64,000 nucleotides of DNA, taken from assembly GCF_019649055.1 (NCBI RefSeq), contig NW_026570401.1:119855-183854 (forward strand). The letters run 5' to 3'. This document shows positions 1 to 64,000 of this stretch, piece by piece. The position numbers and the translations under genes were made by a program. The notes under the pieces are model-generated. The model did not search any database. It saw only the letters and a list, made by a program, of their open reading frames with translations, and had not been told where the DNA came from. Source of the DNA: Paramacrobiotus metropolitanus. Its lineage: Eukaryota > Tardigrada > Eutardigrada > Parachela > Macrobiotidae. The first letter of the stretch is position 1, and each line of letters begins with the position of its first letter.

Positions 1-38
1 AAAGTATAACGACGACTCTGAAAAGTGACTGCCACGCT

Positions 39-2412
39 ATGGTCCGTCTTAAGCTTGTGAACGGCATGATGGAGGTTATTCACGTGCCGGCTTTAGAAGA
101 CCATAACCATGAAGTCACGGAAACGATCGCCCAACATTTTCCAGAAAGAAGGCGCCTGTCGGAAGCAGAAAAGAACACTGTGGAGCAGCTAATCGAGACT
201 CGGGTGCCACCTCGAATTATAGCCCATACAATCAACGCAACACGCCGGTCGACCGGTGCGACCGGCACTCTTATTACCAAAGACATTTTCAACCAAGGGA
301 CGAGAATACGCATGGGAAAGAGGCAAGGCCGAGAAGAACATGAAATTCTTACAGAATTTCTACGAGAACTGAGGCAGCGCGATGCGAGCGGCACATTCAA
401 CGTGGTCGTGGCAGAAGACGAAACGAACGCTTTACGCATAGTTTTTTTGCAGACAACTGTCATGAAGCAGACTTTCACGCGCAATCCAGAGGTATAGCCA
501 CGATTTTGTGAATTTCATCATAAAGTTTTGCCATAATCATTATAAAACATGCACAATGCGGCTCTAGGTCATTTTCTTGGACAGCACGTATCGAATCAAT
601 ATGGAACATTATACCTTGTACGCAATGGTTGTCCAGGACGAAAATGGGTTTGGTCAGCCTGTCGCCATCGGGTTTGTGGACAACGAGCGCGCCGATACGC
701 TAGGATTGTTCTTCGACCATGTAAAGGAATTCACGAGCGCCGCAACCAGTAAAGTGGAGGCCATTTTCGTTGACCAAGATTCCACGCAGATTGCGGTGCT
801 GCAAGAGCGTTTTATTGACGTGCCCCTACTTATTTGTGCATTCCACGCAATAAAGACATGGAAGTTCCAGATCGCAAAAGAACAGTTGAATGTCACGGAG
901 AAGCAAGGTCTGCTGACGGCTTTCCGTGGTTTACTGTACGCGCCACAAGAAGGCATGTTCCAAGAACGGGAAGCCATATTTCGGCAGAGTTGCACCGACA
1001 GGCTGCGAAGTTACTACGAAAAGAACTGGGCGAAGGATTCGGCGATGTGGTGCATGGCAAAGCGGCGTGAGCTGAGAACGTTTGGCAACAACACCACAAA
1101 TCGAATAGAAAGGTTTTTCCTTACTGTGAAAACAGCGCTGCGCGGATCGGGACGATCGATTGCCAAACGTTTTCATCTAACAGAGTGCATCGAGATTGTC
1201 ATGTCCGTCATCGACCATAAAGCCAACCTTGCAAAATACCAGGATTACATCAACATGGCAAAGACGATGATACTACACAAATTCCCAATTCCAGAAATCG
1301 GATCGGCGATCGAGGCAAAGGTCACCGACTTTGCCGCTCGAGTCATCAGAGGACAGTGCGTCTTGTACCTGAAGGAAACATACGAAGTCAACCCCGGAGC
1401 GGAACGAGGAAGCTGGGTAGTCGCTAATACCAAAGGCGGAAGAACTTACGAGGTAAATGCGTCTGCTTCTTTGACCGGCGCTCAGTACATCTTGCGAATA
1501 TTCACCAGGTGACAGAGCGACTTGATCAGCCAACCCGGTGTTTTGTGTGCAACTGTTACATCAACTGCTCGTTCGGACTGCTTTGTCGGCATATAATCCA
1601 CGTGCGCCGAGAAGAAGATCTGAACCTGTTTCGGTATCTGACATGTTGCCCCGATGGCTCCGCAATAATCCGGCGGCAAATCACCCAGTTGATGTTTATC
1701 CCCGAATGCTGGATGCAGCTATCAACGGTGAGCCGGATGAAGATCACAGAAGAAGACTTTGTGGAGTCAGCTTAACGCGTTTCTCAAGCCTGGGAGTACG
1801 ATACAAAACTGTTACGGAGCTTGGAAAGGAGATCGCCACTGAGTTAGCAAAATTTGGAGCGGTGGAGTTTAAAGTGCACATAGCCGCTTTGCAGCAATAC
1901 CTGGACATAGTGCGAAGTGGAGCTGTGCCGGTAATTAGTCACCCTGACTTGTTGGCTAAGGAATAGATACCTGAAACATCACCAAAGCGGCCAAACATCC
2001 CCGAAGCCGCGGAAGAAGCCGCCGAAGAAGCCGATTTGCCAGAGCTAGAGCCTCCTGCCGTCAGCAACTCTGTCGCTCCTGATTTTCCGACGTTTAAAGT
2101 CAGACCTCGCGGAACCATTAAGCCCCGCGGTCGGCCGTCGGAAGGAAGGCGCCATCAGCGATTTAATCGGACAGCCGTACTGTCGTCACAGCCAGTCCAA
2201 GCCACACCCCAGCCAGCCGAAACACCGGCTCCCGCTGCTTTGAACAGTCCTTCGGCAAGAAGGAACGATATCGGCATGCCGCGGCGGAAGTCGGCCAGGA
2301 TACCCCACAGTCCGCCGCGTCCAGGAGAAACGCCCGCTTTGCGTGCGGTTCGGATACTTGAGCACATGCGGATGGTCAAAATGAAGTCGTACACCGATTC
2401 GGGGAAGAATTA
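39..2412 (+). pseudogene. Decayed MULE-type transposase with SWIM zinc finger
   Basis: Transposase of a Mutator-like (MULE) DNA transposon, resembling the ZSWIM-containing group. The first exon (to 491) carries an HNHEV segment typical of the N-terminal zinc-binding region. A 76-bp GT-AG intron (492-567) joins in phase to an exon opening with V-I-F-L-D-S-T-Y. The likely DDE residues are D (580-582), D in FVDQD (near 770) and E in NRIERFF (near 1105). A SWIM-like C-x-C...C-x-H motif (CNC...CRH, 1545-1600) follows, but in another frame: the frame shifts near 1500 and again near 1640, and a TAG interrupts at 1964-1966. The remaining Pro/Arg-rich tail runs to 2412. Family features are clear; the copy as it stands cannot make full-length transposase. 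Terminal inverted repeats were not found and the element may begin before the window. Confidence 0.8.
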
Positions 2413-3096
2413 GTGGTGCTTCGCGAGGACATCAACAATTTGAAAACGTTCGGCTCGGATTTGGAGCTGAGATTACTCAACGCAGGTGTTTATCTGCTAC
2501 GCAATGCATTTCCTCAAAGAGGCGGGCTAGAACTTCCTGCAGAGTTAGCTCTGTGCCAGCATAACGACCAGTGTTACGCTAGGGTTCGTTTCCATGTCCG
2601 CATGCAAGGAGGTATTATCGTACAGCCGCTGTGCAATGGTGACAATCATTATGTTTGCGCCTTTAATTCTCAAAACCCTGGCGTGGTGCGAATATACTGT
2701 TCCACCGGTCAAATGCCCACCGATGCTTTGAAACTGCAACTCAACTTCCTTTTCTCTTATCCCGAGACCAAAGGCCAGGTGGCCATCGAATACGTCCCTG
2801 TGTACGCCCAGTCTCCCGGCAGTAACAACTGCTTGGTATACGCTTTTGCGTATGCGTATGACCTTCTGCTGGAAACAGATCCAGAGCGCCAATTACGCCC
2901 GGGACGAGGATTTCCGACAGTGGTTCTTAGAAATAATACAGACAGGAGCACTGACACCTCCTCCACGAGTACAAGGAAGAAACGCCCGAAGGAAAACTTC
3001 TGTGACCAAAATAACGCTGTAGTAACGGCAGCTGATGTACTGCCTATAATTCGCCGGCTGGGAATGCCTACCGGTTTCCGAACGACTGCGGTGTAA
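2401..3096 (+). CDS. Ulp1-like (C48-type) cysteine protease domain of the MULE
   Basis: An open frame lying one frame off the transposase tail and probably once joined to it (the frame is open upstream of 2413, so no clean start exists). The order of motifs matches the papain-fold Ulp1-like domain that some MULEs carry: H in NHYVCA (about residue 79), a V-R-I-Y-C-S strand, then A-Q-S-P-G-S-N-N-C-L-V-Y-A-F (about residues 134-147), supplying the oxyanion Gln and nucleophile Cys. In active family members the strand after the His normally reads V-Y-D-S; here the Asp position is Cys, so activity is doubtful. A Ser/Thr/Lys-rich tail follows. The role of these domains in transposition is not established. 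Assignment rests on motif spacing read by eye. Confidence 0.6.
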   Translation, partial: GEELVVLREDINNLKTFGSDLELRLLNAGVYLLRNAFPQRGGLELPAELALCQHNDQCYARVRFHVRMQGGIIVQPLCNGDNHYVCAFNSQNPGVVRIYCSTGQMPTDALKLQLNFLFSYPETKGQVAIEYVPVYAQSPGSNNCLVYAFAYAYDLLLETDPERQLRPGRGFPTVVLRNNTDRSTDTSSTSTRKKRPKENFCDQNNAVVTAADVLPIIRRLGMPTGFRTTAV

Positions 3097-3950
3097 CTAA
3101 CTAACTTGATGCAGATTGACTGATACGACAACTATAATGCACTATAAACAACTCCAGAGCTGAATTTATGTCGAAATATATTGATTATATTCATAAATAG
3201 TGGCACCGAAAAACTCTCGCGCGTAGCCAAAACTCATAGCGCGAGATACTCTCGCGCGTAGCCAAAACTCATAGCGCGGGAGTATTCTCGCGCGTAGACA
3301 TGACGTTTAAAATAACGCTACAGTATCGTGATACAAGCTAACTGCTACCTATCTCAGCGAAGTATGAGAAATCGTAAAATAATTTACAACGGAAGTAGTC
3401 AACGGTACTGAAATAGGTATTTGGCAAATACTATCTACCAATTAAAATATATTTTTACTGTTCTGCATTTCAATCAATAACACTCAATTCGTAGTCGTGG
3501 GTTTGTTGGTTTCCTAAAAGTAAATTTATCGCTGATTTATTCCGCGTATTTTGCGCGGGGTTTACTAGTTAAAGTCTTTAATCTCATAATTCATTTAGGA
3601 AAATTAATGTGCCAACGCAGAAAAATATTGGTTCTTGTACTTGAGTCGGTCAGCTAGTAATCGTTGCTAAGCCTCTGTGATTCGACCTCCTGGTTTCCGC
3701 TGTTTGTTGAAGCTGTGTGATGCTTCAGTTTCCTTGTTTAATCAAAATCTCTTCTGAATACAGTAATTAAAAAGCAGCTCATAATTGCATAAAGTTAAGC
3801 TACGCTGAGAAAAATTCCTCGATTCGGTGACTCTATAATGAGGATAACGAGCAATCCCGCATTATTAAAATAATAATATCGGTTGGCATTAAATTTTGTT
3901 TACAATGCTCTCCTTCGTTATCCATCACAGCGCAAGAACATTCATCGTTG
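3097..3950. other. Intergenic, no gene seen
   Basis: AT-rich sequence after the MULE remnant. It holds a short GC-rich tandem repeat (3213-3297). A stretch around 3640-3840 (CTAGTAATCGTTGC and TTCCTCGATTCGGTG) recurs at 49,868-49,935 as a dispersed repeat. No supportable reading frame. Confidence 0.5.
3213..3297. repeat. 35-bp tandem repeat, about 2.5 copies
   Basis: The unit starts ACTCTCGCGCGTAGCC and recurs at 3213, 3248 and about 3283. Each unit contains CTCGCGC and GCGCGAG-like halves that can pair. It sits 3' of the MULE remnant and could be part of a degraded terminal region; that link is inference. Confidence 0.7.
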
Positions 3951-4390
3951 ATTCACAAACTGGTAACGGCGAGCGCCAGGCAGCGTAACGGCAGATTGTA
4001 CGTACTTCTAGACTGTTAATTATTACCTGTAATACGATTTCACAAAGGATACAACTATGTTTACTGGCACTTCAAAATCCCATTTAATCAGAGCAAAGAA
4101 TTTCGTAAAAACATCGCACAATTCTATCCTCAAACACTATTGCTGAATAAAGTGGAAGGTCTCGATATCCCCGTACCAATAATGCAAACCAAGCACGAAA
4201 GATCGCACAATACAGTAAGTGCCAGCACAATATCGATCTCCGAAAAGCGAAGTAATGCTTCAGAGAACCAATTAGCCGGGGGAACTGATAATAAGGCACC
4301 GGTCGATTTACCGCATGGCCATAACTAAGGGAAACATTAAAGCTAAAACGCAATAATAAGGCCATTACAGCAGTCGCCGCTTACTGCTCG
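3951..4390. repeat. 3' flank of duplicated gene segment (left copy)
   Basis: Matches 58,960-59,427 at high identity by eye (shared landmarks: GTAACGGCGAGCGC, AAAGGATACAACT, CAGAGAACCAATTAGC, CCGCATGGCCATAACTAAGG). It is the 3' flank of the paralogous gene whose body resumes at 9108. The two pieces are separated by the 4391-9107 insertion. Confidence 0.85.
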
Positions 4391-7300
4391 TGTGTAGCCG
4401 GCAAGAATGTTAACATGTTCACGGTTCACGCTGTGAGCATATTTGCTGGGCGAAAATGCTCACGAATGATATATGTACACGCCTTCTGTATGCAGATTCT
4501 TACTGCAGAACGACTGAGACATCATTTAAAAAAGACTGTAAATATGAGTTTCCGCTGCTGAAAATACACTTTGGCTGAAAAAACAATTATGGTAAATGTC
4601 CCGGCAATGGCCTAAGTGCGTGTGCATCTTCTGACGCTTGACCCTTCGCCCACGACGAAACAGTGTCTTGTACTTTTTTCAGTCAGGCTGTACCCAACAG
4701 TACCTCCCTACAGTGTGTCAAAAGCCAGATCCATGACATTTTTCCGTTTAAAAGTTAATTAAAAAATGTAGGTGAAAAGTTTGAGAAAGAACGACGAAAC
4801 AGGTTTTCATCCAAAATCATGTCTGTACATATTTATCACTCGCAATAAAATCGCCAGAAGACAAAATAAATTTCTATTTACAGCACACAACTAGGCTGAA
4901 CTAGCCGTTCAAATTTACTTATATGGTAATTTTTATTTCGTGGATTTTAGCGAGCGGAAGTAGCGCGCACGGAGGGTTTCTAGAGACCAGTACGAGGCAA
5001 GCGACAACTCTTTCCCATCGCTTTAGAAAATTACCTCACTTTCCCTGCTGCATTTTTCCCGTATGCAGGCGCTCACGTGATACTTGATTTCAGCCGTTTC
5101 ACGTCTAAACCGGTTTGCAGCTACAGTTGATTGCGCAACTGATAACGAGTACATAGAAGAACGCGGCAGGTGAGATTTTATCGCCGGCTCAGTAAGCTCT
5201 CATTACAATGAGATACGACAGCATGCACTCACTGACTACGGTATTCCGTTCATGATCACGTGAGCGCCTGCATACGGGAAAAATGCAGCAGGGAAAGTGA
5301 GGTAATTTTCTAAAGCGATGGGAAAGAGTTGTCGCTTGCCTCGTACTAAATATTATTTGGTTGTAGAATAGTTTCATGTCATCATTTGCTTACAAAATAT
5401 TAGTTTTGTCACAGTGTAGTTTGTCACAGTACTAGGTAGCCGGTACACCGGCCATGTTTCTACATACACAGCATGGGAATTCACACCTAGGCACGTTTTT
5501 ATGGACTACTAGTTCCTATCAGTACTTCATGTTATTCTGTGCCTATACAGAACGCGCTGCCCTCTGATCTCTGCATTTTGCACTTTTGTGCAACACATAA
5601 AGCAGATGTTGCTTGTTTTTTCTGTGGATAACCGACGAATAACGTACTAATTTTCTGATATAATAATAATGTATGTGTAAGCAATGCCCACTTTGGTATT
5701 TTGTACATCATATTTGTGGGTACGGTCGCCGGGCAGGGATGCTCACGTTGTAAGATCTATGTAGTAATCCGATACCGCTAACATTTATGCAGATCAGACG
5801 CGGTTTTGCTCTTCATGGCTACATGCAGGCGGTTCATATAACAGTCGTGCACATGGGCGCCGGGCAGGGTTGTTCACGTTTGCGAGCCAGCGTGTTGGGC
5901 GGGGATGTTCACGGTTTCACGCTTATAATTGTGCCGTGTATGGTAATCGGTAATTGGACGTTAATGTTGTCATTAAAAGATTATAATAAGCCTTAATTCT
6001 CTGTCAAGGCTGATGCTCGTACTTTGTGTGTCTCTAAAACGATAATATTATATAGTTATTAAATTTGCATTAGGTTTGTGAACAATGGTGTGCCCGGACG
6101 GGATGTTCACGTTTTTAAATAAAAAAACTTTGGATGTCGAATTGCCGAATATGGATGCTCACGGTAGTAACTGCGCGGTAATCCCGTTGACTGAATCGGT
6201 CTTTTATTCTGACAAGAGTAAGATAACAAAAAGTTTCAAAGATTGTACACTGAGTTCCAAAAAAAAGACAAAAAGCAAAAACATCAAAACTTATCTGCAA
6301 GTTTTTTCAAACATGATAGTACATAAAACCACATATTGCTGATTTACTATATTACTATCCGCTTAACAAGTATTCGCACAATCCAAACTCCCATTTTTTG
6401 TAGATATTTTATTTCTGGGCAAAACATTCACGCAACGACTGGCGTGTAAACAAACAAATGCTGATTTACAGTAGATTAAGTGGCATAACAATAATAACAT
6501 CATAATACTAATTACTTACTGTCCCCGTTCTTATGATATAACACGTAAAGTTGAATTTTATTCTTAATGCCTCCCATTATGAAATTTATGGTTATGAAAT
6601 TGTCCTGAGAGCATATTACCTAATTACCACTGCGCATATGAGACATTCTGGCTTGCATTCTGTGAACATGGGTGCCGGGCAGGGAAACTCACGTTTGTAA
6701 GACGGTGCGGTAAGCGGATACCGTTGATGTTAGCCGCACTTACAAGCCGATCAACCTGCGCTGTCACACTGCGTGGATGTGGGCAGCCAGTCTACATTAC
6801 GCTCGTGAACATGGGTGCCGGCGAAAATATGTTCACGTTTGTGAGCACGCGAGCCGGGCGGGGATGTTCACGTTTATGAATGATCAAAAAATTAGAAAAC
6901 ACCTGTACTGTCGCAGTTATTAATACGAATTGCACAAAGAAACTTTAAAAAACGAGTCTCGCAAATGCTTATGCAAGCAGCATCCGGTGCGTAAAAAGGT
7001 GATTAGAAATGGGGAATAAAAAAGTAAATACAGAAAAAAAAATTTATGGTAAATCAGATTATTATTCGGTGTCTTTGAACTTCTCCTGCACAGAGCAAAA
7101 ATCGGAAGCTCAGTAAATTTGCATGGAAGTTTCTCGTAAAATGACATATATTATGTAAAATTTGCGAAAACTTGAAGTTTCTTCCATTTTAAATTTCATA
7201 TGTATGTACATAATATCTAAGTTACTGCACAGAAGGGATGCTGAAAAATACAACCTTTATTGCGATTGAGTTCTTATCAAGGCATGTAAGGCTTTTTATG

Positions 7301-9107
7301 CTCTGTGCGGTGTACAAAATTCAAAAGTCGGCAATACGTTATTGCAGTATGTCCATTGGCCACATTCAGTATCGTTTTATTTGTGAACACAGGTGCCGCG
7401 CGCGGGCAGGGATGGTCACGATTAGACAGATAGGAGCGTGCGACGTGCGGTAATTTGACACCGCTGATATTGTCCCTCCCGAAAAGCAGATCAGAAGGCG
7501 CTAATATCTCAATTATTATTAGTGGCTCAGTGGCTCCGTGCATTATATAAACCTGTATCAGTACCAATATTAAACCGGCATTGATTTCTCGAGCATGTGT
7601 GTCCGGCGGGAATGCTCAGTGGCTCACGTATATAGACATAACTATTACACTTCGCTGAGTATGAACGAATTACGTAGTAGGCACGATAACCCTGTATTTG
7701 GACTGTTTTAAGTTCTTCCGGCAAGTTTTCATATTATTTTTGCTTTACTGACTCTGCTCATTAATGATCAGTTGATCATTAATTGCCACATGCAAGAAGT
7801 GCAACCTTTTGAGCCTCCATCTAGTAATTCCAACTAGTGCGTTAAAATGTTTCCATATGCTAACTTCGTAACACTGTAACTAGTACATAATTATATTCTA
7901 ATTAGCTCGGTCTCGTTTCAATGGAAATCACTTTATAAGTCCCCAAAAGAATTTCTTAATAACATAACTTAGAAAGTGAAGGTCTTTCGGCTCGCAAAAT
8001 AATGTTAAGAAACCTAGTACGACGCTATCTCGTATACGCAGAATGGCAGCGCCTCTGAATCCCTGCCCGGAATCCATGCTAGCCGTTGCAATAAAAAGCT
8101 TGGACAGTTTGGGATGACTTCGATTGCCTTCACAAAAAATTTGTAACTGCTAAATTCTGGAACAAGTGTGAAACGTTCACTTATAACTTATAAGTGCTTA
8201 CTATACTTCAGCATTACGGTATTTGCCGTGCTGTACTAGCGTATTAAACAAGCTTGCAAAAAGTTTATGGCATTCTATAATCTTCTTTTCAAAAATGCTA
8301 TCGAAAAGTCGGCACCGGTGCTCAAATGTGAACATCCCCGCCCGTCACCCGTGCTCACAAACGTGAGCATTCCTGCCCGGCATCTATGTTCACGCTCGTA
8401 TTTGCGTGCATACTGCATAGTGCATACAGCTACAGAAAATAACAGCGGCTCTGCATTCTGATTCATTTGTTGCCACAGCGGCTAGTTACAGCAGTATCCG
8501 ATTACCGAAAACCATGGACCAAAGAGAAACCGATTTTATAAATTTTCGATTTTCTGGACTGAATGTATCCTTGTCAAACAAACATTCCTTTTTTTGAAAC
8601 AAGTTACTGTAGATATCGGAGAACGGATGAGTCGTTCAATTCTTATGCATTTTTTGCGAAGGCTGTCATAAAAACTAACCATATCTCATAAACTGGGTAT
8701 TACTCGCATAAACGATTATCATGCCAGTGCGTTCAAATTATTTTGGCTACACACTGACTCAAGGCAATATAAACCAGAGTTTTCGGAGTGCGCGAAACCG
8801 AACGTTTCAAGTCATGTCCAAAGAGCCGGGCAAGTTAAGATCAACCATAATCTGTACAAGTAAAATTATTTATAACAACACCAAAAGATAAAACGTCTTG
8901 GAGATAAGTGTCTTATCTGAGTATCTTAGTCATTCTGAAGAAAAATATGTACATGTATTAGTGATTTATATACAGAAAATCGGCACTCTACACACATGAT
9001 TTCATTCGTGAGCACTTTCACCCGTCAAAAATGCTCACAAGCATTTTCGCCCGGGAAATATGCTCACTCCGTGAACCGTGAACATGTTAACATTCTTGCC
9101 GGCTACA
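4391..9107. mobile_element. 4.7-kb terminal-inverted-repeat element with palindromic internal repeats
   Basis: Both ends read TGTAGCCGGCAAGAATG inward. The first 38 bp are identical and similarity extends to about 68 bp. The element is flanked by CTCG (4387-4390 and 9108-9111), and the paralogous locus at 59,424 shows the uninterrupted site with one CTCG, so termini and 4-bp target duplication are directly supported. No transposase frame is visible, so it is probably non-autonomous. TGT...ACA ends with a 4-bp duplication would fit Ginger-like elements among others, but superfamily is unproven. Internally it carries at least ten ~32-bp units of the form GTGARCAT-N(16-20)-ATGYTCAC around a GGGCGGGGATG-like core (near 4433, 5731, 5861, 5893, 6080, 6665, 6800, 6850, 7383, 8326, 8354, 9007, 9029). 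The core faces forward in the left two thirds and reverse in the right third. Confidence 0.85.
4989..5347. repeat. Perfect 93-bp inverted repeat with 173-bp spacer
   Basis: The arms 4989-5081 and 5255-5347 are exact reverse complements by letter-by-letter reading. The structure lies inside the larger inverted-repeat element. It may be a nested MITE-like insertion or a hairpin-RNA source. No clear target duplication is seen at its outer edges. Confidence 0.9.
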
Positions 9108-11290
9108 CTCGTGCACGCTGCCCAGGCTGTTCTTCGACGGGGACTTCCGGTCGCACACCTTCCGCCCTTTAGACTCCAGGGAGCGGCGCGACTGCGGCTG
9201 CCGGATCTCCGTGGCAAAGGGATTATTGTCGTCCAGCTCCTCGTTGTCGTACACCGGCGAACGCGCTACCGGCGACGGACTCTCTAAAAATTGCGTTGAA
9301 ACGTTTTCAGACAAATGGGATATTTAACTGAATTTCGTGATGCTTACTTGAGGATACGCGGGAGCATTGGGATAGTGGGGAAACTCGAGATTTTGCGGAC
9401 AATCTCGATTTCACGAAAGCACTGTCGTTAGGCGGTGATTAGCCGCGGTCAGTATACGGTGCCGGGATCGCTAAACTGAGAAACAAAAATTGTTATTGTT
9501 TATCAGTAAATTTATTTCAAAATATTTATTTTGGGTCGCATCCAAATAATAACAAGAATTACGCTGCGTATCGACGACATGCTGAAATGTCCCGAAATTC
9601 CACCGTGACAGCTGATTGTTAAGGCTGTTGGCGCTATCGGGTGGCTCGACCAGCACGGTCAGGCGCGATGACTCTGCGTCGGGAGTCGCGTATGCGCTGG
9701 GCGGAAGGCATTTCTCATAATCTTCATGTGTGAGACTGCGCGGCCTTTAGATTCAATGGCGTCCGCTTCGTATCGCGGGTGCTCTGTGATGTACAAGATA
9801 AACACAAATGTGTTTATTGCATCGTTTTCGAGATCAGAAAGGAATATCTTGTGCAAATTGTATAATGTAGGACGAAATGGTCGCATAACCCCATACCCAA
9901 AATTCTGTACGCATGTGGTGCAGTGCACTTGTACAACCGGATATTTTGAACTCAGTCCTACAGTGCACTGCGCTGCATGCGTACTGAATGTGGATATGTT
10001 GGGTATGTGACCATTTTGTCCTAAGCTGTATGGTTGGTTTCAAGTTTATATATTTGCCGATATTTTGAGGAACAACTTTTTAACCATGTCGCATTTGTAT
10101 GCGGCAAAAATTAAAAAAGAAGCTATTTTTTATAAATTATTAAGTTATTTTAATTGCCAGCAAAATTCTGTGAAAGGTCACGTACGGGCATAGAAATCCT
10201 TGAGATCGTGGTTGCTCTTGGCGAAGGAAACTGCAATGCGCTGTTGGAGCCATAAACATTCTTCCCCTTCGCCGAACTATGGTTGGGGCTCGATTGAACC
10301 AAGAGCTCTACCCGAGTCTTGGTTGGGGCCTGTTGTCGCCGCGGCGCCTGACTGTTCTCACCCGACTTCGCTGATCTCCCGGAGGAAGAATGGGGCGGCG
10401 GGCGGAGGCGGTGCTGGTAGTTTTACGGTATTGGTTGGCTGAGGCGAACCAGTATTAAACTGCCCTTTGACGGATCTCGTTGATTTGTACCTGGGTCGAG
10501 TTGTTTTGGTGCTCTTTCACGGAGACTAGACAGTCGATCAAAACTGTAATAAATAGAGTGCTCGAATAATATACCGAAAAAATAAAAATTAAGGACTAAT
10601 TAATACGAAAATAAAAAAAATCTTTCCGCATTGTCGAATTTATTTACAAAATAACGCTGTAAATTGAATCAAAATAAATAAAAAGGAATTTAAAAAGAAT
10701 ATATTAAATTATTATTCTGTTTACCTTAAAGACAATTAATTTTAATTTTCAGTATAACTAGTACGCACTTTGATCGGTTCGCGGAGGGATTTCATTCGGC
10801 TGCGTGTTGATAGCATAATGGGAAGTGATCGGTGGTGGCCCTTTCGGAGATGGCTGCAAATAAATAAAGCCAATCGCAGCTACTCTACTGCATCCCTTTA
10901 GAGCGCGCTCATTGTCTACCGCAGCTGGAGGTTTTTGAATAGATGGTTGACTGGGTGATTTATCAGCTGGGCTCTTCTGTTTAATATTTTTATCGTTTCT
11001 GGAGCGTTCAGTAGCGCGGTTGCGATGGTCGACGTGAGATACACGATCAGGAGCTTCTCCCAATAGACATTGGCAGAGAACCGTTTGTGCGATCAACACG
11101 CATAATCAGCAGATGAAATCAAGGGACATTATCGGGGTCAAATGATAAATCAATAATTTCCAGTAATTTCGCGCGGTTATCATTCTCGCCACTTCCTGGC
11201 GTGCACGGAGAGCCCGTACCATATGGCAAAGGTCCAAAGGTCAAATAAAGGTCAGATCAGTTTTGCTAATGACATGTATAGTGTTCTAAA
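9108..11290 (-). pseudogene. Broken paralogue of the gene at 59.4-61.7 kb
   Basis: Minus-strand exons correspond one for one to the right-hand copy: about 11,099-10,758, 10,500-10,200, 9,930-9,600 and 9,314-9,108. Compared with that copy, a 13-bp deletion just after the shared A-D-A-I-E-S-K-G sequence (near 9745) shifts the frame. A 2-bp length difference in the Pro-rich exon (near 10,390) does the same. The last exon is hit by the inverted-repeat element two codons before the original stop, so the frame would now end in C-S-R-Q-E-C taken from the transposon. The encoded protein is low-complexity and of unknown function. Similarity continues past the first exon to about 11,290. Confidence 0.75.
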
Positions 11291-11716
11291 GTGTAGTGTT
11301 CTACTCTTCCAAAGGTAAGTACGTATTTTGGTAAATGACATTTAGGAACCATTAATTTTGGAAATTTAGGAACCATTAATCTCAACAACTTTAATTTTTG
11401 TTTAGTTGCGTTGTGACCAATACACCGCATATTGGGCTCCGGATCGGAACAGTCAAAGAAAGTCCTGTTCGGTGTGCTGGATGCCAGTACGAGCTGCCAG
11501 TTGTACTGCAGCTCGGTGTCGGGAAGACATTAAATTAAGGAATTATTAACAAACGATATTTAAATGAGCGAATCTTGCTATCATTTATTAATAAATATGT
11601 AATACTTAATTAACAGATAGGTAAATAGTTAATAAAATTGAATATTATTTTAAATAGTTATCATTTAAAAATGCATAAGAATTTATTTTAATTTTCGATA
11701 TTTTGTCATTGAAAAA
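11291..11716. other. Intergenic, AT-rich, no gene seen
   Basis: Follows the end of the duplicated segment. It contains AAAGGTCAAATAAAGGTCAG-type sequence just before it and short AT-rich repeats, with no supportable reading frame. Confidence 0.5.
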
Positions 11717-11719
11717 TTA

Positions 11720-14700
11720 GGGAAAATTCACCTCCAGTCGTTCCAGGTAGTGGCGCCGGTTGACCTTAACCTGTACTTGCGGGCAGTTTTTTGTGGTGAA
11801 GCTCTGCAGTGCCGGCGCATCCGCCAGCACATTCAGAGCCGAACTGGACAGGGACGCAATAATCTCCTCCGCTCGCAACGGAATTCTCAGCATCTTCCAG
11901 CCATTCATTATATAGACGCTGAATAACTGGCAAACAGTACATCCCGGTAAGTGATAGCACGTGGGTCGTTGCATTCGGTTCTACCTGGAACGGATTGCCG
12001 AACCAGTCGAAACAGATGAACAGGAGCTTCCTGTATTCTGCAGCCTGCCATGTCTGCCATAATGCGGTATCACCGGACAGCATGAGTGCGGTGTCCCAGG
12101 CGGACGATGGATAGATGCGGTAGAAGGCCGGTTGATCCCAGTTGGTAATCCAGATCTACGGATAAACTTCGTTGTACATGATCCGTTCTCAGACAAGTGT
12201 TGCCAACGGCGTAAATCTCCTTCGCGATTACCTCCGATCGATCGCAGCACCCTGCTGATGCTGATTATCCGCGTTGTAAAGCGGGTGCTGTTGTCAATGG
12301 CAATAAACGGCAGCCGCTCGTCCGTTTCCGGGATGAATGACGGGAGACAGGAACGGATGGTCATGGCTGACGTCGCTGCATCTACACAACAAGGGCGTTG
12401 CACTTATAATGTGCGGTTTTATATTAATTTTGCTGCATTTCGCTTGATAGGCAAAAGTTTTCTTCGAAATCAAAACGTTTATAATTTAAAATTGCTCCCA
12501 AAATTGTTGTTTGCGTTCTCAACCAAAATTTCTGCCGAATAACATCCGTTTTGAAACGCAGAATTAAAAATGAAAATCAACGGGAGTTTTCCGAAACTAT
12601 TGGAATTGAAACCGAATTACGCTGCCGCACTGGGCAGTGGATACGCTTGACTGCTTTACGCGTTGTCAATAACTGAATTCCTTCGGCCTAAATTGGTAGC
12701 TTTCCACTTATGAAAAACGCCGAATGGCGAATATCAAAGAACAGAAACATACCGACGAAAATCAAGCAGGTCTTCCCAGGATCGGTAACATCCATCGACA
12801 TACTGTCCCCGCTCATCAACGCCAGCACGCCCCGTGACGTGCCTTCCACGACGTCGATCACACCGTGCCTGCCGTAGTTCGGGAGTAATTTCTGGATGCC
12901 GGTATAAAAGTTTTCCTTGGACAACACCGCCGTGAAAATCAAGCTGCCATCTATTAGAAAAAACTAATCATTCCCAAATCTCGACTAGGATCATTAGTAA
13001 GGCAGCGGAGTACACGCACTAGGACTGAAGTAGGGCGCGGTGAAGATCTCATAGTCAACGGTGATCGCGGTCAGGTACGGAGTGTCCTGAGTATCCAGCG
13101 GCGGAAAGATGATCTTGTTAACGCACTTCGCCAGGATGACGGTCTCCGTTGGCATTTGCGGATATTTCTTCTTTCCGCGGGTGGATAGCAGTTGCAGCAA
13201 TCCAAACTACAACACGATAGTTCTGTCAATTCGTTACAGCGTAATCAACAAAGAAAATACAATGCACAATTTCTGACAGTATTCGATCTTCGTCGCCCAT
13301 CAAACAGATAGACCAACTGGCTATACGAGAACAGTAATTCGGATAGAAACGCCGCCGTGTTAACAAACCAATAAAACCTTAGGTATCATACGATAAACCT
13401 ATACGTTAAAATGGTAAAATAAAAAACCGTTTTTTTCCTTTCCACACACAGTTCAGAAAAACGGTTTCTGGGTCTCGTAAAAACAGATTTTCTTAATCAA
13501 AAGATTGTCTTGACGCTACGTAAACTTTTGGTATGTACAGAAAGCCGCTTGGTTCCAAAAAGTACAAAAAAATCGCCATGATTGGGGGAGAACGGCGAAG
13601 CTTGCTTAGGCAATACGCGTTAAGGGAAATGACCCGGTACATGGTACCAGATTCGCGTACATGCACGAAAACTTTCAATTTCGCGCACTCACAAACATGT
13701 TTGTAACTCTTCTTTTGCGGCATTCTGTAGCCAGATCAGTTGCATACGTTTATTTGCGAGAAAACCGTTTGTGCGCGCAACATCCGGTTCAGGTGTTATA
13801 GCTGCAAAAAAATCCAAAAAGTTGGAATGCATTCAGGTGTACCAAAATTCTCATTGTAAACCGATCGTCTTTTAATTTTGCACATAAAGGAACGTAAGTC
13901 TGAGGATCGTTTTTGCACCGAACCAGAATCGCAGTATTTTTTTTCAAAATTCGAAAAAGCTTACACAATTTTTAAAACTGATATTAAAATGTGAAACAAA
14001 ATGTCGGAACAATGTGGCTGGGTGAGTACGGCGGAAAAACCATCGTCATGTATATGAGCGCTTACTGTACATATGAAATTCGAAGAAAATCGGTTCATAA
14101 TGAGACTGTGGTACACTGAGCGCATTCAAACTTTTAGGAATTTCCTTGTAGGTATAACTCTTGGACCGCGCGTGCGCGAATGGCTTTCACGCCAACGTAT
14201 GTAAAGCATCTGCGCACAGAATGCCATAAAACAACGCAAAAACTTGTTTGGGAGTGCGCGAAAGTTAATGTTTTCATGTCTGTACACAAATTTGATACCA
14301 TGAACCGGCCGCTTCCCTTAGAACGATACATTTACCGGTACAGTCTAAGTCAAAATAAATGAATGTCAAAAAGTAGTTTACTATAATTTTCTTATGCAGC
14401 TGTGGTGTATTGCAAGCAAAAGCCAGGGAAACCCACTGTACACTGTATATCTGTCGCCTGTCGATGCAACTTACGTTGGTAGCCACCAGTAAGCGATCAT
14501 GAAGCACGGCATGCTGGATGAGCCAGGAGATGGTCTGGTCACTGATCTGGCAGATCGGCACACCGATGGGATGTTTGGTCAGGTTGAACTGCTCCACCGT
14601 CCGCCAGTCGTCCACGCTGTAGTAGAACATGCTGCCGGTTCCCGGCACCAGGATCCTCGGTAGCGGAATGCCGGTGACACTGTTGATGGTGTCGCCGAAG

Positions 14701-16276
14701 AATAGCCGCCCCACGGGGACGGCGGCGAGGGCGGTGCGGTTGATTCCGAACTGACCGTCGGGATTCATCGCGCCCAGGAATTCCCAGTTGAGGACGAACC
14801 TACAGACGACGCGCTATACATTATAACATGTGACCTTTTTCAAATAAGGGAATTGGGAGTTCCCAATTGCTTCATCCGAAGCACATTCTTGCAGTCCAGA
14901 AACGGCTGTTCCATAAACGTTAATTATGAAAGCGAATTGTGCGAGGAACATTCGGTTATGAAACCACGAGAGAAATTATTCTCCCGAAGTTATAAATTAA
15001 TTTATCAAAAATCTAATTATGGATTAAATTCCTTATCAAGTTTTCAAGCATACAGTATAAACGCACAGTATTGTAAAAAAATCATTCTTTTACCAAACTA
15101 CATTTCTTACGCTTCGTTATACTCGTACATTTCCACAGATTCCGATTACAACAGGTAAAAGGTTATCAAAAGAGTTTTTCCGGTAATGAATAGATTCCAA
15201 GTATTTATTGAATAGACTTGTATACCGCGACTTTATCGTTTATGTAGTATTTTTAAGCCAACTCTGCCGAAAAGACGTGACATACCGATATGGTTGCAGA
15301 CCGGCGGCTCCATCGCTGCTGCACACGGTGACTTCGATTGCCTGGATATTGTCGCTGATGGGAAGCGGTACCAACCACGCGGGTTGTCCAGAGCTTCCTG
15401 CAACGCTCGTGCAATGATAACATGCTGTTTAATGCGGAAGAACTGTGGCGCGTGCCGTACGTTGATCAGGACTCACGTAAACTAAGACGCCTTCCAGTTC
15501 CAGCAGTTGGCGCTTCGTGACCCGTAACGTGGTGTCTGCAAGAAAGAAAAGCATTTGCCAAGAGAAATCGGAGACAAGAGAAAGGTCAGACAGCAGAAAA
15601 ATTTAATAGTTATACCGTCAAATGAAGTCAGTCGCATTAAAATCCGCGGATTCTCATCGACAAGGCCCTTGTTGATCATTTCGCGCAAACTGTCCTAGTT
15701 AACGAAGCGTAACTGGAGGTCGAAAGCTTTGAAACGATTCAAGAAATTACGTAAATATTTCCTAAATAACAGTTCCTCAACTGAAACTGCAGTAATTCAG
15801 CAGCAACAACGTGACGCAAATTATACTGTTATTTAACGAAGACTGATCGTATTTTTAAAGCAAAACATAACGATGTTAAAAAACTGTTCCATTTAATTAT
15901 TATCACAAATTCGCTTGCATGAATACTGCAATTTTTCATAGAACACCGGAGAAAATATTAATGCAGTTCAGAGCAAATGGTTCTTTAAAAAATGGGCTTA
16001 CTGTGGACTGACAACGCAGTTCGATTTTAAGATACCGCGGATATCCCCAAAATGTCTGCAAAACCGACAGTAATCCGTGAAAGGCGCAGTGGCTTATAAA
16101 ACACACTGAATAAAATCATAAAAATTTATCGTAATCACATCAGTTTGATTGGTGCGATCAGTAAAGAAATCCACTTCCGCGGTTCTTAACACATCAGTAA
16201 AATTTTGCAAGGATGAATTCAGCGTTAGATACGGCAGACTGGCCACGCCCGCGCTGTCTACGATCCCGTGATTCCT
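11720..16276 (-). CDS. Unrecognised multi-exon gene
   Basis: Several minus-strand exons have good splice signals. An exon starts at 16,276 after TTGTCAG. One spans 14,799-14,475 (acceptor TGTAG, donor GTAAGT) and encodes a ~108-aa stretch containing G-I-N-R-T-A-L-A-A-V-P-V-G. Others lie at about 13,208-13,010, at 12,952 (acceptor TTTCTAATAG) to about 12,765, at 12,158 to about 11,986 (donor CAG|GTAGAA), and at about 11,935-11,770. The exon at 12,952 encodes L-L-P-N-Y-G-R-H-G followed by a hydrophobic stretch, faintly recalling Cache-type extracellular sensor domains (alpha2delta-like), and several N-x-S/T sites suggest an extracellular protein. That is only a weak impression. Smaller exon candidates lie at 15,690-15,400. 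The 5' end is not found; the giant retroelement begins 12 bp upstream of the first visible exon. Confidence 0.45.
13623..14318. mobile_element. MITE-like element with ~140-bp inverted repeats, TA target site
   Basis: The left end (AGGGAAATGACCCGG...) is matched, inverted and at roughly 70% identity by eye, by the right end (...CCGGCCGCTTCCCT). Shared blocks include TTTCGCGCACTC and GGCATTCTGT. TA lies on each side (13,621-13,622 and 14,319-14,320), as for Tc1/mariner-like elements. It sits between exons of the unrecognised gene, probably in an intron. One end recurs alone at 50,958-51,205. Confidence 0.7.
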
Positions 16277-16292
16277 CTGACAAGATGACACT

Positions 16293-16642
16293 CTAATGCT
16301 AGATCCAGAATGGATCCAGGGACGGAGACAGAAACGGAATCTATCCCGTAGAGCGAGCAATACGATCTGGATGGCGAGCTATGCGGAAACACAAAATGTC
16401 GCACCGTAATTGCTGACTTTTAATATATTGAAAGTCTGGAGACCAGAAATCAACAAGTGATCGGCGCAGCTCGATCGCAAATCGTAGAGCCAATTCAACA
16501 GTGTGTAACACTGTGCAGCACGTGCTAAGCCGCGCCCACTAACACAACTCAAGCCAGCCAATCAGAGGCGAGACACAACACAGACACGTAATCCAGGTGG
16601 CGCAGCGTTACGGGCGTGAACGCTAGTGAACCCCCGCTCACA
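16293..16642 (-). repeat. 3' LTR of giant retrotransposon
   Basis: Identical by eye to 42,375-42,724. Read on the minus strand it begins TGTGAGCGGGGG and ends GGATCTAGCATTAG. It therefore lacks the usual terminal CA unless the true edge is TGCTAG at 16,298. The internal sequence just upstream (minus strand) is not a long purine run, so the polypurine tract is weak or atypical. Confidence 0.93.
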
Positions 16643-16975
16643 TGCCTCTGGGGGGATGCCGAGCTCCGCTCCGTCCAAATGCACAATGTGAAATAAAGAG
16701 ATCTGTATCAAAATACTATTCCATATTAATTCTAATACAAAACAGATCAACAGTTAAACAGATCAACAGATGCAGTTTATCAAAATTCCGTAGACTAGGA
16801 TCCTCCACTCATAAAGGTCACAGGTATCCCCGTCAACCGTTAAAAACTTTTTGGTCCAATTCCGCTCCAATTTGAGCCACTTCGCTCCGCTTGAGCAACA
16901 TGCGCACGTGTAGTGCGACTTTTCATCACATCCGCTTGAGAATCAATTTGCGTATCAAGTACGACTTAGAAATAC
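16643..16975 (-). other. 3' noncoding region of giant element (distal part)
   Basis: Lies between the 3' LTR and the nested retrotransposon, with no reading frame. It contains one AAAGGTCAC copy at about 16,818. A TGCGTATCAAGTACGACTT block at about 16,949 is repeated, slightly altered, on the other side of the nested element at 20,032. Confidence 0.7.
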
Positions 16976-16986
16976 TGCTTCATCTT

Positions 16987-19900
16987 CCGAGTCGGCTTTA
17001 TTGAATTACATAGCGTATTACACAAGTAACAAAAACAACAATCCTTGACATTCATTGCCGTTTAGCTAATTTGAAGGCAAAATACACATCCTCCTTCTCC
17101 ACCATGTCACTAAAAGTACCGAGAACAGATACTGCATTTCCTCGCTGAATCTCGATACCTATTTTCTGACGCAAAAACTCCCCTGAGCGAGGGTTGCCTG
17201 TACAGTCACAGATCTTTCTCGACAAATCCTTAAAGAACTTCTTCGTCAGCGGTCCGAATGTTCCCGTAGTTTCGAACGCCAGCGGTTGAACAACGTAGCG
17301 ATCTGCCAGCCCGCTGTACTTTCCTAACTTTCGGTTTTCCCGTATTTCCGCTGCACTCCCCGGCGCTCTGGACGTCTGGCCGATGTAAGTTTGGGCAAAA
17401 GTGTCTGCCACGGTAACATCCCACACTAGCGGCTTTCCATTCTTCCACGGGAAAGCTGTCACTCCGTCGGGCCGCTTTCCGTCGCCTCTGTCTAAGCCCA
17501 CCGGCTCGAGTGAGGAAGGCACTTTTGCCGAAGTCAAAGCCCGCTTAGTTGCTTCATTCAGAACGGCGTGGACACCGAGCCTTCCTTTCGCCAGCTTGCA
17601 AACCAGGCCATGGTGTCCGAGACTGTCCACGGTGCTGCCGCATCGACACACATGCATCTGACATACTGGAGCTCCCAGCCGGCGCGCCACGGCTATTCGT
17701 AAGTGGGCATCCTCCAGTAAATTTCCAAATATTGTTACCGGCAAAGCAGACAACCAGGCACGCGATTCCGGTGAGGATGCAGCCAACAGGCGAGCAGAGG
17801 TAAATACGTCGGCATTCTCCATCATGCGGGATGCTATCTGGGTATGTTGCAGTGCTGTCCAGGCCGACTGAAGGTGTCGGCTTTCCATCCGCGGGGGTTC
17901 CAGGGAATAACGTCCACTCCACACTTCGGTTAGCTGGTTGGTCCTTTCTTTCATAGAGGCGTTGCCCGTAATGCAGCACACCATGTCGGCCGCTCCGTGA
18001 ACCGATGCGGCATAGGCAGCTAACGCGACGTCCGCTGCACAGACCAGTCCCAGGCCTCCAAATTTTGTAGGTAGCGAGGCTTGTGTCCAGACTGAGCTGA
18101 TCATTGCCACATTGGTCAGCTGTTCTGTTTTCGCACTGATGACTTCATCAAATTTCTTCAATTCTTCCGGGAACTGCCAGCAGGGTGAGGTTCTAAGGAG
18201 ATACAATAATTTCGGCAGCGACAAACAGTTTTTAAGTAGAAACAGCGCTTGATGTGAAGGCAATATACCGAGCTGGTCGGCAAGCACTTGTGCTTGACCG
18301 ACCTTCCTCATCAACGCGCCCGAAACAGCTTCGTTCAGCAGAGGAGAACCCAGCAGTTCCAGTTCTTCGGGTTTCGAAAGTCGGATATCCGGTGCAGCGT
18401 TCAAAAAGGACTGAATCACGGTCTGCCGTTCATCGACGGTTCCGCCGTCCACGTACAGCTCGCATTTTGCCGTGTTTAACTGCAATCCGACTGTGGCGGC
18501 TGCTCCTTGGATGTTTACCAGAGTGTCTTTCACCGCTTGCGGATCTCCTGCGGAAACACCGTCATCTAAATACCAGAGGTTAATTGCGGCTTCACTCTGG
18601 GAAGAGACATCCTGCGTCAGTAGGCCATAGTACATAGGTGCGCAGGGGTCTCCCTGCTGCACACCGCAAGCCGAGGGAATGGTGATTCCACTATTAGGGG
18701 AAATGCAAAACAAAGTTGTGCTGTCACCGTAGGCTGAATGAACGAAATTATAATACGCTGGGATCCGCTCAAAAACTTTGGCTAACAACTTGTCTCGCCG
18801 GACTGTATTAAATGCGTTAGTAAAATCGAACTTAACAAATGCTCGTGGCTTTGTGGACGACGTTTCCAAAAATTCTCTGGCGCTGTGCACCACTATTTCC
18901 GCTCCTTTCTTAGTGCCGAAACCAAACTGGATGGGTCGGAAATAATTTCCCATTTCTTCCGTCAACCGAAAACACACGATTTTTGCGACTAGGCGGCGTA
19001 GTGTGCATCCAGAGGCAATGGGGCGAATGCCGCCGTTAGGTTTCACAAAGGGAAACAAGTTTGCCCCGAAGAAAATGGTCCTTGCCTCCGCTGGGATTTC
19101 CCGCTTCAATACATGGTCGGCAAACTTAACCAGGGCATCCAGTAACTTGCGGCGGGTTTCCCCCTGAGTGAACAACAGATCCTTCAGGTGGTCCGCGCGT
19201 AGTCCATCGGGGCCTGGGCATGTACCTGAATCAAACGACTCAACAGCAGATAGCAGTTCTCTGTGTGTTACGTCAGCTGGAGCCACGTCGACGATACGCA
19301 CCGTATCATCCAGGTCAACGGGTCGACCTGGATGCTTCTCTTTTAAAGTCGCGATAACTTCATCTGATAGAGGAGCGATGGTTTCTTGGGACACAAGGAT
19401 GTTCATCGCTCTCCCTATCGACCCGCATTCTAATTTGGCGTTCACTAACTTGGCCTTGACTGCCGGTGCTGCTTTAGGTTTCTGCTGCTTCTTTCCCAGA
19501 GGGGGAGCAGTGTCCGACTGTCTTCCTGTCAAATTCCGTTTGACCGATGTAGCGAGCGATGGCCCTTTGCCTGATTTCGTAGGAGGAGCTGTTAGGATAT
19601 TCGGTGCGAAAAGGATCAAGTCGCTCCATGCACCGATATCGTTTTTGGCGCAGCATGCGAATAACAATTCCGCAAAAGCATCTGCACACGCATCTCTGGC
19701 ACCAACTGGAACACGCGGGAGAATGGGGTTAGTCCGCCTTAAGCGAGAGAGTGTGTCCTCTAGCTTTTCTTCTGGAGAGATGGCTTGGCGGGATGCTGAG
19801 GGGATCGCGGGTTCGCTACGTAGATTTCTGGCCTGTGCTTCTCTGCATTTTCCACTATCACGGTGTTTTCCGATCCCATGAGCAGTTGCACAAACTTTTC

Positions 19901-20010
19901 CGCATAATTCACAGATGAAATTATTAATGTTCTGCGTCGGCATTCGCAATAATCCAGTTTATAACCATTTAGATTTAGTACTTTATTTAGTACTTTAGAT
20001 TTAGTACTAG
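16987..20010 (-). mobile_element. Full-length R2-like non-LTR retrotransposon nested in the giant element
   Basis: About 3.0 kb, with an 11-bp duplication TGCTTCATCTT at 16,976-16,986 and 20,011-20,021. The 3' end carries AATAAA about 10 bp before the junction. The 5' end is a short leader of AGTACTAAATCTAA-type repeats directly ahead of the ORF. A second, 5'-truncated copy lies at 61,919-62,259, confirming that it moves independently. The AAAGGTCAC motif that saturates the surrounding element is absent from it. Confidence 0.75.
17052..19949 (-). CDS. Reverse transcriptase with restriction-like endonuclease (R2-like, 965 aa)
   Basis: A single intact ORF. Residues 14-35 form a Cys/His zinc-finger-like motif (C-E-L-C...H...C), as in site-binding N-termini of early-branching non-LTR elements. 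The RT domain contains F-D-F-T-N-A-F-N (about residue 373, motif A), Q-Q-G-D-P (motif B region) and Y-L-D-D (about 460, the catalytic motif). The C-terminus has a C-x-C...H...C knuckle (about 765-785) followed by K-R-P-D-G (about 826) and W-D-V-T (about 845). This is the PD...D arrangement of the restriction-like endonuclease that cleaves target DNA for target-primed reverse transcription. No APE-type endonuclease is present. Exact clade (R2, NeSL or a related group) cannot be fixed by eye. The frame is uninterrupted, so the copy may be active. Confidence 0.9.
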   Translation of the reverse strand: MRMPTQNINNFICELCGKVCATAHGIGKHRDSGKCREAQARNLRSEPAIPSASRQAISPEEKLEDTLSRLRRTNPILPRVPVGARDACADAFAELLFACCAKNDIGAWSDLILFAPNILTAPPTKSGKGPSLATSVKRNLTGRQSDTAPPLGKKQQKPKAAPAVKAKLVNAKLECGSIGRAMNILVSQETIAPLSDEVIATLKEKHPGRPVDLDDTVRIVDVAPADVTHRELLSAVESFDSGTCPGPDGLRADHLKDLLFTQGETRRKLLDALVKFADHVLKREIPAEARTIFFGANLFPFVKPNGGIRPIASGCTLRRLVAKIVCFRLTEEMGNYFRPIQFGFGTKKGAEIVVHSAREFLETSSTKPRAFVKFDFTNAFNTVRRDKLLAKVFERIPAYYNFVHSAYGDSTTLFCISPNSGITIPSACGVQQGDPCAPMYYGLLTQDVSSQSEAAINLWYLDDGVSAGDPQAVKDTLVNIQGAAATVGLQLNTAKCELYVDGGTVDERQTVIQSFLNAAPDIRLSKPEELELLGSPLLNEAVSGALMRKVGQAQVLADQLGILPSHQALFLLKNCLSLPKLLYLLRTSPCWQFPEELKKFDEVISAKTEQLTNVAMISSVWTQASLPTKFGGLGLVCAADVALAAYAASVHGAADMVCCITGNASMKERTNQLTEVWSGRYSLEPPRMESRHLQSAWTALQHTQIASRMMENADVFTSARLLAASSPESRAWLSALPVTIFGNLLEDAHLRIAVARRLGAPVCQMHVCRCGSTVDSLGHHGLVCKLAKGRLGVHAVLNEATKRALTSAKVPSSLEPVGLDRGDGKRPDGVTAFPWKNGKPLVWDVTVADTFAQTYIGQTSRAPGSAAEIRENRKLGKYSGLADRYVVQPLAFETTGTFGPLTKKFFKDLSRKICDCTGNPRSGEFLRQKIGIEIQRGNAVSVLGTFSDMVEKEDVYFAFKLAKRQ

Positions 20011-20021
20011 TGCTTCATCTT

Positions 20022-21030
20022 TGGAATAAGGTGCGTATCAATTGTACGACTTCAAAATGAGATCCACTAAAGGTCATGGAGGGACGTCATATAGACAAGC
20101 GTAGTTCGCTTCCTCCCTGATAAAGGTCATCCTTTGTTGAGATGATCCGTTGAGATGTGCGACTCGTTATGGGTTAATGGTCCCAAAAGGTCATGCGACT
20201 TAAATTCCAATACGATGACTCTGTTGGGAAATAGTGATCCCAAAGGTCATCCATCTTCTCTTCAAATCTCCGGTAAAGGTCATGGAGGAACTTAGCCGAT
20301 TTTTGCCGACTTTCAAGCATTTCTTCGCTTGCCTCCCTGGTAAAACTTTTAAGTTGACCTTTCTGTCGCACATCCAACTTCAATATGCCTCGAGCGGCCA
20401 GAGTGCCGGCAGAGTTTACCGTAACATCTTTGATGGGGCCGGCTTGCTACCGCATTAAATTTACCCCATGACGCTTCCACATTAAATCTTTTACTCTTGT
20501 TCGCCGCTTGTGGCCCAACTTCGGTACGAGAGATCCGGCTTGGTTACCGCTATTTCTCTCGTTGATTTGTAATACTGGGTCACTCAGAGAGATTGCCGGC
20601 ATAGTTTACCGTAGCAACTCTAATGAGGCCGGCTAACTGCCGCATCAAGTTTACCTCATTAATATTTCCACCTGTTGTCTTTCTGTTTTTCGCCGCTTGT
20701 GGCCCTTTTTCGTATTCAAGAGATCCGGCTTGATTGCCGTAGTTTCTCTTGAAAATTTATAACACTGAATCGCTTAAGGAGGAGAGCCGGCTAATTGCCG
20801 TAGCAACTCCGTTGGGGCCGGCTGGCTGCCGCATCAAGTTTACCCCAATTAGATGCTCCACATGATTTCTTTTAGGCAATTCTGTGCTATAAACGCTGAA
20901 AACAACAATACATGAATACAGTTTATGTAAACAAGTCATAACGCCCTTTTATACAACACCCTGTTTCATTTTTCTGACGTACCGACATATGCCGTAGACG
21001 CCTTTTTAATAGTGTGATCCTGACGATCAA
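20022..21030 (-). other. 3' noncoding region of giant element (proximal part)
   Basis: No convincing ORF. Between 20,069 and 20,282 there are five AAAGGTCAT copies on the plus strand (starts near 20,069, 20,122, 20,187, 20,242 and 20,274), the same orientation as in the 5' leader and opposite to most copies in the coding region. A tandem repeat follows at 20,401-20,870. Confidence 0.75.
20401..20870. repeat. ~190-bp tandem repeat, about 2.5 copies
   Basis: Units begin near 20,401, 20,591 and 20,782. Landmarks repeated in order are GCCGGC, TTTACCGTA, GGGGCCGGCT, TGCCGCAT(C/T)AAGTTTACC, CGCCGCTTGTGGCCC and AGATCCGGCTTG. The copies have diverged from each other although the LTRs are identical, so the array predates this insertion. 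Confidence 0.85.
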
Positions 21031-21032
21031 CA

Positions 21033-22118
21033 CTATTCCATTTCATTTGAATCGTCCTCGCCATCTCTTGGCGGGCGCTTCTTAGAACTTTCCGGTTGAT
21101 TGCGGTCAGACGTTCGGTCAACTGGTTCCGTGGAATCAACTGCCATGACCTTTTCCGGGTCAACTTCTCGCTGACCACGACCTTTCCCTTGGCGACTGCG
21201 TTTAACCGCCTCTACCCGGTGGCGTGCGTCATTTTCTTCTAGCCGGAGTCTCCGGCTGTTAGGGTCATCCGCCAATCTCTGTTGCACGTCAGCGAGGTTA
21301 TCGCGGAGTTGCTGGTTTCTTAGGCCACGCCGTCCTATCTGGTTAGGAGCGCGTTCCGGGCGTCGGTCACTTTTCTTCACAAGGAATTCGTCAATGTACA
21401 TTTCGACTCCGTCAAAAGGTTCGACGTAGTCACTTCCCATGGTGTCTTTGATCTTATTAATCCTCTCTTCTACCTGGGAGGCGTGGCGTTGTGTAAGATT
21501 ACCCTTTTCCATTCGTATCTTACACTTTTTCAGTGCCTTTCTTGCCGTATGGGCTATTCCAACATGTTCCATAGGTTCGCCCAATTTCGCCACGTGAGGT
21601 CGGAAGAGTAGTGGGATATCGTCCTTCATGGTATTGGACACCAACTGGTTATGTGTCTTATAATGTGCCAATCTCGCAGCAAAAACCTTTTGCCCCATCC
21701 TTTTTGCGGCATGGTCTTTAGGATCCACTTGTAATCCGATCGATGCTCTTGCTGCAAGCAACTTGAAGGCTGGATTCACGTGTCGTAAAACAAACTGAGC
21801 CACATATTCTTGTCGTTCGGGATAATCTCTATAGTAAAATTGTGTCATCCCGACTGGGTCAGTCGTATCCAGTGGCACGTCCAACAGATTCAGATCCAAC
21901 AGGCTATGTAATCCGTTTCGTCGGATAGGGAGGTAACAATCTCTTGCTGAGTCGCGGGGAATGTATAGTTGACGGAAACTTCCTTGTTCCACTCCTTCTT
22001 TGATTTCTTTCGCATAGCCCGAATCAAATAAAAATTGACGTAACTGGCGCATTATGGTGCCGATCTTATTTGCTTCAACCGAGTCATATTCGATCCCCAG
22101 GTATTGACAAATTTCCAA
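21033..22118 (-). CDS. Accessory ORF of giant element (361 aa), unknown function
   Basis: An open frame at the 3' end of the coding region, without a recognisable family. It overlaps the preceding ORF by 67 bp in the -1 frame. Its first codon is TTG rather than ATG, and the frame is open a further ~45 nt upstream, so it is probably expressed by frameshifting or splicing with the frame before it. The C-terminal third is highly charged (Arg/Glu/Asp) and carries E-R-A-P-N-Q-I-G-R-R-G-like basic patches. No canonical slippery heptamer was found in the overlap. Confidence 0.55.
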   Translation of the reverse strand: MEICQYLGIEYDSVEANKIGTIMRQLRQFLFDSGYAKEIKEGVEQGSFRQLYIPRDSARDCYLPIRRNGLHSLLDLNLLDVPLDTTDPVGMTQFYYRDYPERQEYVAQFVLRHVNPAFKLLAARASIGLQVDPKDHAAKRMGQKVFAARLAHYKTHNQLVSNTMKDDIPLLFRPHVAKLGEPMEHVGIAHTARKALKKCKIRMEKGNLTQRHASQVEERINKIKDTMGSDYVEPFDGVEMYIDEFLVKKSDRRPERAPNQIGRRGLRNQQLRDNLADVQQRLADDPNSRRLRLEENDARHRVEAVKRSRQGKGRGQREVDPEKVMAVDSTEPVDRTSDRNQPESSKKRPPRDGEDDSNEME

Positions 22119-22777
22119 CCTTTCTGTAGTCTCAGCTTTTCTCGCAACAGCGCATCAAATAATTCCTGTTGCATGGCGGCCGGATCGCTTGTCAGCGTGT
22201 CAATCTGGATGATCAGGGACTGGCGTGTCAACTGGGCTTCATCGTCGTTGTGACTCGCTGTGGGTACGGCTGAGCTCGATGAATTGGGCAGCGCCTCTCG
22301 TGCGGCCTGTTCGCTCGCCTTCTGATTCGCCGCATTGATCTTCGCCCGGAGTTCATCCTCCAGCTGTTGTCGTCGCATCTTCTCCTGATCCTCCTCAAAC
22401 TTCTTACGGTATGCATCTGTTTGCGGGCATTTCAGCGGCTCCAAAGTCTCGTCCCAACCGCTTTCGTTATTCTGGATCGCCTCCCGGTATCGATCCTCTA
22501 GTAACATTCGCTCTTCCACTGGGATGCTGCCGTAATTCCTCGCGCTGATGAGGTTTCGAAAAACATCCATGTTTCCCCGTTTAGCTTCCATAAGTCCCAC
22601 AAGTGAAACAATGTGTGGGTCTCCCAACTTGTGAACGCAAGTGTAACACGGGAACTTCTTGTCGACTTTTCTGTTATTCCGTAAACAGTCCGGACACTTT
22701 GGGTTATAGCCCGTAGATCTGTTTATCTCCGACGCGGGTCCTGCGCTTTTAGGAGTGGCGTGACCTTTCTGTGCCAT
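22052..22777 (-). CDS. Accessory ORF of giant element (~241 aa) with Cys pairs
   Basis: I place the start at the ATG of 22,777. A strong splice acceptor (TTTTCTGATTGCAG) ends 17 bp upstream, pointing to a spliced subgenomic mRNA. Near the N-terminus the protein has C-P-D-C and C-Y-T-C separated by about 15 residues, a possible zinc-binding module. A Glu/Arg/Gln-rich helical region follows. The second to sixth codons (A-Q-K-G-H) contain the AAAGGTCAC motif. No known family recognised. Confidence 0.6.
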   Translation of the reverse strand: MAQKGHATPKSAGPASEINRSTGYNPKCPDCLRNNRKVDKKFPCYTCVHKLGDPHIVSLVGLMEAKRGNMDVFRNLISARNYGSIPVEERMLLEDRYREAIQNNESGWDETLEPLKCPQTDAYRKKFEEDQEKMRRQQLEDELRAKINAANQKASEQAAREALPNSSSSAVPTASHNDDEAQLTRQSLIIQIDTLTSDPAAMQQELFDALLREKLRLQKGWKFVNTWGSNMTRLKQIRSAP

Positions 22778-22793
22778 TTTCTCCGTTTTGAAT

Positions 22794-22810
22794 CTGCAAT
22801 CAGAAAACAA
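22794..22810 (-). promoter_or_regulatory. Candidate splice acceptor for 3' accessory ORF
   Basis: Minus strand TTGTTTTCTGATTGCAG followed directly by the short leader of the 22,777 ATG. The pyrimidine-rich tract and CAG fit a metazoan 3' splice site. Confidence 0.5.
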
Positions 22811-23129
22811 TCCATCATAATAACCTTTCCACGTTAATCTTTTCCATCTTATCCATTATCAAGGCTTCTCTAGCATTTTTACGCCTATTCCGTTACTGAG
22901 CTGGGACTTTCCTAGCTCCTGCTGCCCTTTCTATCACTGTAACGTGGTGACCTTTCTCACGTTATCAGTACTTTCTGACTACTGTGACCTTTTCTATTAG
23001 TCTTATCAATCGAATTGACTTTTTCACTTTCAATTTTCCGTAAAACTTTTCTCATTCGTTTTTAACTGTTTTATGCTTTTTATGTAATATGCAGGGTTCA
23101 TTACTCGCTGCATATTACACTCGTCCCCT

Positions 23130-23639
23130 TCATTCAGATTCTTTCGCCGGTGGGTTATACGGCTTGAAGTCAACTCGGCCGTCCTGGTTAATGTGAAGCA
23201 CTTCATCTGCGATCAATGCTTCAACGGCATTCTTGATCCATTCTTTATCGTTCTCAATATTCAATTCTCCCAATTCATAATGGACGGCCATGAAGTTCGA
23301 AAGGTCATTCCATGACACTCCATTGGTACCACCGATGGCGTCCAAGGCCACATCTGTGATGGCTATTTTCCAGACTTCCAATTCCATTTTCAGCCTGGGC
23401 GTGCGGTCCGTGCCCTGTTTCGGAAGGTAGTAAATAACTTTGTTGTCCTTGTTATATTTGCATCCCAACTTTCCTTCCTTATATGCTCTTTTCAAGACCC
23501 GTTCGGTCATGCTGAGTGATGACCTTCCATTCGAATTTTCAGCAACTTGTCTCTTCAAGTCTGCGCCAAGCATTTCGCCTTCCCTAATATTCTGGAGTGC
23601 AACCTGGACTTCGCCCCATGTCCGATTAGTCACATCCAA
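23130..23639 (-). CDS. Accessory ORF of giant element (169 aa), unknown function
   Basis: An open frame of mixed charged and hydrophobic composition that could fold as winged-helix-like segments; no family recognised. There is no ATG at its start: the frame is open from a TAG near 23,684, just inside the end of the 1451-aa ORF and in its -1 frame. Expression would need splicing or recoding. The motif GAAAGGTCATTCC lies within it in the minority orientation (23,299-23,311). Confidence 0.5.
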   Translation of the reverse strand: MDVTNRTWGEVQVALQNIREGEMLGADLKRQVAENSNGRSSLSMTERVLKRAYKEGKLGCKYNKDNKVIYYLPKQGTDRTPRLKMELEVWKIAITDVALDAIGGTNGVSWNDLSNFMAVHYELGELNIENDKEWIKNAVEALIADEVLHINQDGRVDFKPYNPPAKESE

Positions 23640-23677
23640 CGGCGCGCCTAGCGTGTAATCTGTCGGCTCTTTTGTTT

Positions 23678-26600
23678 TTATACGCTAGTCTCCGGTTTCT
23701 GGGGGGATATTGCCGAGTCCGTTGGGTCAGTTATTTCCGTTTCATCAATCCGCAGTTTTGCCAGCGAGCCAGATGATGACTGAGCAGATTTCGGTTCATC
23801 GGCTTTCTCCTTCTGTGGTAAAGTCTCGTGACCTCCCACTTCATCTGCTGACTTCGGCCGCTCTTTCTCAAAAGCCTCCTTCAATGGTGTGAACAATGAT
23901 TTCTGGTACACCTGTCGCGCAGATGCAGCTTCTGCTTCTGCCGCTGCCTTGTCCATTGGGAGCATGACCTTTTCTTTCTCCCCTTTTTCTGAAGTCTCGT
24001 GACCTTTCGGTTGAGTTTCTTCTGTCGCGGTTACAGGTGTCTCTTGACCTTTAGGCTTTTCTGTCGCCGTTTCCAAAGGCGTTGGGACAGAGGCGTCGTC
24101 GTCACTCTCCCCCGATTCCACGTCCATTGGTCCTTTCTTTTTCGTCGTTTTCTTAGAAGAAGCCTGAGCGGCTTCTTCTTCAGCTGTTAATTGCGCGATC
24201 CGATTCAATATGGGAGTTGTTGGATCTCCACTCGATGGCACTTTATCCATCTCCTGACTGTCGGACATGGTACAATGGACTTGTTTTTCCGGCGGTATCA
24301 GGCCTACCCTCGTGTATCGGATCGGATATCCTTTATGTGCGTTCGTTGTTGACAGGATATTCTGTTTTATCAGCCTTGGCAATACACGTTCAGTTGCTGT
24401 GTCGATTTCCTTAATCATCCCTTTTCCGTCATTCCAAACGGCATTGATGTATTGGCTGATGCGGTGACTTGTTGACCCCAACGGGCTTGTCATTCCCGCG
24501 ATTGCCCTTTCTACTCGCATTGAGCTATCTTCATTTGGAGTCGTCAGCGACTTGTCCGAACTGGATGGTCTGAATAGCTTAGCCTTATACGCAAAATTCG
24601 GATGTTTCTGAAGGAGTTTTCCCGCGTTCCGTGCGTATTCCAACACCACATCGAACTTCTGTTTGGTGAAGCTACGGTGCATTTCTTTTCTCAAATATCT
24701 CTTTAAGCCCGTTCTAAATTTTGATGTTACTGATGTCGTTCGTATCCGTGTAAAATTCTTCTCCGCTCCATCGAACGCATCAATAATTTCGTCAATCGTG
24801 GTCAAATTATCGCTATCGGGATCTTCAAATTCCGCTTCATCCCCCGAGTAGTCAAGTTCACTGTCACCGTCCGGTTCGATATAGTTAACCATTGTCAATG
24901 CGTCAATTTTCATGGCTTCTTTCCCTTTCTTTTTCGTTTTGACGGGTTCGCTTTTTGCTTTTTTCCCTTTTTCAAGAGCCTCCGCTAGGCTTCCTGGTTC
25001 TACGGTTCTTGATCTGTTTGTTTTCGGGTCCGTGTGTGACCTCGCACTAATCTTTGAAGTACTTGGGAGGCTGGATTCCGAAGCTTCTGATTCACGAGAC
25101 GTTTCTCGTTTTGCCTTCTCACGCTTGCCTTTCTCCCTACGCTCCTTCGTAGTGGATGCCGAGATAACCACTGGGACGATCTGTTTCACAGCTATGACCT
25201 TTCCTTTGGATGTTGACGGCTCAGGCTCGGTGACCTTTGACTTTGATGTAGCCGATTCGATAACAAATTTCTTCGGAATAATAGGTATGGATGGCCTTTC
25301 TTCCGCTTCACCGACTGGTTCGTCTAATATTTCAACATCATGAGACGACGGTTCGTCCTTCTTATTTCTCTCCTCCCTTTTTCTCCGGGTGCTTGTGCTC
25401 TCGCTTTCATCACCGCTCTTCTTCTTCTTATCTTCCTTTTCCTTTCGTTTCTTTAGAAAGTCACCTTTCTTGACCTTCTCACGGTTCATGGCTTCTTCTA
25501 ATCTGGGCGTTTTCCTCGGTTTAACGACCACTTTCGGAGGCTGATTATCTTCCTCAGCCATGTCGTCGTCTTCGTCGGTCTGTTCCTCTGCCGAATCATC
25601 GTAAGCTTCCTCCTCTTCTGATTCGTCCTGTTTCGATGGTCTTCGGGTACTCTCCGTTCTTGCCACTTTGGCTACGGAAGCCTCTGCCATCTCTCCGGCT
25701 CCACTTTCTTGTGCCGGGTTTTGGGTCTGAATTTCCAAATGCGGTGTTTCGACCGTCTGTCCCTGTGTGACGATCTCCCACAAAGGGTTTTTCTTCGCGT
25801 CATAAAACACCGTTTTGTACGCTCCATTTTCCGTCTTTCTTGTGAGTCGAAAATGGGCTTCGTCTAGCTCCGCTCGATGTCGCATCATGCTGATCAGCGT
25901 GTTCGCTTGAATCAAAGGATCTTGACGTTCGCTTACTGGTATCAAGTTCCACAGCTGTTCAAGTGCTGCCCGATTGGCGTGTTCAGCGCTCTCTTCTGAC
26001 GCGTCCCATGGGGCATATGGAATCGGATCTCCTGTAATCGGGTCAACGATTACTGCGGTTAAACAATCCGTTGTTCCGTCGCCGAAGTGGAGAGTCAGCG
26101 TCACCTTTCTGCACGTCCCGTCGGTATATTTCAGGGTTGACTCGTAATCGTCTAGTGTTCGTTTATTTTGGTCAGGGTCTGCTGTCAGTTTCGGACGAAT
26201 TCTCTCTGTCGCCAGCAATTTCCCGTCCACTGAGTATGTGTATGCCAAGTGGTCGTCATTTGTGCCCACCTTAATGCGGATCCATGCGTTTTCTTCGATC
26301 GCAACTTTGGACACCACGTGCTTCATCATTTGAATGAGAACTCTCGGATTATGACGTTCCTCCGGGGGAATGAACTGTAACGCCTCATTGACTTCTGTCT
26401 TTGCCCTTTCCCCAATTTCAGTTTTAACTGACTTGTCCGCTAGAGGATTGTATGAGTCGATCTCCTTGTTCGTTCTTTTATCGACTATCCGAGCGGTGAC
26501 CTTTCGTTCGTTATGATCAGTTCCCGTATATTTGACTGTAAAAGTCCGGCACTTGGGAAGTCGAACCGAAGCAGCTTCAGGATCCTGCGGCGTGGGTGGT

Positions 26601-28033
26601 ACACTCTTTCTGCCCACTGGAATCGGTGCTTTACTCGTCGTGACCTTTTTCGTCCGCTGCTCCTTCTTGTCACTTGCTTTTGGGCTTGTCGTCGGTGACC
26701 TTACTCTTTTTCCGCTTTTTACGGTTCCGCTAGACGGCTCCGTAACCGAGCCGGTACGTCCGCGTACTGATCCTGCGGTTGAGCTAGCTCGTGACCTTTC
26801 TGCTCGTTCGGTTAATTCCGTCTCGATCTTTCTCTTTGTTTCCAGGAGAGCGCTGTCTGACATCTCCCCTACCGGTGCTTCAACTAATGTCCGTGATGGC
26901 CCCGCTGTGCTGCTTGTCGAGGGTCCCCTTTCTTTAGGAATCGTCTTAAGGAATATCTGTATCTTCTCAATCATCGGTGGCCATTTTCTGTGAGTTAAAG
27001 CCGGATGATACTGCTTCATCGAGGCGATTCTGATCGCCAACTCTTTACGTTTAACTTCGATGACTTTAGTTTTTTCTTTCATCGCGATATGGACTGCTTC
27101 AGTGATCGCGTCCAGACTCATTAATCTTCCATAGAATGCATGCTCATCTTCGACTCGCATATGAATTCTATAAAGGTCCCGACACATACGGTTGAAATCC
27201 TGGATGGCCGCTGTATCAGCCGCTGTCAATCTTTCTTCATCGTCCACTATCACATTGAGTCGCGCATCGTCATCTTTCATGTCAAGCGGAAGTTTCGGTG
27301 AGTAATCGTGCACCGTCGGTTCGCCCGGGGGCGTTGCCCGTAGACCATCTGGTCCGACCTGCTCCAAATTTGGGCCCAGCGACGGCAGTACGCCTCGCGG
27401 TCGTGGTGAATCGAACCGATTTCCTCCTCGCCTCCCTCCTTTATGTGGCGAGTTCCGATGAGGTCTCTGCGCTCCCAATTGCTGTGGCGTTTTCAAGCGC
27501 GGTGCTCCAATGTCCGACAGCAACAGACCTCCTGTTTCCGGGAAGGGTGGCAAAATTGGCGACGCCCTTTGTGACTGCGCTGGAGACGCTAACATTCCGC
27601 CAAATCCTCCGTGTCCCATAAATCGACTCGGTGTAGTCTGTTGCGGTGGCGGCATCAACATTCTCGCCGGTTCCATCGCTTGCGGTGGTCCCATCAGTGG
27701 GGTATACGATCCCGGTTGCGATTGATAAGGGGCGTTTGATGGCTGTCCCGAGTACTGGGTTCCGGCAAGTGAGCCGTGGTGCACCCAGCTAACCGTATCT
27801 TGATAACTCGTCGATTGTCCCGGATCGTAATACGTATAATACCCCGGGCCACCGTAGTAACCTCCTTGGGCTGGTTCGTTCTGTACCATTCCGACTGACG
27901 ATGTCGACCCTTCACCATATGAGGTGTCATACTCATATTCGCCTTCCATTCTCTTTGGGGTGGATGTCTTTAATGGGTTCCCGATACTTTCTGAGTCCGA
28001 ATTCTCTGAATTCTGTCGTTCCAATCTGTCCAT
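23678..28033 (-). CDS. Large post-integrase ORF of giant element (1451 aa) with internally duplicated domain
   Basis: Begins with ATG 125 nt after the integrase stop. A Gly/Tyr/Pro/Gln-rich N-terminus (with Y-Y-G-G-P-G-Y-Y-T-Y-Y) is followed by an arginine-rich patch and a helical segment. A pair of ~130-residue repeats (about residues 490-600 and 615-740) shares V-T-A-R-I-V-D / L-T-A-V-I-V-D, N-P / A-P, A-L-x-x-(I/L)-P-x-x-E-R and M-M-(K/R)-H at matching spacing. Long Lys/Glu/Ser-rich disordered stretches follow, then a more ordered region with F-R-T-G-L-K-R-Y-L-R near residues 1090-1210. No signal peptide, membrane span or known domain was seen, so it is not an obvious envelope. It lies where envelope genes sit in errantivirus-like elements. 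AAAGGTCAC copies occur in several frames. Confidence 0.75.
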   Translation of the reverse strand: MDRLERQNSENSDSESIGNPLKTSTPKRMEGEYEYDTSYGEGSTSSVGMVQNEPAQGGYYGGPGYYTYYDPGQSTSYQDTVSWVHHGSLAGTQYSGQPSNAPYQSQPGSYTPLMGPPQAMEPARMLMPPPQQTTPSRFMGHGGFGGMLASPAQSQRASPILPPFPETGGLLLSDIGAPRLKTPQQLGAQRPHRNSPHKGGRRGGNRFDSPRPRGVLPSLGPNLEQVGPDGLRATPPGEPTVHDYSPKLPLDMKDDDARLNVIVDDEERLTAADTAAIQDFNRMCRDLYRIHMRVEDEHAFYGRLMSLDAITEAVHIAMKEKTKVIEVKRKELAIRIASMKQYHPALTHRKWPPMIEKIQIFLKTIPKERGPSTSSTAGPSRTLVEAPVGEMSDSALLETKRKIETELTERAERSRASSTAGSVRGRTGSVTEPSSGTVKSGKRVRSPTTSPKASDKKEQRTKKVTTSKAPIPVGRKSVPPTPQDPEAASVRLPKCRTFTVKYTGTDHNERKVTARIVDKRTNKEIDSYNPLADKSVKTEIGERAKTEVNEALQFIPPEERHNPRVLIQMMKHVVSKVAIEENAWIRIKVGTNDDHLAYTYSVDGKLLATERIRPKLTADPDQNKRTLDDYESTLKYTDGTCRKVTLTLHFGDGTTDCLTAVIVDPITGDPIPYAPWDASEESAEHANRAALEQLWNLIPVSERQDPLIQANTLISMMRHRAELDEAHFRLTRKTENGAYKTVFYDAKKNPLWEIVTQGQTVETPHLEIQTQNPAQESGAGEMAEASVAKVARTESTRRPSKQDESEEEEAYDDSAEEQTDEDDDMAEEDNQPPKVVVKPRKTPRLEEAMNREKVKKGDFLKKRKEKEDKKKKSGDESESTSTRRKREERNKKDEPSSHDVEILDEPVGEAEERPSIPIIPKKFVIESATSKSKVTEPEPSTSKGKVIAVKQIVPVVISASTTKERREKGKREKAKRETSRESEASESSLPSTSKISARSHTDPKTNRSRTVEPGSLAEALEKGKKAKSEPVKTKKKGKEAMKIDALTMVNYIEPDGDSELDYSGDEAEFEDPDSDNLTTIDEIIDAFDGAEKNFTRIRTTSVTSKFRTGLKRYLRKEMHRSFTKQKFDVVLEYARNAGKLLQKHPNFAYKAKLFRPSSSDKSLTTPNEDSSMRVERAIAGMTSPLGSTSHRISQYINAVWNDGKGMIKEIDTATERVLPRLIKQNILSTTNAHKGYPIRYTRVGLIPPEKQVHCTMSDSQEMDKVPSSGDPTTPILNRIAQLTAEEEAAQASSKKTTKKKGPMDVESGESDDDASVPTPLETATEKPKGQETPVTATEETQPKGHETSEKGEKEKVMLPMDKAAAEAEAASARQVYQKSLFTPLKEAFEKERPKSADEVGGHETLPQKEKADEPKSAQSSSGSLAKLRIDETEITDPTDSAISPQKPETSV

Positions 28034-28040
28034 TAACTGA

Positions 28041-28063
28041 GCTTACCTTCTGTAATAATGAAA
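28041..28063 (-). promoter_or_regulatory. Candidate splice acceptor and donor just before the 1451-aa ORF
   Basis: Minus strand TTTCATTATTACAG (acceptor AG at 28,050-28,051) is followed after only AAG by GTAAGC, a good donor, and then CAG seven bases before the ATG. The layout suggests a spliced mRNA for the post-integrase ORF, with two alternative acceptors or a micro-exon. Confidence 0.45.
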
Positions 28064-28158
28064 CAACACTGGTTAGCCTTTTAACGGTGATGACCTTTTT
28101 ACACCTTCCCAACTCCTATTTTTAGTGACGTAAAACCCCTTATTCATGTTTGTGTGGG

Positions 28159-29742
28159 TTAATTTTCTCTGCGTCCTTTAGTTATCCGATCGAGGAGTTC
28201 TTTGTCGGCCGCATCTTCCACTTCACCTTTCTGGGTCAACAATTCTGTAGGAGTCAGTTTCTTTTTCTTCTGTTTAACCTTTCTCTCGTCGATGGCTTTC
28301 GCTATATCACGGCCCAATTGTTCAGCTTTTGATTTGACCGCTTCTATCTCCTCTTTTCTCGTTTCTATGAGGTCATTATCATTCATCGTAGCAGTGCGTG
28401 GTTCGAAAAAGGATTGTTGCGAGTCCTTTTTGGAAGTACGCTCTGGTACTTCGCCATCCTTCTGGCGATTCGGTAATGTGGCAGGAAGGTCACCCGTCTC
28501 TGGTGACCTTTCCGCCAGATTCCCAGCTTCTGCGTTCAACTTTATCGTAACCGCTGTCTCGAAGTCTTTATCCTCTTTCCTCGGTCTTCCTCTCTTCTTT
28601 TTTGGTTTATCTCCACCTGTATCAGGTAACAGAGAGCGTGGTTCGAAAAATTGACTGGTATCGTTTTTCGGAGCATGCTCGGCTTCACTGAGTTTATCTT
28701 CTTCCGACTTTTCCTTTTCGGGTAGCAGAGGTGGTTCGAAAAAGGTCGCTTTTTGGGACTGACGCTCTGCGTCTTTGTCCGGCAATGGCGGGTGCCATAA
28801 CTTCAACCGGTCAATTGAGACCACTTTCAGGTCTGCCTCTTTCTTTGGATTCTGTTCAATGACCTCCGCTTCGTTTGTTCGCGGGAAACTGAGGATCTTC
28901 CACACTTTATCGTATTTCGACTTGAAGTCCGACTGATTTTCTTTCTTTCCTTGTTTCGTATCCTTCGGAAGTCGTATCAACACAAGGTCACCCACCTTGA
29001 AGTTCGGTTCTGACTTCCTCTTGTTGTATATCTCTGCGTTCTTTTCGTAAGCATCTTTAATGTTGCATTTTGCCACTTCTTCTGCAAAGATCAAGTTCTT
29101 TTTCATGGTCTCTACCCATTCATCGGGAGCTCCATAATCATCTGGGATATTCGTTTTTGTGACTACGTCTTCCGGCATTGTCATTTCTCTGCCGTGCAAC
29201 ATATAATATGCTGAATATCCGGTCGTGGCGTGTACGACTCTGTTCATCGCTGAAATAACATATGGGAGGTACTTGTTGAACTTCCTTTCGTTTCCCGCTT
29301 TCAAATATTGCGCCAAGCCATCCGCAATCGTCTGCATCTGTCTTTCGACTTGGCCTTGACCTTCTGGATGATATGCTGTTCCAAATGTGTGTTTAATCTT
29401 AAACACGTTGGTGACCTTTGTCAACACTTCAGCTGTGAAGTGCCGTCCGCGATCCGTGTGCAGGATGTGCGGCGCTCCATGTACCAATATCACATGTTTG
29501 ACGAACACTTTGGCAAATTCCTTGGCTGTAGCCGTCTTCATTGGTACGGCAATCACGTATTTCGTCAGCTGATCGATGAACACCGCTATGTATTTATATC
29601 CGCGTTTCTTCGTTGGTAACAACGGTCCTTTCAGATCCGCGTAAACTCGGAAGAAGGGGTGTCCGACTTTTATCTCTTGTAATTTACCGGGTGGACATTT
29701 CCTCGGTGTCTTGCGAAATTGGCAGCCTTGGCAAGCGAGTAT
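28159..29742 (-). CDS. Integrase (DDE core and C-terminal domain), downstream of in-frame stop
   Basis: Same frame as the RT/RNase H ORF, separated from it only by TAA (29,743-29,745). The segment begins with the C-x2-C half of the HHCC zinc finger (about 29,733). The catalytic core follows: D in F-I-D-Q-L-T-K-Y, D in H-T-D-R-G-R-H-F, and E in G-Q-G-Q-V-E-R-Q-M, the D,D-35-E set that joins the cDNA to host DNA. A C-terminal module (F-K-V-G-D-L-V-L-I-R-L-P...) is the SH3-like/GPY-F-type region of Ty3/gypsy integrases. A Lys/Glu-rich tail carries three F-F-E-P repeats. The first ATG after the stop lies past the zinc finger. Confidence 0.9.
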   Translation of the reverse strand: MLACQGCQFRKTPRKCPPGKLQEIKVGHPFFRVYADLKGPLLPTKKRGYKYIAVFIDQLTKYVIAVPMKTATAKEFAKVFVKHVILVHGAPHILHTDRGRHFTAEVLTKVTNVFKIKHTFGTAYHPEGQGQVERQMQTIADGLAQYLKAGNERKFNKYLPYVISAMNRVVHATTGYSAYYMLHGREMTMPEDVVTKTNIPDDYGAPDEWVETMKKNLIFAEEVAKCNIKDAYEKNAEIYNKRKSEPNFKVGDLVLIRLPKDTKQGKKENQSDFKSKYDKVWKILSFPRTNEAEVIEQNPKKEADLKVVSIDRLKLWHPPLPDKDAERQSQKATFFEPPLLPEKEKSEEDKLSEAEHAPKNDTSQFFEPRSLLPDTGGDKPKKKRGRPRKEDKDFETAVTIKLNAEAGNLAERSPETGDLPATLPNRQKDGEVPERTSKKDSQQSFFEPRTATMNDNDLIETRKEEIEAVKSKAEQLGRDIAKAIDERKVKQKKKKLTPTELLTQKGEVEDAADKELLDRITKGRREN

Positions 29743-32700
29743 TTAATTCTTCACGTCAGTGCTCATTCTGTCCCAATAATAACGCAATCTTATTGCTGAC
29801 AGTGTTTTTTCGAATCCCAAATGGCCTGCCGCTTTCTCATCGTGCAATGCGTGGATTATCGCTCTTCGCATTGACAACGGTACCACATATGACCTTTCGA
29901 GTTTGCCATTCTTATCTTTTACTCGGTATAATATGCCATTCCACAACTGGTAATGAACTTCAAATTTCGATCTCGTTTCGGCATCTGGTAGATGTTCCAA
30001 TTCATCTATTATCATTGCCAGATGGGGATCTTTCAACTGTTTATTGCGTAACTGCAAGTTTGAGTCATCTTCTTCTTCTTCGTCGCCTTGCAAGTTAACG
30101 ATGCGGATTGTCGCCGTACTAAGTTCATTCCAGTCTTTGATAACCTTGCAACGTGGTAACGGTTTGTACCTCTTCTTCGTCTGTTTCGGGAATCTTAACA
30201 ATTTAATCGGACATTCGTTCAACGCTTGTGCAACCTTGTCCGTTTCCCAAAGGTCATCTCTTTTTCCCATTGTTTCGTAAAGTCCGGTGACCTTTCCATT
30301 TTGTGGTTCAGATTCCGCTTCAAGTCCAGTGACCTTTAAGTCACTAACGGTGGGAAGCCAGCTTTTTGCACGGTTCACTTTTGCTTCGTTTTCAGCCGAC
30401 TCCTTCGCCGTAGCTGAGGTGACCTTTAATCGTTTTTCTCGTTGTTCTGCCATCTGTAAGAACAACTGACCAATTTCAATTGCTGGTTCTTTTGTATCAA
30501 ATTCCTTCTTATAATCTTCGAAGTTCGGGATCTCCTCAAATTCCTCTTCCTGACACGTCGGACCTTCGATTGGTGCTCTTGATAACGCGTCCGCATTGTC
30601 GCAATATTTGCCCGGTTTGTATTCGATTTTGAACTGATGACCTTGTAATGCCATCGCCCATCTCGTCAGGCGCGGGTTCATTCCGACTTTATTCGTTTCT
30701 GACCTCAATAAGTTGGTCAGCGCCTGGTGATCCGTTCTTACGGTGAATTCCGCATAATCAATAAACGGTTTGAATTTTCTGACAGCAAACACTACTGCCA
30801 GACATTCCCGTTCCGTTACGCCATAGTTTCTTTCTGCTCCGTCTAAGACGCGGCTCGCGTATGCGATCGGGTGTCCATCCTGTGACAATACCGCTCCGAT
30901 TCCTTCTTTACTTGCGTCACATTCAATGACAGTCGGCTTTGCCGGATCAAATTTCGCTAATACCGGGCCTTCGCACAGTAGTTGTTTCAAACTGTTGAAT
31001 TCGTCCTCATGTACTTTTGTCCAATCTTTCTTTACTTGCTTATCTTGTCTCAGCAGTTCATACAAATGGCAAGTCTTCTGTGCATATCCCATTATGAACT
31101 TGCGATAATAATTCGCCAGTCCGAGGAATGACCTTAATTGCCTTTCTGTTTGAGGTCGTTTGAATTCTGAGACCGCGGTGACCTTTTCAGGATCCATTCG
31201 GATTCCATCTTCACTGAGTATATGGCCCAGGAATCCCATTTCTCTCATTCCAAATTCGCATTTCGTAGGCTTTATTGTAAATCCCGCTTCAACTAGACTC
31301 ATTAAGACGTTTCTCAAATTTTGCATGAAGATCGCCCATGTTTTTCCGGCGAAGATAACGTCATCAATGTAGCCGAAAACGCAACCTTTTCTTTTCGCTT
31401 TCGATAGTACTTTATCCATGCATAATTGAAATGTTGCTGGTCCGTTGCAAACTCCGAATGGCATTCTTTTAAATCGGTACATTCCGTCTTGCGTTACAAA
31501 TGTCGTTTTATTAATTGACGCTGGATCCATTGGGATCTGCCAGAATCCACTTTGCAAGTCCATTTTTCCGTAATACTTGTTGCCTGCACACGCATCAAGC
31601 AACTCGTCCGGATTCGGTAACGGGTAATTGTTCTTTCTCGTTAACTTATTCAACATGATGTAGTTGACGCAAAATCTGGTTCCCATCGTTCCGTCGCCGT
31701 TCTTTTTCACAGCAAGCACGACTGGAAAACTCCACTCGGCGTCTGACGGTTCAATCACATCTTGTGCCAGCATCTCTTCAATGTGTTTTGTTATAAATTC
31801 ACGGCCTGTCCAGCTCGTTCTGGCCGGATTACATTTAACTGGTTTCGCGTCTCCCGTATCGATAACGTGAGTGACCCCTTTCACATCTCCGTACGGTTTC
31901 TTTGATGTCGGTAAGACCTTCCAGAATTCCCAGAACGCGTTATACACGTCGTTCTTTTGTTCCTCAGTTAGGTCAGGTCCTAATTTCAGGTTTCCAATTA
32001 TCTTTGTCAGTTCAGCTTTCGTCGTATCGTCCACCTCTGGGTCCTCGAGCACGTTCTTTACTGTCCCAGCGTTGACCTTTACATTTTCCATATGTTCATA
32101 CGGTTCAACGTATCCAAGGAGTTGATTCTTCTTCACAATTTGATATTTGCTACTGTGATTCGCAATGACGATTTCAAAGTATTTCCCTCTGTGATCCGTC
32201 ACTCCCGCCAACGGTTGCACATCAGTTTCGATTTGTGGGACCGGTGTAAACATCAACTTGTTTTGAGCCGGTGCATATTTTCCCATCTTGACCTTTACCC
32301 GTGTGCAGTTTGACGGTTTCAATTTAATTCTTTGGTCACTGTAGACTTTAATCACGTCTTTCGACATTCTAGCCTTTTCCACTTTCAATCTTCTGACTTT
32401 AATTCCTTTTTCTTTTTCTTCGTCCACTTCGTCATCTTCATCTAGATCCATTAAGTCCTCTTGTTCTGAAAGGTCACTTACACCTGAATCTTCCGAAGTC
32501 GTTGAATTATCACTTGAACTCGTCCATTCCGAGTCCGAATCGCTGCTCTCGTATTCTTGTGCAGCGGCTTGACCTTTGTCAGCCTTTTCAAGTGGACGCT
32601 CATCAACTCCTTCATCATCTGATGAAAGGTCACTTCCGTTTTCTCGCGAGTCGCTAAGTTTTTTCGCTTTCGAATTTTTGAGCAGAGGTTTGTCCGTTTC

Positions 32701-34779
32701 TTTTGCCTTTCGCCCGTTTCGTGTAGCGACTCTCGGATGGCTCCTCGCTACTCGGATTCTTGTTGATGACCTTTCCGACTGATCAGAGTTTGACCTTTCT
32801 TCCACCTGCTTTGACCTTTCCAAATCGTCAATCTTTTCAAGGCCCATTAATGGCTTTTCGGTCAACTCGACCGGCGGACCTTCCTCACCGTTATCGAGTG
32901 ACCTTTCCCCGTTTTTTGCCTCAGTTACTGGGTTTTGCTGTTCCTTTGATATCCTTTCCACCTCTTCTTTGAACTTCTTCCACATCTCTCCCCTGTCTGT
33001 CAACATCTGTGCGATATTGAAGGCGGATGTGTGTGATTCTTCCGTTTCATTCGATCCTCCTTCAGCTATCTCTTTAGCTGGCTCTTCCTTCTCTGTATCT
33101 TTTACAGTCACCTTATCAACTTCATCCTGTTGGATCGTCTCGTAACCTTTAGGTCGTTTGGGACCAACGAAGACACAGTTTGCCATCAGTTCTTCGGTGA
33201 CCCAATCATCGCTCGGGATCGTTTCATACATGCACCACGTGTCACCACCTCGTTCTGGGTAGTCCACTCCGTCTGGATCTGGTGCAAAGGTCACCTTTTT
33301 CTTCTCCATCAGTCCCGGTAACCTTCTTTTCCGGGTTACTTGTAACTCTCGTATTTCCCTTATGTCGAATATAGGAATCTCCGCTTCAAATTTCGTCCAA
33401 TATTTATCAAATATGTCCCAGTCGTTTTCTTTTAGTGCTTTACAGAACACCACTACTGACTCATATACCGGTGTACCGAGTCCTGTTGGGAATATAACTG
33501 TTCTCCCTTGACCTTTATACATATGGTTTATGCGGAAGTCCCAGAACAGTTCTATCCTCGCTTCTTCCCATAGCTGTACTTCCTCGTTCATTGAGTCTAT
33601 CTCTCTTTCAAGTTTTCGCTCAGTTGATACCGGGTCAAGAGGATCTTGGGTTCCGTTATCCATACGTTGCTGCCAATGGTTCAGCCATTTTCCTCTCCCC
33701 GTAATGAAATTTTTCACACATGACAGCCAAGTCCGATATCTGCTCCAATGATACCGCTCAATGTGTGGTTTCCACATTTCATTGGTCCTCATGATACTTT
33801 TCGTTTTCTTTTGGACTTGACCTTTAAGATCTGCTAATGCAGCGTTACATCTCGGCCATTCTGAAAGGTCATCTTGGGAGGCGTTTTGACAACATTCGGT
33901 GCATTCCCATTGTGGTTGCACTCTACACGGATCCTCATAGTAACCATGTCCGCAACTCCCCATTCGTTCTTCTGGAGTTAATATCCTTCGGTTGGTTTGC
34001 GAGTTGGCAATCTCCTTCTCTTGTGTTGTGGTTTTTTGCTCCTGTCCGATTTCTGTTACACTCGCTTCATCGGAGGATATTTCAATAATCCCTGTTTCAT
34101 TTTTCAGTTGGTGACCTTTTAACCGTTCAAGCGCTTTGTCGCGGATTTCGCTCGCGAACATCTGTTCTTCTTCAGCTATGCGTTTTAATATGCGCAACCT
34201 TTCACTCTTTTTATCCTTTCCCACTTTGGCCGATTTTACTCCCAGTGCCTCTGGTACTGGGATAGGCTTTGCCCATTCCATGCCAGGCACGAGTGATTGT
34301 TTCGCTGCGGCTGTCGCTTCTTTCTGTGTGGCAGCTATCTCTTCAAGTGTTGATGACCTTTCGTCATTGATAGCCAACGGTTCGAAAAAGGGTTCCTTTT
34401 GAGGGTCGCATTCTGTTACTTCTTCTTTAGCTTTATCTGGTGACCTTTCATGTTGGGTAGCAGATCGAGGTTCGAAGAAATTCGGAGTACGCTCTGGTAC
34501 TTTTATCGCCGGTGACCTTTCATCTTTCTTTCCCAGTGCCTCTGGTACTGGGCTAACTTTTTCAACACTTTCTTTTTCTGTGGCTCCTTGCTCACAGTCA
34601 TCTGCGATCATACTTCTCCCGTCCGGGAGAAATATGATCGCCTCGTCCATATCTGGCGCAAGCGGTTCCTTTTTCCCTTCATTGACTTTTTTGACGTTTG
34701 CACTTTCACTTTTCATCTCCGGTGCCTCTGGTACCGGGATTGTCCGTTGGCTAATCTCGTTCTGTTGCACTCTCGTCAT
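29743..34779 (-). CDS. Pol: reverse transcriptase and RNase H (1678 aa)
   Basis: The N-terminal ~900 residues are an acidic, repeat-rich extension with P-V-P-E-A-P/L-G and F-F-E-P cassettes and a Cys cluster (about residues 275-300). The RT domain spans about 960-1150, with the catalytic Y-I-D-D near 1138 and P-F-G-V-C-N-G-P upstream. RNase H follows from E-C-D-A-S-K-E-G (about 1285) through T-D-H-Q-A-L. The ORF ends inside the integrase zinc finger: the H-x-H half (A-L-H-D-E-K-A-A-G-H-L-G) is present, then TAA. Pol starts at an ATG that overlaps the protease stop as ATGA (34,776-34,779). Its frame is open 72 nt further upstream, where it already encodes a P-V-P-E-A-P-G cassette. Confidence 0.93.
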   Translation of the reverse strand: MTRVQQNEISQRTIPVPEAPEMKSESANVKKVNEGKKEPLAPDMDEAIIFLPDGRSMIADDCEQGATEKESVEKVSPVPEALGKKDERSPAIKVPERTPNFFEPRSATQHERSPDKAKEEVTECDPQKEPFFEPLAINDERSSTLEEIAATQKEATAAAKQSLVPGMEWAKPIPVPEALGVKSAKVGKDKKSERLRILKRIAEEEQMFASEIRDKALERLKGHQLKNETGIIEISSDEASVTEIGQEQKTTTQEKEIANSQTNRRILTPEERMGSCGHGYYEDPCRVQPQWECTECCQNASQDDLSEWPRCNAALADLKGQVQKKTKSIMRTNEMWKPHIERYHWSRYRTWLSCVKNFITGRGKWLNHWQQRMDNGTQDPLDPVSTERKLEREIDSMNEEVQLWEEARIELFWDFRINHMYKGQGRTVIFPTGLGTPVYESVVVFCKALKENDWDIFDKYWTKFEAEIPIFDIREIRELQVTRKRRLPGLMEKKKVTFAPDPDGVDYPERGGDTWCMYETIPSDDWVTEELMANCVFVGPKRPKGYETIQQDEVDKVTVKDTEKEEPAKEIAEGGSNETEESHTSAFNIAQMLTDRGEMWKKFKEEVERISKEQQNPVTEAKNGERSLDNGEEGPPVELTEKPLMGLEKIDDLERSKQVEERSNSDQSERSSTRIRVARSHPRVATRNGRKAKETDKPLLKNSKAKKLSDSRENGSDLSSDDEGVDERPLEKADKGQAAAQEYESSDSDSEWTSSSDNSTTSEDSGVSDLSEQEDLMDLDEDDEVDEEKEKGIKVRRLKVEKARMSKDVIKVYSDQRIKLKPSNCTRVKVKMGKYAPAQNKLMFTPVPQIETDVQPLAGVTDHRGKYFEIVIANHSSKYQIVKKNQLLGYVEPYEHMENVKVNAGTVKNVLEDPEVDDTTKAELTKIIGNLKLGPDLTEEQKNDVYNAFWEFWKVLPTSKKPYGDVKGVTHVIDTGDAKPVKCNPARTSWTGREFITKHIEEMLAQDVIEPSDAEWSFPVVLAVKKNGDGTMGTRFCVNYIMLNKLTRKNNYPLPNPDELLDACAGNKYYGKMDLQSGFWQIPMDPASINKTTFVTQDGMYRFKRMPFGVCNGPATFQLCMDKVLSKAKRKGCVFGYIDDVIFAGKTWAIFMQNLRNVLMSLVEAGFTIKPTKCEFGMREMGFLGHILSEDGIRMDPEKVTAVSEFKRPQTERQLRSFLGLANYYRKFIMGYAQKTCHLYELLRQDKQVKKDWTKVHEDEFNSLKQLLCEGPVLAKFDPAKPTVIECDASKEGIGAVLSQDGHPIAYASRVLDGAERNYGVTERECLAVVFAVRKFKPFIDYAEFTVRTDHQALTNLLRSETNKVGMNPRLTRWAMALQGHQFKIEYKPGKYCDNADALSRAPIEGPTCQEEEFEEIPNFEDYKKEFDTKEPAIEIGQLFLQMAEQREKRLKVTSATAKESAENEAKVNRAKSWLPTVSDLKVTGLEAESEPQNGKVTGLYETMGKRDDLWETDKVAQALNECPIKLLRFPKQTKKRYKPLPRCKVIKDWNELSTATIRIVNLQGDEEEEDDSNLQLRNKQLKDPHLAMIIDELEHLPDAETRSKFEVHYQLWNGILYRVKDKNGKLERSYVVPLSMRRAIIHALHDEKAAGHLGFEKTLSAIRLRYYWDRMSTDVKN

Positions 34780-37181
34780 TCCCGGTGCCTCTGGTACTGG
34801 GATGACCTTTTCTCTTCCCTTTGTGTTAGCATTGTCCGGTTTAATGTGTTTTCAATCTCCAATTGGATCAATTTCAACTGCTCAAATGTCGACAATTCTT
34901 TCTTTGCCGTCTTTTTCTGCTCGATTCCCGGTGCCTCTGGTACTGGGATTAGCGTTTTATTATCAGTCTGAGCATTCCCCGTCTGTTTTACAAGTTCGGT
35001 GACCTTTCCGACTTGAACTTTGGCGATCGGTTTCGGGTCATCTTCTTTCTCTTCTTCGCCTTCATTATCCATTAGTACGAACTTCTTCTCTAAGAAGTCG
35101 AATCCCAGTAACACCTGTACGTCGTCACACTTCGGTCGGACGTAGAAAGAATGTTCGCTAGTCTTTTTCCTTAAGGTCACCGGTGCTACGCAGTAGTGCG
35201 TCACCATGAATCCTGACGTTCCGCTAATTCCATTTATCTTCACCAGTCTGTCTGGTGGCAATGGAAGCATATGTAGTCCATTTGTCTCGCAAAACGGTTT
35301 GCTGATCAACGACGTCTCAGCGCCGGTGTCCAACATTGCGTTGACCTTTATGTCTCCCACTTTCACTTCGTGTGTGTATGCTTCAATTCTTTTGGGCAGT
35401 TTTCCGTTTTGAATCTTTAGTGTGTGAATCTTACATTTCACAGGAATTAACGATACTGGTCCCGGATCCATATCGGGAAGCACTTGCCCTTTCGCCGGAG
35501 TGCTATGACCTTTCAGTATTTCCCTCAACTTGTCAATCCTGTGTGGCACGTCGGTTCGGACATCGTAGAATTTCTGCGGTTTTTTCTTATCCGCTTGCTT
35601 CTCTGCAGCCATCTTGCCGCTGGTGACCTTTTCATTATTCTGCACTTGCGAATTTGCTTTTGTGCTATCCCCGTGACCTTTAGTCACTTCATTTATCGTC
35701 TCATGGATTAGTTCCTCTTTACGGTTTTCGTTTCGTTTATCTCGCAACTTCTCAATGACTTCATTTGTTATTTGGTCAGCTCGTTTCAATTCATCTACTT
35801 CACTGTCCTTCTTCTCTTCTGGTGACCTTTCGTATGTAACCATATCATATCCCTTTTGGGCCATCCATTCAATCACCTTCGCGGACACTTCGTTATTCGT
35901 TTTCGTCGGATCGGTTTGCGAAGACATTCCGTCCGTTCGAGCCGGTGACTTGTCATTGGCATCCTGTTGCAGTGCTTGTGATAAGTCCCGTGACCTTTCG
36001 ACAGCGCTAGTCTGTTGCATTTGCGCCATTTCATTTAACCTTCCTCTCTGTTCGTTTTGCGCTAAGTCCTGTGACCTTTCGTTGCGCTTTATGACAAATC
36101 CGCCGCTTGACAGCTTTTGTATGGGGACTTTTTCTCCATAATTTTGCGGTTTATGTTCCGGCGGTGCATTTCGCGGGTTATTCAGGTCAGCTTGTGCATT
36201 CTTGTATTCAATTGCGTTGAATACTGGAGCAAGGTTCGGTGACCTTTTACTTTCTTTCCCGGTAACCAGTTCTTCCAGTCGTTTTCTCTCATATTGCGTT
36301 CGCAATTCCTGCATGTCCCTGTAATCTTCTTGAGACATTCCCGCTTTCTGTTTCGCTTTTGGCGTCACGGGTGTCCACATCCCGTGATTCCCATTCGGTC
36401 TGTAGTCTACTTTTTGCCATATTTCCTTCCGTTGCAGCGTTACTGCATCCACAAGTGAGTCGTCGGAGTTCTGCTGTGCCGGTTCGCTATTCTTCTGCTG
36501 CGCTGTTCGCAGTGTCAGGTCTGTTTCTTGACCTTTTAACACGACGCTGTCGCCGTGACCTTTAGCGTTCGCACTTGCTCCACGACCTTTCACTTGGACT
36601 TTTCCTACGGGGAGTGACCTCTGGCGATTCGGTATGCCGTGTTCTTCCATATACTCTCGGAATTTCGAATGGTGCACTTCTTCATCCTCTTCTGTAGTGC
36701 TATTCTGCGGCTTCCTCTGATTCAGCATTGCTTGTTGAATCTTCGCATTGCGTAATGCACGGCGTTCAGCTAACACCTTTTCGCTGCAATACGGTGACCT
36801 TTCATTTTGCTGCGCTGTTCGCAGTGTCGCGCTACCATCACGACAATTTCCACTCGCAGTACCATTCTGCGGTGACCTTTGGTCCCGTTGCACGTTTCCA
36901 CTCGCAGTACCATTCTGCGGTGACCTTTGATTCATTTGTACTGGTTTCCCGATAACCAGTTCCTTTTGCTGCTGTGGCGGCATCCATATAGCCGTTTTCT
37001 GTGGTCGCGGCATCCATATAGCCGGTCCACTTCCGTTTTGCGCTGACGGCATCCATCTAGCCGTTGCAATGGTCACGTTCACTGCAGTACTGTTCTGCAG
37101 TGACCTTTCCGTTCCCTTTTTATCCGGTGGTTTCGGGTCGGGGCGATCAGTAGGCTCACCGGCGCCTACTGATCTTGCCCG
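34776..37181 (-). CDS. Protease ORF, entered by -1 frameshift from gag
   Basis: The frame is open from the gag slippery site (37,181) to a TGA at 34,776-34,778; there is no ATG at its start, which fits frameshift entry. The aspartic protease has its catalytic D-T-G-A in A-M-L-D-T-G-A-E-T-S-L-I-S (around 35,330) and a L-L-G-F-D-F-L flap/core partner about 75 residues on. A ~580-residue disordered region precedes it, rich in E-R-S, K-G-H and K-V-T, each encoded by the AAAGGTCAC motif in a different frame. One in-frame P-V-P-E-A-P-G cassette follows the protease. Confidence 0.88.
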   Translation of the reverse strand, partial: RARSVGAGEPTDRPDPKPPDKKGTERSLQNSTAVNVTIATARWMPSAQNGSGPAIWMPRPQKTAIWMPPQQQKELVIGKPVQMNQRSPQNGTASGNVQRDQRSPQNGTASGNCRDGSATLRTAQQNERSPYCSEKVLAERRALRNAKIQQAMLNQRKPQNSTTEEDEEVHHSKFREYMEEHGIPNRQRSLPVGKVQVKGRGASANAKGHGDSVVLKGQETDLTLRTAQQKNSEPAQQNSDDSLVDAVTLQRKEIWQKVDYRPNGNHGMWTPVTPKAKQKAGMSQEDYRDMQELRTQYERKRLEELVTGKESKRSPNLAPVFNAIEYKNAQADLNNPRNAPPEHKPQNYGEKVPIQKLSSGGFVIKRNERSQDLAQNEQRGRLNEMAQMQQTSAVERSRDLSQALQQDANDKSPARTDGMSSQTDPTKTNNEVSAKVIEWMAQKGYDMVTYERSPEEKKDSEVDELKRADQITNEVIEKLRDKRNENRKEELIHETINEVTKGHGDSTKANSQVQNNEKVTSGKMAAEKQADKKKPQKFYDVRTDVPHRIDKLREILKGHSTPAKGQVLPDMDPGPVSLIPVKCKIHTLKIQNGKLPKRIEAYTHEVKVGDIKVNAMLDTGAETSLISKPFCETNGLHMLPLPPDRLVKINGISGTSGFMVTHYCVAPVTLRKKTSEHSFYVRPKCDDVQVLLGFDFLEKKFVLMDNEGEEEKEDDPKPIAKVQVGKVTELVKQTGNAQTDNKTLIPVPEAPGIEQKKTAKKELSTFEQLKLIQLEIENTLNRTMLTQREEKRSSQYQRHRE

Positions 37182-37187
37182 TTTCCC
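37124..37187 (-). promoter_or_regulatory. Programmed -1 frameshift signal between gag and protease
   Basis: In the gag frame the heptamer G GGA AAC (37,181-37,187) is followed by a 6-nt spacer and a perfect 11-bp stem (GATCAGTAGGC, 37,164-37,174, with 37,145-37,155) closing an 8-nt loop. Six loop bases (CCGGTG, 37,157-37,162) are complementary to CACCGG at 37,124-37,129, allowing an H-type pseudoknot. The gag stop TAG lies inside stem 1. After a -1 slip the reading frame is exactly the protease frame. Heptamer, spacing and structure match classical retroviral gag-pro signals. Confidence 0.9.
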
Positions 37188-40100
37188 TGAACTGGCGCAC
37201 CTCCTTGTTGAGCGCCTTGCACATTTCCTTGTTGTTGTCCGATTTCGTTTGCCTGGTTGGCGTTCCGTCCGCCTCCGTTATTTTGGCCGCCGCCATTATT
37301 TTGGGCGCCACCACCACCATTGTAGTAGTTTCCTTGGCCACCTCCGTTGCCGCCGCCTCGATTACCGCCGTAATTCCCGCGGCCATAGCCTCTGCCCCTT
37401 GCTCTGAAGCCGCCGCGGCCGTAGCCACCACGGCCGTAGCCGCCGTTATTCTGGGCGCCGCCGCCGTTTCCATTTCCGTAATTGCCATTTCCTTGCTGTT
37501 GAAAGTTCGCTTTCGCCTGATACCATTGTGTTACCAGGTCATATCCGTTCGCCACTGCTTGGCGCCAACCGCCCAGGTTGCGCAATCTTTGCCATTCTCT
37601 GAAGGTAAACAAGTTCGGGTTCTGATCCGGCGGCGTGTTCGCGAACTTGCATCCCTGTGTCTGATGGTTGCCATACATACAGTACTGGCACATTTGCACA
37701 TTGTTCGCTACCCATCCGTCGATCATTTGGAACTTAAATTCCGTTCGTGACCCTTGATTCTGCTGGAAGTTGTTCTGATTTCCTCTATTCTGCTGAGGAT
37801 AGCCTTGACCTTGACCTTGACCTTGATTCTGGAAGTTTCCTTGGCCTCCATTCCAATTTCCATTTCCATATCCGTTCCCGCCAAAGTTGCCATTTGGCAT
37901 TCCCTGTTGCGGTATCACCACATTCGGTGGAGCCACATTCTGAGGTGGAGGTCTCACTTGAGCCGCTGCTTGTATCGCCGCCACCATCGCATATGTTATT
38001 GGCTGTCCCGTCTGGCTGTCGATAAAGGTCACTTCTTTGGTGACCTCTCTTACAGGGGTTTCCGCGCGAAATTCCATTTGCTGCTGGGCTGATGCAGCTA
38101 CCATTCTCTGTTGCGGTACATTCTCCACCTGGCCTTGGCGGATAGTCACGTATTCCTGGTTACGTTGACCTTTTGGCGCCTTGTACTTTTCATCTCCTGT
38201 TGCCCAGTGTCGGAAAAAGTCCTTTACATCGGTCGGCGTCTTACACTTTTGTATGCGCAATGCCTTATAGAGTTCATTGTCTCCTTTGCATCCCTCAATT
38301 AAGAAGCCAACTGCTTGCTTCTCAGTGATGATTCTCTTTGCTTTGAATCGCATCATCGCTTGGTAGTACTGGTCGAGCGATTCTTTTCCAAGTTCGAATT
38401 TCCTTGCATAGGCCTCACGTAAGCCTAGGACTTCTTCGTCTCGATCACCATATTCGTCTTTGAATTTATCCATCCATTCTTTTACCGTGTACTCGATTCC
38501 GTCTTCTGATGCTATGTCCTTTTCTCCTTCGAACCAGCCCTTGGCCGGACCTTTTACGGCGCTGGCTATTTCAATCATTATTTGCCTATCAGTAAGCTGG
38601 TAGGTATCTTGGGTTTCTTTCACCAATCTTGTCCAGCCATTGACGGTGTCACGGCTGCCATCAAAGGTCATCAAGGGTGTTTTCCGAGCCATGGAATCGA
38701 GTGCTTTCGCTAATGCGAACCCCCCCCTCAAATTGTCTTCTTCTTCGCTGCTCTCATCATCGTTTTGGTTTCGCCTCTGCTTTGCGTAGCGGGATTTCCT
38801 CGGGCGCTCCTGCCGACTAGGGGGTCTGTCCCGTCGCCCTTCGTCGATGAACGCGTTGACTTCGATATGTGGGGGGAATTGTGAAGGTTCGCATCGGCTC
38901 GAGTGTGAATAACCTGATGGTGGTTCTTTATCCTTATCATCTTTGACCTTTTCACCGTCTTGTTCTGTTTTGACATTTCCTCTGCCGGTGCCGGTTCGTA
39001 AGGGCATTTCAAAATGGAAGCTTTTGCCCGTGCCCGTTTCATGCGCCTTGCTGTAACTGGGCGGCGGTGATTCCACTGTTGCGGTCTTCACTCCATATTG
39101 CAGGAGTTGTTCGTCCTTATGCTTGACTGACGTTTGGAGTGCTTTGTTCTCGTCCTCCAGGCGTCTGTTCCTTAGGGTGAGCTCCTCCCTCTCTCTCCTC
39201 AGTTCGGTGTTTTCCTGTTTAACCTTCTGCGTATGGTCATGTAATTGGAAGGTTTTTTCCTTCATGACCTTTTCGTTTTCCTGTTCCATCTTGTTGATGT
39301 GTTCAGCCAGTTGAGTCACCTCCCGCTCGAGTTTCTGGTATTCCTCAGCGGCCGATTTCAGCTGGGTCCTGACTTCGGTCACTTCATCGTCTTTATTCAT
39401 CACTGTTCTTGTCATTTCATAAAGTTCATTGGTGACCTTTACGTTTTCCTGTTTCTGTTGGGTCATCTGTTGTTGCCATTCTTTTTCTTTCAGTTCCAAT
39501 ACTGTAACCATTGTATCCAATCTGCGTGCTTCATTTTGCCACTTAAGATTTTCCTTTGCGGCTTTTTGGCAGTCCTCGGTGACCTTTTTATTTTCCTCAG
39601 TGACCTTTTTGATCTCATCCTTAAGTCGTTCCCCTTCGGTGGCTACGAGATCTCTCAAGTCTCGTGCCACTTTGGCTGCTTCCCCTCTTTTCTCTTCCGC
39701 CTCGTCGGCGCGTCTCTGGTGACCTTTCGACTCATTCTGCAGGATGCTGATGGCTTCGTCACGTGACTTCAGTTCGTTTCTTAGCTTAAACGTTTCAGCT
39801 GCCAGCTTCGACAATCGTTGGGTAACCTCTGCGAAGTTACCCGCGTATTCGTCTCTTTTAGCTTCGGCTTCGGTGACCTTTTGTCGTAACTGGTCACATT
39901 CATCCTTCAGTTCGACTAAGTGTCGTGACCTTTCCGCTGATTCTTCCGACATACTTTCGTTAAGGTCATTGACTGCGAGGTGACCTTCCATTTCTCTGTC
40001 ATCTACCATTTTCAAATATTCTTCTGCCATCTCCCTTTGTTTTTCGTATTTCACTTTCCAACCGTCTGCAGCACTTTGGAGGTCATCCAGTTGCTGTTCC

Positions 40101-40942
40101 AAATCGAAGAGACGGGTCTCAAGTGTCGTCAGTCTTTCTCGATATTCCTGTTTCCGCTTATCCGCCTGGCGCTCATTGCTTTCAAGTTCGTTTTCCAATT
40201 CGCTCACACGTTTCCTCAGAGTCGTTGTCGGGCTATTCGGTGATGGTGATCGAACATTGATGACCTTTCCAGTCTGTGTCCGTTCAATTAAGTGTTCAGG
40301 TATGTCCGTAAACGAGGTCATCCCTTCTGCTCGGTCCGCTTCCTTCATGGCAGTCCGGAACGACGTATTAATCGTCGTTTCGTCATCCGTATAATACGAC
40401 TCGTTTGATTCATCTGACACCATTGGGGTTGCCCAAAGGTCATCACCATTAGTCCTGTCATTGAGTGTAAGGTCATCCAGTCTCAGTTCAGCAAGTTCCT
40501 CTTCGGTGACCTTTGTCTTTTCCCATTCCGCTTGAGCCAGGTTTACATTTTTATCCTGCTCATTCGTTCCACTGATGGTAGCATCCAATTGGGATGCTCC
40601 CTCTGCTTCCGCTGTCTTTTCTGTGGTTCTGTCCTCCCCAGCGACCTTTGTCTGGTTCATCGGTTCACTTCCCGTCGTAGATGCGGGAGTGTACTTCTGG
40701 TCGTCGCTGGAACTTTCCTGATTGGCGACCGCCTCGAGCGCCTTCTGATAGGTACTATCAGAGCCTCGCGAATCCTTCTTCTCGAATGCCTTGGGCGCTC
40801 GAGTGTTCCGCTCGTGTCCAACTGGACGCGAGTACGTGTGCAAGTCTTTTTTGTACGGATTTGGTGCACCTTGCTGTGAACTTCGGGAGCTTATGCTTCC
40901 CTGACTGCTGGTAGACGTTGGTTGTTCCTTGTCTTTATCCAT
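37166..40942 (-). CDS. Gag (1258 aa)
   Basis: Starts at ATG 40,942. The N-terminal half contains a long coiled coil (about residues 240-650). A capsid-like retrotransposon Gag domain follows (about 750-917: M-T-F-D-G-S...W...L-R-E-A-Y-A-R-K-F...). A Gln/Asn/Gly-rich region precedes one zinc knuckle, C-Q-Y-C-M-Y-G-N-H-Q-T-Q-G-C (C-x2-C-x4-H-x4-C, near residue 1085). The tail is rich in RGG/YGRGG and Asn-Gly, typical of RNA-binding, condensate-prone proteins. At 1258 aa it is two to four times the usual Ty3/gypsy Gag length. Its E-R-S, K-G-H and K-V-T/K-V-I tripeptides mark the AAAGGTCA motif in three frames. It ends with TAG inside the frameshift stem. Confidence 0.92.
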   Translation of the reverse strand: MDKDKEQPTSTSSQGSISSRSSQQGAPNPYKKDLHTYSRPVGHERNTRAPKAFEKKDSRGSDSTYQKALEAVANQESSSDDQKYTPASTTGSEPMNQTKVAGEDRTTEKTAEAEGASQLDATISGTNEQDKNVNLAQAEWEKTKVTEEELAELRLDDLTLNDRTNGDDLWATPMVSDESNESYYTDDETTINTSFRTAMKEADRAEGMTSFTDIPEHLIERTQTGKVINVRSPSPNSPTTTLRKRVSELENELESNERQADKRKQEYRERLTTLETRLFDLEQQLDDLQSAADGWKVKYEKQREMAEEYLKMVDDREMEGHLAVNDLNESMSEESAERSRHLVELKDECDQLRQKVTEAEAKRDEYAGNFAEVTQRLSKLAAETFKLRNELKSRDEAISILQNESKGHQRRADEAEEKRGEAAKVARDLRDLVATEGERLKDEIKKVTEENKKVTEDCQKAAKENLKWQNEARRLDTMVTVLELKEKEWQQQMTQQKQENVKVTNELYEMTRTVMNKDDEVTEVRTQLKSAAEEYQKLEREVTQLAEHINKMEQENEKVMKEKTFQLHDHTQKVKQENTELRREREELTLRNRRLEDENKALQTSVKHKDEQLLQYGVKTATVESPPPSYSKAHETGTGKSFHFEMPLRTGTGRGNVKTEQDGEKVKDDKDKEPPSGYSHSSRCEPSQFPPHIEVNAFIDEGRRDRPPSRQERPRKSRYAKQRRNQNDDESSEEEDNLRGGFALAKALDSMARKTPLMTFDGSRDTVNGWTRLVKETQDTYQLTDRQIMIEIASAVKGPAKGWFEGEKDIASEDGIEYTVKEWMDKFKDEYGDRDEEVLGLREAYARKFELGKESLDQYYQAMMRFKAKRIITEKQAVGFLIEGCKGDNELYKALRIQKCKTPTDVKDFFRHWATGDEKYKAPKGQRNQEYVTIRQGQVENVPQQRMVAASAQQQMEFRAETPVREVTKEVTFIDSQTGQPITYAMVAAIQAAAQVRPPPQNVAPPNVVIPQQGMPNGNFGGNGYGNGNWNGGQGNFQNQGQGQGQGYPQQNRGNQNNFQQNQGSRTEFKFQMIDGWVANNVQMCQYCMYGNHQTQGCKFANTPPDQNPNLFTFREWQRLRNLGGWRQAVANGYDLVTQWYQAKANFQQQGNGNYGNGNGGGAQNNGGYGRGGYGRGGFRARGRGYGRGNYGGNRGGGNGGGQGNYYNGGGGAQNNGGGQNNGGGRNANQANEIGQQQGNVQGAQQGGAPVQGNGQDQ

Positions 40943-41017
40943 GTTGATCGGATAACTTTGACGCCCCTGTCAATTGTTCTCACACAAACGTTATTGTATG
41001 GTTTATTCAATTGTCCT

Positions 41018-41493
41018 AAAGGTCACTTTCGTTCTGTGAAATTTTTCTAAGTCCCTGTTAAAGGTCACTTTTCGGTTGAAAAATTTCGATTAAGCCCCGT
41101 TTAAAGGTCACTTTTTCGTTAAAAAGTTCGAGAGATTTGCCCTGAAGTTCACTCTTTAGACAAAACTTCCGAAACCGTTTTACAGTTGGAACACGTTTAC
41201 GAATGAAATCTTACAGCTGCTGATGTCGCTGTACTATTCACTTCAATTTCAACTTCGTTAAAGGTCACTATTGATCACTTTCAGATCATGAAGGTCACTT
41301 AACTAAGTCAATTTGGTCAATTCCAACTTTTTGGTAAAGGTCACTTTTCGATTCAATTTCTGTTCAAAAGTCGCTTTCCGGCTCAATTCGAGTTAAAGGT
41401 CACTTTCCAGCTCAATTCTATTAGAGGTCACTTTCTAACTCGATTTTAATCAAAGGTCACTTTTCCTTTGTCTCAACTCGAAAGGTCACTTTC
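41018..41493 (-). repeat. Leader array of AAAGGTCACTTT (ten copies)
   Basis: On the plus strand copies start at about 41,018, 41,060, 41,103, 41,260, 41,291, 41,336, 41,395, 41,424, 41,452 and 41,481; a variant CAAAAGTCGCTTTCC lies at 41,365. Spacing is mostly 29-60 bp. On element RNA these read AAAGTGACCTTT, the complement of the motif in the coding region. Confidence 0.92.
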
Positions 41494-42051
41494 TGTCTCA
41501 ATTATCTCATCTCAGATCAGATTTCCCATTAACGCTCAAGTTCAGCGGAAAATCCCCATTGACGTTGTTTACTTCATTCCTATTGGTCCGCTGATTCAAT
41601 TTACTCAGTTCAGATTCAGACCAATCACAGCTCAGATAACTAACCAATAGCGTTGCTTCTCTAAAAATCTATATCTGCCTGACGTCACGGTCAACGGCCA
41701 GACATGCGCACCGTGTGCAAAACTCCGCCTACGTCTATGCTCAGCTCAGAACGGACCAATAGAAATTGCAAATTTTACCGTCTAACCAATCCCGTAATTA
41801 TTAACGGTTTTCTACCTGTTAACCGTCCGTCCGTTCCACGTTCCACGGGAAAATGATCCGAATGATCCAGATTCTTCTTCCAACTCCGCTCCCGCGTCGC
41901 CGCTGTTCCGTAGCGTGCCTCGCGATATTAGTCTAGTACTGTGCCGGCTGTGCCGTAGCAACAGTAGTGCTCTACAACCAGTTTGGAGGAGTCTGATCTG
42001 TCTTTTCCCGTGCGCCCCTTTCGGCGCTTCGCCTCTTGTGGCCCACGGCTT

Positions 42052-42196
42052 AGGCTTCGCTGAAGCCTTGCCGAGTATCAGTGACACCAGTGTAGGTCTT
42101 CGCTGAAGACTCTACACCGAGGAACACTGACGACTGAAACTCTTGAACTCTTGCACAGCTAAGGAAACAGCACGGTTCTTCGCTGAAGATACCGTA
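42052..42196 (-). other. Three leader hairpins sharing the apex CTTCGCTGAAG
   Basis: 42,052-42,068 (AGGCTTC-GCT-GAAGCCT), 42,090-42,117 (GTGTAG...CTTC-GCT-GAAG...CTACAC) and 42,172-42,195 (ACGGT...TTC-GCT-GAA...ACCGT). Their stems differ but the apex is constant, which suggests conserved structure, perhaps a packaging or dimerisation signal. Confidence 0.7.
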
Positions 42197-42362
42197 CCGA
42201 AAACCGAAGCTGGAAATCCGCGTCCAATGGGGGAAATTGCACCGCTTGTGGTGTGCGCTTTGCTGTAGGACAGACCTGTGCCTTACTGGTCACGGGTTTC
42301 ACGTCGGATAACAGGCCAAATATGCCTGACACAAATCAAATCAATCAGAGAACCGCTGTCGG

Positions 42363-42373
42363 CTCTGCTACCA
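42363..42373 (-). promoter_or_regulatory. Primer-binding site for initiator tRNA-Met
   Basis: Minus strand TGGTAGCAGAG, one base after the 5' LTR, is complementary to the 3' end of eukaryotic initiator tRNA-Met (CTCTGCTACCA), a common primer for LTR retrotransposons. Confidence 0.88.
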
Positions 42374-42374
42374 T

Positions 42375-42724
42375 CTAATGCTAGATCCAGAATGGATCCA
42401 GGGACGGAGACAGAAACGGAATCTATCCCGTAGAGCGAGCAATACGATCTGGATGGCGAGCTATGCGGAAACACAAAATGTCGCACCGTAATTGCTGACT
42501 TTTAATATATTGAAAGTCTGGAGACCAGAAATCAACAAGTGATCGGCGCAGCTCGATCGCAAATCGTAGAGCCAATTCAACAGTGTGTAACACTGTGCAG
42601 CACGTGCTAAGCCGCGCCCACTAACACAACTCAAGCCAGCCAATCAGAGGCGAGACACAACACAGACACGTAATCCAGGTGGCGCAGCGTTACGGGCGTG
42701 AACGCTAGTGAACCCCCGCTCACA
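42375..42724 (-). repeat. 5' LTR of giant retrotransposon
   Basis: Identical by eye to the 3' LTR. On the minus strand a TATA-like ATATATTAAAAG (plus 42,499-42,510) and an inverted CCAAT box (GATTGG, plus 42,639-42,644) could form the promoter. The AAAGGTCAC motif is absent from the LTR. Confidence 0.93.
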
Positions 42725-42804
42725 ACACTATGGCCTCCGTTGCGCGGAGCCTCATCGCTGCCATAAATAATAAGAAAACGCAATGCATTCCCGAACCAGT
42801 AACA

Positions 42805-43530
42805 AATGTGCCAAATGCGCACCCGGACATTTGGGAGTGTGACATTTCGCCGCAATTAAATTCGACGCACGACTTTTCGCCGAGAAGAAATTTGGCCGCG
42901 GGACGTTTTGACGCTTGGACACTTCGGTTAGGGACAATTAGCATTGAGACATTTTGACTTTGCGACATTTTGACGCAAGACGTCTGGTCGCGGACACTTC
43001 GCCGCAAAAGCATTCGACACGCTCAATTTTTGCAGTTTTTCCGGGTTTCTTGGGAGGTTTTCTTAGGTCTTTGGGCTTCTGAAGTTGTTCTAAGGCTATT
43101 CTTAGGTTGGCCTTAGGTTAATCTTAGGCTATTCTTAGGTTTCTTAAGTTTCTTAGGTTGTTCTTAGGTTTCTTAGGTTATTCTTAGATTTCTTAGGTCA
43201 TTCTTAGGTTATTCCTAGGTTTCTTAGGTTATTCTTAGGTTTCTTGGGTTATTCTTAGGTTTCTTAGGGTTTTCTTATGGTTCTTAGCCTTCATATTTTA
43301 AAAGTTTTCTTGCTAAAATTGACTTTTCGTCAAAACATCCCTGCGGCGATATGTCTCGGCGTCGAAACGGCCGGACGATAAAACGTCTCGCGGCGTAATG
43401 TCCTGCCGGCTAAATGACCGGCGACGAAGCGTCGCAAGGCGAGGTGACCTTGCGGCGAAATGTCTGCGACGAAAAGTCCTGCGACGAGTTGTCGGCGGCG
43501 AAATGTCGCGGTGCCAATAAATGGCGAACA
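42805..43530. mobile_element. Fold-back element with GACATTTCGCCGC repeat arms
   Basis: The left arm (about 42,820-43,020) carries GACATTTCGCCGC-like units, each starting GACA/GGACA and ending in CGCCG/CGCAA. The right arm (43,320-43,520) carries the same units inverted (GCGGCGAAATGTC). Between them is a TTCTTAGGTT minisatellite. No coding capacity. It starts about 75 bp outside the 5' LTR. Exact ends and target duplication were not resolved. Confidence 0.75.
43040..43300. repeat. TTCTTAGGTT minisatellite
   Basis: Irregular tandem TTCTTAGG(T)TT(A) units of about 10-15 bp fill the loop of the fold-back element. Confidence 0.85.
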
Positions 43531-46500
43531 AACCACTAAATAAAAACGTTTGGTATTTTTTTATTTACAGAACATCAAAAACTGCATCGTTCAAAAACCG
43601 ATCTGGTTGACGTAGCGCGAATCCCTGCCCGCGGCGCTAAGCAACACCAGGCACCAGCCACATCGGGAATCGAACTCCATCATGACAGTCTCACAGAACA
43701 CACTATTCTAAACGTAAAGCGAAGCAATGCTTCGTAGCATTTCCGGTCCATTGCTTCACTTTTTTTGATTCTTTAAATCGCAGAATTTAAGAGAAATTTT
43801 TAAAGGGTTTAGCAAACATGAATGCGACGGGATTACTTCCTGTTTATGACACCAGTCGGAGCAATTTAGCCCCAGTTTTCTGTTCTGCAGGACGCTGCTC
43901 ATTAATGCAAGATGTGCATTGCAGCAGTGCGCCGTGTGGCGATCATGGTGCAGATTTTCATACGATCGACCAAACGTTCTGGGATCAGGAAGTGTCTTGC
44001 AGGTTAGAAAAACTTTTTTTACGAATGATAACGAATAATAATCTTTTTAATAATGATAACGAATAATAATTTTTTTACGAATGATAACGAATCTAACGAT
44101 TTAATACGATAACAATAATTACAATTCACATTAATTAAGTGATTAAGAAAATTATAACTGCAAGTTCTGCAACTATTGCAATTACGGTATTTACAAGAAT
44201 TACGATTTACCTATAACTGCAACAGCAAAACCTCCTTTAATTTCAAGCTAACCGCAACAAAATAAAACTCCAATTCAGTGCAACTTCAAGTACTTGATTA
44301 CTTGCTAAGCTATGCCGTGTTGATTTTAATAAAATTCGCGGACAATCTTACAACATTAGAATTGGATTTCAAGCAGTTTTCTGAATTTTTTTGTCTTAAA
44401 TAAGTTTCCTTACTAACCATAAGTTGTCCGTTTAGTACTTTTGCCCACCGTAATTTTATTATGTATAAAACACATCTTGAAGTTATCTAAATTTAAAATA
44501 GCTGATTGTAAATCGTTTTATTTTTAAATAATTGTGAAAAAATAATTCAGCAAAAACTGCATAATTAACCAGCACCATAGTAGCTTTATTAAATTTCGCA
44601 GACCGTGCCAACACATACCCTATCAACAACATTTATATGGAAAGACAGTTTCATATGTTTCGGATGAGTGGCTCACAGATAACCGCATCCGATTCACAAG
44701 TGTGCATGTCGGTTCATGCAGATCGCTTACAGCGCTGACTGATAACACCTAGGCAGTTATAACGTTATCTCGTTCGTAACGAGAAGTGTCGTGGTTTGAC
44801 AAATTTTGTTCGAAAATACAAAAACTAACTTCAGCTGCCAACTGCCAAGCACCTGTAGGCAGCTGGTTTATACACATAAACCTGCATTTTTATTGGCCAA
44901 AGCTCAGCTTGGTCCAAGCTTTTTGAATACACTTTATATAATATTACGTTTTACATTAAACATTTTTGCCTTCTTTCTAATTTTTAAAAAAACGAAAATG
45001 CTGAAGTTACACGCTTATGCGTCGTCGTTGTGAAAAACTGTGAATATAAAGTGATCAGCCGCTGCACTTTCCAGTCTTCCCATTGCGCGCGTTTGCTTGC
45101 GCACGTACGTACGGTATAATTCACAATGCGTTGCGGGAGTTCCGAGTTCCGACCGTATTACTATACTAGAACTCTTTTCTATTAAATAATATATGGATAA
45201 ACCTCTATAAAACAGTATACGCAGAAAAACCTCTATAAATCTTGATGTACTTTTAAAGTTAAAATATTAGGTTTTTCTTCGTTTTTTTGGTTCTTAATAA
45301 TTAGTCATGAAATCTGCCTCTAATCAGTAATTATGCATAAGGCGCAGTATGCATCATTATGCACCTGTATAAACGTATACTACATAATTCTACGTATATA
45401 TGCTGGTAGCACTTTATAAATATTATAACATTAATACATTAATCACCTTCACAGATCTAGAGAGAGATCGATGTACACTACAGAGAACAAGCACAATAAC
45501 TGAGATACGACTTACGGAATTCTTTATTTTGGAAGCAGCTAAAAAAATGAGTAGACACTGTAAATGAAAGTCGGCATGTGTAATTTTTCACACGCGCCAT
45601 GAAATACTAACCGATTACGTTAATTACTTGAAAAACTTAATGGCCTTGTATCTGTAAATTAAACCGATTTCTAATGATTCTTAATCATGGTAAGCACAAA
45701 ACTGAAACGGTCCGCTTTTATATATAGTAAAAACTGCTAAATTCTATAACAACTGCATGTTTATAGACTGTGCATGTTTATAGGCTGTGTGATAAGTGCA
45801 AAATTAAATTATTTCAAAAGCCCAAATACCTGGTATACCGGCGGTCAAGTTAAACTCATCTAACTAAATTAATACAGCTCGATACATTGATACTTAACAT
45901 ATCTACCTATATGGCTATATGTATACTTATATGTACACGGTAACAGTATACTTACAGTCTATAAAGAAAACCGCCGAAGTACTGTAATACTTTGTTCATT
46001 TTTATTTTTCCTACTTCTATTCATTAACTAACAGAAGACATTAGTCAGCTAATGGCTGACCTCCAGCAGCAGACGCGCACGGACGCGTACATGATAACAT
46101 TCGCATTACTGTTATCAAAAACGTCTCATATCAGGAATTCACACGGAGTCGCGTCGCAACGGCTGAATGCGCCATACAGTTCAATTGCGCGCGGCAAAAG
46201 TTGTCAAGTGTGATGAAAACTCAAAACTTGATATTTCAGTCGATCGTAAGCGCCATACAGCACTGCACCACTAAATCTTGATGTCACTGGTCTTACGCTT
46301 CCAAATAAATAATTACCGGTGGCAGCTCATATGGAACTATTTAATTTATTGGGATAACAACCGGGAGCATCAGGCTGTGCCAATGCGTCTTTAGGAAAAG
46401 ATTTTGAAATCGTCTGAACAGTGCAGCCACATTTTATTCCGAATTGATGCTTGCCTACGATGCTCGTATTTCTTTGCTTTGGCGAACTGTTGCACGGCTA

Positions 46501-47334
46501 TTGTTCGCATTGCACCGTTATGAACCTCTAATTGCTTCACAATCGAACCTCAAGTTTAAATTTTAATGCTCATCAAGCCAAAATGGAGTGGATGGTTTGT
46601 ACAAACCATCCACACAGAAACCGGCGGCTGTCTGCAGAATACAGTGAGCAAAATTTCTTTTTCCAGGAAAGGATGAATATAATTTTGCCCGAACTGGGAT
46701 TAATTAACTGTTCGATGCCGGTTACATATCTGTATCAGTCGAAAACTATTGCAACATTTATACATACACCACAACTACCGAATCCAAATCGCCCTGCTGA
46801 TTAATAAAGAAAAGCGCCTAAACAAATGAATCCGCACAAGCGCAATAAAATTACTAGTGTCGTACTACAGAATACATATACCGGATAATATACTTAATAT
46901 TTAGAAAACAACCGCAATTAATTTCATAAACGATTGGGGGCGGGGAGGGCACAATTTGTACCGACAAAATTATTATGTTATGTCGGATTACGACAAAAAA
47001 CTTCCAGGACAAATTTTGTCTTTTTCTAGACAAAAAAACACTGATTTAAGGGTGATTGTGATTCATACGTTTCCCGTATGAGTTAACGTCTAAATTGATG
47101 TACCGATATTACTATGATTCATATTTTTATTATTGATGGGGCATGAGTCTGGATTTAGAGCAGAATTTCAGAGGTTCTTGAACCTGGAATATGTGTCTGT
47201 AATAGTTGTAAATAATTGTGCACAGCGCGATTTTCGTAATGCGTCGAAGCTGAGTAAATTGATGAAGTGTCTTTCTATGGATCTTCCGACTGAAAGAATC
47301 CACAACTGCATCAAAATTATCCTTTCCTCCACAG
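43531..47334. other. Mostly noncoding interval
   Basis: AT-rich, with short direct repeats near 44,020-44,090 (AACGAATAATAAT). A Cys-containing open stretch at 43,818-44,003 ends at AG|GTTAG and could be an isolated exon, but nothing else supports it. A perfect palindrome lies at 46,588. No gene recognised. Confidence 0.45.
46588..46613. repeat. 26-bp perfect palindrome
   Basis: GTGGATGGTTTGT followed directly by its exact reverse complement, with no spacer. It could be a dimeric protein-binding site or a cruciform-forming sequence; no gene context. Confidence 0.85.
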
Positions 47335-49204
47335 CCGTCAACACAACCATGCTCATCCCCCGACGGCAGTTCGTCGCTGGCAGACGACCTACGGAAAAGT
47401 ATCAGTATCATCCAAGCCGAAAAGCGTCAGCTTGAACAAGCGTACACGCAGCTCGTCAGCAACGTTGCTAAAATCAGGTCGGTACAATTTCTGACCTTCA
47501 TACGCGCATCACTATATAACGCTACGTGTAAAGACAGAATGACCATGCAAAGTATTTGGCCTCGCTGCACAATATTTTGGAGAAGATGTGCACGGCCAAC
47601 CAGACGATACTGCACAAGGAGCTGGACAAACGCGAGAAAGCGTATCAACAGCGTTTATGGTACAGCGAAATACAGACGTTCACTAGCATCGTATCAAAGT
47701 TGTACGGTTTGCAGCGATGCTGAATCACAATCGCAAACGTTAATAGAAGAACGAGCGTTTGTCGAGAAGAAGATAAAACGCTTAGAGCAGGAGAAAGCAT
47801 AACTGGAACACGAGTGAGCAGGGCAACATAATTACGTAAAGGTCAGTTTCTCATAGAGACTTTCTTAGGTTGAATCGGCTCCATTCAAACTCGCACAGTG
47901 CCCATGAGAAACTGCAAGCGTCGTTACGGGAGAATTCCGTTGAGGCCGAGCGTAATCTGAGTTTGTTCCGCGACGCTGAGAAGAAAATACACGGGATAGT
48001 GCCGCTTTTCGAAGAGATCGACAAGCTTAAGCAAGAATCAGTTCAAATCAGACGGCACGCTGACGAAGAGAAGAAACTGCTCATGTATCAACTCCACGAG
48101 GTACCTTTGACCTTTCTTTCTGAAACAGTGCATTCCGATTTCAAATGCAAACCGCGAGAAAAAACTCCTATGATAATTTAAAATATTTTTATGTTATGCG
48201 AAAGAGCCAGTTCTTTCGGTATTTTTCCTTAGATGGAGCTGGCTGTGCAGAAAGCCAAAAGCGAAATGACGCAGAGCAAAGCCACCAGTCAGGAACAGCT
48301 GCTGCAGTTGGAGAACAATGCTCACGGTTTACGGAACACGATCAAGCACTTATCAGTTTTGTATAAGTGAGCCCATCAGTTCTTACAATTTTGATATTTA
48401 TTTTAAATATCCTGGTGACATTGTCAAAATTATTTTAGGATGGAGAAACACGCTAATGATGGATTAAGACGGTTGAGAGACGATCTGCTGCACAATAAAG
48501 AAATCCAGATTTCATCCAAAGTACATAAGTGCTTGTAAAACATTTTTGGCTACCAAAATCCCGATAACTCTTTGGAAAAACGAATCATGGATAATTACAA
48601 ATAGCATTAACTACATATTTTTGTACAAATACTACGGCAATGCTGACGATAAATTCAGTAAGCAATATTGAAAAGTAAAATAAAAACAAGAGCAAAATCA
48701 AAATTTTTATTAAAAATAATTACTGTATGATTGCAAAATATGAAATAATTACGTGTATGAAAATGGAATACCTTCGTGACAATATATAAGGTTGATATTT
48801 GGTTGCAGAATGCTTTACGAAAACGTAACGGCTTTTATTTCATGAATGAACGTAAATGCTAATAATTATATTTTGCTCTTTGCTTTCTGACCTTATTTGT
48901 GTGCTGAAAAGTTAAAATCCAGTTTATGAAGCTGCTTTGGTACAGTACTGTTTTCAGACCAGTCAAATCACAGGGCGAATTCAGTGGACCGGGTACATCA
49001 CCGCAAAAGAGACCGCAGACAACACCGGTTGCATGCATCAAGTAAGGAGAAAATAATTCTCCTCAACTGCAGTTTTGAAATTGCACATCAATTCAGTCAG
49101 CTCGTTTCTGTCTCTGATTTTAGACAGCGAATCAACGAGTGCGTCTGTTCACCGGAATTAAGTACAACCTCCACGTGCGACGGTTCTGTGCCGATCTTTT
49201 TTCG
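47335..49204 (+). CDS. Multi-exon coiled-coil protein, unrecognised
   Basis: Exons with good signals: 47,335-~47,475 (acceptor CCTTTCCTCCACAG), 47,537-~47,705, 47,869-48,099 (acceptor TTTCTTAG, donor GAG|GTACCT), 48,233-48,365 (acceptor TTTCCTTAG, donor GTGAGC) and 48,440-~48,521 (acceptor TTATTTTAG). The last two join in phase. The translation is almost entirely heptad-rich (for example R-K-S-I-S-I-I-Q-A-E-K-R-Q-L-E-Q, L-F-E-E-I-D-K-L-K-Q-E-S). Short Pro/Thr/Ser-rich 3' exons are likely at about 48,959-49,030 (donor GTAAGG) and from 49,124. Around 47,700-47,810 the frame changes, either a short intron (GTTTGC...TAATAG) or a lesion. A cytoskeletal or ciliary role is only a guess from composition. 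The 5' end is not located. Confidence 0.6.
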
Positions 49205-50029
49205 GTGACACGAAATTGTTGTTAACGGTTTGCCTGCTGAAATTTCGTTTGTCGGTTGGAGACCGAGAAGGTTTGGCCTTTTATGGAAATTCTTCTCAGT
49301 TTGATAGAGTCAGTACTTTATGCTATCATTCCTTACAGTTTCTGCCTGAAGGACATGTGAAACAATAATACTGGGTAATGTAGACCGAATGAGTTTAAAC
49401 GGGAAATGAAATTGTACTTTGTACAAGGTTTTTGTACCACGTATTATTTTTATTACTTATGCACAAATGGTTTGGTAAATATTAGGCTTAACTGGCACAA
49501 AGAAATTGTATATACATAATTTATTACCACGTTTTTGTGATTTCGCACCGCATTGCGGAGCCTTTAATATCAAAGGTCAAATGTACCGCCAACTCCAAGG
49601 CATCGCGACTTCCTACAGTAGAGGCCAGGTGCTTATGGCGGTTGCCCGCCATAAGCACCATAAGCACCATAACCGCCATAAGCACCTGGCCTACAGTAGA
49701 TGCAATGTACTTTGTTCCAAAAGTTCATTTGCTGATCAGCCAGTTGATCAATTATTGTCCTATGATGCAGACAGAATTGAAGGCTTTAAACATTCAGGAA
49801 ATTCATTAAGGAAATGAGCACAGTTAAACGCAGAAAAACGTTGCTTCCTGTCATTGATTCGGCGTCGGCTAGTAATCGTTGCCAAGTAACGAATAAAGTA
49901 TGATACGCTTAGAAAAGTTCCTCGATTCGGTGGCTACTGCATCTACTGTTCTTCCGCCTTGTTTATTCTCTCAACGGATTACAGAATACACTCTGTAAAA
50001 GGACATACAGAGGTACACAAGGCAGATAA
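49205..50029. other. Intergenic with small repeats
   Basis: No gene seen. It contains an inverted repeat at 49,622-49,692 and, at 49,868-49,935, a short dispersed repeat shared with about 3,640-3,840. Confidence 0.45.
49622..49692. repeat. 22-bp perfect inverted repeat with repetitive loop
   Basis: AGGCCAGGTGCTTATGGCGG and the next two bases (49,622-49,643) pair exactly with 49,671-49,692. The 27-bp loop repeats GCCATAAGCACC, so partial pairings in several registers are possible. Confidence 0.85.
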
Positions 50030-50280
50030 CTATGTATGCAAATAACTAAGTATGTATGCAAATAAACTAATAACTAATAACAAATAAACAAATAATAAAT
50101 AAACAAATAAACTAATAACAAATAACTAATAACAAATAAACTAATAATAAACAAATAAACTAATAATAAACAAATAAACTAATAATAAACAAATAAACTA
50201 ATAATAAACTAATAACCAATAACAAATAAAATAAATAACTAATAACAAATAAACAAATAACTAATAACTATGTATGCAAA
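50030..50280. repeat. AT-rich simple repeat (ACAAATAAACTAATA-type)
   Basis: About 250 bp built from AAATAAACTAATAA-like units with no other bases than A, T and C in most of the tract. GTATGCAAAT blocks bound it on both sides. Confidence 0.85.
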
Positions 50281-50957
50281 TTATGTTACGCCGGTATACG
50301 CATAGCGGTCATTTGAAAGGCGACTACGTTTATGAGCTTTATTGCTAGACTTGTGTTTGTGCATGATGCATTTTATTACAGCTTGTTTAACTGCGTGTGT
50401 GTTTGCATGGATGAGCACGTTATGGCTTTGGCCATAACGCTTGACAATCTAAGAGATTGTTCTCATGTTTATTGTCCTCATGAAAGTTACCGAACTTTCT
50501 AGAATTGTTGCAACACGGTTGCATTGAGATATAAGGTGTTGCTTTGCTGTGAATGATATCGATCATTCCAGCGATCGGTCTACCATTTCCTGTTGCTTTC
50601 CATCTCATTGTTATTCTTGCTTGTTGTGTGATTAAAGTTATAGTTAAGAACTATTACTTTCACTTTCCGTCAGCACAGTATACGAGTACATTACGCAGTC
50701 ATATACGGCACTGGCCCCTATTAATTATAGATAACTATAACTTTGTACACAAGGCAGATAACTATGTATGCATGGCCCTGCTCGTAAAACAGCAATGTCT
50801 CTTCTATTCACGAATCAGTATGACGTCAATACCACGATATCGCGCAACACGAATAGATTATTCCGAACAAAACTATCATTTAAAAACAAAGATAAAAAGT
50901 AGGCTGATATTATTTAAGATCATATTATACTGAAAAACAGATGAAGCCATAAATTTT
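50281..50957. other. Intergenic, no gene seen
   Basis: AT-rich. A small hairpin CGTTATGGC-TTTG-GCCATAACG lies at about 50,418-50,439. No supportable ORF. Confidence 0.45.
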
Positions 50958-51205
50958 TAAGGGAAGTGGCCCGGTACATGGTACCAAATTCGTGTAAATG
51001 CACGAAATCTTTCACCTTCGCGCACTTCCAAACCCTTTTTTCTCTTGTTGTATGACATTCTGTAGCCAAACGATTTGTATACACTGGCCTGAAGACCGTT
51101 TGCGCGCGCAACATCCGGTTCGTAAGTTTTGGCTGTTAGAAAATTCCAAAAAGTTTAAATGCATTCAGGTGTACCAAAAGTCTCATTATAGACTGATCTC
51201 TTTCA
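50958..51205. repeat. Solitary end of the 13.6-kb MITE family
   Basis: Matches the left end of the element at 13,623 (shared CCCGGTACATGGTACCA, GCGCGCAACATCCGGTTC, GCATTCAGGTGTACCAAAA). No inverted partner is nearby, so this is a truncated or solo copy. Confidence 0.75.
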
Positions 51206-53190
51206 GATTATGTACGTAAATGCACATAACCACGAAGAACGTTTTTACACCGATCCACTGCTCTAGCATGATTTTCAAATTTTAAAATAAATTTCAAAAA
51301 TTTTAAAATTCATTTTAAAATTTCAAAAAAATCGTAGAAGTCTGGATCGGGATCGATTATTCTTGTAAGGTAATTAGCACTTCAAATACGAAATTTCGCC
51401 TTCCTGAACAAAATTTCCACTGAATTATTTTTGCCATAAAGACCACTTGCAACTTGAATACAAAATTTATGTTTATTGCACAAAAACCTTTACTGAAACA
51501 CTTGCAGTGTGCGATTGCATTTCTCTAATGGTCACCATCATTCGGAATTTGAGCTTAATGCAAATACATGAAGATTTCTACCGAAATATTCTGCATTGCT
51601 ATTATTGTTTTCTTAAAGGTTACCAACTTTTGGGCTTCAATTCTTTTTTGAATACGTAAACAAAAATTTCGCCTGAATCGGCTTCTATCAATTTTTAATT
51701 CAGAATTTTGTAAATCTCAGCATTTATCTACTTATTTTGCTGCTGCACAGTATGAACCGCACGCGCTCTACTTACCATCGTGTTGTTAACAAGTTTTTTT
51801 TAACCAGGTCACACATACGTAAGTCACACATACGTACGTTTATTTTTGCGAAAAAATCAGCCGCACTTCAGTTCATTCGCAGAGTATTTATAAACGGGAA
51901 AAGTTCAACAGGAAAAACAGTCTTAAGCAGGAATGTGGACTTTCTGGCACCCGCTCGAGCAAGACAATTTAATTTACTATCTACATAATAAATCTAACAG
52001 AAATCTAATAATCAGAAATCTAATATTTACTGTCTACATAATAAATTAGCAATCTAGTAATTTAACTAGTAAAAATTAAGCAAGCACGGTAATTTGGTAC
52101 AGTAATTTAGGAACTGGAAATTTAGGTATTTAGAAATTAGAAATTCAGTAATTTAGAATCTGATAATTAGGTAATCTGAAATAAGGCGGAGGTCATTGAA
52201 TTAATAATGATTATTCTGAAATTAATCATATCCAGCAATAAAACCAATTACTGACGGATTTGACCTCAAAATTTGAAGTCATTTCAATGCCCAAATTGGA
52301 ATAGCTGAACGAATTTGACATCGTGCGAAAGTTTCATTGAAATTAGTAGTCTGTATATTAGAAAAAGAGCCTGGTACTCGTAGTGCGAACGTTTGCTTCC
52401 TGTGCACCGGCCGTTAGAAGCTACTACCAGCGAGGGTGGTAACGTTGCTAAGCAGCACAACAAGTGCGCCAAGATTAAAAAATTCCTAGATTTAAACAAC
52501 TTCAAATTACAAAGGTTGATTTAAATTAATACATTGATTAATTCGTGTGAGCCGAACAAATTGCAAGTAACAGCGGTTTTCAAAAAATTCGTACTCCACG
52601 TATCATACGAGATGAATGCAGACCGGCGCCGCGGCCGAATTTGACATATGTTACAAATTTAATCAAGAAGGCATCTCCCGTATCAAATTTATTCGAATCA
52701 AAAAAGATGAATCCACGCTACATTAGGTCTGCATATATTTGTATGCCAGAAACCTTAGACGTAATTCGGGTTGCTGGCATTTGCCAGGGTTTATCGTTTG
52801 CCACATGACGCTGTGATTGGGTATATCGCCGCAAAAAAGACTGCAAACAGCACCGACTACATTACACGCATCATGAAGGAAACAAAATTTGTTTTAAGTT
52901 TTATCATTGCTTACATAAAATTGTTGAACTTAACCAGCTCGTCTTTAAATTCATACAGCGAATCAACCACTGCATTCTTCACCAAAATTAATTTGGCGTC
53001 GTCAAGTTGAGTCGACGCATTTGGCTTTTCGTTGGTTGATCACCGTTCTTTTTCATTGACACGTACTCCTTGTATACCGTTCTCCTGTTCGAACTATATC
53101 TGCCGGTCTGAAACCGGGAAACCCTGACCTTTTCTGAACAAACCGATGTGTACGAACGGTGGGTTGATTGTCCCTTCACCGTGCTACGTT
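51206..53190. other. Mostly noncoding; diverged copy of coiled-coil gene 3' end
   Basis: No intact gene. About 52,790-53,110 resembles 48,960-49,270 in order and sequence (GGGTA(C/T)AT(C)(A)CCGCAAAA(G/A)A(G/A)AC, ACAGCGAATCAAC, TTGACACG/GTGACACG). It looks like a decayed duplicate of the coiled-coil gene's last exons. Confidence 0.45.
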
Positions 53191-55377
53191 TCAGTGATCG
53201 TACGACTCGATGACTTCAATTAAAGGCCGACCCGAGCGCGGCAGCTGTTGGTATGTCCCGCGTCCCAGTGGATACAACGACTTATCGCTGATCGCGTTGT
53301 CGCCACCCGATAGCGGCGGGGCATAGTCGCCGTCATCGGTTTGCATGGCGCCAAACATCCGTGCTAACGTCTTTGTCAGCTGGACCGCATCACTCGGGCT
53401 GTCACCGGCGAATATCCCTTCGGACTGGTGCATATCAGCGCCGTAATCGAGGGTATCACCGGATTCTTCAGTATGGCGTTGAGGGATTACTTCCTCGTCA
53501 TGCTGTGCCGGTAAAAGAGGAAACTGATCGGTGTGCTGCACCGTATACGCTTCCTCCAAAGCTGGAGCTGCAGTTAAATTCTCTTCTTCGAGTGGAATCC
53601 TGCGAAAATGTAAAGGCGTTATTAAGCTAGCGGGATAGATCAGAAAAAGAAAACATACTCCTCTTCTAGATATCCGTACGGGCACCGTTCTTGGCTAGGT
53701 TTAATGTCGGTGACATGTGGCGCATCTCCGGCAGATTGTCTACAAAAAAACGTAGAAAAAAGCTGTTGAATTCTTATCTGAAGTGATTCTTACGGTTCGG
53801 ATTGAACAGAATTGTACGCTTCCAGGAGATTCACCCTCGCATCACCCGATCCTGCACTGTAGCACAAAAAAGGTCAACAATATTATTGCAACTATTGATA
53901 GAGGAAAAATCGATGCGTACTTTTCGGTTCGCTCTATGGTGCTAACGATGTCCTCCACGGCGCTTTTGCAAATCTGGGCGTTGATGCGTAATGCCAGAAG
54001 ATCTGGAAAACATGTCAGTGCTTGGTACAGTGGTGTCTGCTTGGTACGATTGAAATTGATGCTCACTTTGAACGCTCTCTTGTGTTTCCTTGTGCTTCTT
54101 GTTAATCCAGGCTGAGCGCTCTTCCAGCTCCGCTTCCTTTCCACCACGATACCTGTTAAAACGTTTTTTAATAGCGGGTGCAATTCAAAAGGCAGTGGTT
54201 GTTGTTTGTTGCAGATTTCATGCGTTTATTTACTCGTAGTATCAACATAATTTATTTTTATTAATTTCGATAATTATCTTCGTTTTCTTGTTCTTAACTT
54301 TATTTTCTGATGCTTAGTAATTTTATTAGTTTTCCATTTTAACCAATCATTTTTTTTATTATCAATGTTTATTTCAGCATTTGTGAAGTACGTTTAGAAA
54401 AAAAGCAGAAAAACACAGGCAACCCGTGACAAAGTATTTACGCTTTCCGATGAAATCGTGACTTACCATGCTTCTGCACAGGCGCGATCTCTGGGGAACA
54501 CCGTGTTCATATCCAAATGGTTCAACGTGGCAATACGACAGATCAGCGTCTTGCGATAATTGGGAATTTTGGCGATCACCGGATTCCCGGTCAAGTACAG
54601 TACACTCAGATTTGGCATGCCCGCCAGAATATCCACAATCCGCGGATCCTCCAGGCGGTTGTTGGAGATATCCAGAATCTCCAGCGAACGGCACTCCGCC
54701 AGATGCGCTAGATCCTCCACTGTCGCCAGCGCGTTGTGTGCGATCTCCAGCGAACACAGCTCTTGCAAATGACCTTTGGATAATGGGAAAAATCGGAAAA
54801 TCAAATACTATCACGTGCACAAAATGAAAGCCCAGTGAAAGCATCTCGCCGTCACGTGACCTTTTAGATAAGTAATAAAAATCGATACGGGAAACTGTTC
54901 GATGGACGAAAGTGTACGGTCTTTAGAAATGCTTAAAACAGGCGGATGCGGTGGATTACTTATTAAGATTTTCAATCCGCGAGATACGATTATGACTCAA
55001 GCTCAGATTGGCCAATCGTGGCATCCCGTGCAGATGGGCAATGCGGGTCAGGAAGTTATGCTGTAAAAACAGACTGCGCAGCTCGTGAAGATGACTGAGA
55101 TTCTCAATACGCTCCAGTCCGTTGGAACCCAGGAAGAGGCAGCGCAGCGCGGTGTACTCCTCCAGATTTTCGATCTTTGAAAAACCTTCATATGGTTAAC
55201 GCTGCTATGAAGCATTTCGTACCAAAACATGCAGCATAAAGCTATTAGTCTACTTTAATTATTGTTTCTACAGATTTATCAAATACCTTGGTGGTTCAGA
55301 TAAAGGACATCGTTTAGTTCCGGTGTGTTGTACAGTTTCAAGGTACGACAGATCCGCCGCAGGGTGTCGCGGTTCAT
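53191..55377 (-). CDS. DNAAF1: Axonemal dynein assembly factor 1 (LRRC50-like leucine-rich-repeat protein)
   Basis: Cytoplasmic factor for preassembly of outer and inner dynein arms of motile cilia. The first exon starts at ATG 55,377 ([10 protein letters not shown]) and ends at 55,287 (donor CAAG|GTATTT). The second starts at 55,182 and encodes [19 protein letters not shown] and further leucine-rich repeats. The third (54,773-54,467, donor GTAAGT) ends with the LRR cap [11 protein letters not shown], a signature of this family. The fourth (from 54,152) continues in phase with [12 protein letters not shown]. The last exon, read to the stop at 53,191, is acidic with [11 protein letters not shown] near its end. 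The joint between exons two and three does not keep frame with the most obvious donor (near 54,963); GTATCT at about 54,978 would. Middle exons around 53,700-54,080 are uncertain. Confidence 0.88.
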
Positions 55378-56233
55378 CGTGGGCGGTGTCCATAATTTTT
55401 TACGGTTTATCGCGGCGGAATGTGCCGCCGCTGCCCACTGAGAGACGACCGTGGGGTCGGTTGTACATGCTGCAAGATTTAAACACTGTCAAATTATTAT
55501 AACAGATAGCTGGCAAATTGGCAGTCCTGCAGAAATAAGATAATGACAGCCGGCTGCCAATTTGCTTACATTGCTCTTCTTCGTTGTTCATTACAGCTCA
55601 CAACAACTGATCGCAGATTCACAAAAGAAGCAAAACACAAATGCCATCAAACTAGTTAAATCCGATTAACAATCCACTGATACTGAATGCCGAAGGAAAC
55701 TTTAATTACTAATTACTATTATTAAACTGGCAGAAACTGACAGCAACTTTAATCCACTTGTCAGAAAACGGTTAAACTAAAGCTTGGGACAAGGCATTCG
55801 AGCAGTTACACTAAAAATTCATGCTTTCTCCTTTTCATACAAATAAGAACTCTAATTATAGAATTTTTTATCAGTACTTTAGCCGTGGTAGGCTCTTCAT
55901 GTCCTTTAAAACTGACTTGCAACGTCATGTCCCTGTTACATTTCGAAATGCAATGTCTAGGTGTTTCTGTGGCAACTTAAAAGGCGTAAAGAGCAGACAA
56001 CCCAGTAAAGTTTCTATCCCAGCTGCTGAACTGCAAGGCATGCTGAACGTTACCGTACTTATCAGAATGTGGTTGATGATGCTTGGCCATGTAATAAACG
56101 ATGGTCTCCATTTGGCATCGACTACCGATTAATCATCTGGACTCCTGAAATTATATTTTCTTTACATAATGTTCTTGAAGCGTGAATATGGTGCTAATGT
56201 ATCTATTTATAAACCAATGCGGTCATACACGGA
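55378..56233. other. Intergenic between DNAAF1 and coiled-coil gene
   Basis: Includes the presumed DNAAF1 promoter and 5' UTR. No further gene or repeat recognised. Confidence 0.5.
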
Positions 56234-57765
56234 CTAGCTTATGGCATACCAGTAATCGGAGGGAATTTTCGGCAGCGCATCGGCCTCGTCGACCTCCGTC
56301 TTCTCCTCCACCGAGCGCACATCATCCTTTTCGCCCAGTAGCTGCGCCAGTGCCTTATCTTTAAACTGCACCATATCCGTTAAATCGGCTACGCGCGCTT
56401 TCAGCCCGGTCTCCGAGACCTTGATGGGCGTGCGGACAATCTCCGCCCAGATGTTCTCATCCACACCGTGGTGTCCCGGCTTCTGCGCTTTCTCCAGCAC
56501 CACTTCCAGCGCATGCTGCCGAATCTCGTCGGTCGCTTTCCACCTGCATGACTAACGCCTGCACCTCCACTAGCGTCTCCTCTAAATCGTGCTCGAATTG
56601 CTGGTGACCTTTATGGGAAAACGCAGTGATGATAGACGATTCGGTAGAGATTTCATTTAAAATAATTATACTAAAGTGCTGTTGGTGACTTTTAGGAAAA
56701 TTTTTAAAGAAAACAGTTTGGCAAAAACTGCTTTCCCAGGTAAAATCATTAATTTATCGAGTTGCTGGTCACTTTACGCACGAGCAAGCAAGCAACAACT
56801 TTCTGAAAAAGCTTTGGCAGAAAAATTAGCTTTCTAGAAAAATTTGGCAAGAGAAAACTTTTTTATAAATAGTTTCCAAGTAAATAAATTAAATAATTTA
56901 CTTTAATTCCTTTTATAGCAAGTGTTGAAAGTACGAGTAGATGAGTTCAGTAATCAATTTAAACTGAAACGCACCTGTAATTACTTTATCCACTCTGTCT
57001 AGCGAATACTCCGGCCCCAGCTGCTCGATGACCTTCTGCCTGAGCAGCGCAATTCCGGCCGCACGATTCGACATCTCATCCCCATGCTCCTTCCGCAACA
57101 ACTTCAGCTCTCGCAACTGACTTTCCTGCTTCTTGGACAACTCTTCATAATTTCTAATCTGGTTCTGTAGATCCTCGCGGCGGTTGTGCGCCGCGACAAT
57201 CTGCTGCTCATACCCGGCATACTCCAGCATCAACTTCTGCCAGTCCCTCTCCGCCGCCTCAAACTCCTTGGTGACCTTGGCGTCTTCCTCGATCCCCTTG
57301 GCAATCATCCGCTCCATTTTCTGCAGCATATCCGCTCGCTCCGTCCACTGATCCGTCACCGTCTCCTCCATCACGGCGCCGCCGCGTAATTCAAATATCT
57401 GGCAACTGAAGTTAGTCACTTTGCACAGATTGTCGCGCATCATGGTCAGCTGCTCGGATAACCGGCATTTGTCGTCTTCCAGTGTGCTTTTCTCTTCTTG
57501 GAGCTTCGTGCCCAGTTCGCAGAGGGTTGTCTCGTTCTCTTCGAGGAGAGCGAGGTCGCGCTGTACCGCGTCGGCTTTACCACGGAGGAGACGTTTTAGT
57601 TGGAGAAGCGCCGGTGCGCTCATTTGGTGCAGGAGGCGTTCGGCTTCTTGGAGTTTGCGCTGCGAGACGACAGCGCCGAGGTCAACCGGAATGGAGGAGA
57701 CAGCGGATAACCGAGGGTTCTGGGCAATGGCCAGTTCGGTGCCGCTGTTTGATACCTGTAAATAC
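56234..57765 (-). CDS. Coiled-coil protein, unrecognised
   Basis: One long exon (about 57,760-56,975) encodes a ~260-residue, almost continuous coiled coil (L-L-R-G-K-A-D-A-V-Q-R-D-L-A-L-L-E-E-N-E ...) ending at D-K-V-I-T followed by a GTGCGT donor. A second (about 56,610-56,234) continues with E-H-D-L-E-E-T-L-V-E-V-Q-A-L and ends P-S-D-Y-W-Y-A-I-S and a stop. Within the second exon, near 56,545, the frame changes by one base between V-Q-A-L-V-M-Q and A-T-D-E-I-R-Q-H, so either a small lesion or a sequence error is present. It lies head-to-tail upstream of DNAAF1. A ciliary function is possible by neighbourhood and composition only. The 5' end may lie in the Lys/Ser-rich frame at 58.4-58.7 kb. 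Confidence 0.6.
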
Positions 57766-57789
57766 AAATATTTTCTCAAAGAGAACACG

Positions 57790-58429
57790 AGTTAGTCCGT
57801 CTAAACTTACAAAAAATCTGTATCACTAAATAAAAAAAATTAAAATAACGATACCGTATTAGTTATTCGTTAAATGATTGATATATTGTCACGGAAATTA
57901 TTTTTGCTGCACGAAAATACGGCTAGTAATGGCGAAAGAGATTTTCCCCTGAAAACAGAAGCATACAGGCTGGTAACAGAATTTTATAAATGCAAAAGTG
58001 AATAATTAAGAGAATATCACGGCAAAGTTGAAAGTACTCTGTACCTAGCTGAGCCAAGGAGCGGAAATAGAAAAATTTAAAAAAGAAACAACAAAAATAG
58101 CTAGGTAATACAACGGACAAATCAATAAACCGCAATTATGCAAAAATTATTTTTTACTGTGGAAATTATCCAGCTAAGTTATTTTTAAAGGACACGTGTA
58201 GGTCCACAGTGAAGTAATATAGTCTTCCGATCTTAGGAACAAACGGTGACGGCTGAATAAAAGCAAGAGATACACCAGAACAAGTCAGGAAATTGTTGAA
58301 ACGAAGTAACATGACGTACTCGTAGAAAAGCCTACGCACGATTTTTCTAACCTGTAGCGAATCGTCAGTTTCTCGCCTGGTGGCACCCGAAAGTGTCTTT
58401 CGCGACGGCCGTTTTGGATCGTACGGAGG
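57790..58429. other. Intergenic or intron, no gene seen
   Basis: AT-rich sequence between the coiled-coil exon and the Lys/Ser-repeat frame. No supportable ORF; it may be an intron if the two belong to one gene. Confidence 0.4.
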
Positions 58430-58747
58430 CTAGCTGGTCTCGCGATGACGGCCACTCTTGCTGCTTATCGAACCTTTCGAACCCGACCTGGATTTACGCG
58501 AAGCCTTCCGCTCCGAGGTTGATGTCTTGCGGCGGGGTCTCTTCTTTTCTCCATCCATAGTCGAGGATTTCTTCCTCTTTTCGTCATCCTTAACTGAGGA
58601 TTTTTTTCTCTTTCCATCATCCTTAATTGAGGATTTTCTCCTGGTCCCGCCATCTGTAATCGAGGACTTCTTCCTCTTCTCACCATCCTTTAACCGATGA
58701 TTTCTTCCGCTTGTCATCATCTTTTAACGACGACTTCTTCGCCATAT
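58430..58747 (-). CDS. Lys/Ser-repeat frame (KRKKSSxKDD repeats), frameshifted near its start
   Basis: ATG at 58,747 begins M-A-K-K-S-S-L-K-D-D-D-K-R-K-K-S-S-V-K. An extra A in GTTAAAGGATGG then throws the frame off (sister repeats have TTAAGGATG). The +1 frame continues with four more repeats of the ~12-residue unit (K-R-K-K-S-S-I/V-K-D-D-G/E), then a Ser/Arg-rich tail and stop at 58,430. The repeats look like phosphorylation-prone basic tails. Either a one-base lesion or a homopolymer error; a role as an upstream exon of the coiled-coil gene is possible. Confidence 0.5.
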
Positions 58748-58959
58748 TTCCGGATTATGGCCGAGAAGATGCAGTGAATACTGTATCTTACTGAATAGAA
58801 AGGTCAGCTGAATGCGCTTAACGGAAGCTATCTGTAAACTCACGCTTTTTTCAATGGGTAACGTTAATTTTCAAAGTCGACAGTAAAATACTGAAATAGC
58901 GCTAGTGCACGGTAATACATTGATGTGAAATGTGTCGAATTAACCTTTTGTCAAAGTGT
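58748..58959. other. Short intergenic stretch
   Basis: No gene. It contains GAAAGGTCAGCTG at 58,799-58,811, a single extended half-site of the kind abundant in the giant element. Confidence 0.4.
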
Positions 58960-59424
58960 CTGCAAGATTATTGGTAACGGCGAGCGCTATGCAGTGTTAC
59001 GTCAGATTGTACGTACGAGTACTTTTCGAACTAGAGTGTTACTTATTACCTTTAAAACGATTTCGCAAAGGATACAACTTTGTTTATTGGCACTTCAAAA
59101 TCTCCCATATAATCAAAGCAAAGATTTTATAAAACAAATCGCAAAATTCTAACACTTCAGCACCGTTGTTAAATAAAGCGGAAGATCTCAGTATCTCCCG
59201 CACTAATACACCAAACACACCAACTAAGCACGAAAGATCGCACAATACAGCAAATTCCAGCACAATATCGCTCTCCGACGAAAAGCGAAGTAGTGCTTCA
59301 GAGAACCAATTAGCAGGGGGAATTAATAATAAGGCACCGGTCGATGTACCGCATGGCCATAACTAAGGAAAAACATTAAAGCTAAAACCCAGTAATAAGG
59401 CGATCACAGCAGTCGCAGCTTACT

Positions 59425-61690
59425 GCTCGTGCACGCTGCCTAGACTGTTCTTGGACGGGGACTTCCGGTCGGATACCTTCCGCCCGTTGGACTCCAGGGA
59501 GCTGCGCGACTGCGGCCGCCGGATCTCCGTGGCAAAGGGATTATTGTCGTCCAGCTCCTCGTTGTCGTATACCGGCGAACGCGCTACCGGCGACGGACTT
59601 TCTAAAAATTCCGATGAAATGTTTTCAGATAAATGGGTGATTTATTTGAATTTCTTGTCTCTTACTGGAGGATACGCGGGAGCGTTGTGACACTGGCGAA
59701 ACCCGCGATTTCGCGGACAACTTCGACTTCATGGATAATATCGATTTCACGGACGCACTGTCGTACGGCTGCGGTTCGTCACGGTCAAGATGCGGCGCCG
59801 GGATCGCTGGAAATTAATTTTTGTGAAGTTGAATTTCAAAGAGGTCGAACATTTTGATCACAACCGACTGAACCATAACACCAAAAAATCTATCACCCCA
59901 AAACTGATTATGGAAAAATATTACAAATTGAAAAATAATATTGTTCATCAGTATACTCGTATTTATTTTGAAAATGATTTACTAATATTGTTACAACTAC
60001 AAATGCGTCATACATATTGAAAATTAGCTGCAACATATACACGGATACACCTAATTTTATTAGCATGCTAAATAGCTGTACCAAAAAGCTGAGTATATCT
60101 CTTACCTGTCTGTACTTTAGAGTTTAGACAGCCAAATTTACCATACTTCAATAAACGGTAATGAATAATTACGTTGTGTGTCCACGACATGTTGAAACGT
60201 CCCAGAATTCCACTGCGCCGGCTGATTGTTATGACTGCTGGCGCTGTCGGGCCGTTCGACAAGCACCGTTACCCGGGATGATTCCGCGTTGGCAGTCGGA
60301 TATGCGCTGGGCGGAAGGCAGCTCTCATAGTCTTCCTGTGTGAGACTGCGCGATGGGACGATGAAGCCTTTGGATTCAATGGCGTCCGCTTCGTATCCCG
60401 GATGTTCTATTGTGTTCAAGATGAACAAAAATTTGATTATTACAGTGCTTTGACTATGTAGTCTGTATTTTTACTTTCTAGTTTATGTAATTATCTATCT
60501 TTCGCTAAAAACTTGTTGATAATATCTAATGTGTATTAGGGAAAATGATTTAAGTAAGATTATTTCTTAATCTAGATTACCGTCATAATATGACTACTTT
60601 CAGAATTTTAGAAAAGGGTACATACGGGCATAGAAATCCTCGAGATCGTGGTTGCTCTTGGCGAAAGAAATCTGAAGGGCACTGTTGGAGCGATAAACAT
60701 TCTTCCCTTTGGCTGAACTGTGGTTGGAGCTCGAAGGAACCAAGAGCTCACCCAGGGTTTTAGTTGGGGCCTCCTGTCGCCGCGGCGCCGGACTGCTTCT
60801 ACCCGACTTCGATGATCTCCCGGAGGAAAGCGAGCGGGCGTCGGGCGGAGGCGGTGCTGGGTGCTTTAAGGTATTGGTAGGTTGGGGCGAACCAGTGTTC
60901 CATTGCGCTTTGACGGAGGATCTCGTTGATTTAAAGCTGGGAGTGGTCTTGGCACTCTTCACCGAACCTAAGGAAAACAAAAAATGACTTATAAGCATAA
61001 ATCCTGAACTGAATCAAGAAAAGTAAAAATAATAGAAACCGTAATTAAAATTCAAGTACAAGATATATGCGCAAAATAAAAGTATTTAAAATTAAAAGGT
61101 TGATCTTTTTTACTTTTCGAATAATTGGATGCTCAAAACGGTTAGCGCGTACTGTGATCGGTTCGCGGAGGGATTTTATTGGGCTGCGTGTAGATAGCAT
61201 AATGGGAAGTGATCGGTGGTGGCCCTTTCGGAGCTGGCTGCAAATAAATAATGTCAATCGCAACTACTGTACTGTTTTCCTTTAGAGAGCGCTCATTGTC
61301 TACCGCAGCTGGAGGTTTTTGAATAGAAGGTTGACTGAGCAATTTATCAGCTGGGCTCTTCTGTTTAATATTTTTTTCGTTTCTGGAGCGTTCAGTAGCG
61401 CGATCGCAATGGTCGACGTGAGATACACGATCAGGAGCTTCTCCCAATAGACACTGGCAGAGAACCATTCGTACGATCAACACGCATAATCAGAAGATGA
61501 AATCAGGGGACATTATCGGGGTCAAGTGATAGATCAATAATTTCCAGTAATTTCGCGCGGATATAATCATTCGCGCCACGTCCTGGCGTGCACGGAGAGC
61601 CCGTACGACATGGCGAACTTCCAAAGGTCGAATAAAGGTCAGATCAGTTCTGGTAAATTACATGTACTTGCTTTCAAAGGTAAGTACGCA
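59425..61690 (-). CDS. Low-complexity protein, better-preserved paralogue of the 9.1-11.3 kb pseudogene
   Basis: Minus-strand exons: about 61,440-61,142 (ends near R-T-D-H-S), about 60,970-60,615 (S-F-K-S-T-R-S-S-V-K ... P-A-P-P-P-P-D-A-R-S ... D-L-E-D-F-Y-A-R), about 60,425-60,165 (E-H-P-G-Y-E-A-D-A-I-E-S-K-G), about 59,810-59,665 (S-I-L-S-M-K-S-K-L-S-A-K-S-R) and 59,620-59,425 (ends G-S-V-H-E-Q and stop). The protein is Ser/Pro/Arg-rich with short conserved blocks; family unknown. No lesions like those of the left copy were seen. Homology to the left copy covers the exons and also the introns and flanks (58,960-61,690), so this is a segmental duplication. The start codon is not certain. Confidence 0.6.
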
Positions 61691-61918
61691 TTTTGGTATA
61701 TCGGGCATATACTTACATTCCAGTAGCATATTATGTTTGTGCTTTTTAAGTACTTACATATTCACTTATTATAATATTTTCATTTTTTTCTACATGTACG
61801 ACGGGCTGTAATGCAACTATTGATATCCAGCGCAAGATGCAGATAAAGTTTCCTTGTACTTCGAGTATGTACCCGTATGCACTTGTAATCGTACGCATAG
61901 TTTTTTTCAGTGAGACTT

Positions 61919-62259
61919 CTTTATTGAATTACATCGCGTATTACACAAGTAAAAAGAACAACAATCCTTGACATCATTACCGTATAGCTAATAGCCTAAT
62001 TTGAAGGCAAAATACACTTCTTCCTTCTCCACCATGTCACTAAAAGTACCGAGAACAGATACTGCATTTCCTCGCTGAATCTCGATACCTATTTTCTGAC
62101 GCAAAAATTCCCCTGGGCGAGGGTTGCCTGTACAGTCACAGATCTTTCTCGACAAATCCTTAAAGAACTTCTTCGTCAGCGGTCCGAATGTTCCCGTAGT
62201 TTCGAACGCCAGCGGTTGAACAACGTAGCGATCTGCCAGCGGTTGAACAACGTAGCGAT
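61919..62259 (-). mobile_element. 5'-truncated second copy of the R2-like retrotransposon
   Basis: Closely matches 16,997-17,310: the last ~85 codons, the stop region and 3' tail to AATAAA. The body is cut at about 62,260. At this 5' edge GCCAGCGGTTGAACAACGT and the next bases are repeated with a 27-bp period (62,208-62,232 and 62,235-62,259). Sequence after AATAAA differs from the nested copy. 5' truncation with junction oddities is typical of target-primed reverse transcription. Confidence 0.9.
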
Positions 62260-64000
62260 TCAATTGCATCCGGCGGGGTAGAGGGCGAGGACTTAAACCA
62301 GAAACTCAATTTCCACCGCATCAGAACAGCGACATACACAAATTCACAGGCTACGCCAAACTTCATACTACAGCGCGCCACGCCACACTGTTTAAGCACG
62401 TAACATGCTTTTGGCTGGCTTGGTGCACCAGATAATTTAAAATTTTAACGAGAATAATAGTAACTGCCTGGCGGAAGGTGGGTAGAAAATGGTCGGTGCA
62501 GTAAGCGACAATCTAACTGCGGAGCGCATTTAGGAAATTTGACGAATGTAGTTAAGTGGCCATCGCTATAAGCGCAAATGTCACGTTAGCTGTACCTTTT
62601 CGATGGAAATTACCGGACAAGCTTGTTCGCGTACCTAGTATGGCTTGGAGAACAGACCGGAGCGGAGACGATGCCAAGCTTTGACGATAACATAACATTC
62701 TGCCTGACAGAATGAAGAAGCGAGCCAAGCGATTCGGACCTTTATAAGTACGACTTAAATGCCAGCCAATTAGATTTATGTACCTATCTCTCAGGAGAAC
62801 GCCGCCCAGAGTAAACGATGAAAACTGCACCTATTGGGAATTGAACTTGCCTAAGTGCTATGTATGCTTACGTAAGCGCACTACACGACGGCGACTGCCT
62901 TCGACTGGACTGCCCCATTTCGTGGAGTTCTCCTGACATATACGTGAGCCTTCTGAGCACACTTAAATCCGGGTGATTCGTATGCGCCTCGTCATAGAGG
63001 TTGGGTTCGTAGCATTCGTTATCGTTCGGATAGCTCAGTTCGCAAGGATTTTTTTCTGTTACAGATTTTTGTCTGTTACTTTAGCATTTGCATCCTATTG
63101 CTGTAGCATACGCCACCTAGAAAATTACTTTAGCACTAATTGTTTTAATTTCGACGTGATCATTAATTATCTGTCTGCTGAGTAAATGTTTGATTCTAGC
63201 TGCGTGTGACCATAAAATGATGAAACGTTGGTTCCCTGATGTGCCCGATTTTATTGCTTTTGCGCTTTTCCAAGATTCTTCCCGAGGGACTTGGCGCTAC
63301 GTATGCATACGTCTTAAATGCAGTTTAGAAGAACGATACGAACTTATCGACACCTTGTTGCTTTTCGAACGTCACAAAGTTGCTCACACTACTGGAGGTT
63401 ACTCCAAAAACAAATAACTAAGGAAATCTAAGAAAACAGGAAATAATTAAAATACAGTTTGCCTTGTCACATTCACAAAGTCTGTTACAAAATTCTCAAT
63501 CCAACCCAAATCAGAATCAGCCATAGCAAATATTACCGTGCAGTTTCACTAACTCAAACGCCCCGCGCGTCCGAGGCTGCAACGCCATTCCGTCAGTCGG
63601 CGTACCATCCGCTCCTTTCTCCGCCGAACTTCCTCCACTTTCTCCTGCAGCACAATCTTTCGCGCTTTCTCTTTCCGCGAATTATCCTGCACCATGCACG
63701 CAACCATACATTTCGCCGACCAGACTAACCGCACGGCTGGTTGCAGCAGCGGCTCCGTGTGACACGCGTGATGTAACACATAAGAATAAATGACTTTAAA
63801 CAAGCAGCTGCGGTTTTGGGTACACTGACTGCACGCCCCAAGATCACTAATGGGACTAACGATTTTGGATGTTTTTTCAGTGTTTAAATTTTTATCATTT
63901 TAAGTAGTGTAAACCTGTGCTATCCCATCTGATCTGTGAGCTGACTGGTGTCGAATAAATCGATCCTTTAAACAAGCCAACACATTGCTGCTAGAACGAC
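62260..64000. other. No gene recognised
   Basis: Open stretches at 63,190-63,414 (+) and 63,549-63,690 (-, with a basic helical R-K-E-K-A-R-K-I-V-L-Q-E-K segment) could be exon fragments but lack convincing splice partners or family resemblance. No tRNA or other RNA gene was identified. Confidence 0.4.

Follow-up and report, generated by a model that had tools for sequence, protein, structure and literature searches.

A dispersed exact octamer in the coding region of a giant Ty3/gypsy retrotransposon of Paramacrobiotus metropolitanus, a candidate array of NR4A-type receptor sites

Mobile elements carry sites for host factors in their LTRs or leaders, and the enhancers of such elements usually sit in the LTRs. 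Giant Ty3/gypsy elements, Burro in planarians and Ogre in plants, are very long LTR retrotransposons, and Burro combines a PR-RT-RH-IN order with large extra coding capacity; the extracts of this account used here cover size and accessory domains and do not mention any DNA word recurring along the genes (PMC6431247). The octamer AAAGGTCA is the NBRE, given in extracts of the receptor literature as the monomer site of NR4A receptors (PMC10419244, PMC3386274), a receptor class said to be induced by stimuli including cellular stress (PMC7901948). Here we describe a tardigrade element that is likewise very long, has the same enzyme order and large extra coding capacity as Burro, and carries this octamer throughout its body. 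All coordinates are positions in the window, the whole 64,000-nt stretch analysed (Paramacrobiotus metropolitanus, contig NW_026570401.1), and the coding strand of the element is the minus strand.

The carrier of the octamer array is a recently inserted Ty3/gypsy (Metaviridae) LTR retrotransposon. The copy in the window (copy A) measures 26,433 bp with both LTRs, of which a nested insertion accounts for about 3,011 bp; without this LINE it has about 23.4 kb, and its internal part alone, at about 22.7 kb, exceeds the 20 kb by which Burro-type elements are delimited. The 5' LTR (42374..42724, minus strand, 351 bp, coding strand beginning TGTGAG) and the 3' LTR (16292..16642, minus strand) are identical at 351/351 positions and contain no motif, and a 4-bp direct repeat, ACAC, stands at both element ends. 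Identical LTRs with a short target-site duplication, and Pfam matches running in the order PR-RT-RH-INT, are as in Ty3/gypsy elements. A putative primer binding site, TGGTAGCAGAGC (42362..42373, minus strand), directly follows the 5' LTR and may be complementary to the 3' end of the initiator tRNA-Met.

Seven ORFs follow on the minus strand. Gag (37166..40942, 1258 aa, 11 sense and 3 antisense motifs) was assigned by position, the Pfam scan having matched no gag family, and the protease ORF (34776..37082, 768 aa, 15 sense motifs) by its Pfam match to gag-asp_proteas. The POL ORF (29743..34779, 1678 aa, 18 sense and 5 antisense motifs) encodes reverse transcriptase, RNase H and the integrase zinc-binding domain, with Ty3 Gag-Pol (7q5b) as its best solved relative; in copy A it is split from the ORF of the integrase core (rve; INT, 28159..29622, 2 sense motifs). 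ORF X1 (23678..28033, 1451 aa, 8 sense motifs) has no confident Pfam family, only a weak match (E 0.25). ORFs X2 (22052..22810, 252 aa, two CxxC pairs) and X3 (21033..22118, 361 aa) hold one sense motif each and matched no family in the Pfam scan; the four homologues found for X3 are all in P. metropolitanus. Pfam scans of the ORFs in the window returned none of the Burro accessory domains (BIR, MATH, ankyrin). The 3' untranslated part contains a tandem repeat (20400..20847, unit about 190 bp, 2.4 copies). A LINE-like reverse transcriptase gene further downstream was rejected as a component of the element; it belongs to the nested non-LTR-type insertion (16987..19997, minus strand, RT ORF 17052-19949), which is missing at the matching place in the related copies B and D and has no motif in its 3.0 kb.

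The octamer array of the coding region (22761..40514) comprises 59 copies on the coding strand and 9 on the other. The original prediction had announced about 60 copies of a nine-base motif, a figure that holds for the octamer; the nonamer itself, AAAGGTCAC, occurs 37 times on the minus (coding) strand and 4 times on the plus strand of the interval 22740-40515. The feature also reaches beyond that interval in antisense arrays at 41018-41488 and 20069-20282, so that 84 octamers stand between the LTRs of copy A, 64 of them within ORFs. The word is kept with great exactness: each of its 24 single-substitution neighbours has 0-4 copies on the coding strand, against 59. Following the eighth base, the 59 coding-strand octamers have C in 37 cases, A in 12, T in 10 and G in none, and G is absent or rare in the related copies (B 0/67, C 2/62, D 2/62). 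Avoidance of a splice signal was rejected as the cause; outside motifs TCAG is not avoided (91 occurrences versus 56 of TCAC in 20001-40942), and the avoidance of G therefore seems to belong to the motif.

Neither chance in A-rich coding DNA nor repetition of a peptide accounts for these counts. The ORF motifs lie in all three reading frames, 13 in frame 0 (KGH/KGQ), 19 in frame 1 (ERS in 15) and 24 in frame 2 (KVT in 15), as had been predicted. Synonymous shuffling inside each ORF (300 runs) gave 4.75 sense motifs over the seven ORFs, where 56 were observed; the counts of X1, POL, PRO and GAG were not attained in any run, and the maximum did reach those of X2, X3 and INT (1, 1 and 2 motifs). 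A second null, built from the codon usage outside motifs (1000 runs), gave means of 3.24 sense (maximum 10) and 0.23 antisense motifs (maximum 3) for copy A, against 56 and 8 observed. With 500 runs each, the same null expected 4.2 and 0.28 motifs in copy B, where 62 and 11 were observed, and 3.6 and 0.21 in the more divergent copy C, where there were 42 and 9. Both orientations are thus over-represented within ORFs. Relative to what the codons allow, antisense copies are enriched at least as much as sense copies, and the sense bias of the ORFs is thereby explained by coding. The prediction that the constraint acts on nucleic acid and not on peptide withstood both nulls, neither of which produced a count similar to that observed, as well as the synonymous-site comparison given below.

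In leader and tail the orientation is mostly reversed. The 5' leader array (41018..41488, plus strand) has 8 motifs antisense to transcription, each followed by C and mostly then by TT, partly within tandemly repeated units of 43 and 29 bp; the 3' array (20069..20282, plus strand) has 5 antisense motifs, each reading ATGACCTTT on the coding strand. Leader motifs are antisense in 8/8 cases in copy A, 11/11 in B and 5/7 in C (the leader of D could not be aligned), and tail motifs in 5/6, 5/6, 5/5 and 5/6 in copies A to D. The short gaps between the ORFs of copy A hold three sense motifs and one antisense. Some decayed-looking motif copies were seen in the leader, whose arrays, like a few stretches of the ORFs, are tandem in part. 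Throughout the stretches of copies A-D the motifs keep apart, none of 335 neighbour distances being below 15 bp and medians being 115-169 bp. The spacings show no helical phasing in copies A-D, and the paired NurRE arrangement (TGACCTTT-n6-AAAGGTCA, 14 bp start to start) is absent from all 335; opposed pairs at 15 bp occur twice, in copy C only.

Copies B, C and D were chosen through motif clusters, and their motif density is therefore no unbiased sample of the family, of which copy B is also one of the scored POL loci and copy C a more distant member. Of 56 ORF motifs, 46 are intact in copy B and 41 in copy D, versus 13.6 and 13.8 expected from same-phase windows, and 4 of 8 are intact in the alignable part of copy C (0.7 expected). 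Synonymous changes affected 3 of 118 motif codons between A and B (43.1 expected) and 3 of 113 between A and D (35.6 expected), and the alignments indicate that synonymous change within motifs is suppressed more than 10-fold between the copies compared. Loss of the motifs at the neutral rate in related copies would have refuted the original prediction; neutral decay is not what they show, and synonymous sites inside motifs do evolve more slowly. Antisense ORF motifs are intact in 11 of 16 comparisons, those of POL being less well kept (2/5 in B, 3/5 in D), and leader and tail show a modest excess of conservation only. The LTRs of copy B are identical (359/359) and flanked by the 4-bp repeat TGCC; since the insertion of both A and B seems to be recent, the motifs appear to have been maintained in active lineages.

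The proposed scan of the host genome also revealed enrichment. A first background count found 26 motifs in 12 stretches, among them one (L016) that was dropped because part of an element lies in it (11 motifs within 10 kb); L001-L004 were excluded as they had been retrieved by the motif itself. In 177,567 bases outside elements, AAAGGTCA has 35 copies, where its neighbours average 6.7, ranks second of 630 permutations, and is third among the 2315 octamers found in at least 12 of 356 host bins. The flanks of these host octamers do not match copies A-D at E 1e-5, the sites show no preference for the inside or outside of long ORFs, and they tolerate G at base 9 (9/35). A link to another dispersed host word, ACGAGTAC, was rejected, as it has no copy in 20001-40942 and its distance from the host motifs is no shorter than that of randomly placed points. 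Over the whole genome, elements included, AAAGGTCAC occurs 19,414 times versus 3,461 for the reversed word. The family itself numbers at least 28 scored POL loci (2311 candidates) and at least 40 scored LTR loci (309). Because the octamer is over-represented in the sampled non-element DNA, a host factor that acts widely across the tardigrade genome is suggested.

Among nuclear receptors, FTZ-F1 and ERR want C at the first base, before AAGGTCA, and ROR and E75 sites have T before AGGTCA. The original prediction had named FTZ-F1, ROR and E75 types as possible readers, and these found no support. FTZ-F1/ERR are disfavoured by the 4 copies of CAAGGTCA versus 59 of AAAGGTCA on the element coding strand and by the FTZ-F1/ERR-type CAAGGTCAC, which is not enriched genome-wide (1,895 versus 1,871 for its reversed control); ROR/E75 are disfavoured by the first two bases, ATAGGTCA having no copy on that strand. 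The element word is instead identical to the NBRE over all eight bases. In the host genome, exons lying in separate frames of a genomic stretch encode an NR4A DNA-binding domain and the C-terminal extension that belongs to it: the finger-2 exon has NGFI-B (1cit) as best match (3.1e-21), and CEGCKG and RTDSLKGRRGRLP stand in adjoining frames. The genome has 63 zf-C4 receptor exon matches; with about 21 of these read, other receptors of the same specificity may exist. A DNA-binding protein encoded by the element was rejected as reader, given X2 and X3 without Pfam family, the weak match of X1, and the host signal.

The best reading, as originally proposed, would be a distributed array of host-factor sites. 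We put at roughly 45% the probability that the octamer is a double-stranded DNA site for a host NR4A-type receptor, the array being predicted to keep the provirus of about 23 kb open and transcribed. Slightly less probable, as a reading of the sequence, is the fuller proposition that the coding region doubles as regulatory DNA, with a selected array of some 80 NR4A sites in every ORF and all three frames, in a genome seeded alike. NR4A, rather than another protein of equal 8-bp specificity, would be the reader and would bind the integrated element DNA, and the element would benefit through expression or through resistance to silencing. Wherever the protein tolerates K-V-T, E-R-S or K-G-H, selection would retain the codon spelling that creates the site; the coding sequence would carry a second, overlapping code, and the element would be wired into the host receptor network along its whole body and not via the LTR. 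On this reading the tardigrade NR4A would bind AAAGGTCAC strongly, and AAAGGTCAG and CAAGGTCAC weakly.

An alternative that we consider unlikely, though to be taken seriously, is that the motif is a DNA site for some other host factor (a second nuclear receptor, or an unrelated zinc-finger, architectural or germline-licensing protein) that marks the host genome widely, and that the element mimics host DNA and so escapes silencing. The excess of the exact octamer in host DNA would fit, as would the partly read set of receptor exons; the scarcity of G at base 9 in elements lies outside the published NBRE and, with the exactness over eight positions, is stricter than it. Against such a factor, the word matches the NBRE at every base, in a host that has NR4A with its C-terminal extension. 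The near-exclusive antisense polarity of leader and tail is not needed by a monomer site and is left unaccounted for by the NR4A reading, as is the lack of motifs in the LTRs, the usual seat of enhancers. The lack of helical phasing, the poorer retention of antisense POL motifs, the modest conservation excess of leader and tail, and a rarity of G at base 9 that host sites do not share also speak against that reading. The flank polarity keeps a role in RNA possible if rather doubtful, in which sense ORF copies would pair with antisense leader and tail copies in folding or packaging, or a protein or small RNA would read the 8-mer. The opposite biases of ORFs (56 sense versus 8) and flanks in the copies examined, the interior position of the sites with none in the LTRs of copy A, and an exactness of eight bases that recalls seed pairing would agree with this, but coding explains the ORF bias, antisense ORF copies being as enriched as sense copies or more. 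Packaging, another early suggestion, and an RNA role in general become less likely because sampled host DNA, where flanks are not element-like, has an excess of the octamer too, and because inside ORFs it stands in both orientations.

It is improbable that the family acts as a sponge, titrating a host receptor with 84 sites per copy and shifting host expression to its own benefit. The POL and LTR loci would imply well over 1000 element sites, if all are as dense as A-D, yet the host sample extrapolates to some 33,000 octamers outside elements, and selection on the family rather than the copy would hardly explain conservation in each copy. Still less probable is internal plus-strand priming, with the purine-rich AAAGG providing multiple polypurine-tract-like primers for a very long cDNA: the ORF motifs are mostly sense, and extracts on Sirevirus elements describe multiple exact octamer PPT copies (PMC2829016), but antisense copies are also enriched and mostly kept, the 60 bases that precede the 3' LTR contain no AAAGGTCA, and the host enrichment would be left unexplained. 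Scatter of the word without selection by tandem duplication or gene conversion, to which the partly tandem arrays and the decayed-looking leader copies might point, is scarcely credible and was rejected for the ORFs, with decayed copies at background level in the coding interval and the suppressed synonymous change contradicting it.

Set beside described systems, a distributed array of NR4A-type sites would combine features found separately elsewhere. The 5' leader array may be compared with the Su(Hw) insulator array of Drosophila gypsy, which reportedly has some dozen sites, all non-coding; the present element differs in having 64 of its 84 sites inside ORFs. The repeated motifs and multiple PPTs of Sireviruses are, as here, short words that diverged retrotransposons retain exactly, with variants rare, but in the extracts used they belong to Ty1/copia elements of plants and are described as non-coding, in LTRs, linker and upstream of env (PMC2829016). 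The NBRE, the same 8-base word, is described as a gene regulatory site and in NurRE pairs, with no mention in the extracts used of a comparable density in a mobile element (PMC10419244, PMC3386274), and among the matches listed in the open-licence literature we recognised no description of such an array in a retroelement. If NR4A is the reader, the activity of the element would depend on stress biology, a link to the desiccation survival for which the animal is famous being speculative. Transcription-factor sites inside coding exons, where the protein code overlaps a DNA-binding code, are scattered and lie in host genes. The present element shares this overlap of codes and differs by its saturating array of one exact word, which, imposed on a protein-coding body, makes it an unusually clear example of a sequence under two codes at once.

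The motif AAAGGTCA is repeated through a giant Ty3/gypsy element on the minus strand (16292-42724), which lies on contig 181 of the 169.8 Mb host assembly, the window spanning 119855-183854 of that contig, and has two identical 351-bp LTRs with ACAC on either side. Its ORFs follow the order Gag-position ORF (GAG), protease (PRO), RT/RNase H (POL), integrase, X1, X2 and X3, and Ty3 is the nearest solved structure to the RT/RNase H part. A nested LINE-like insertion of about 3 kb (16987-19997), with a 965 aa RT ORF and an N-terminal C2H2-like finger recognised by eye, is located in the 3′ untranslated part (tail). The related copies B and D provide the empty site: their sequence is uninterrupted, with a brief overlap where the two sides join. 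Without the insertion the element is about 23.4 kb long. The family has at least 28 POL loci, scored from 2311 candidates (main matches 81-100% identity), and at least 40 LTR loci, scored from 309, several of them paired about 24 kb apart. POL and the integrase core are separate ORFs in the window copy (copy A), and longer open frames cross the POL match in several other copies. All protein matches to PRO (n=3) and all X3 homologues found (n=4) are from the tardigrade Paramacrobiotus metropolitanus, the host; X2 and X3 (21033-22810), apparently fused in B as one 915-codon frame, are without a Pfam family, and X2 has two CxxC pairs. A 40-base repeat occurs five times around TCCCAGTGCCTCTGGTACTGGGA between protease and RT (34240-34965) and encodes PVPEA-like peptides, TTCTTAGGT-like units form a tandem array directly outside the 5′ LTR (43088-43287), and an ORF at 577-1512 has MULE transposase / ZSWIM RNase H-like domains.

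Between 22740 and 40515, where the original prediction counted about 60 copies, AAAGGTCA is indeed found 59 times on the coding strand, with 9 more on the opposite strand; between the LTRs both orientations give 84 (83 spacings). Counts for its 24 one-base variants range from 0 to 4, and the base 3′ of the 59 coding-strand copies is C in 37, A in 12, T in 10 and G in 0. Among octamers present in 5 or more bins of 20001-40942 it ranks first by ratio of bin count to neighbours (17.8 vs 10.3 for the runner-up, which overlaps it), and its reverse complement ranks fourth. The seven ORFs hold 56 sense and 8 antisense copies. Synonymous shuffles yielded 4.75 sense copies and did not reproduce the excess; a null based on the usage of codons outside motifs yielded 3.24 sense and 0.23 antisense copies, with a similar outcome in B and in C, a more divergent copy. 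One open frame of C (L010:3480-4484) holds a series of motifs 18-24 bp apart.

When B and D are aligned piecewise with the window-copy ORFs, the ORF motifs are intact in 46 of 56 cases in B and 41 of 56 in D, where windows of matching codon phase predict 13.6 and 13.8; as far as C can be aligned, 4 of 8 are intact vs 0.7 expected. Reading frames in D are interrupted in places, and part of its losses is therefore probably recent decay. In codons wholly within motifs and with unchanged amino acid, synonymous changes number 3 of 118 in B (43.1 expected) and 3 of 113 in D (35.6 expected), the expectation being taken from identical codons in the rest of these ORFs; for either copy, 0 of 100,000 simulated draws were as low. 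The earlier claim that the constraint is on the nucleic acid and not the peptide is thus upheld, and selection on the motif at the nucleotide level is practically certain. Non-coding motifs are intact in 6 of 8 cases in the 5′ untranslated part (leader), alignable in B and not in D, and in 4 of 5 in the tail of both B and D; of the other 8-base windows there, 38-49% are identical, so the excess by itself is modest.

Antisense copies are rarely allowed by the codons, because the antisense word contains a stop in one frame. They are enriched about 34-fold over the codon-usage null (sense about 17-fold) and kept in 11 of 16 comparisons (GAG 6/6, POL 5/10), which speaks for recognition of the motif in double-stranded DNA. 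The alternative, that the motif works in the element RNA, has its chief support in the antisense polarity of the leader (A 8/8, B 11/11, C 5/7) and tail (A 5/6, B 5/6, C 5/5, D 5/6), which runs against a simple double-stranded DNA account; this polarity is partly tandem duplication, yet it is present in divergent C too. The inter-ORF gaps of A contain 3 sense motifs and 1 antisense.

The word is over-represented outside the elements too: 35 copies in 177,567 non-element bases, both strands, vs a neighbour mean of 6.7 (maximum 17) and a mean of 6.5 for its 630 CG-free permutations, of which one other, AGGTAAAC, exceeds it. It occupies 32 of 356 500-bp bins and, with each octamer counted once per bin, is third by ratio to neighbours among 2315 octamers in at least 12 bins. 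The flanks of these host sites do not match copies A-D. Compared with one another, overlapping neighbours aside, the sites include one repeat with common flanks (window 11236/11247 and 61634) and two sites in L021 with short stretches in common. Long ORFs contain 20 of the 35 at 61% coverage, about as expected. In the whole genome, elements included, AAAGGTCAC numbers 19,414 vs 3,461 for the reversed word, AAAGGTCAG 4,042 vs 2,427 and CAAGGTCAC 1,895 vs 1,871; therefore the first base A is demanded there too. A second dispersed octamer, ACGAGTAC / TACGAGTA (GTACTCGTA), is equally over-represented in host DNA (window 1-16291 and 42725-64000, L011-L013, L017-L027; 31 bins each vs about 5 for neighbours), with part of the excess supplied by an array in L023, and is absent from element positions 20001-40942.

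AAAGGTCA is the NBRE, the monomer site of NR4A receptors (PMC10419244; PMC3386274), and TGACCTTT-n6-AAAGGTCA the dimer site, NurRE (PMC10419244). Exon-level matches to the nuclear-receptor zinc finger number 63 in this genome; about 21 of them, in 20 short regions, were read. The second-finger exon of a contig 45 gene best matches NGFI-B (1cit), then Nur77 and Nurr1 entries, and adjoining frames encode a CEGCKG-containing first finger as well as the extension RTDSLKGRRGRLP; judged by these sequences, the gene is an NR4A. The NR4A extension touches the A-rich 5′ bases of the site. FTZ-F1, a receptor type named at the outset, and ERR, which by eye we take L028 and L030/L033 respectively to resemble, are disfavoured as readers by their base preferences. 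None of the stretches of A-D shows the NurRE spacing. Sites in these stretches, which for B, C and D extend somewhat beyond the copies, are never less than 15 bp apart (medians 115-169 bp), as a large number of monomer sites, each occupied separately, would be expected to be.

The reader is likely to be some host DNA-binding factor. In the reading we prefer, to which we give a probability of roughly 0.45, NR4A-type receptor molecules would sit on many of the monomer sites of the integrated element, where they would either bring in activators or keep silencing chromatin out; a transcription unit exceeding 20 kb would thereby stay expressed, to the element's benefit. The motif, the selection on it, the host signal and the receptor gene are observed, whereas binding, action at the level of DNA and the benefit are inferred. 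The sites would be placed where the proteins tolerate them, hence the three peptide forms of the motif. No comparable array in any retroelement was recognised in the open-licence literature, among the matches listed. The element itself is of a known kind, a giant Ty3/gypsy; what is new is one host-type word saturating its coding region under synonymous-level selection.
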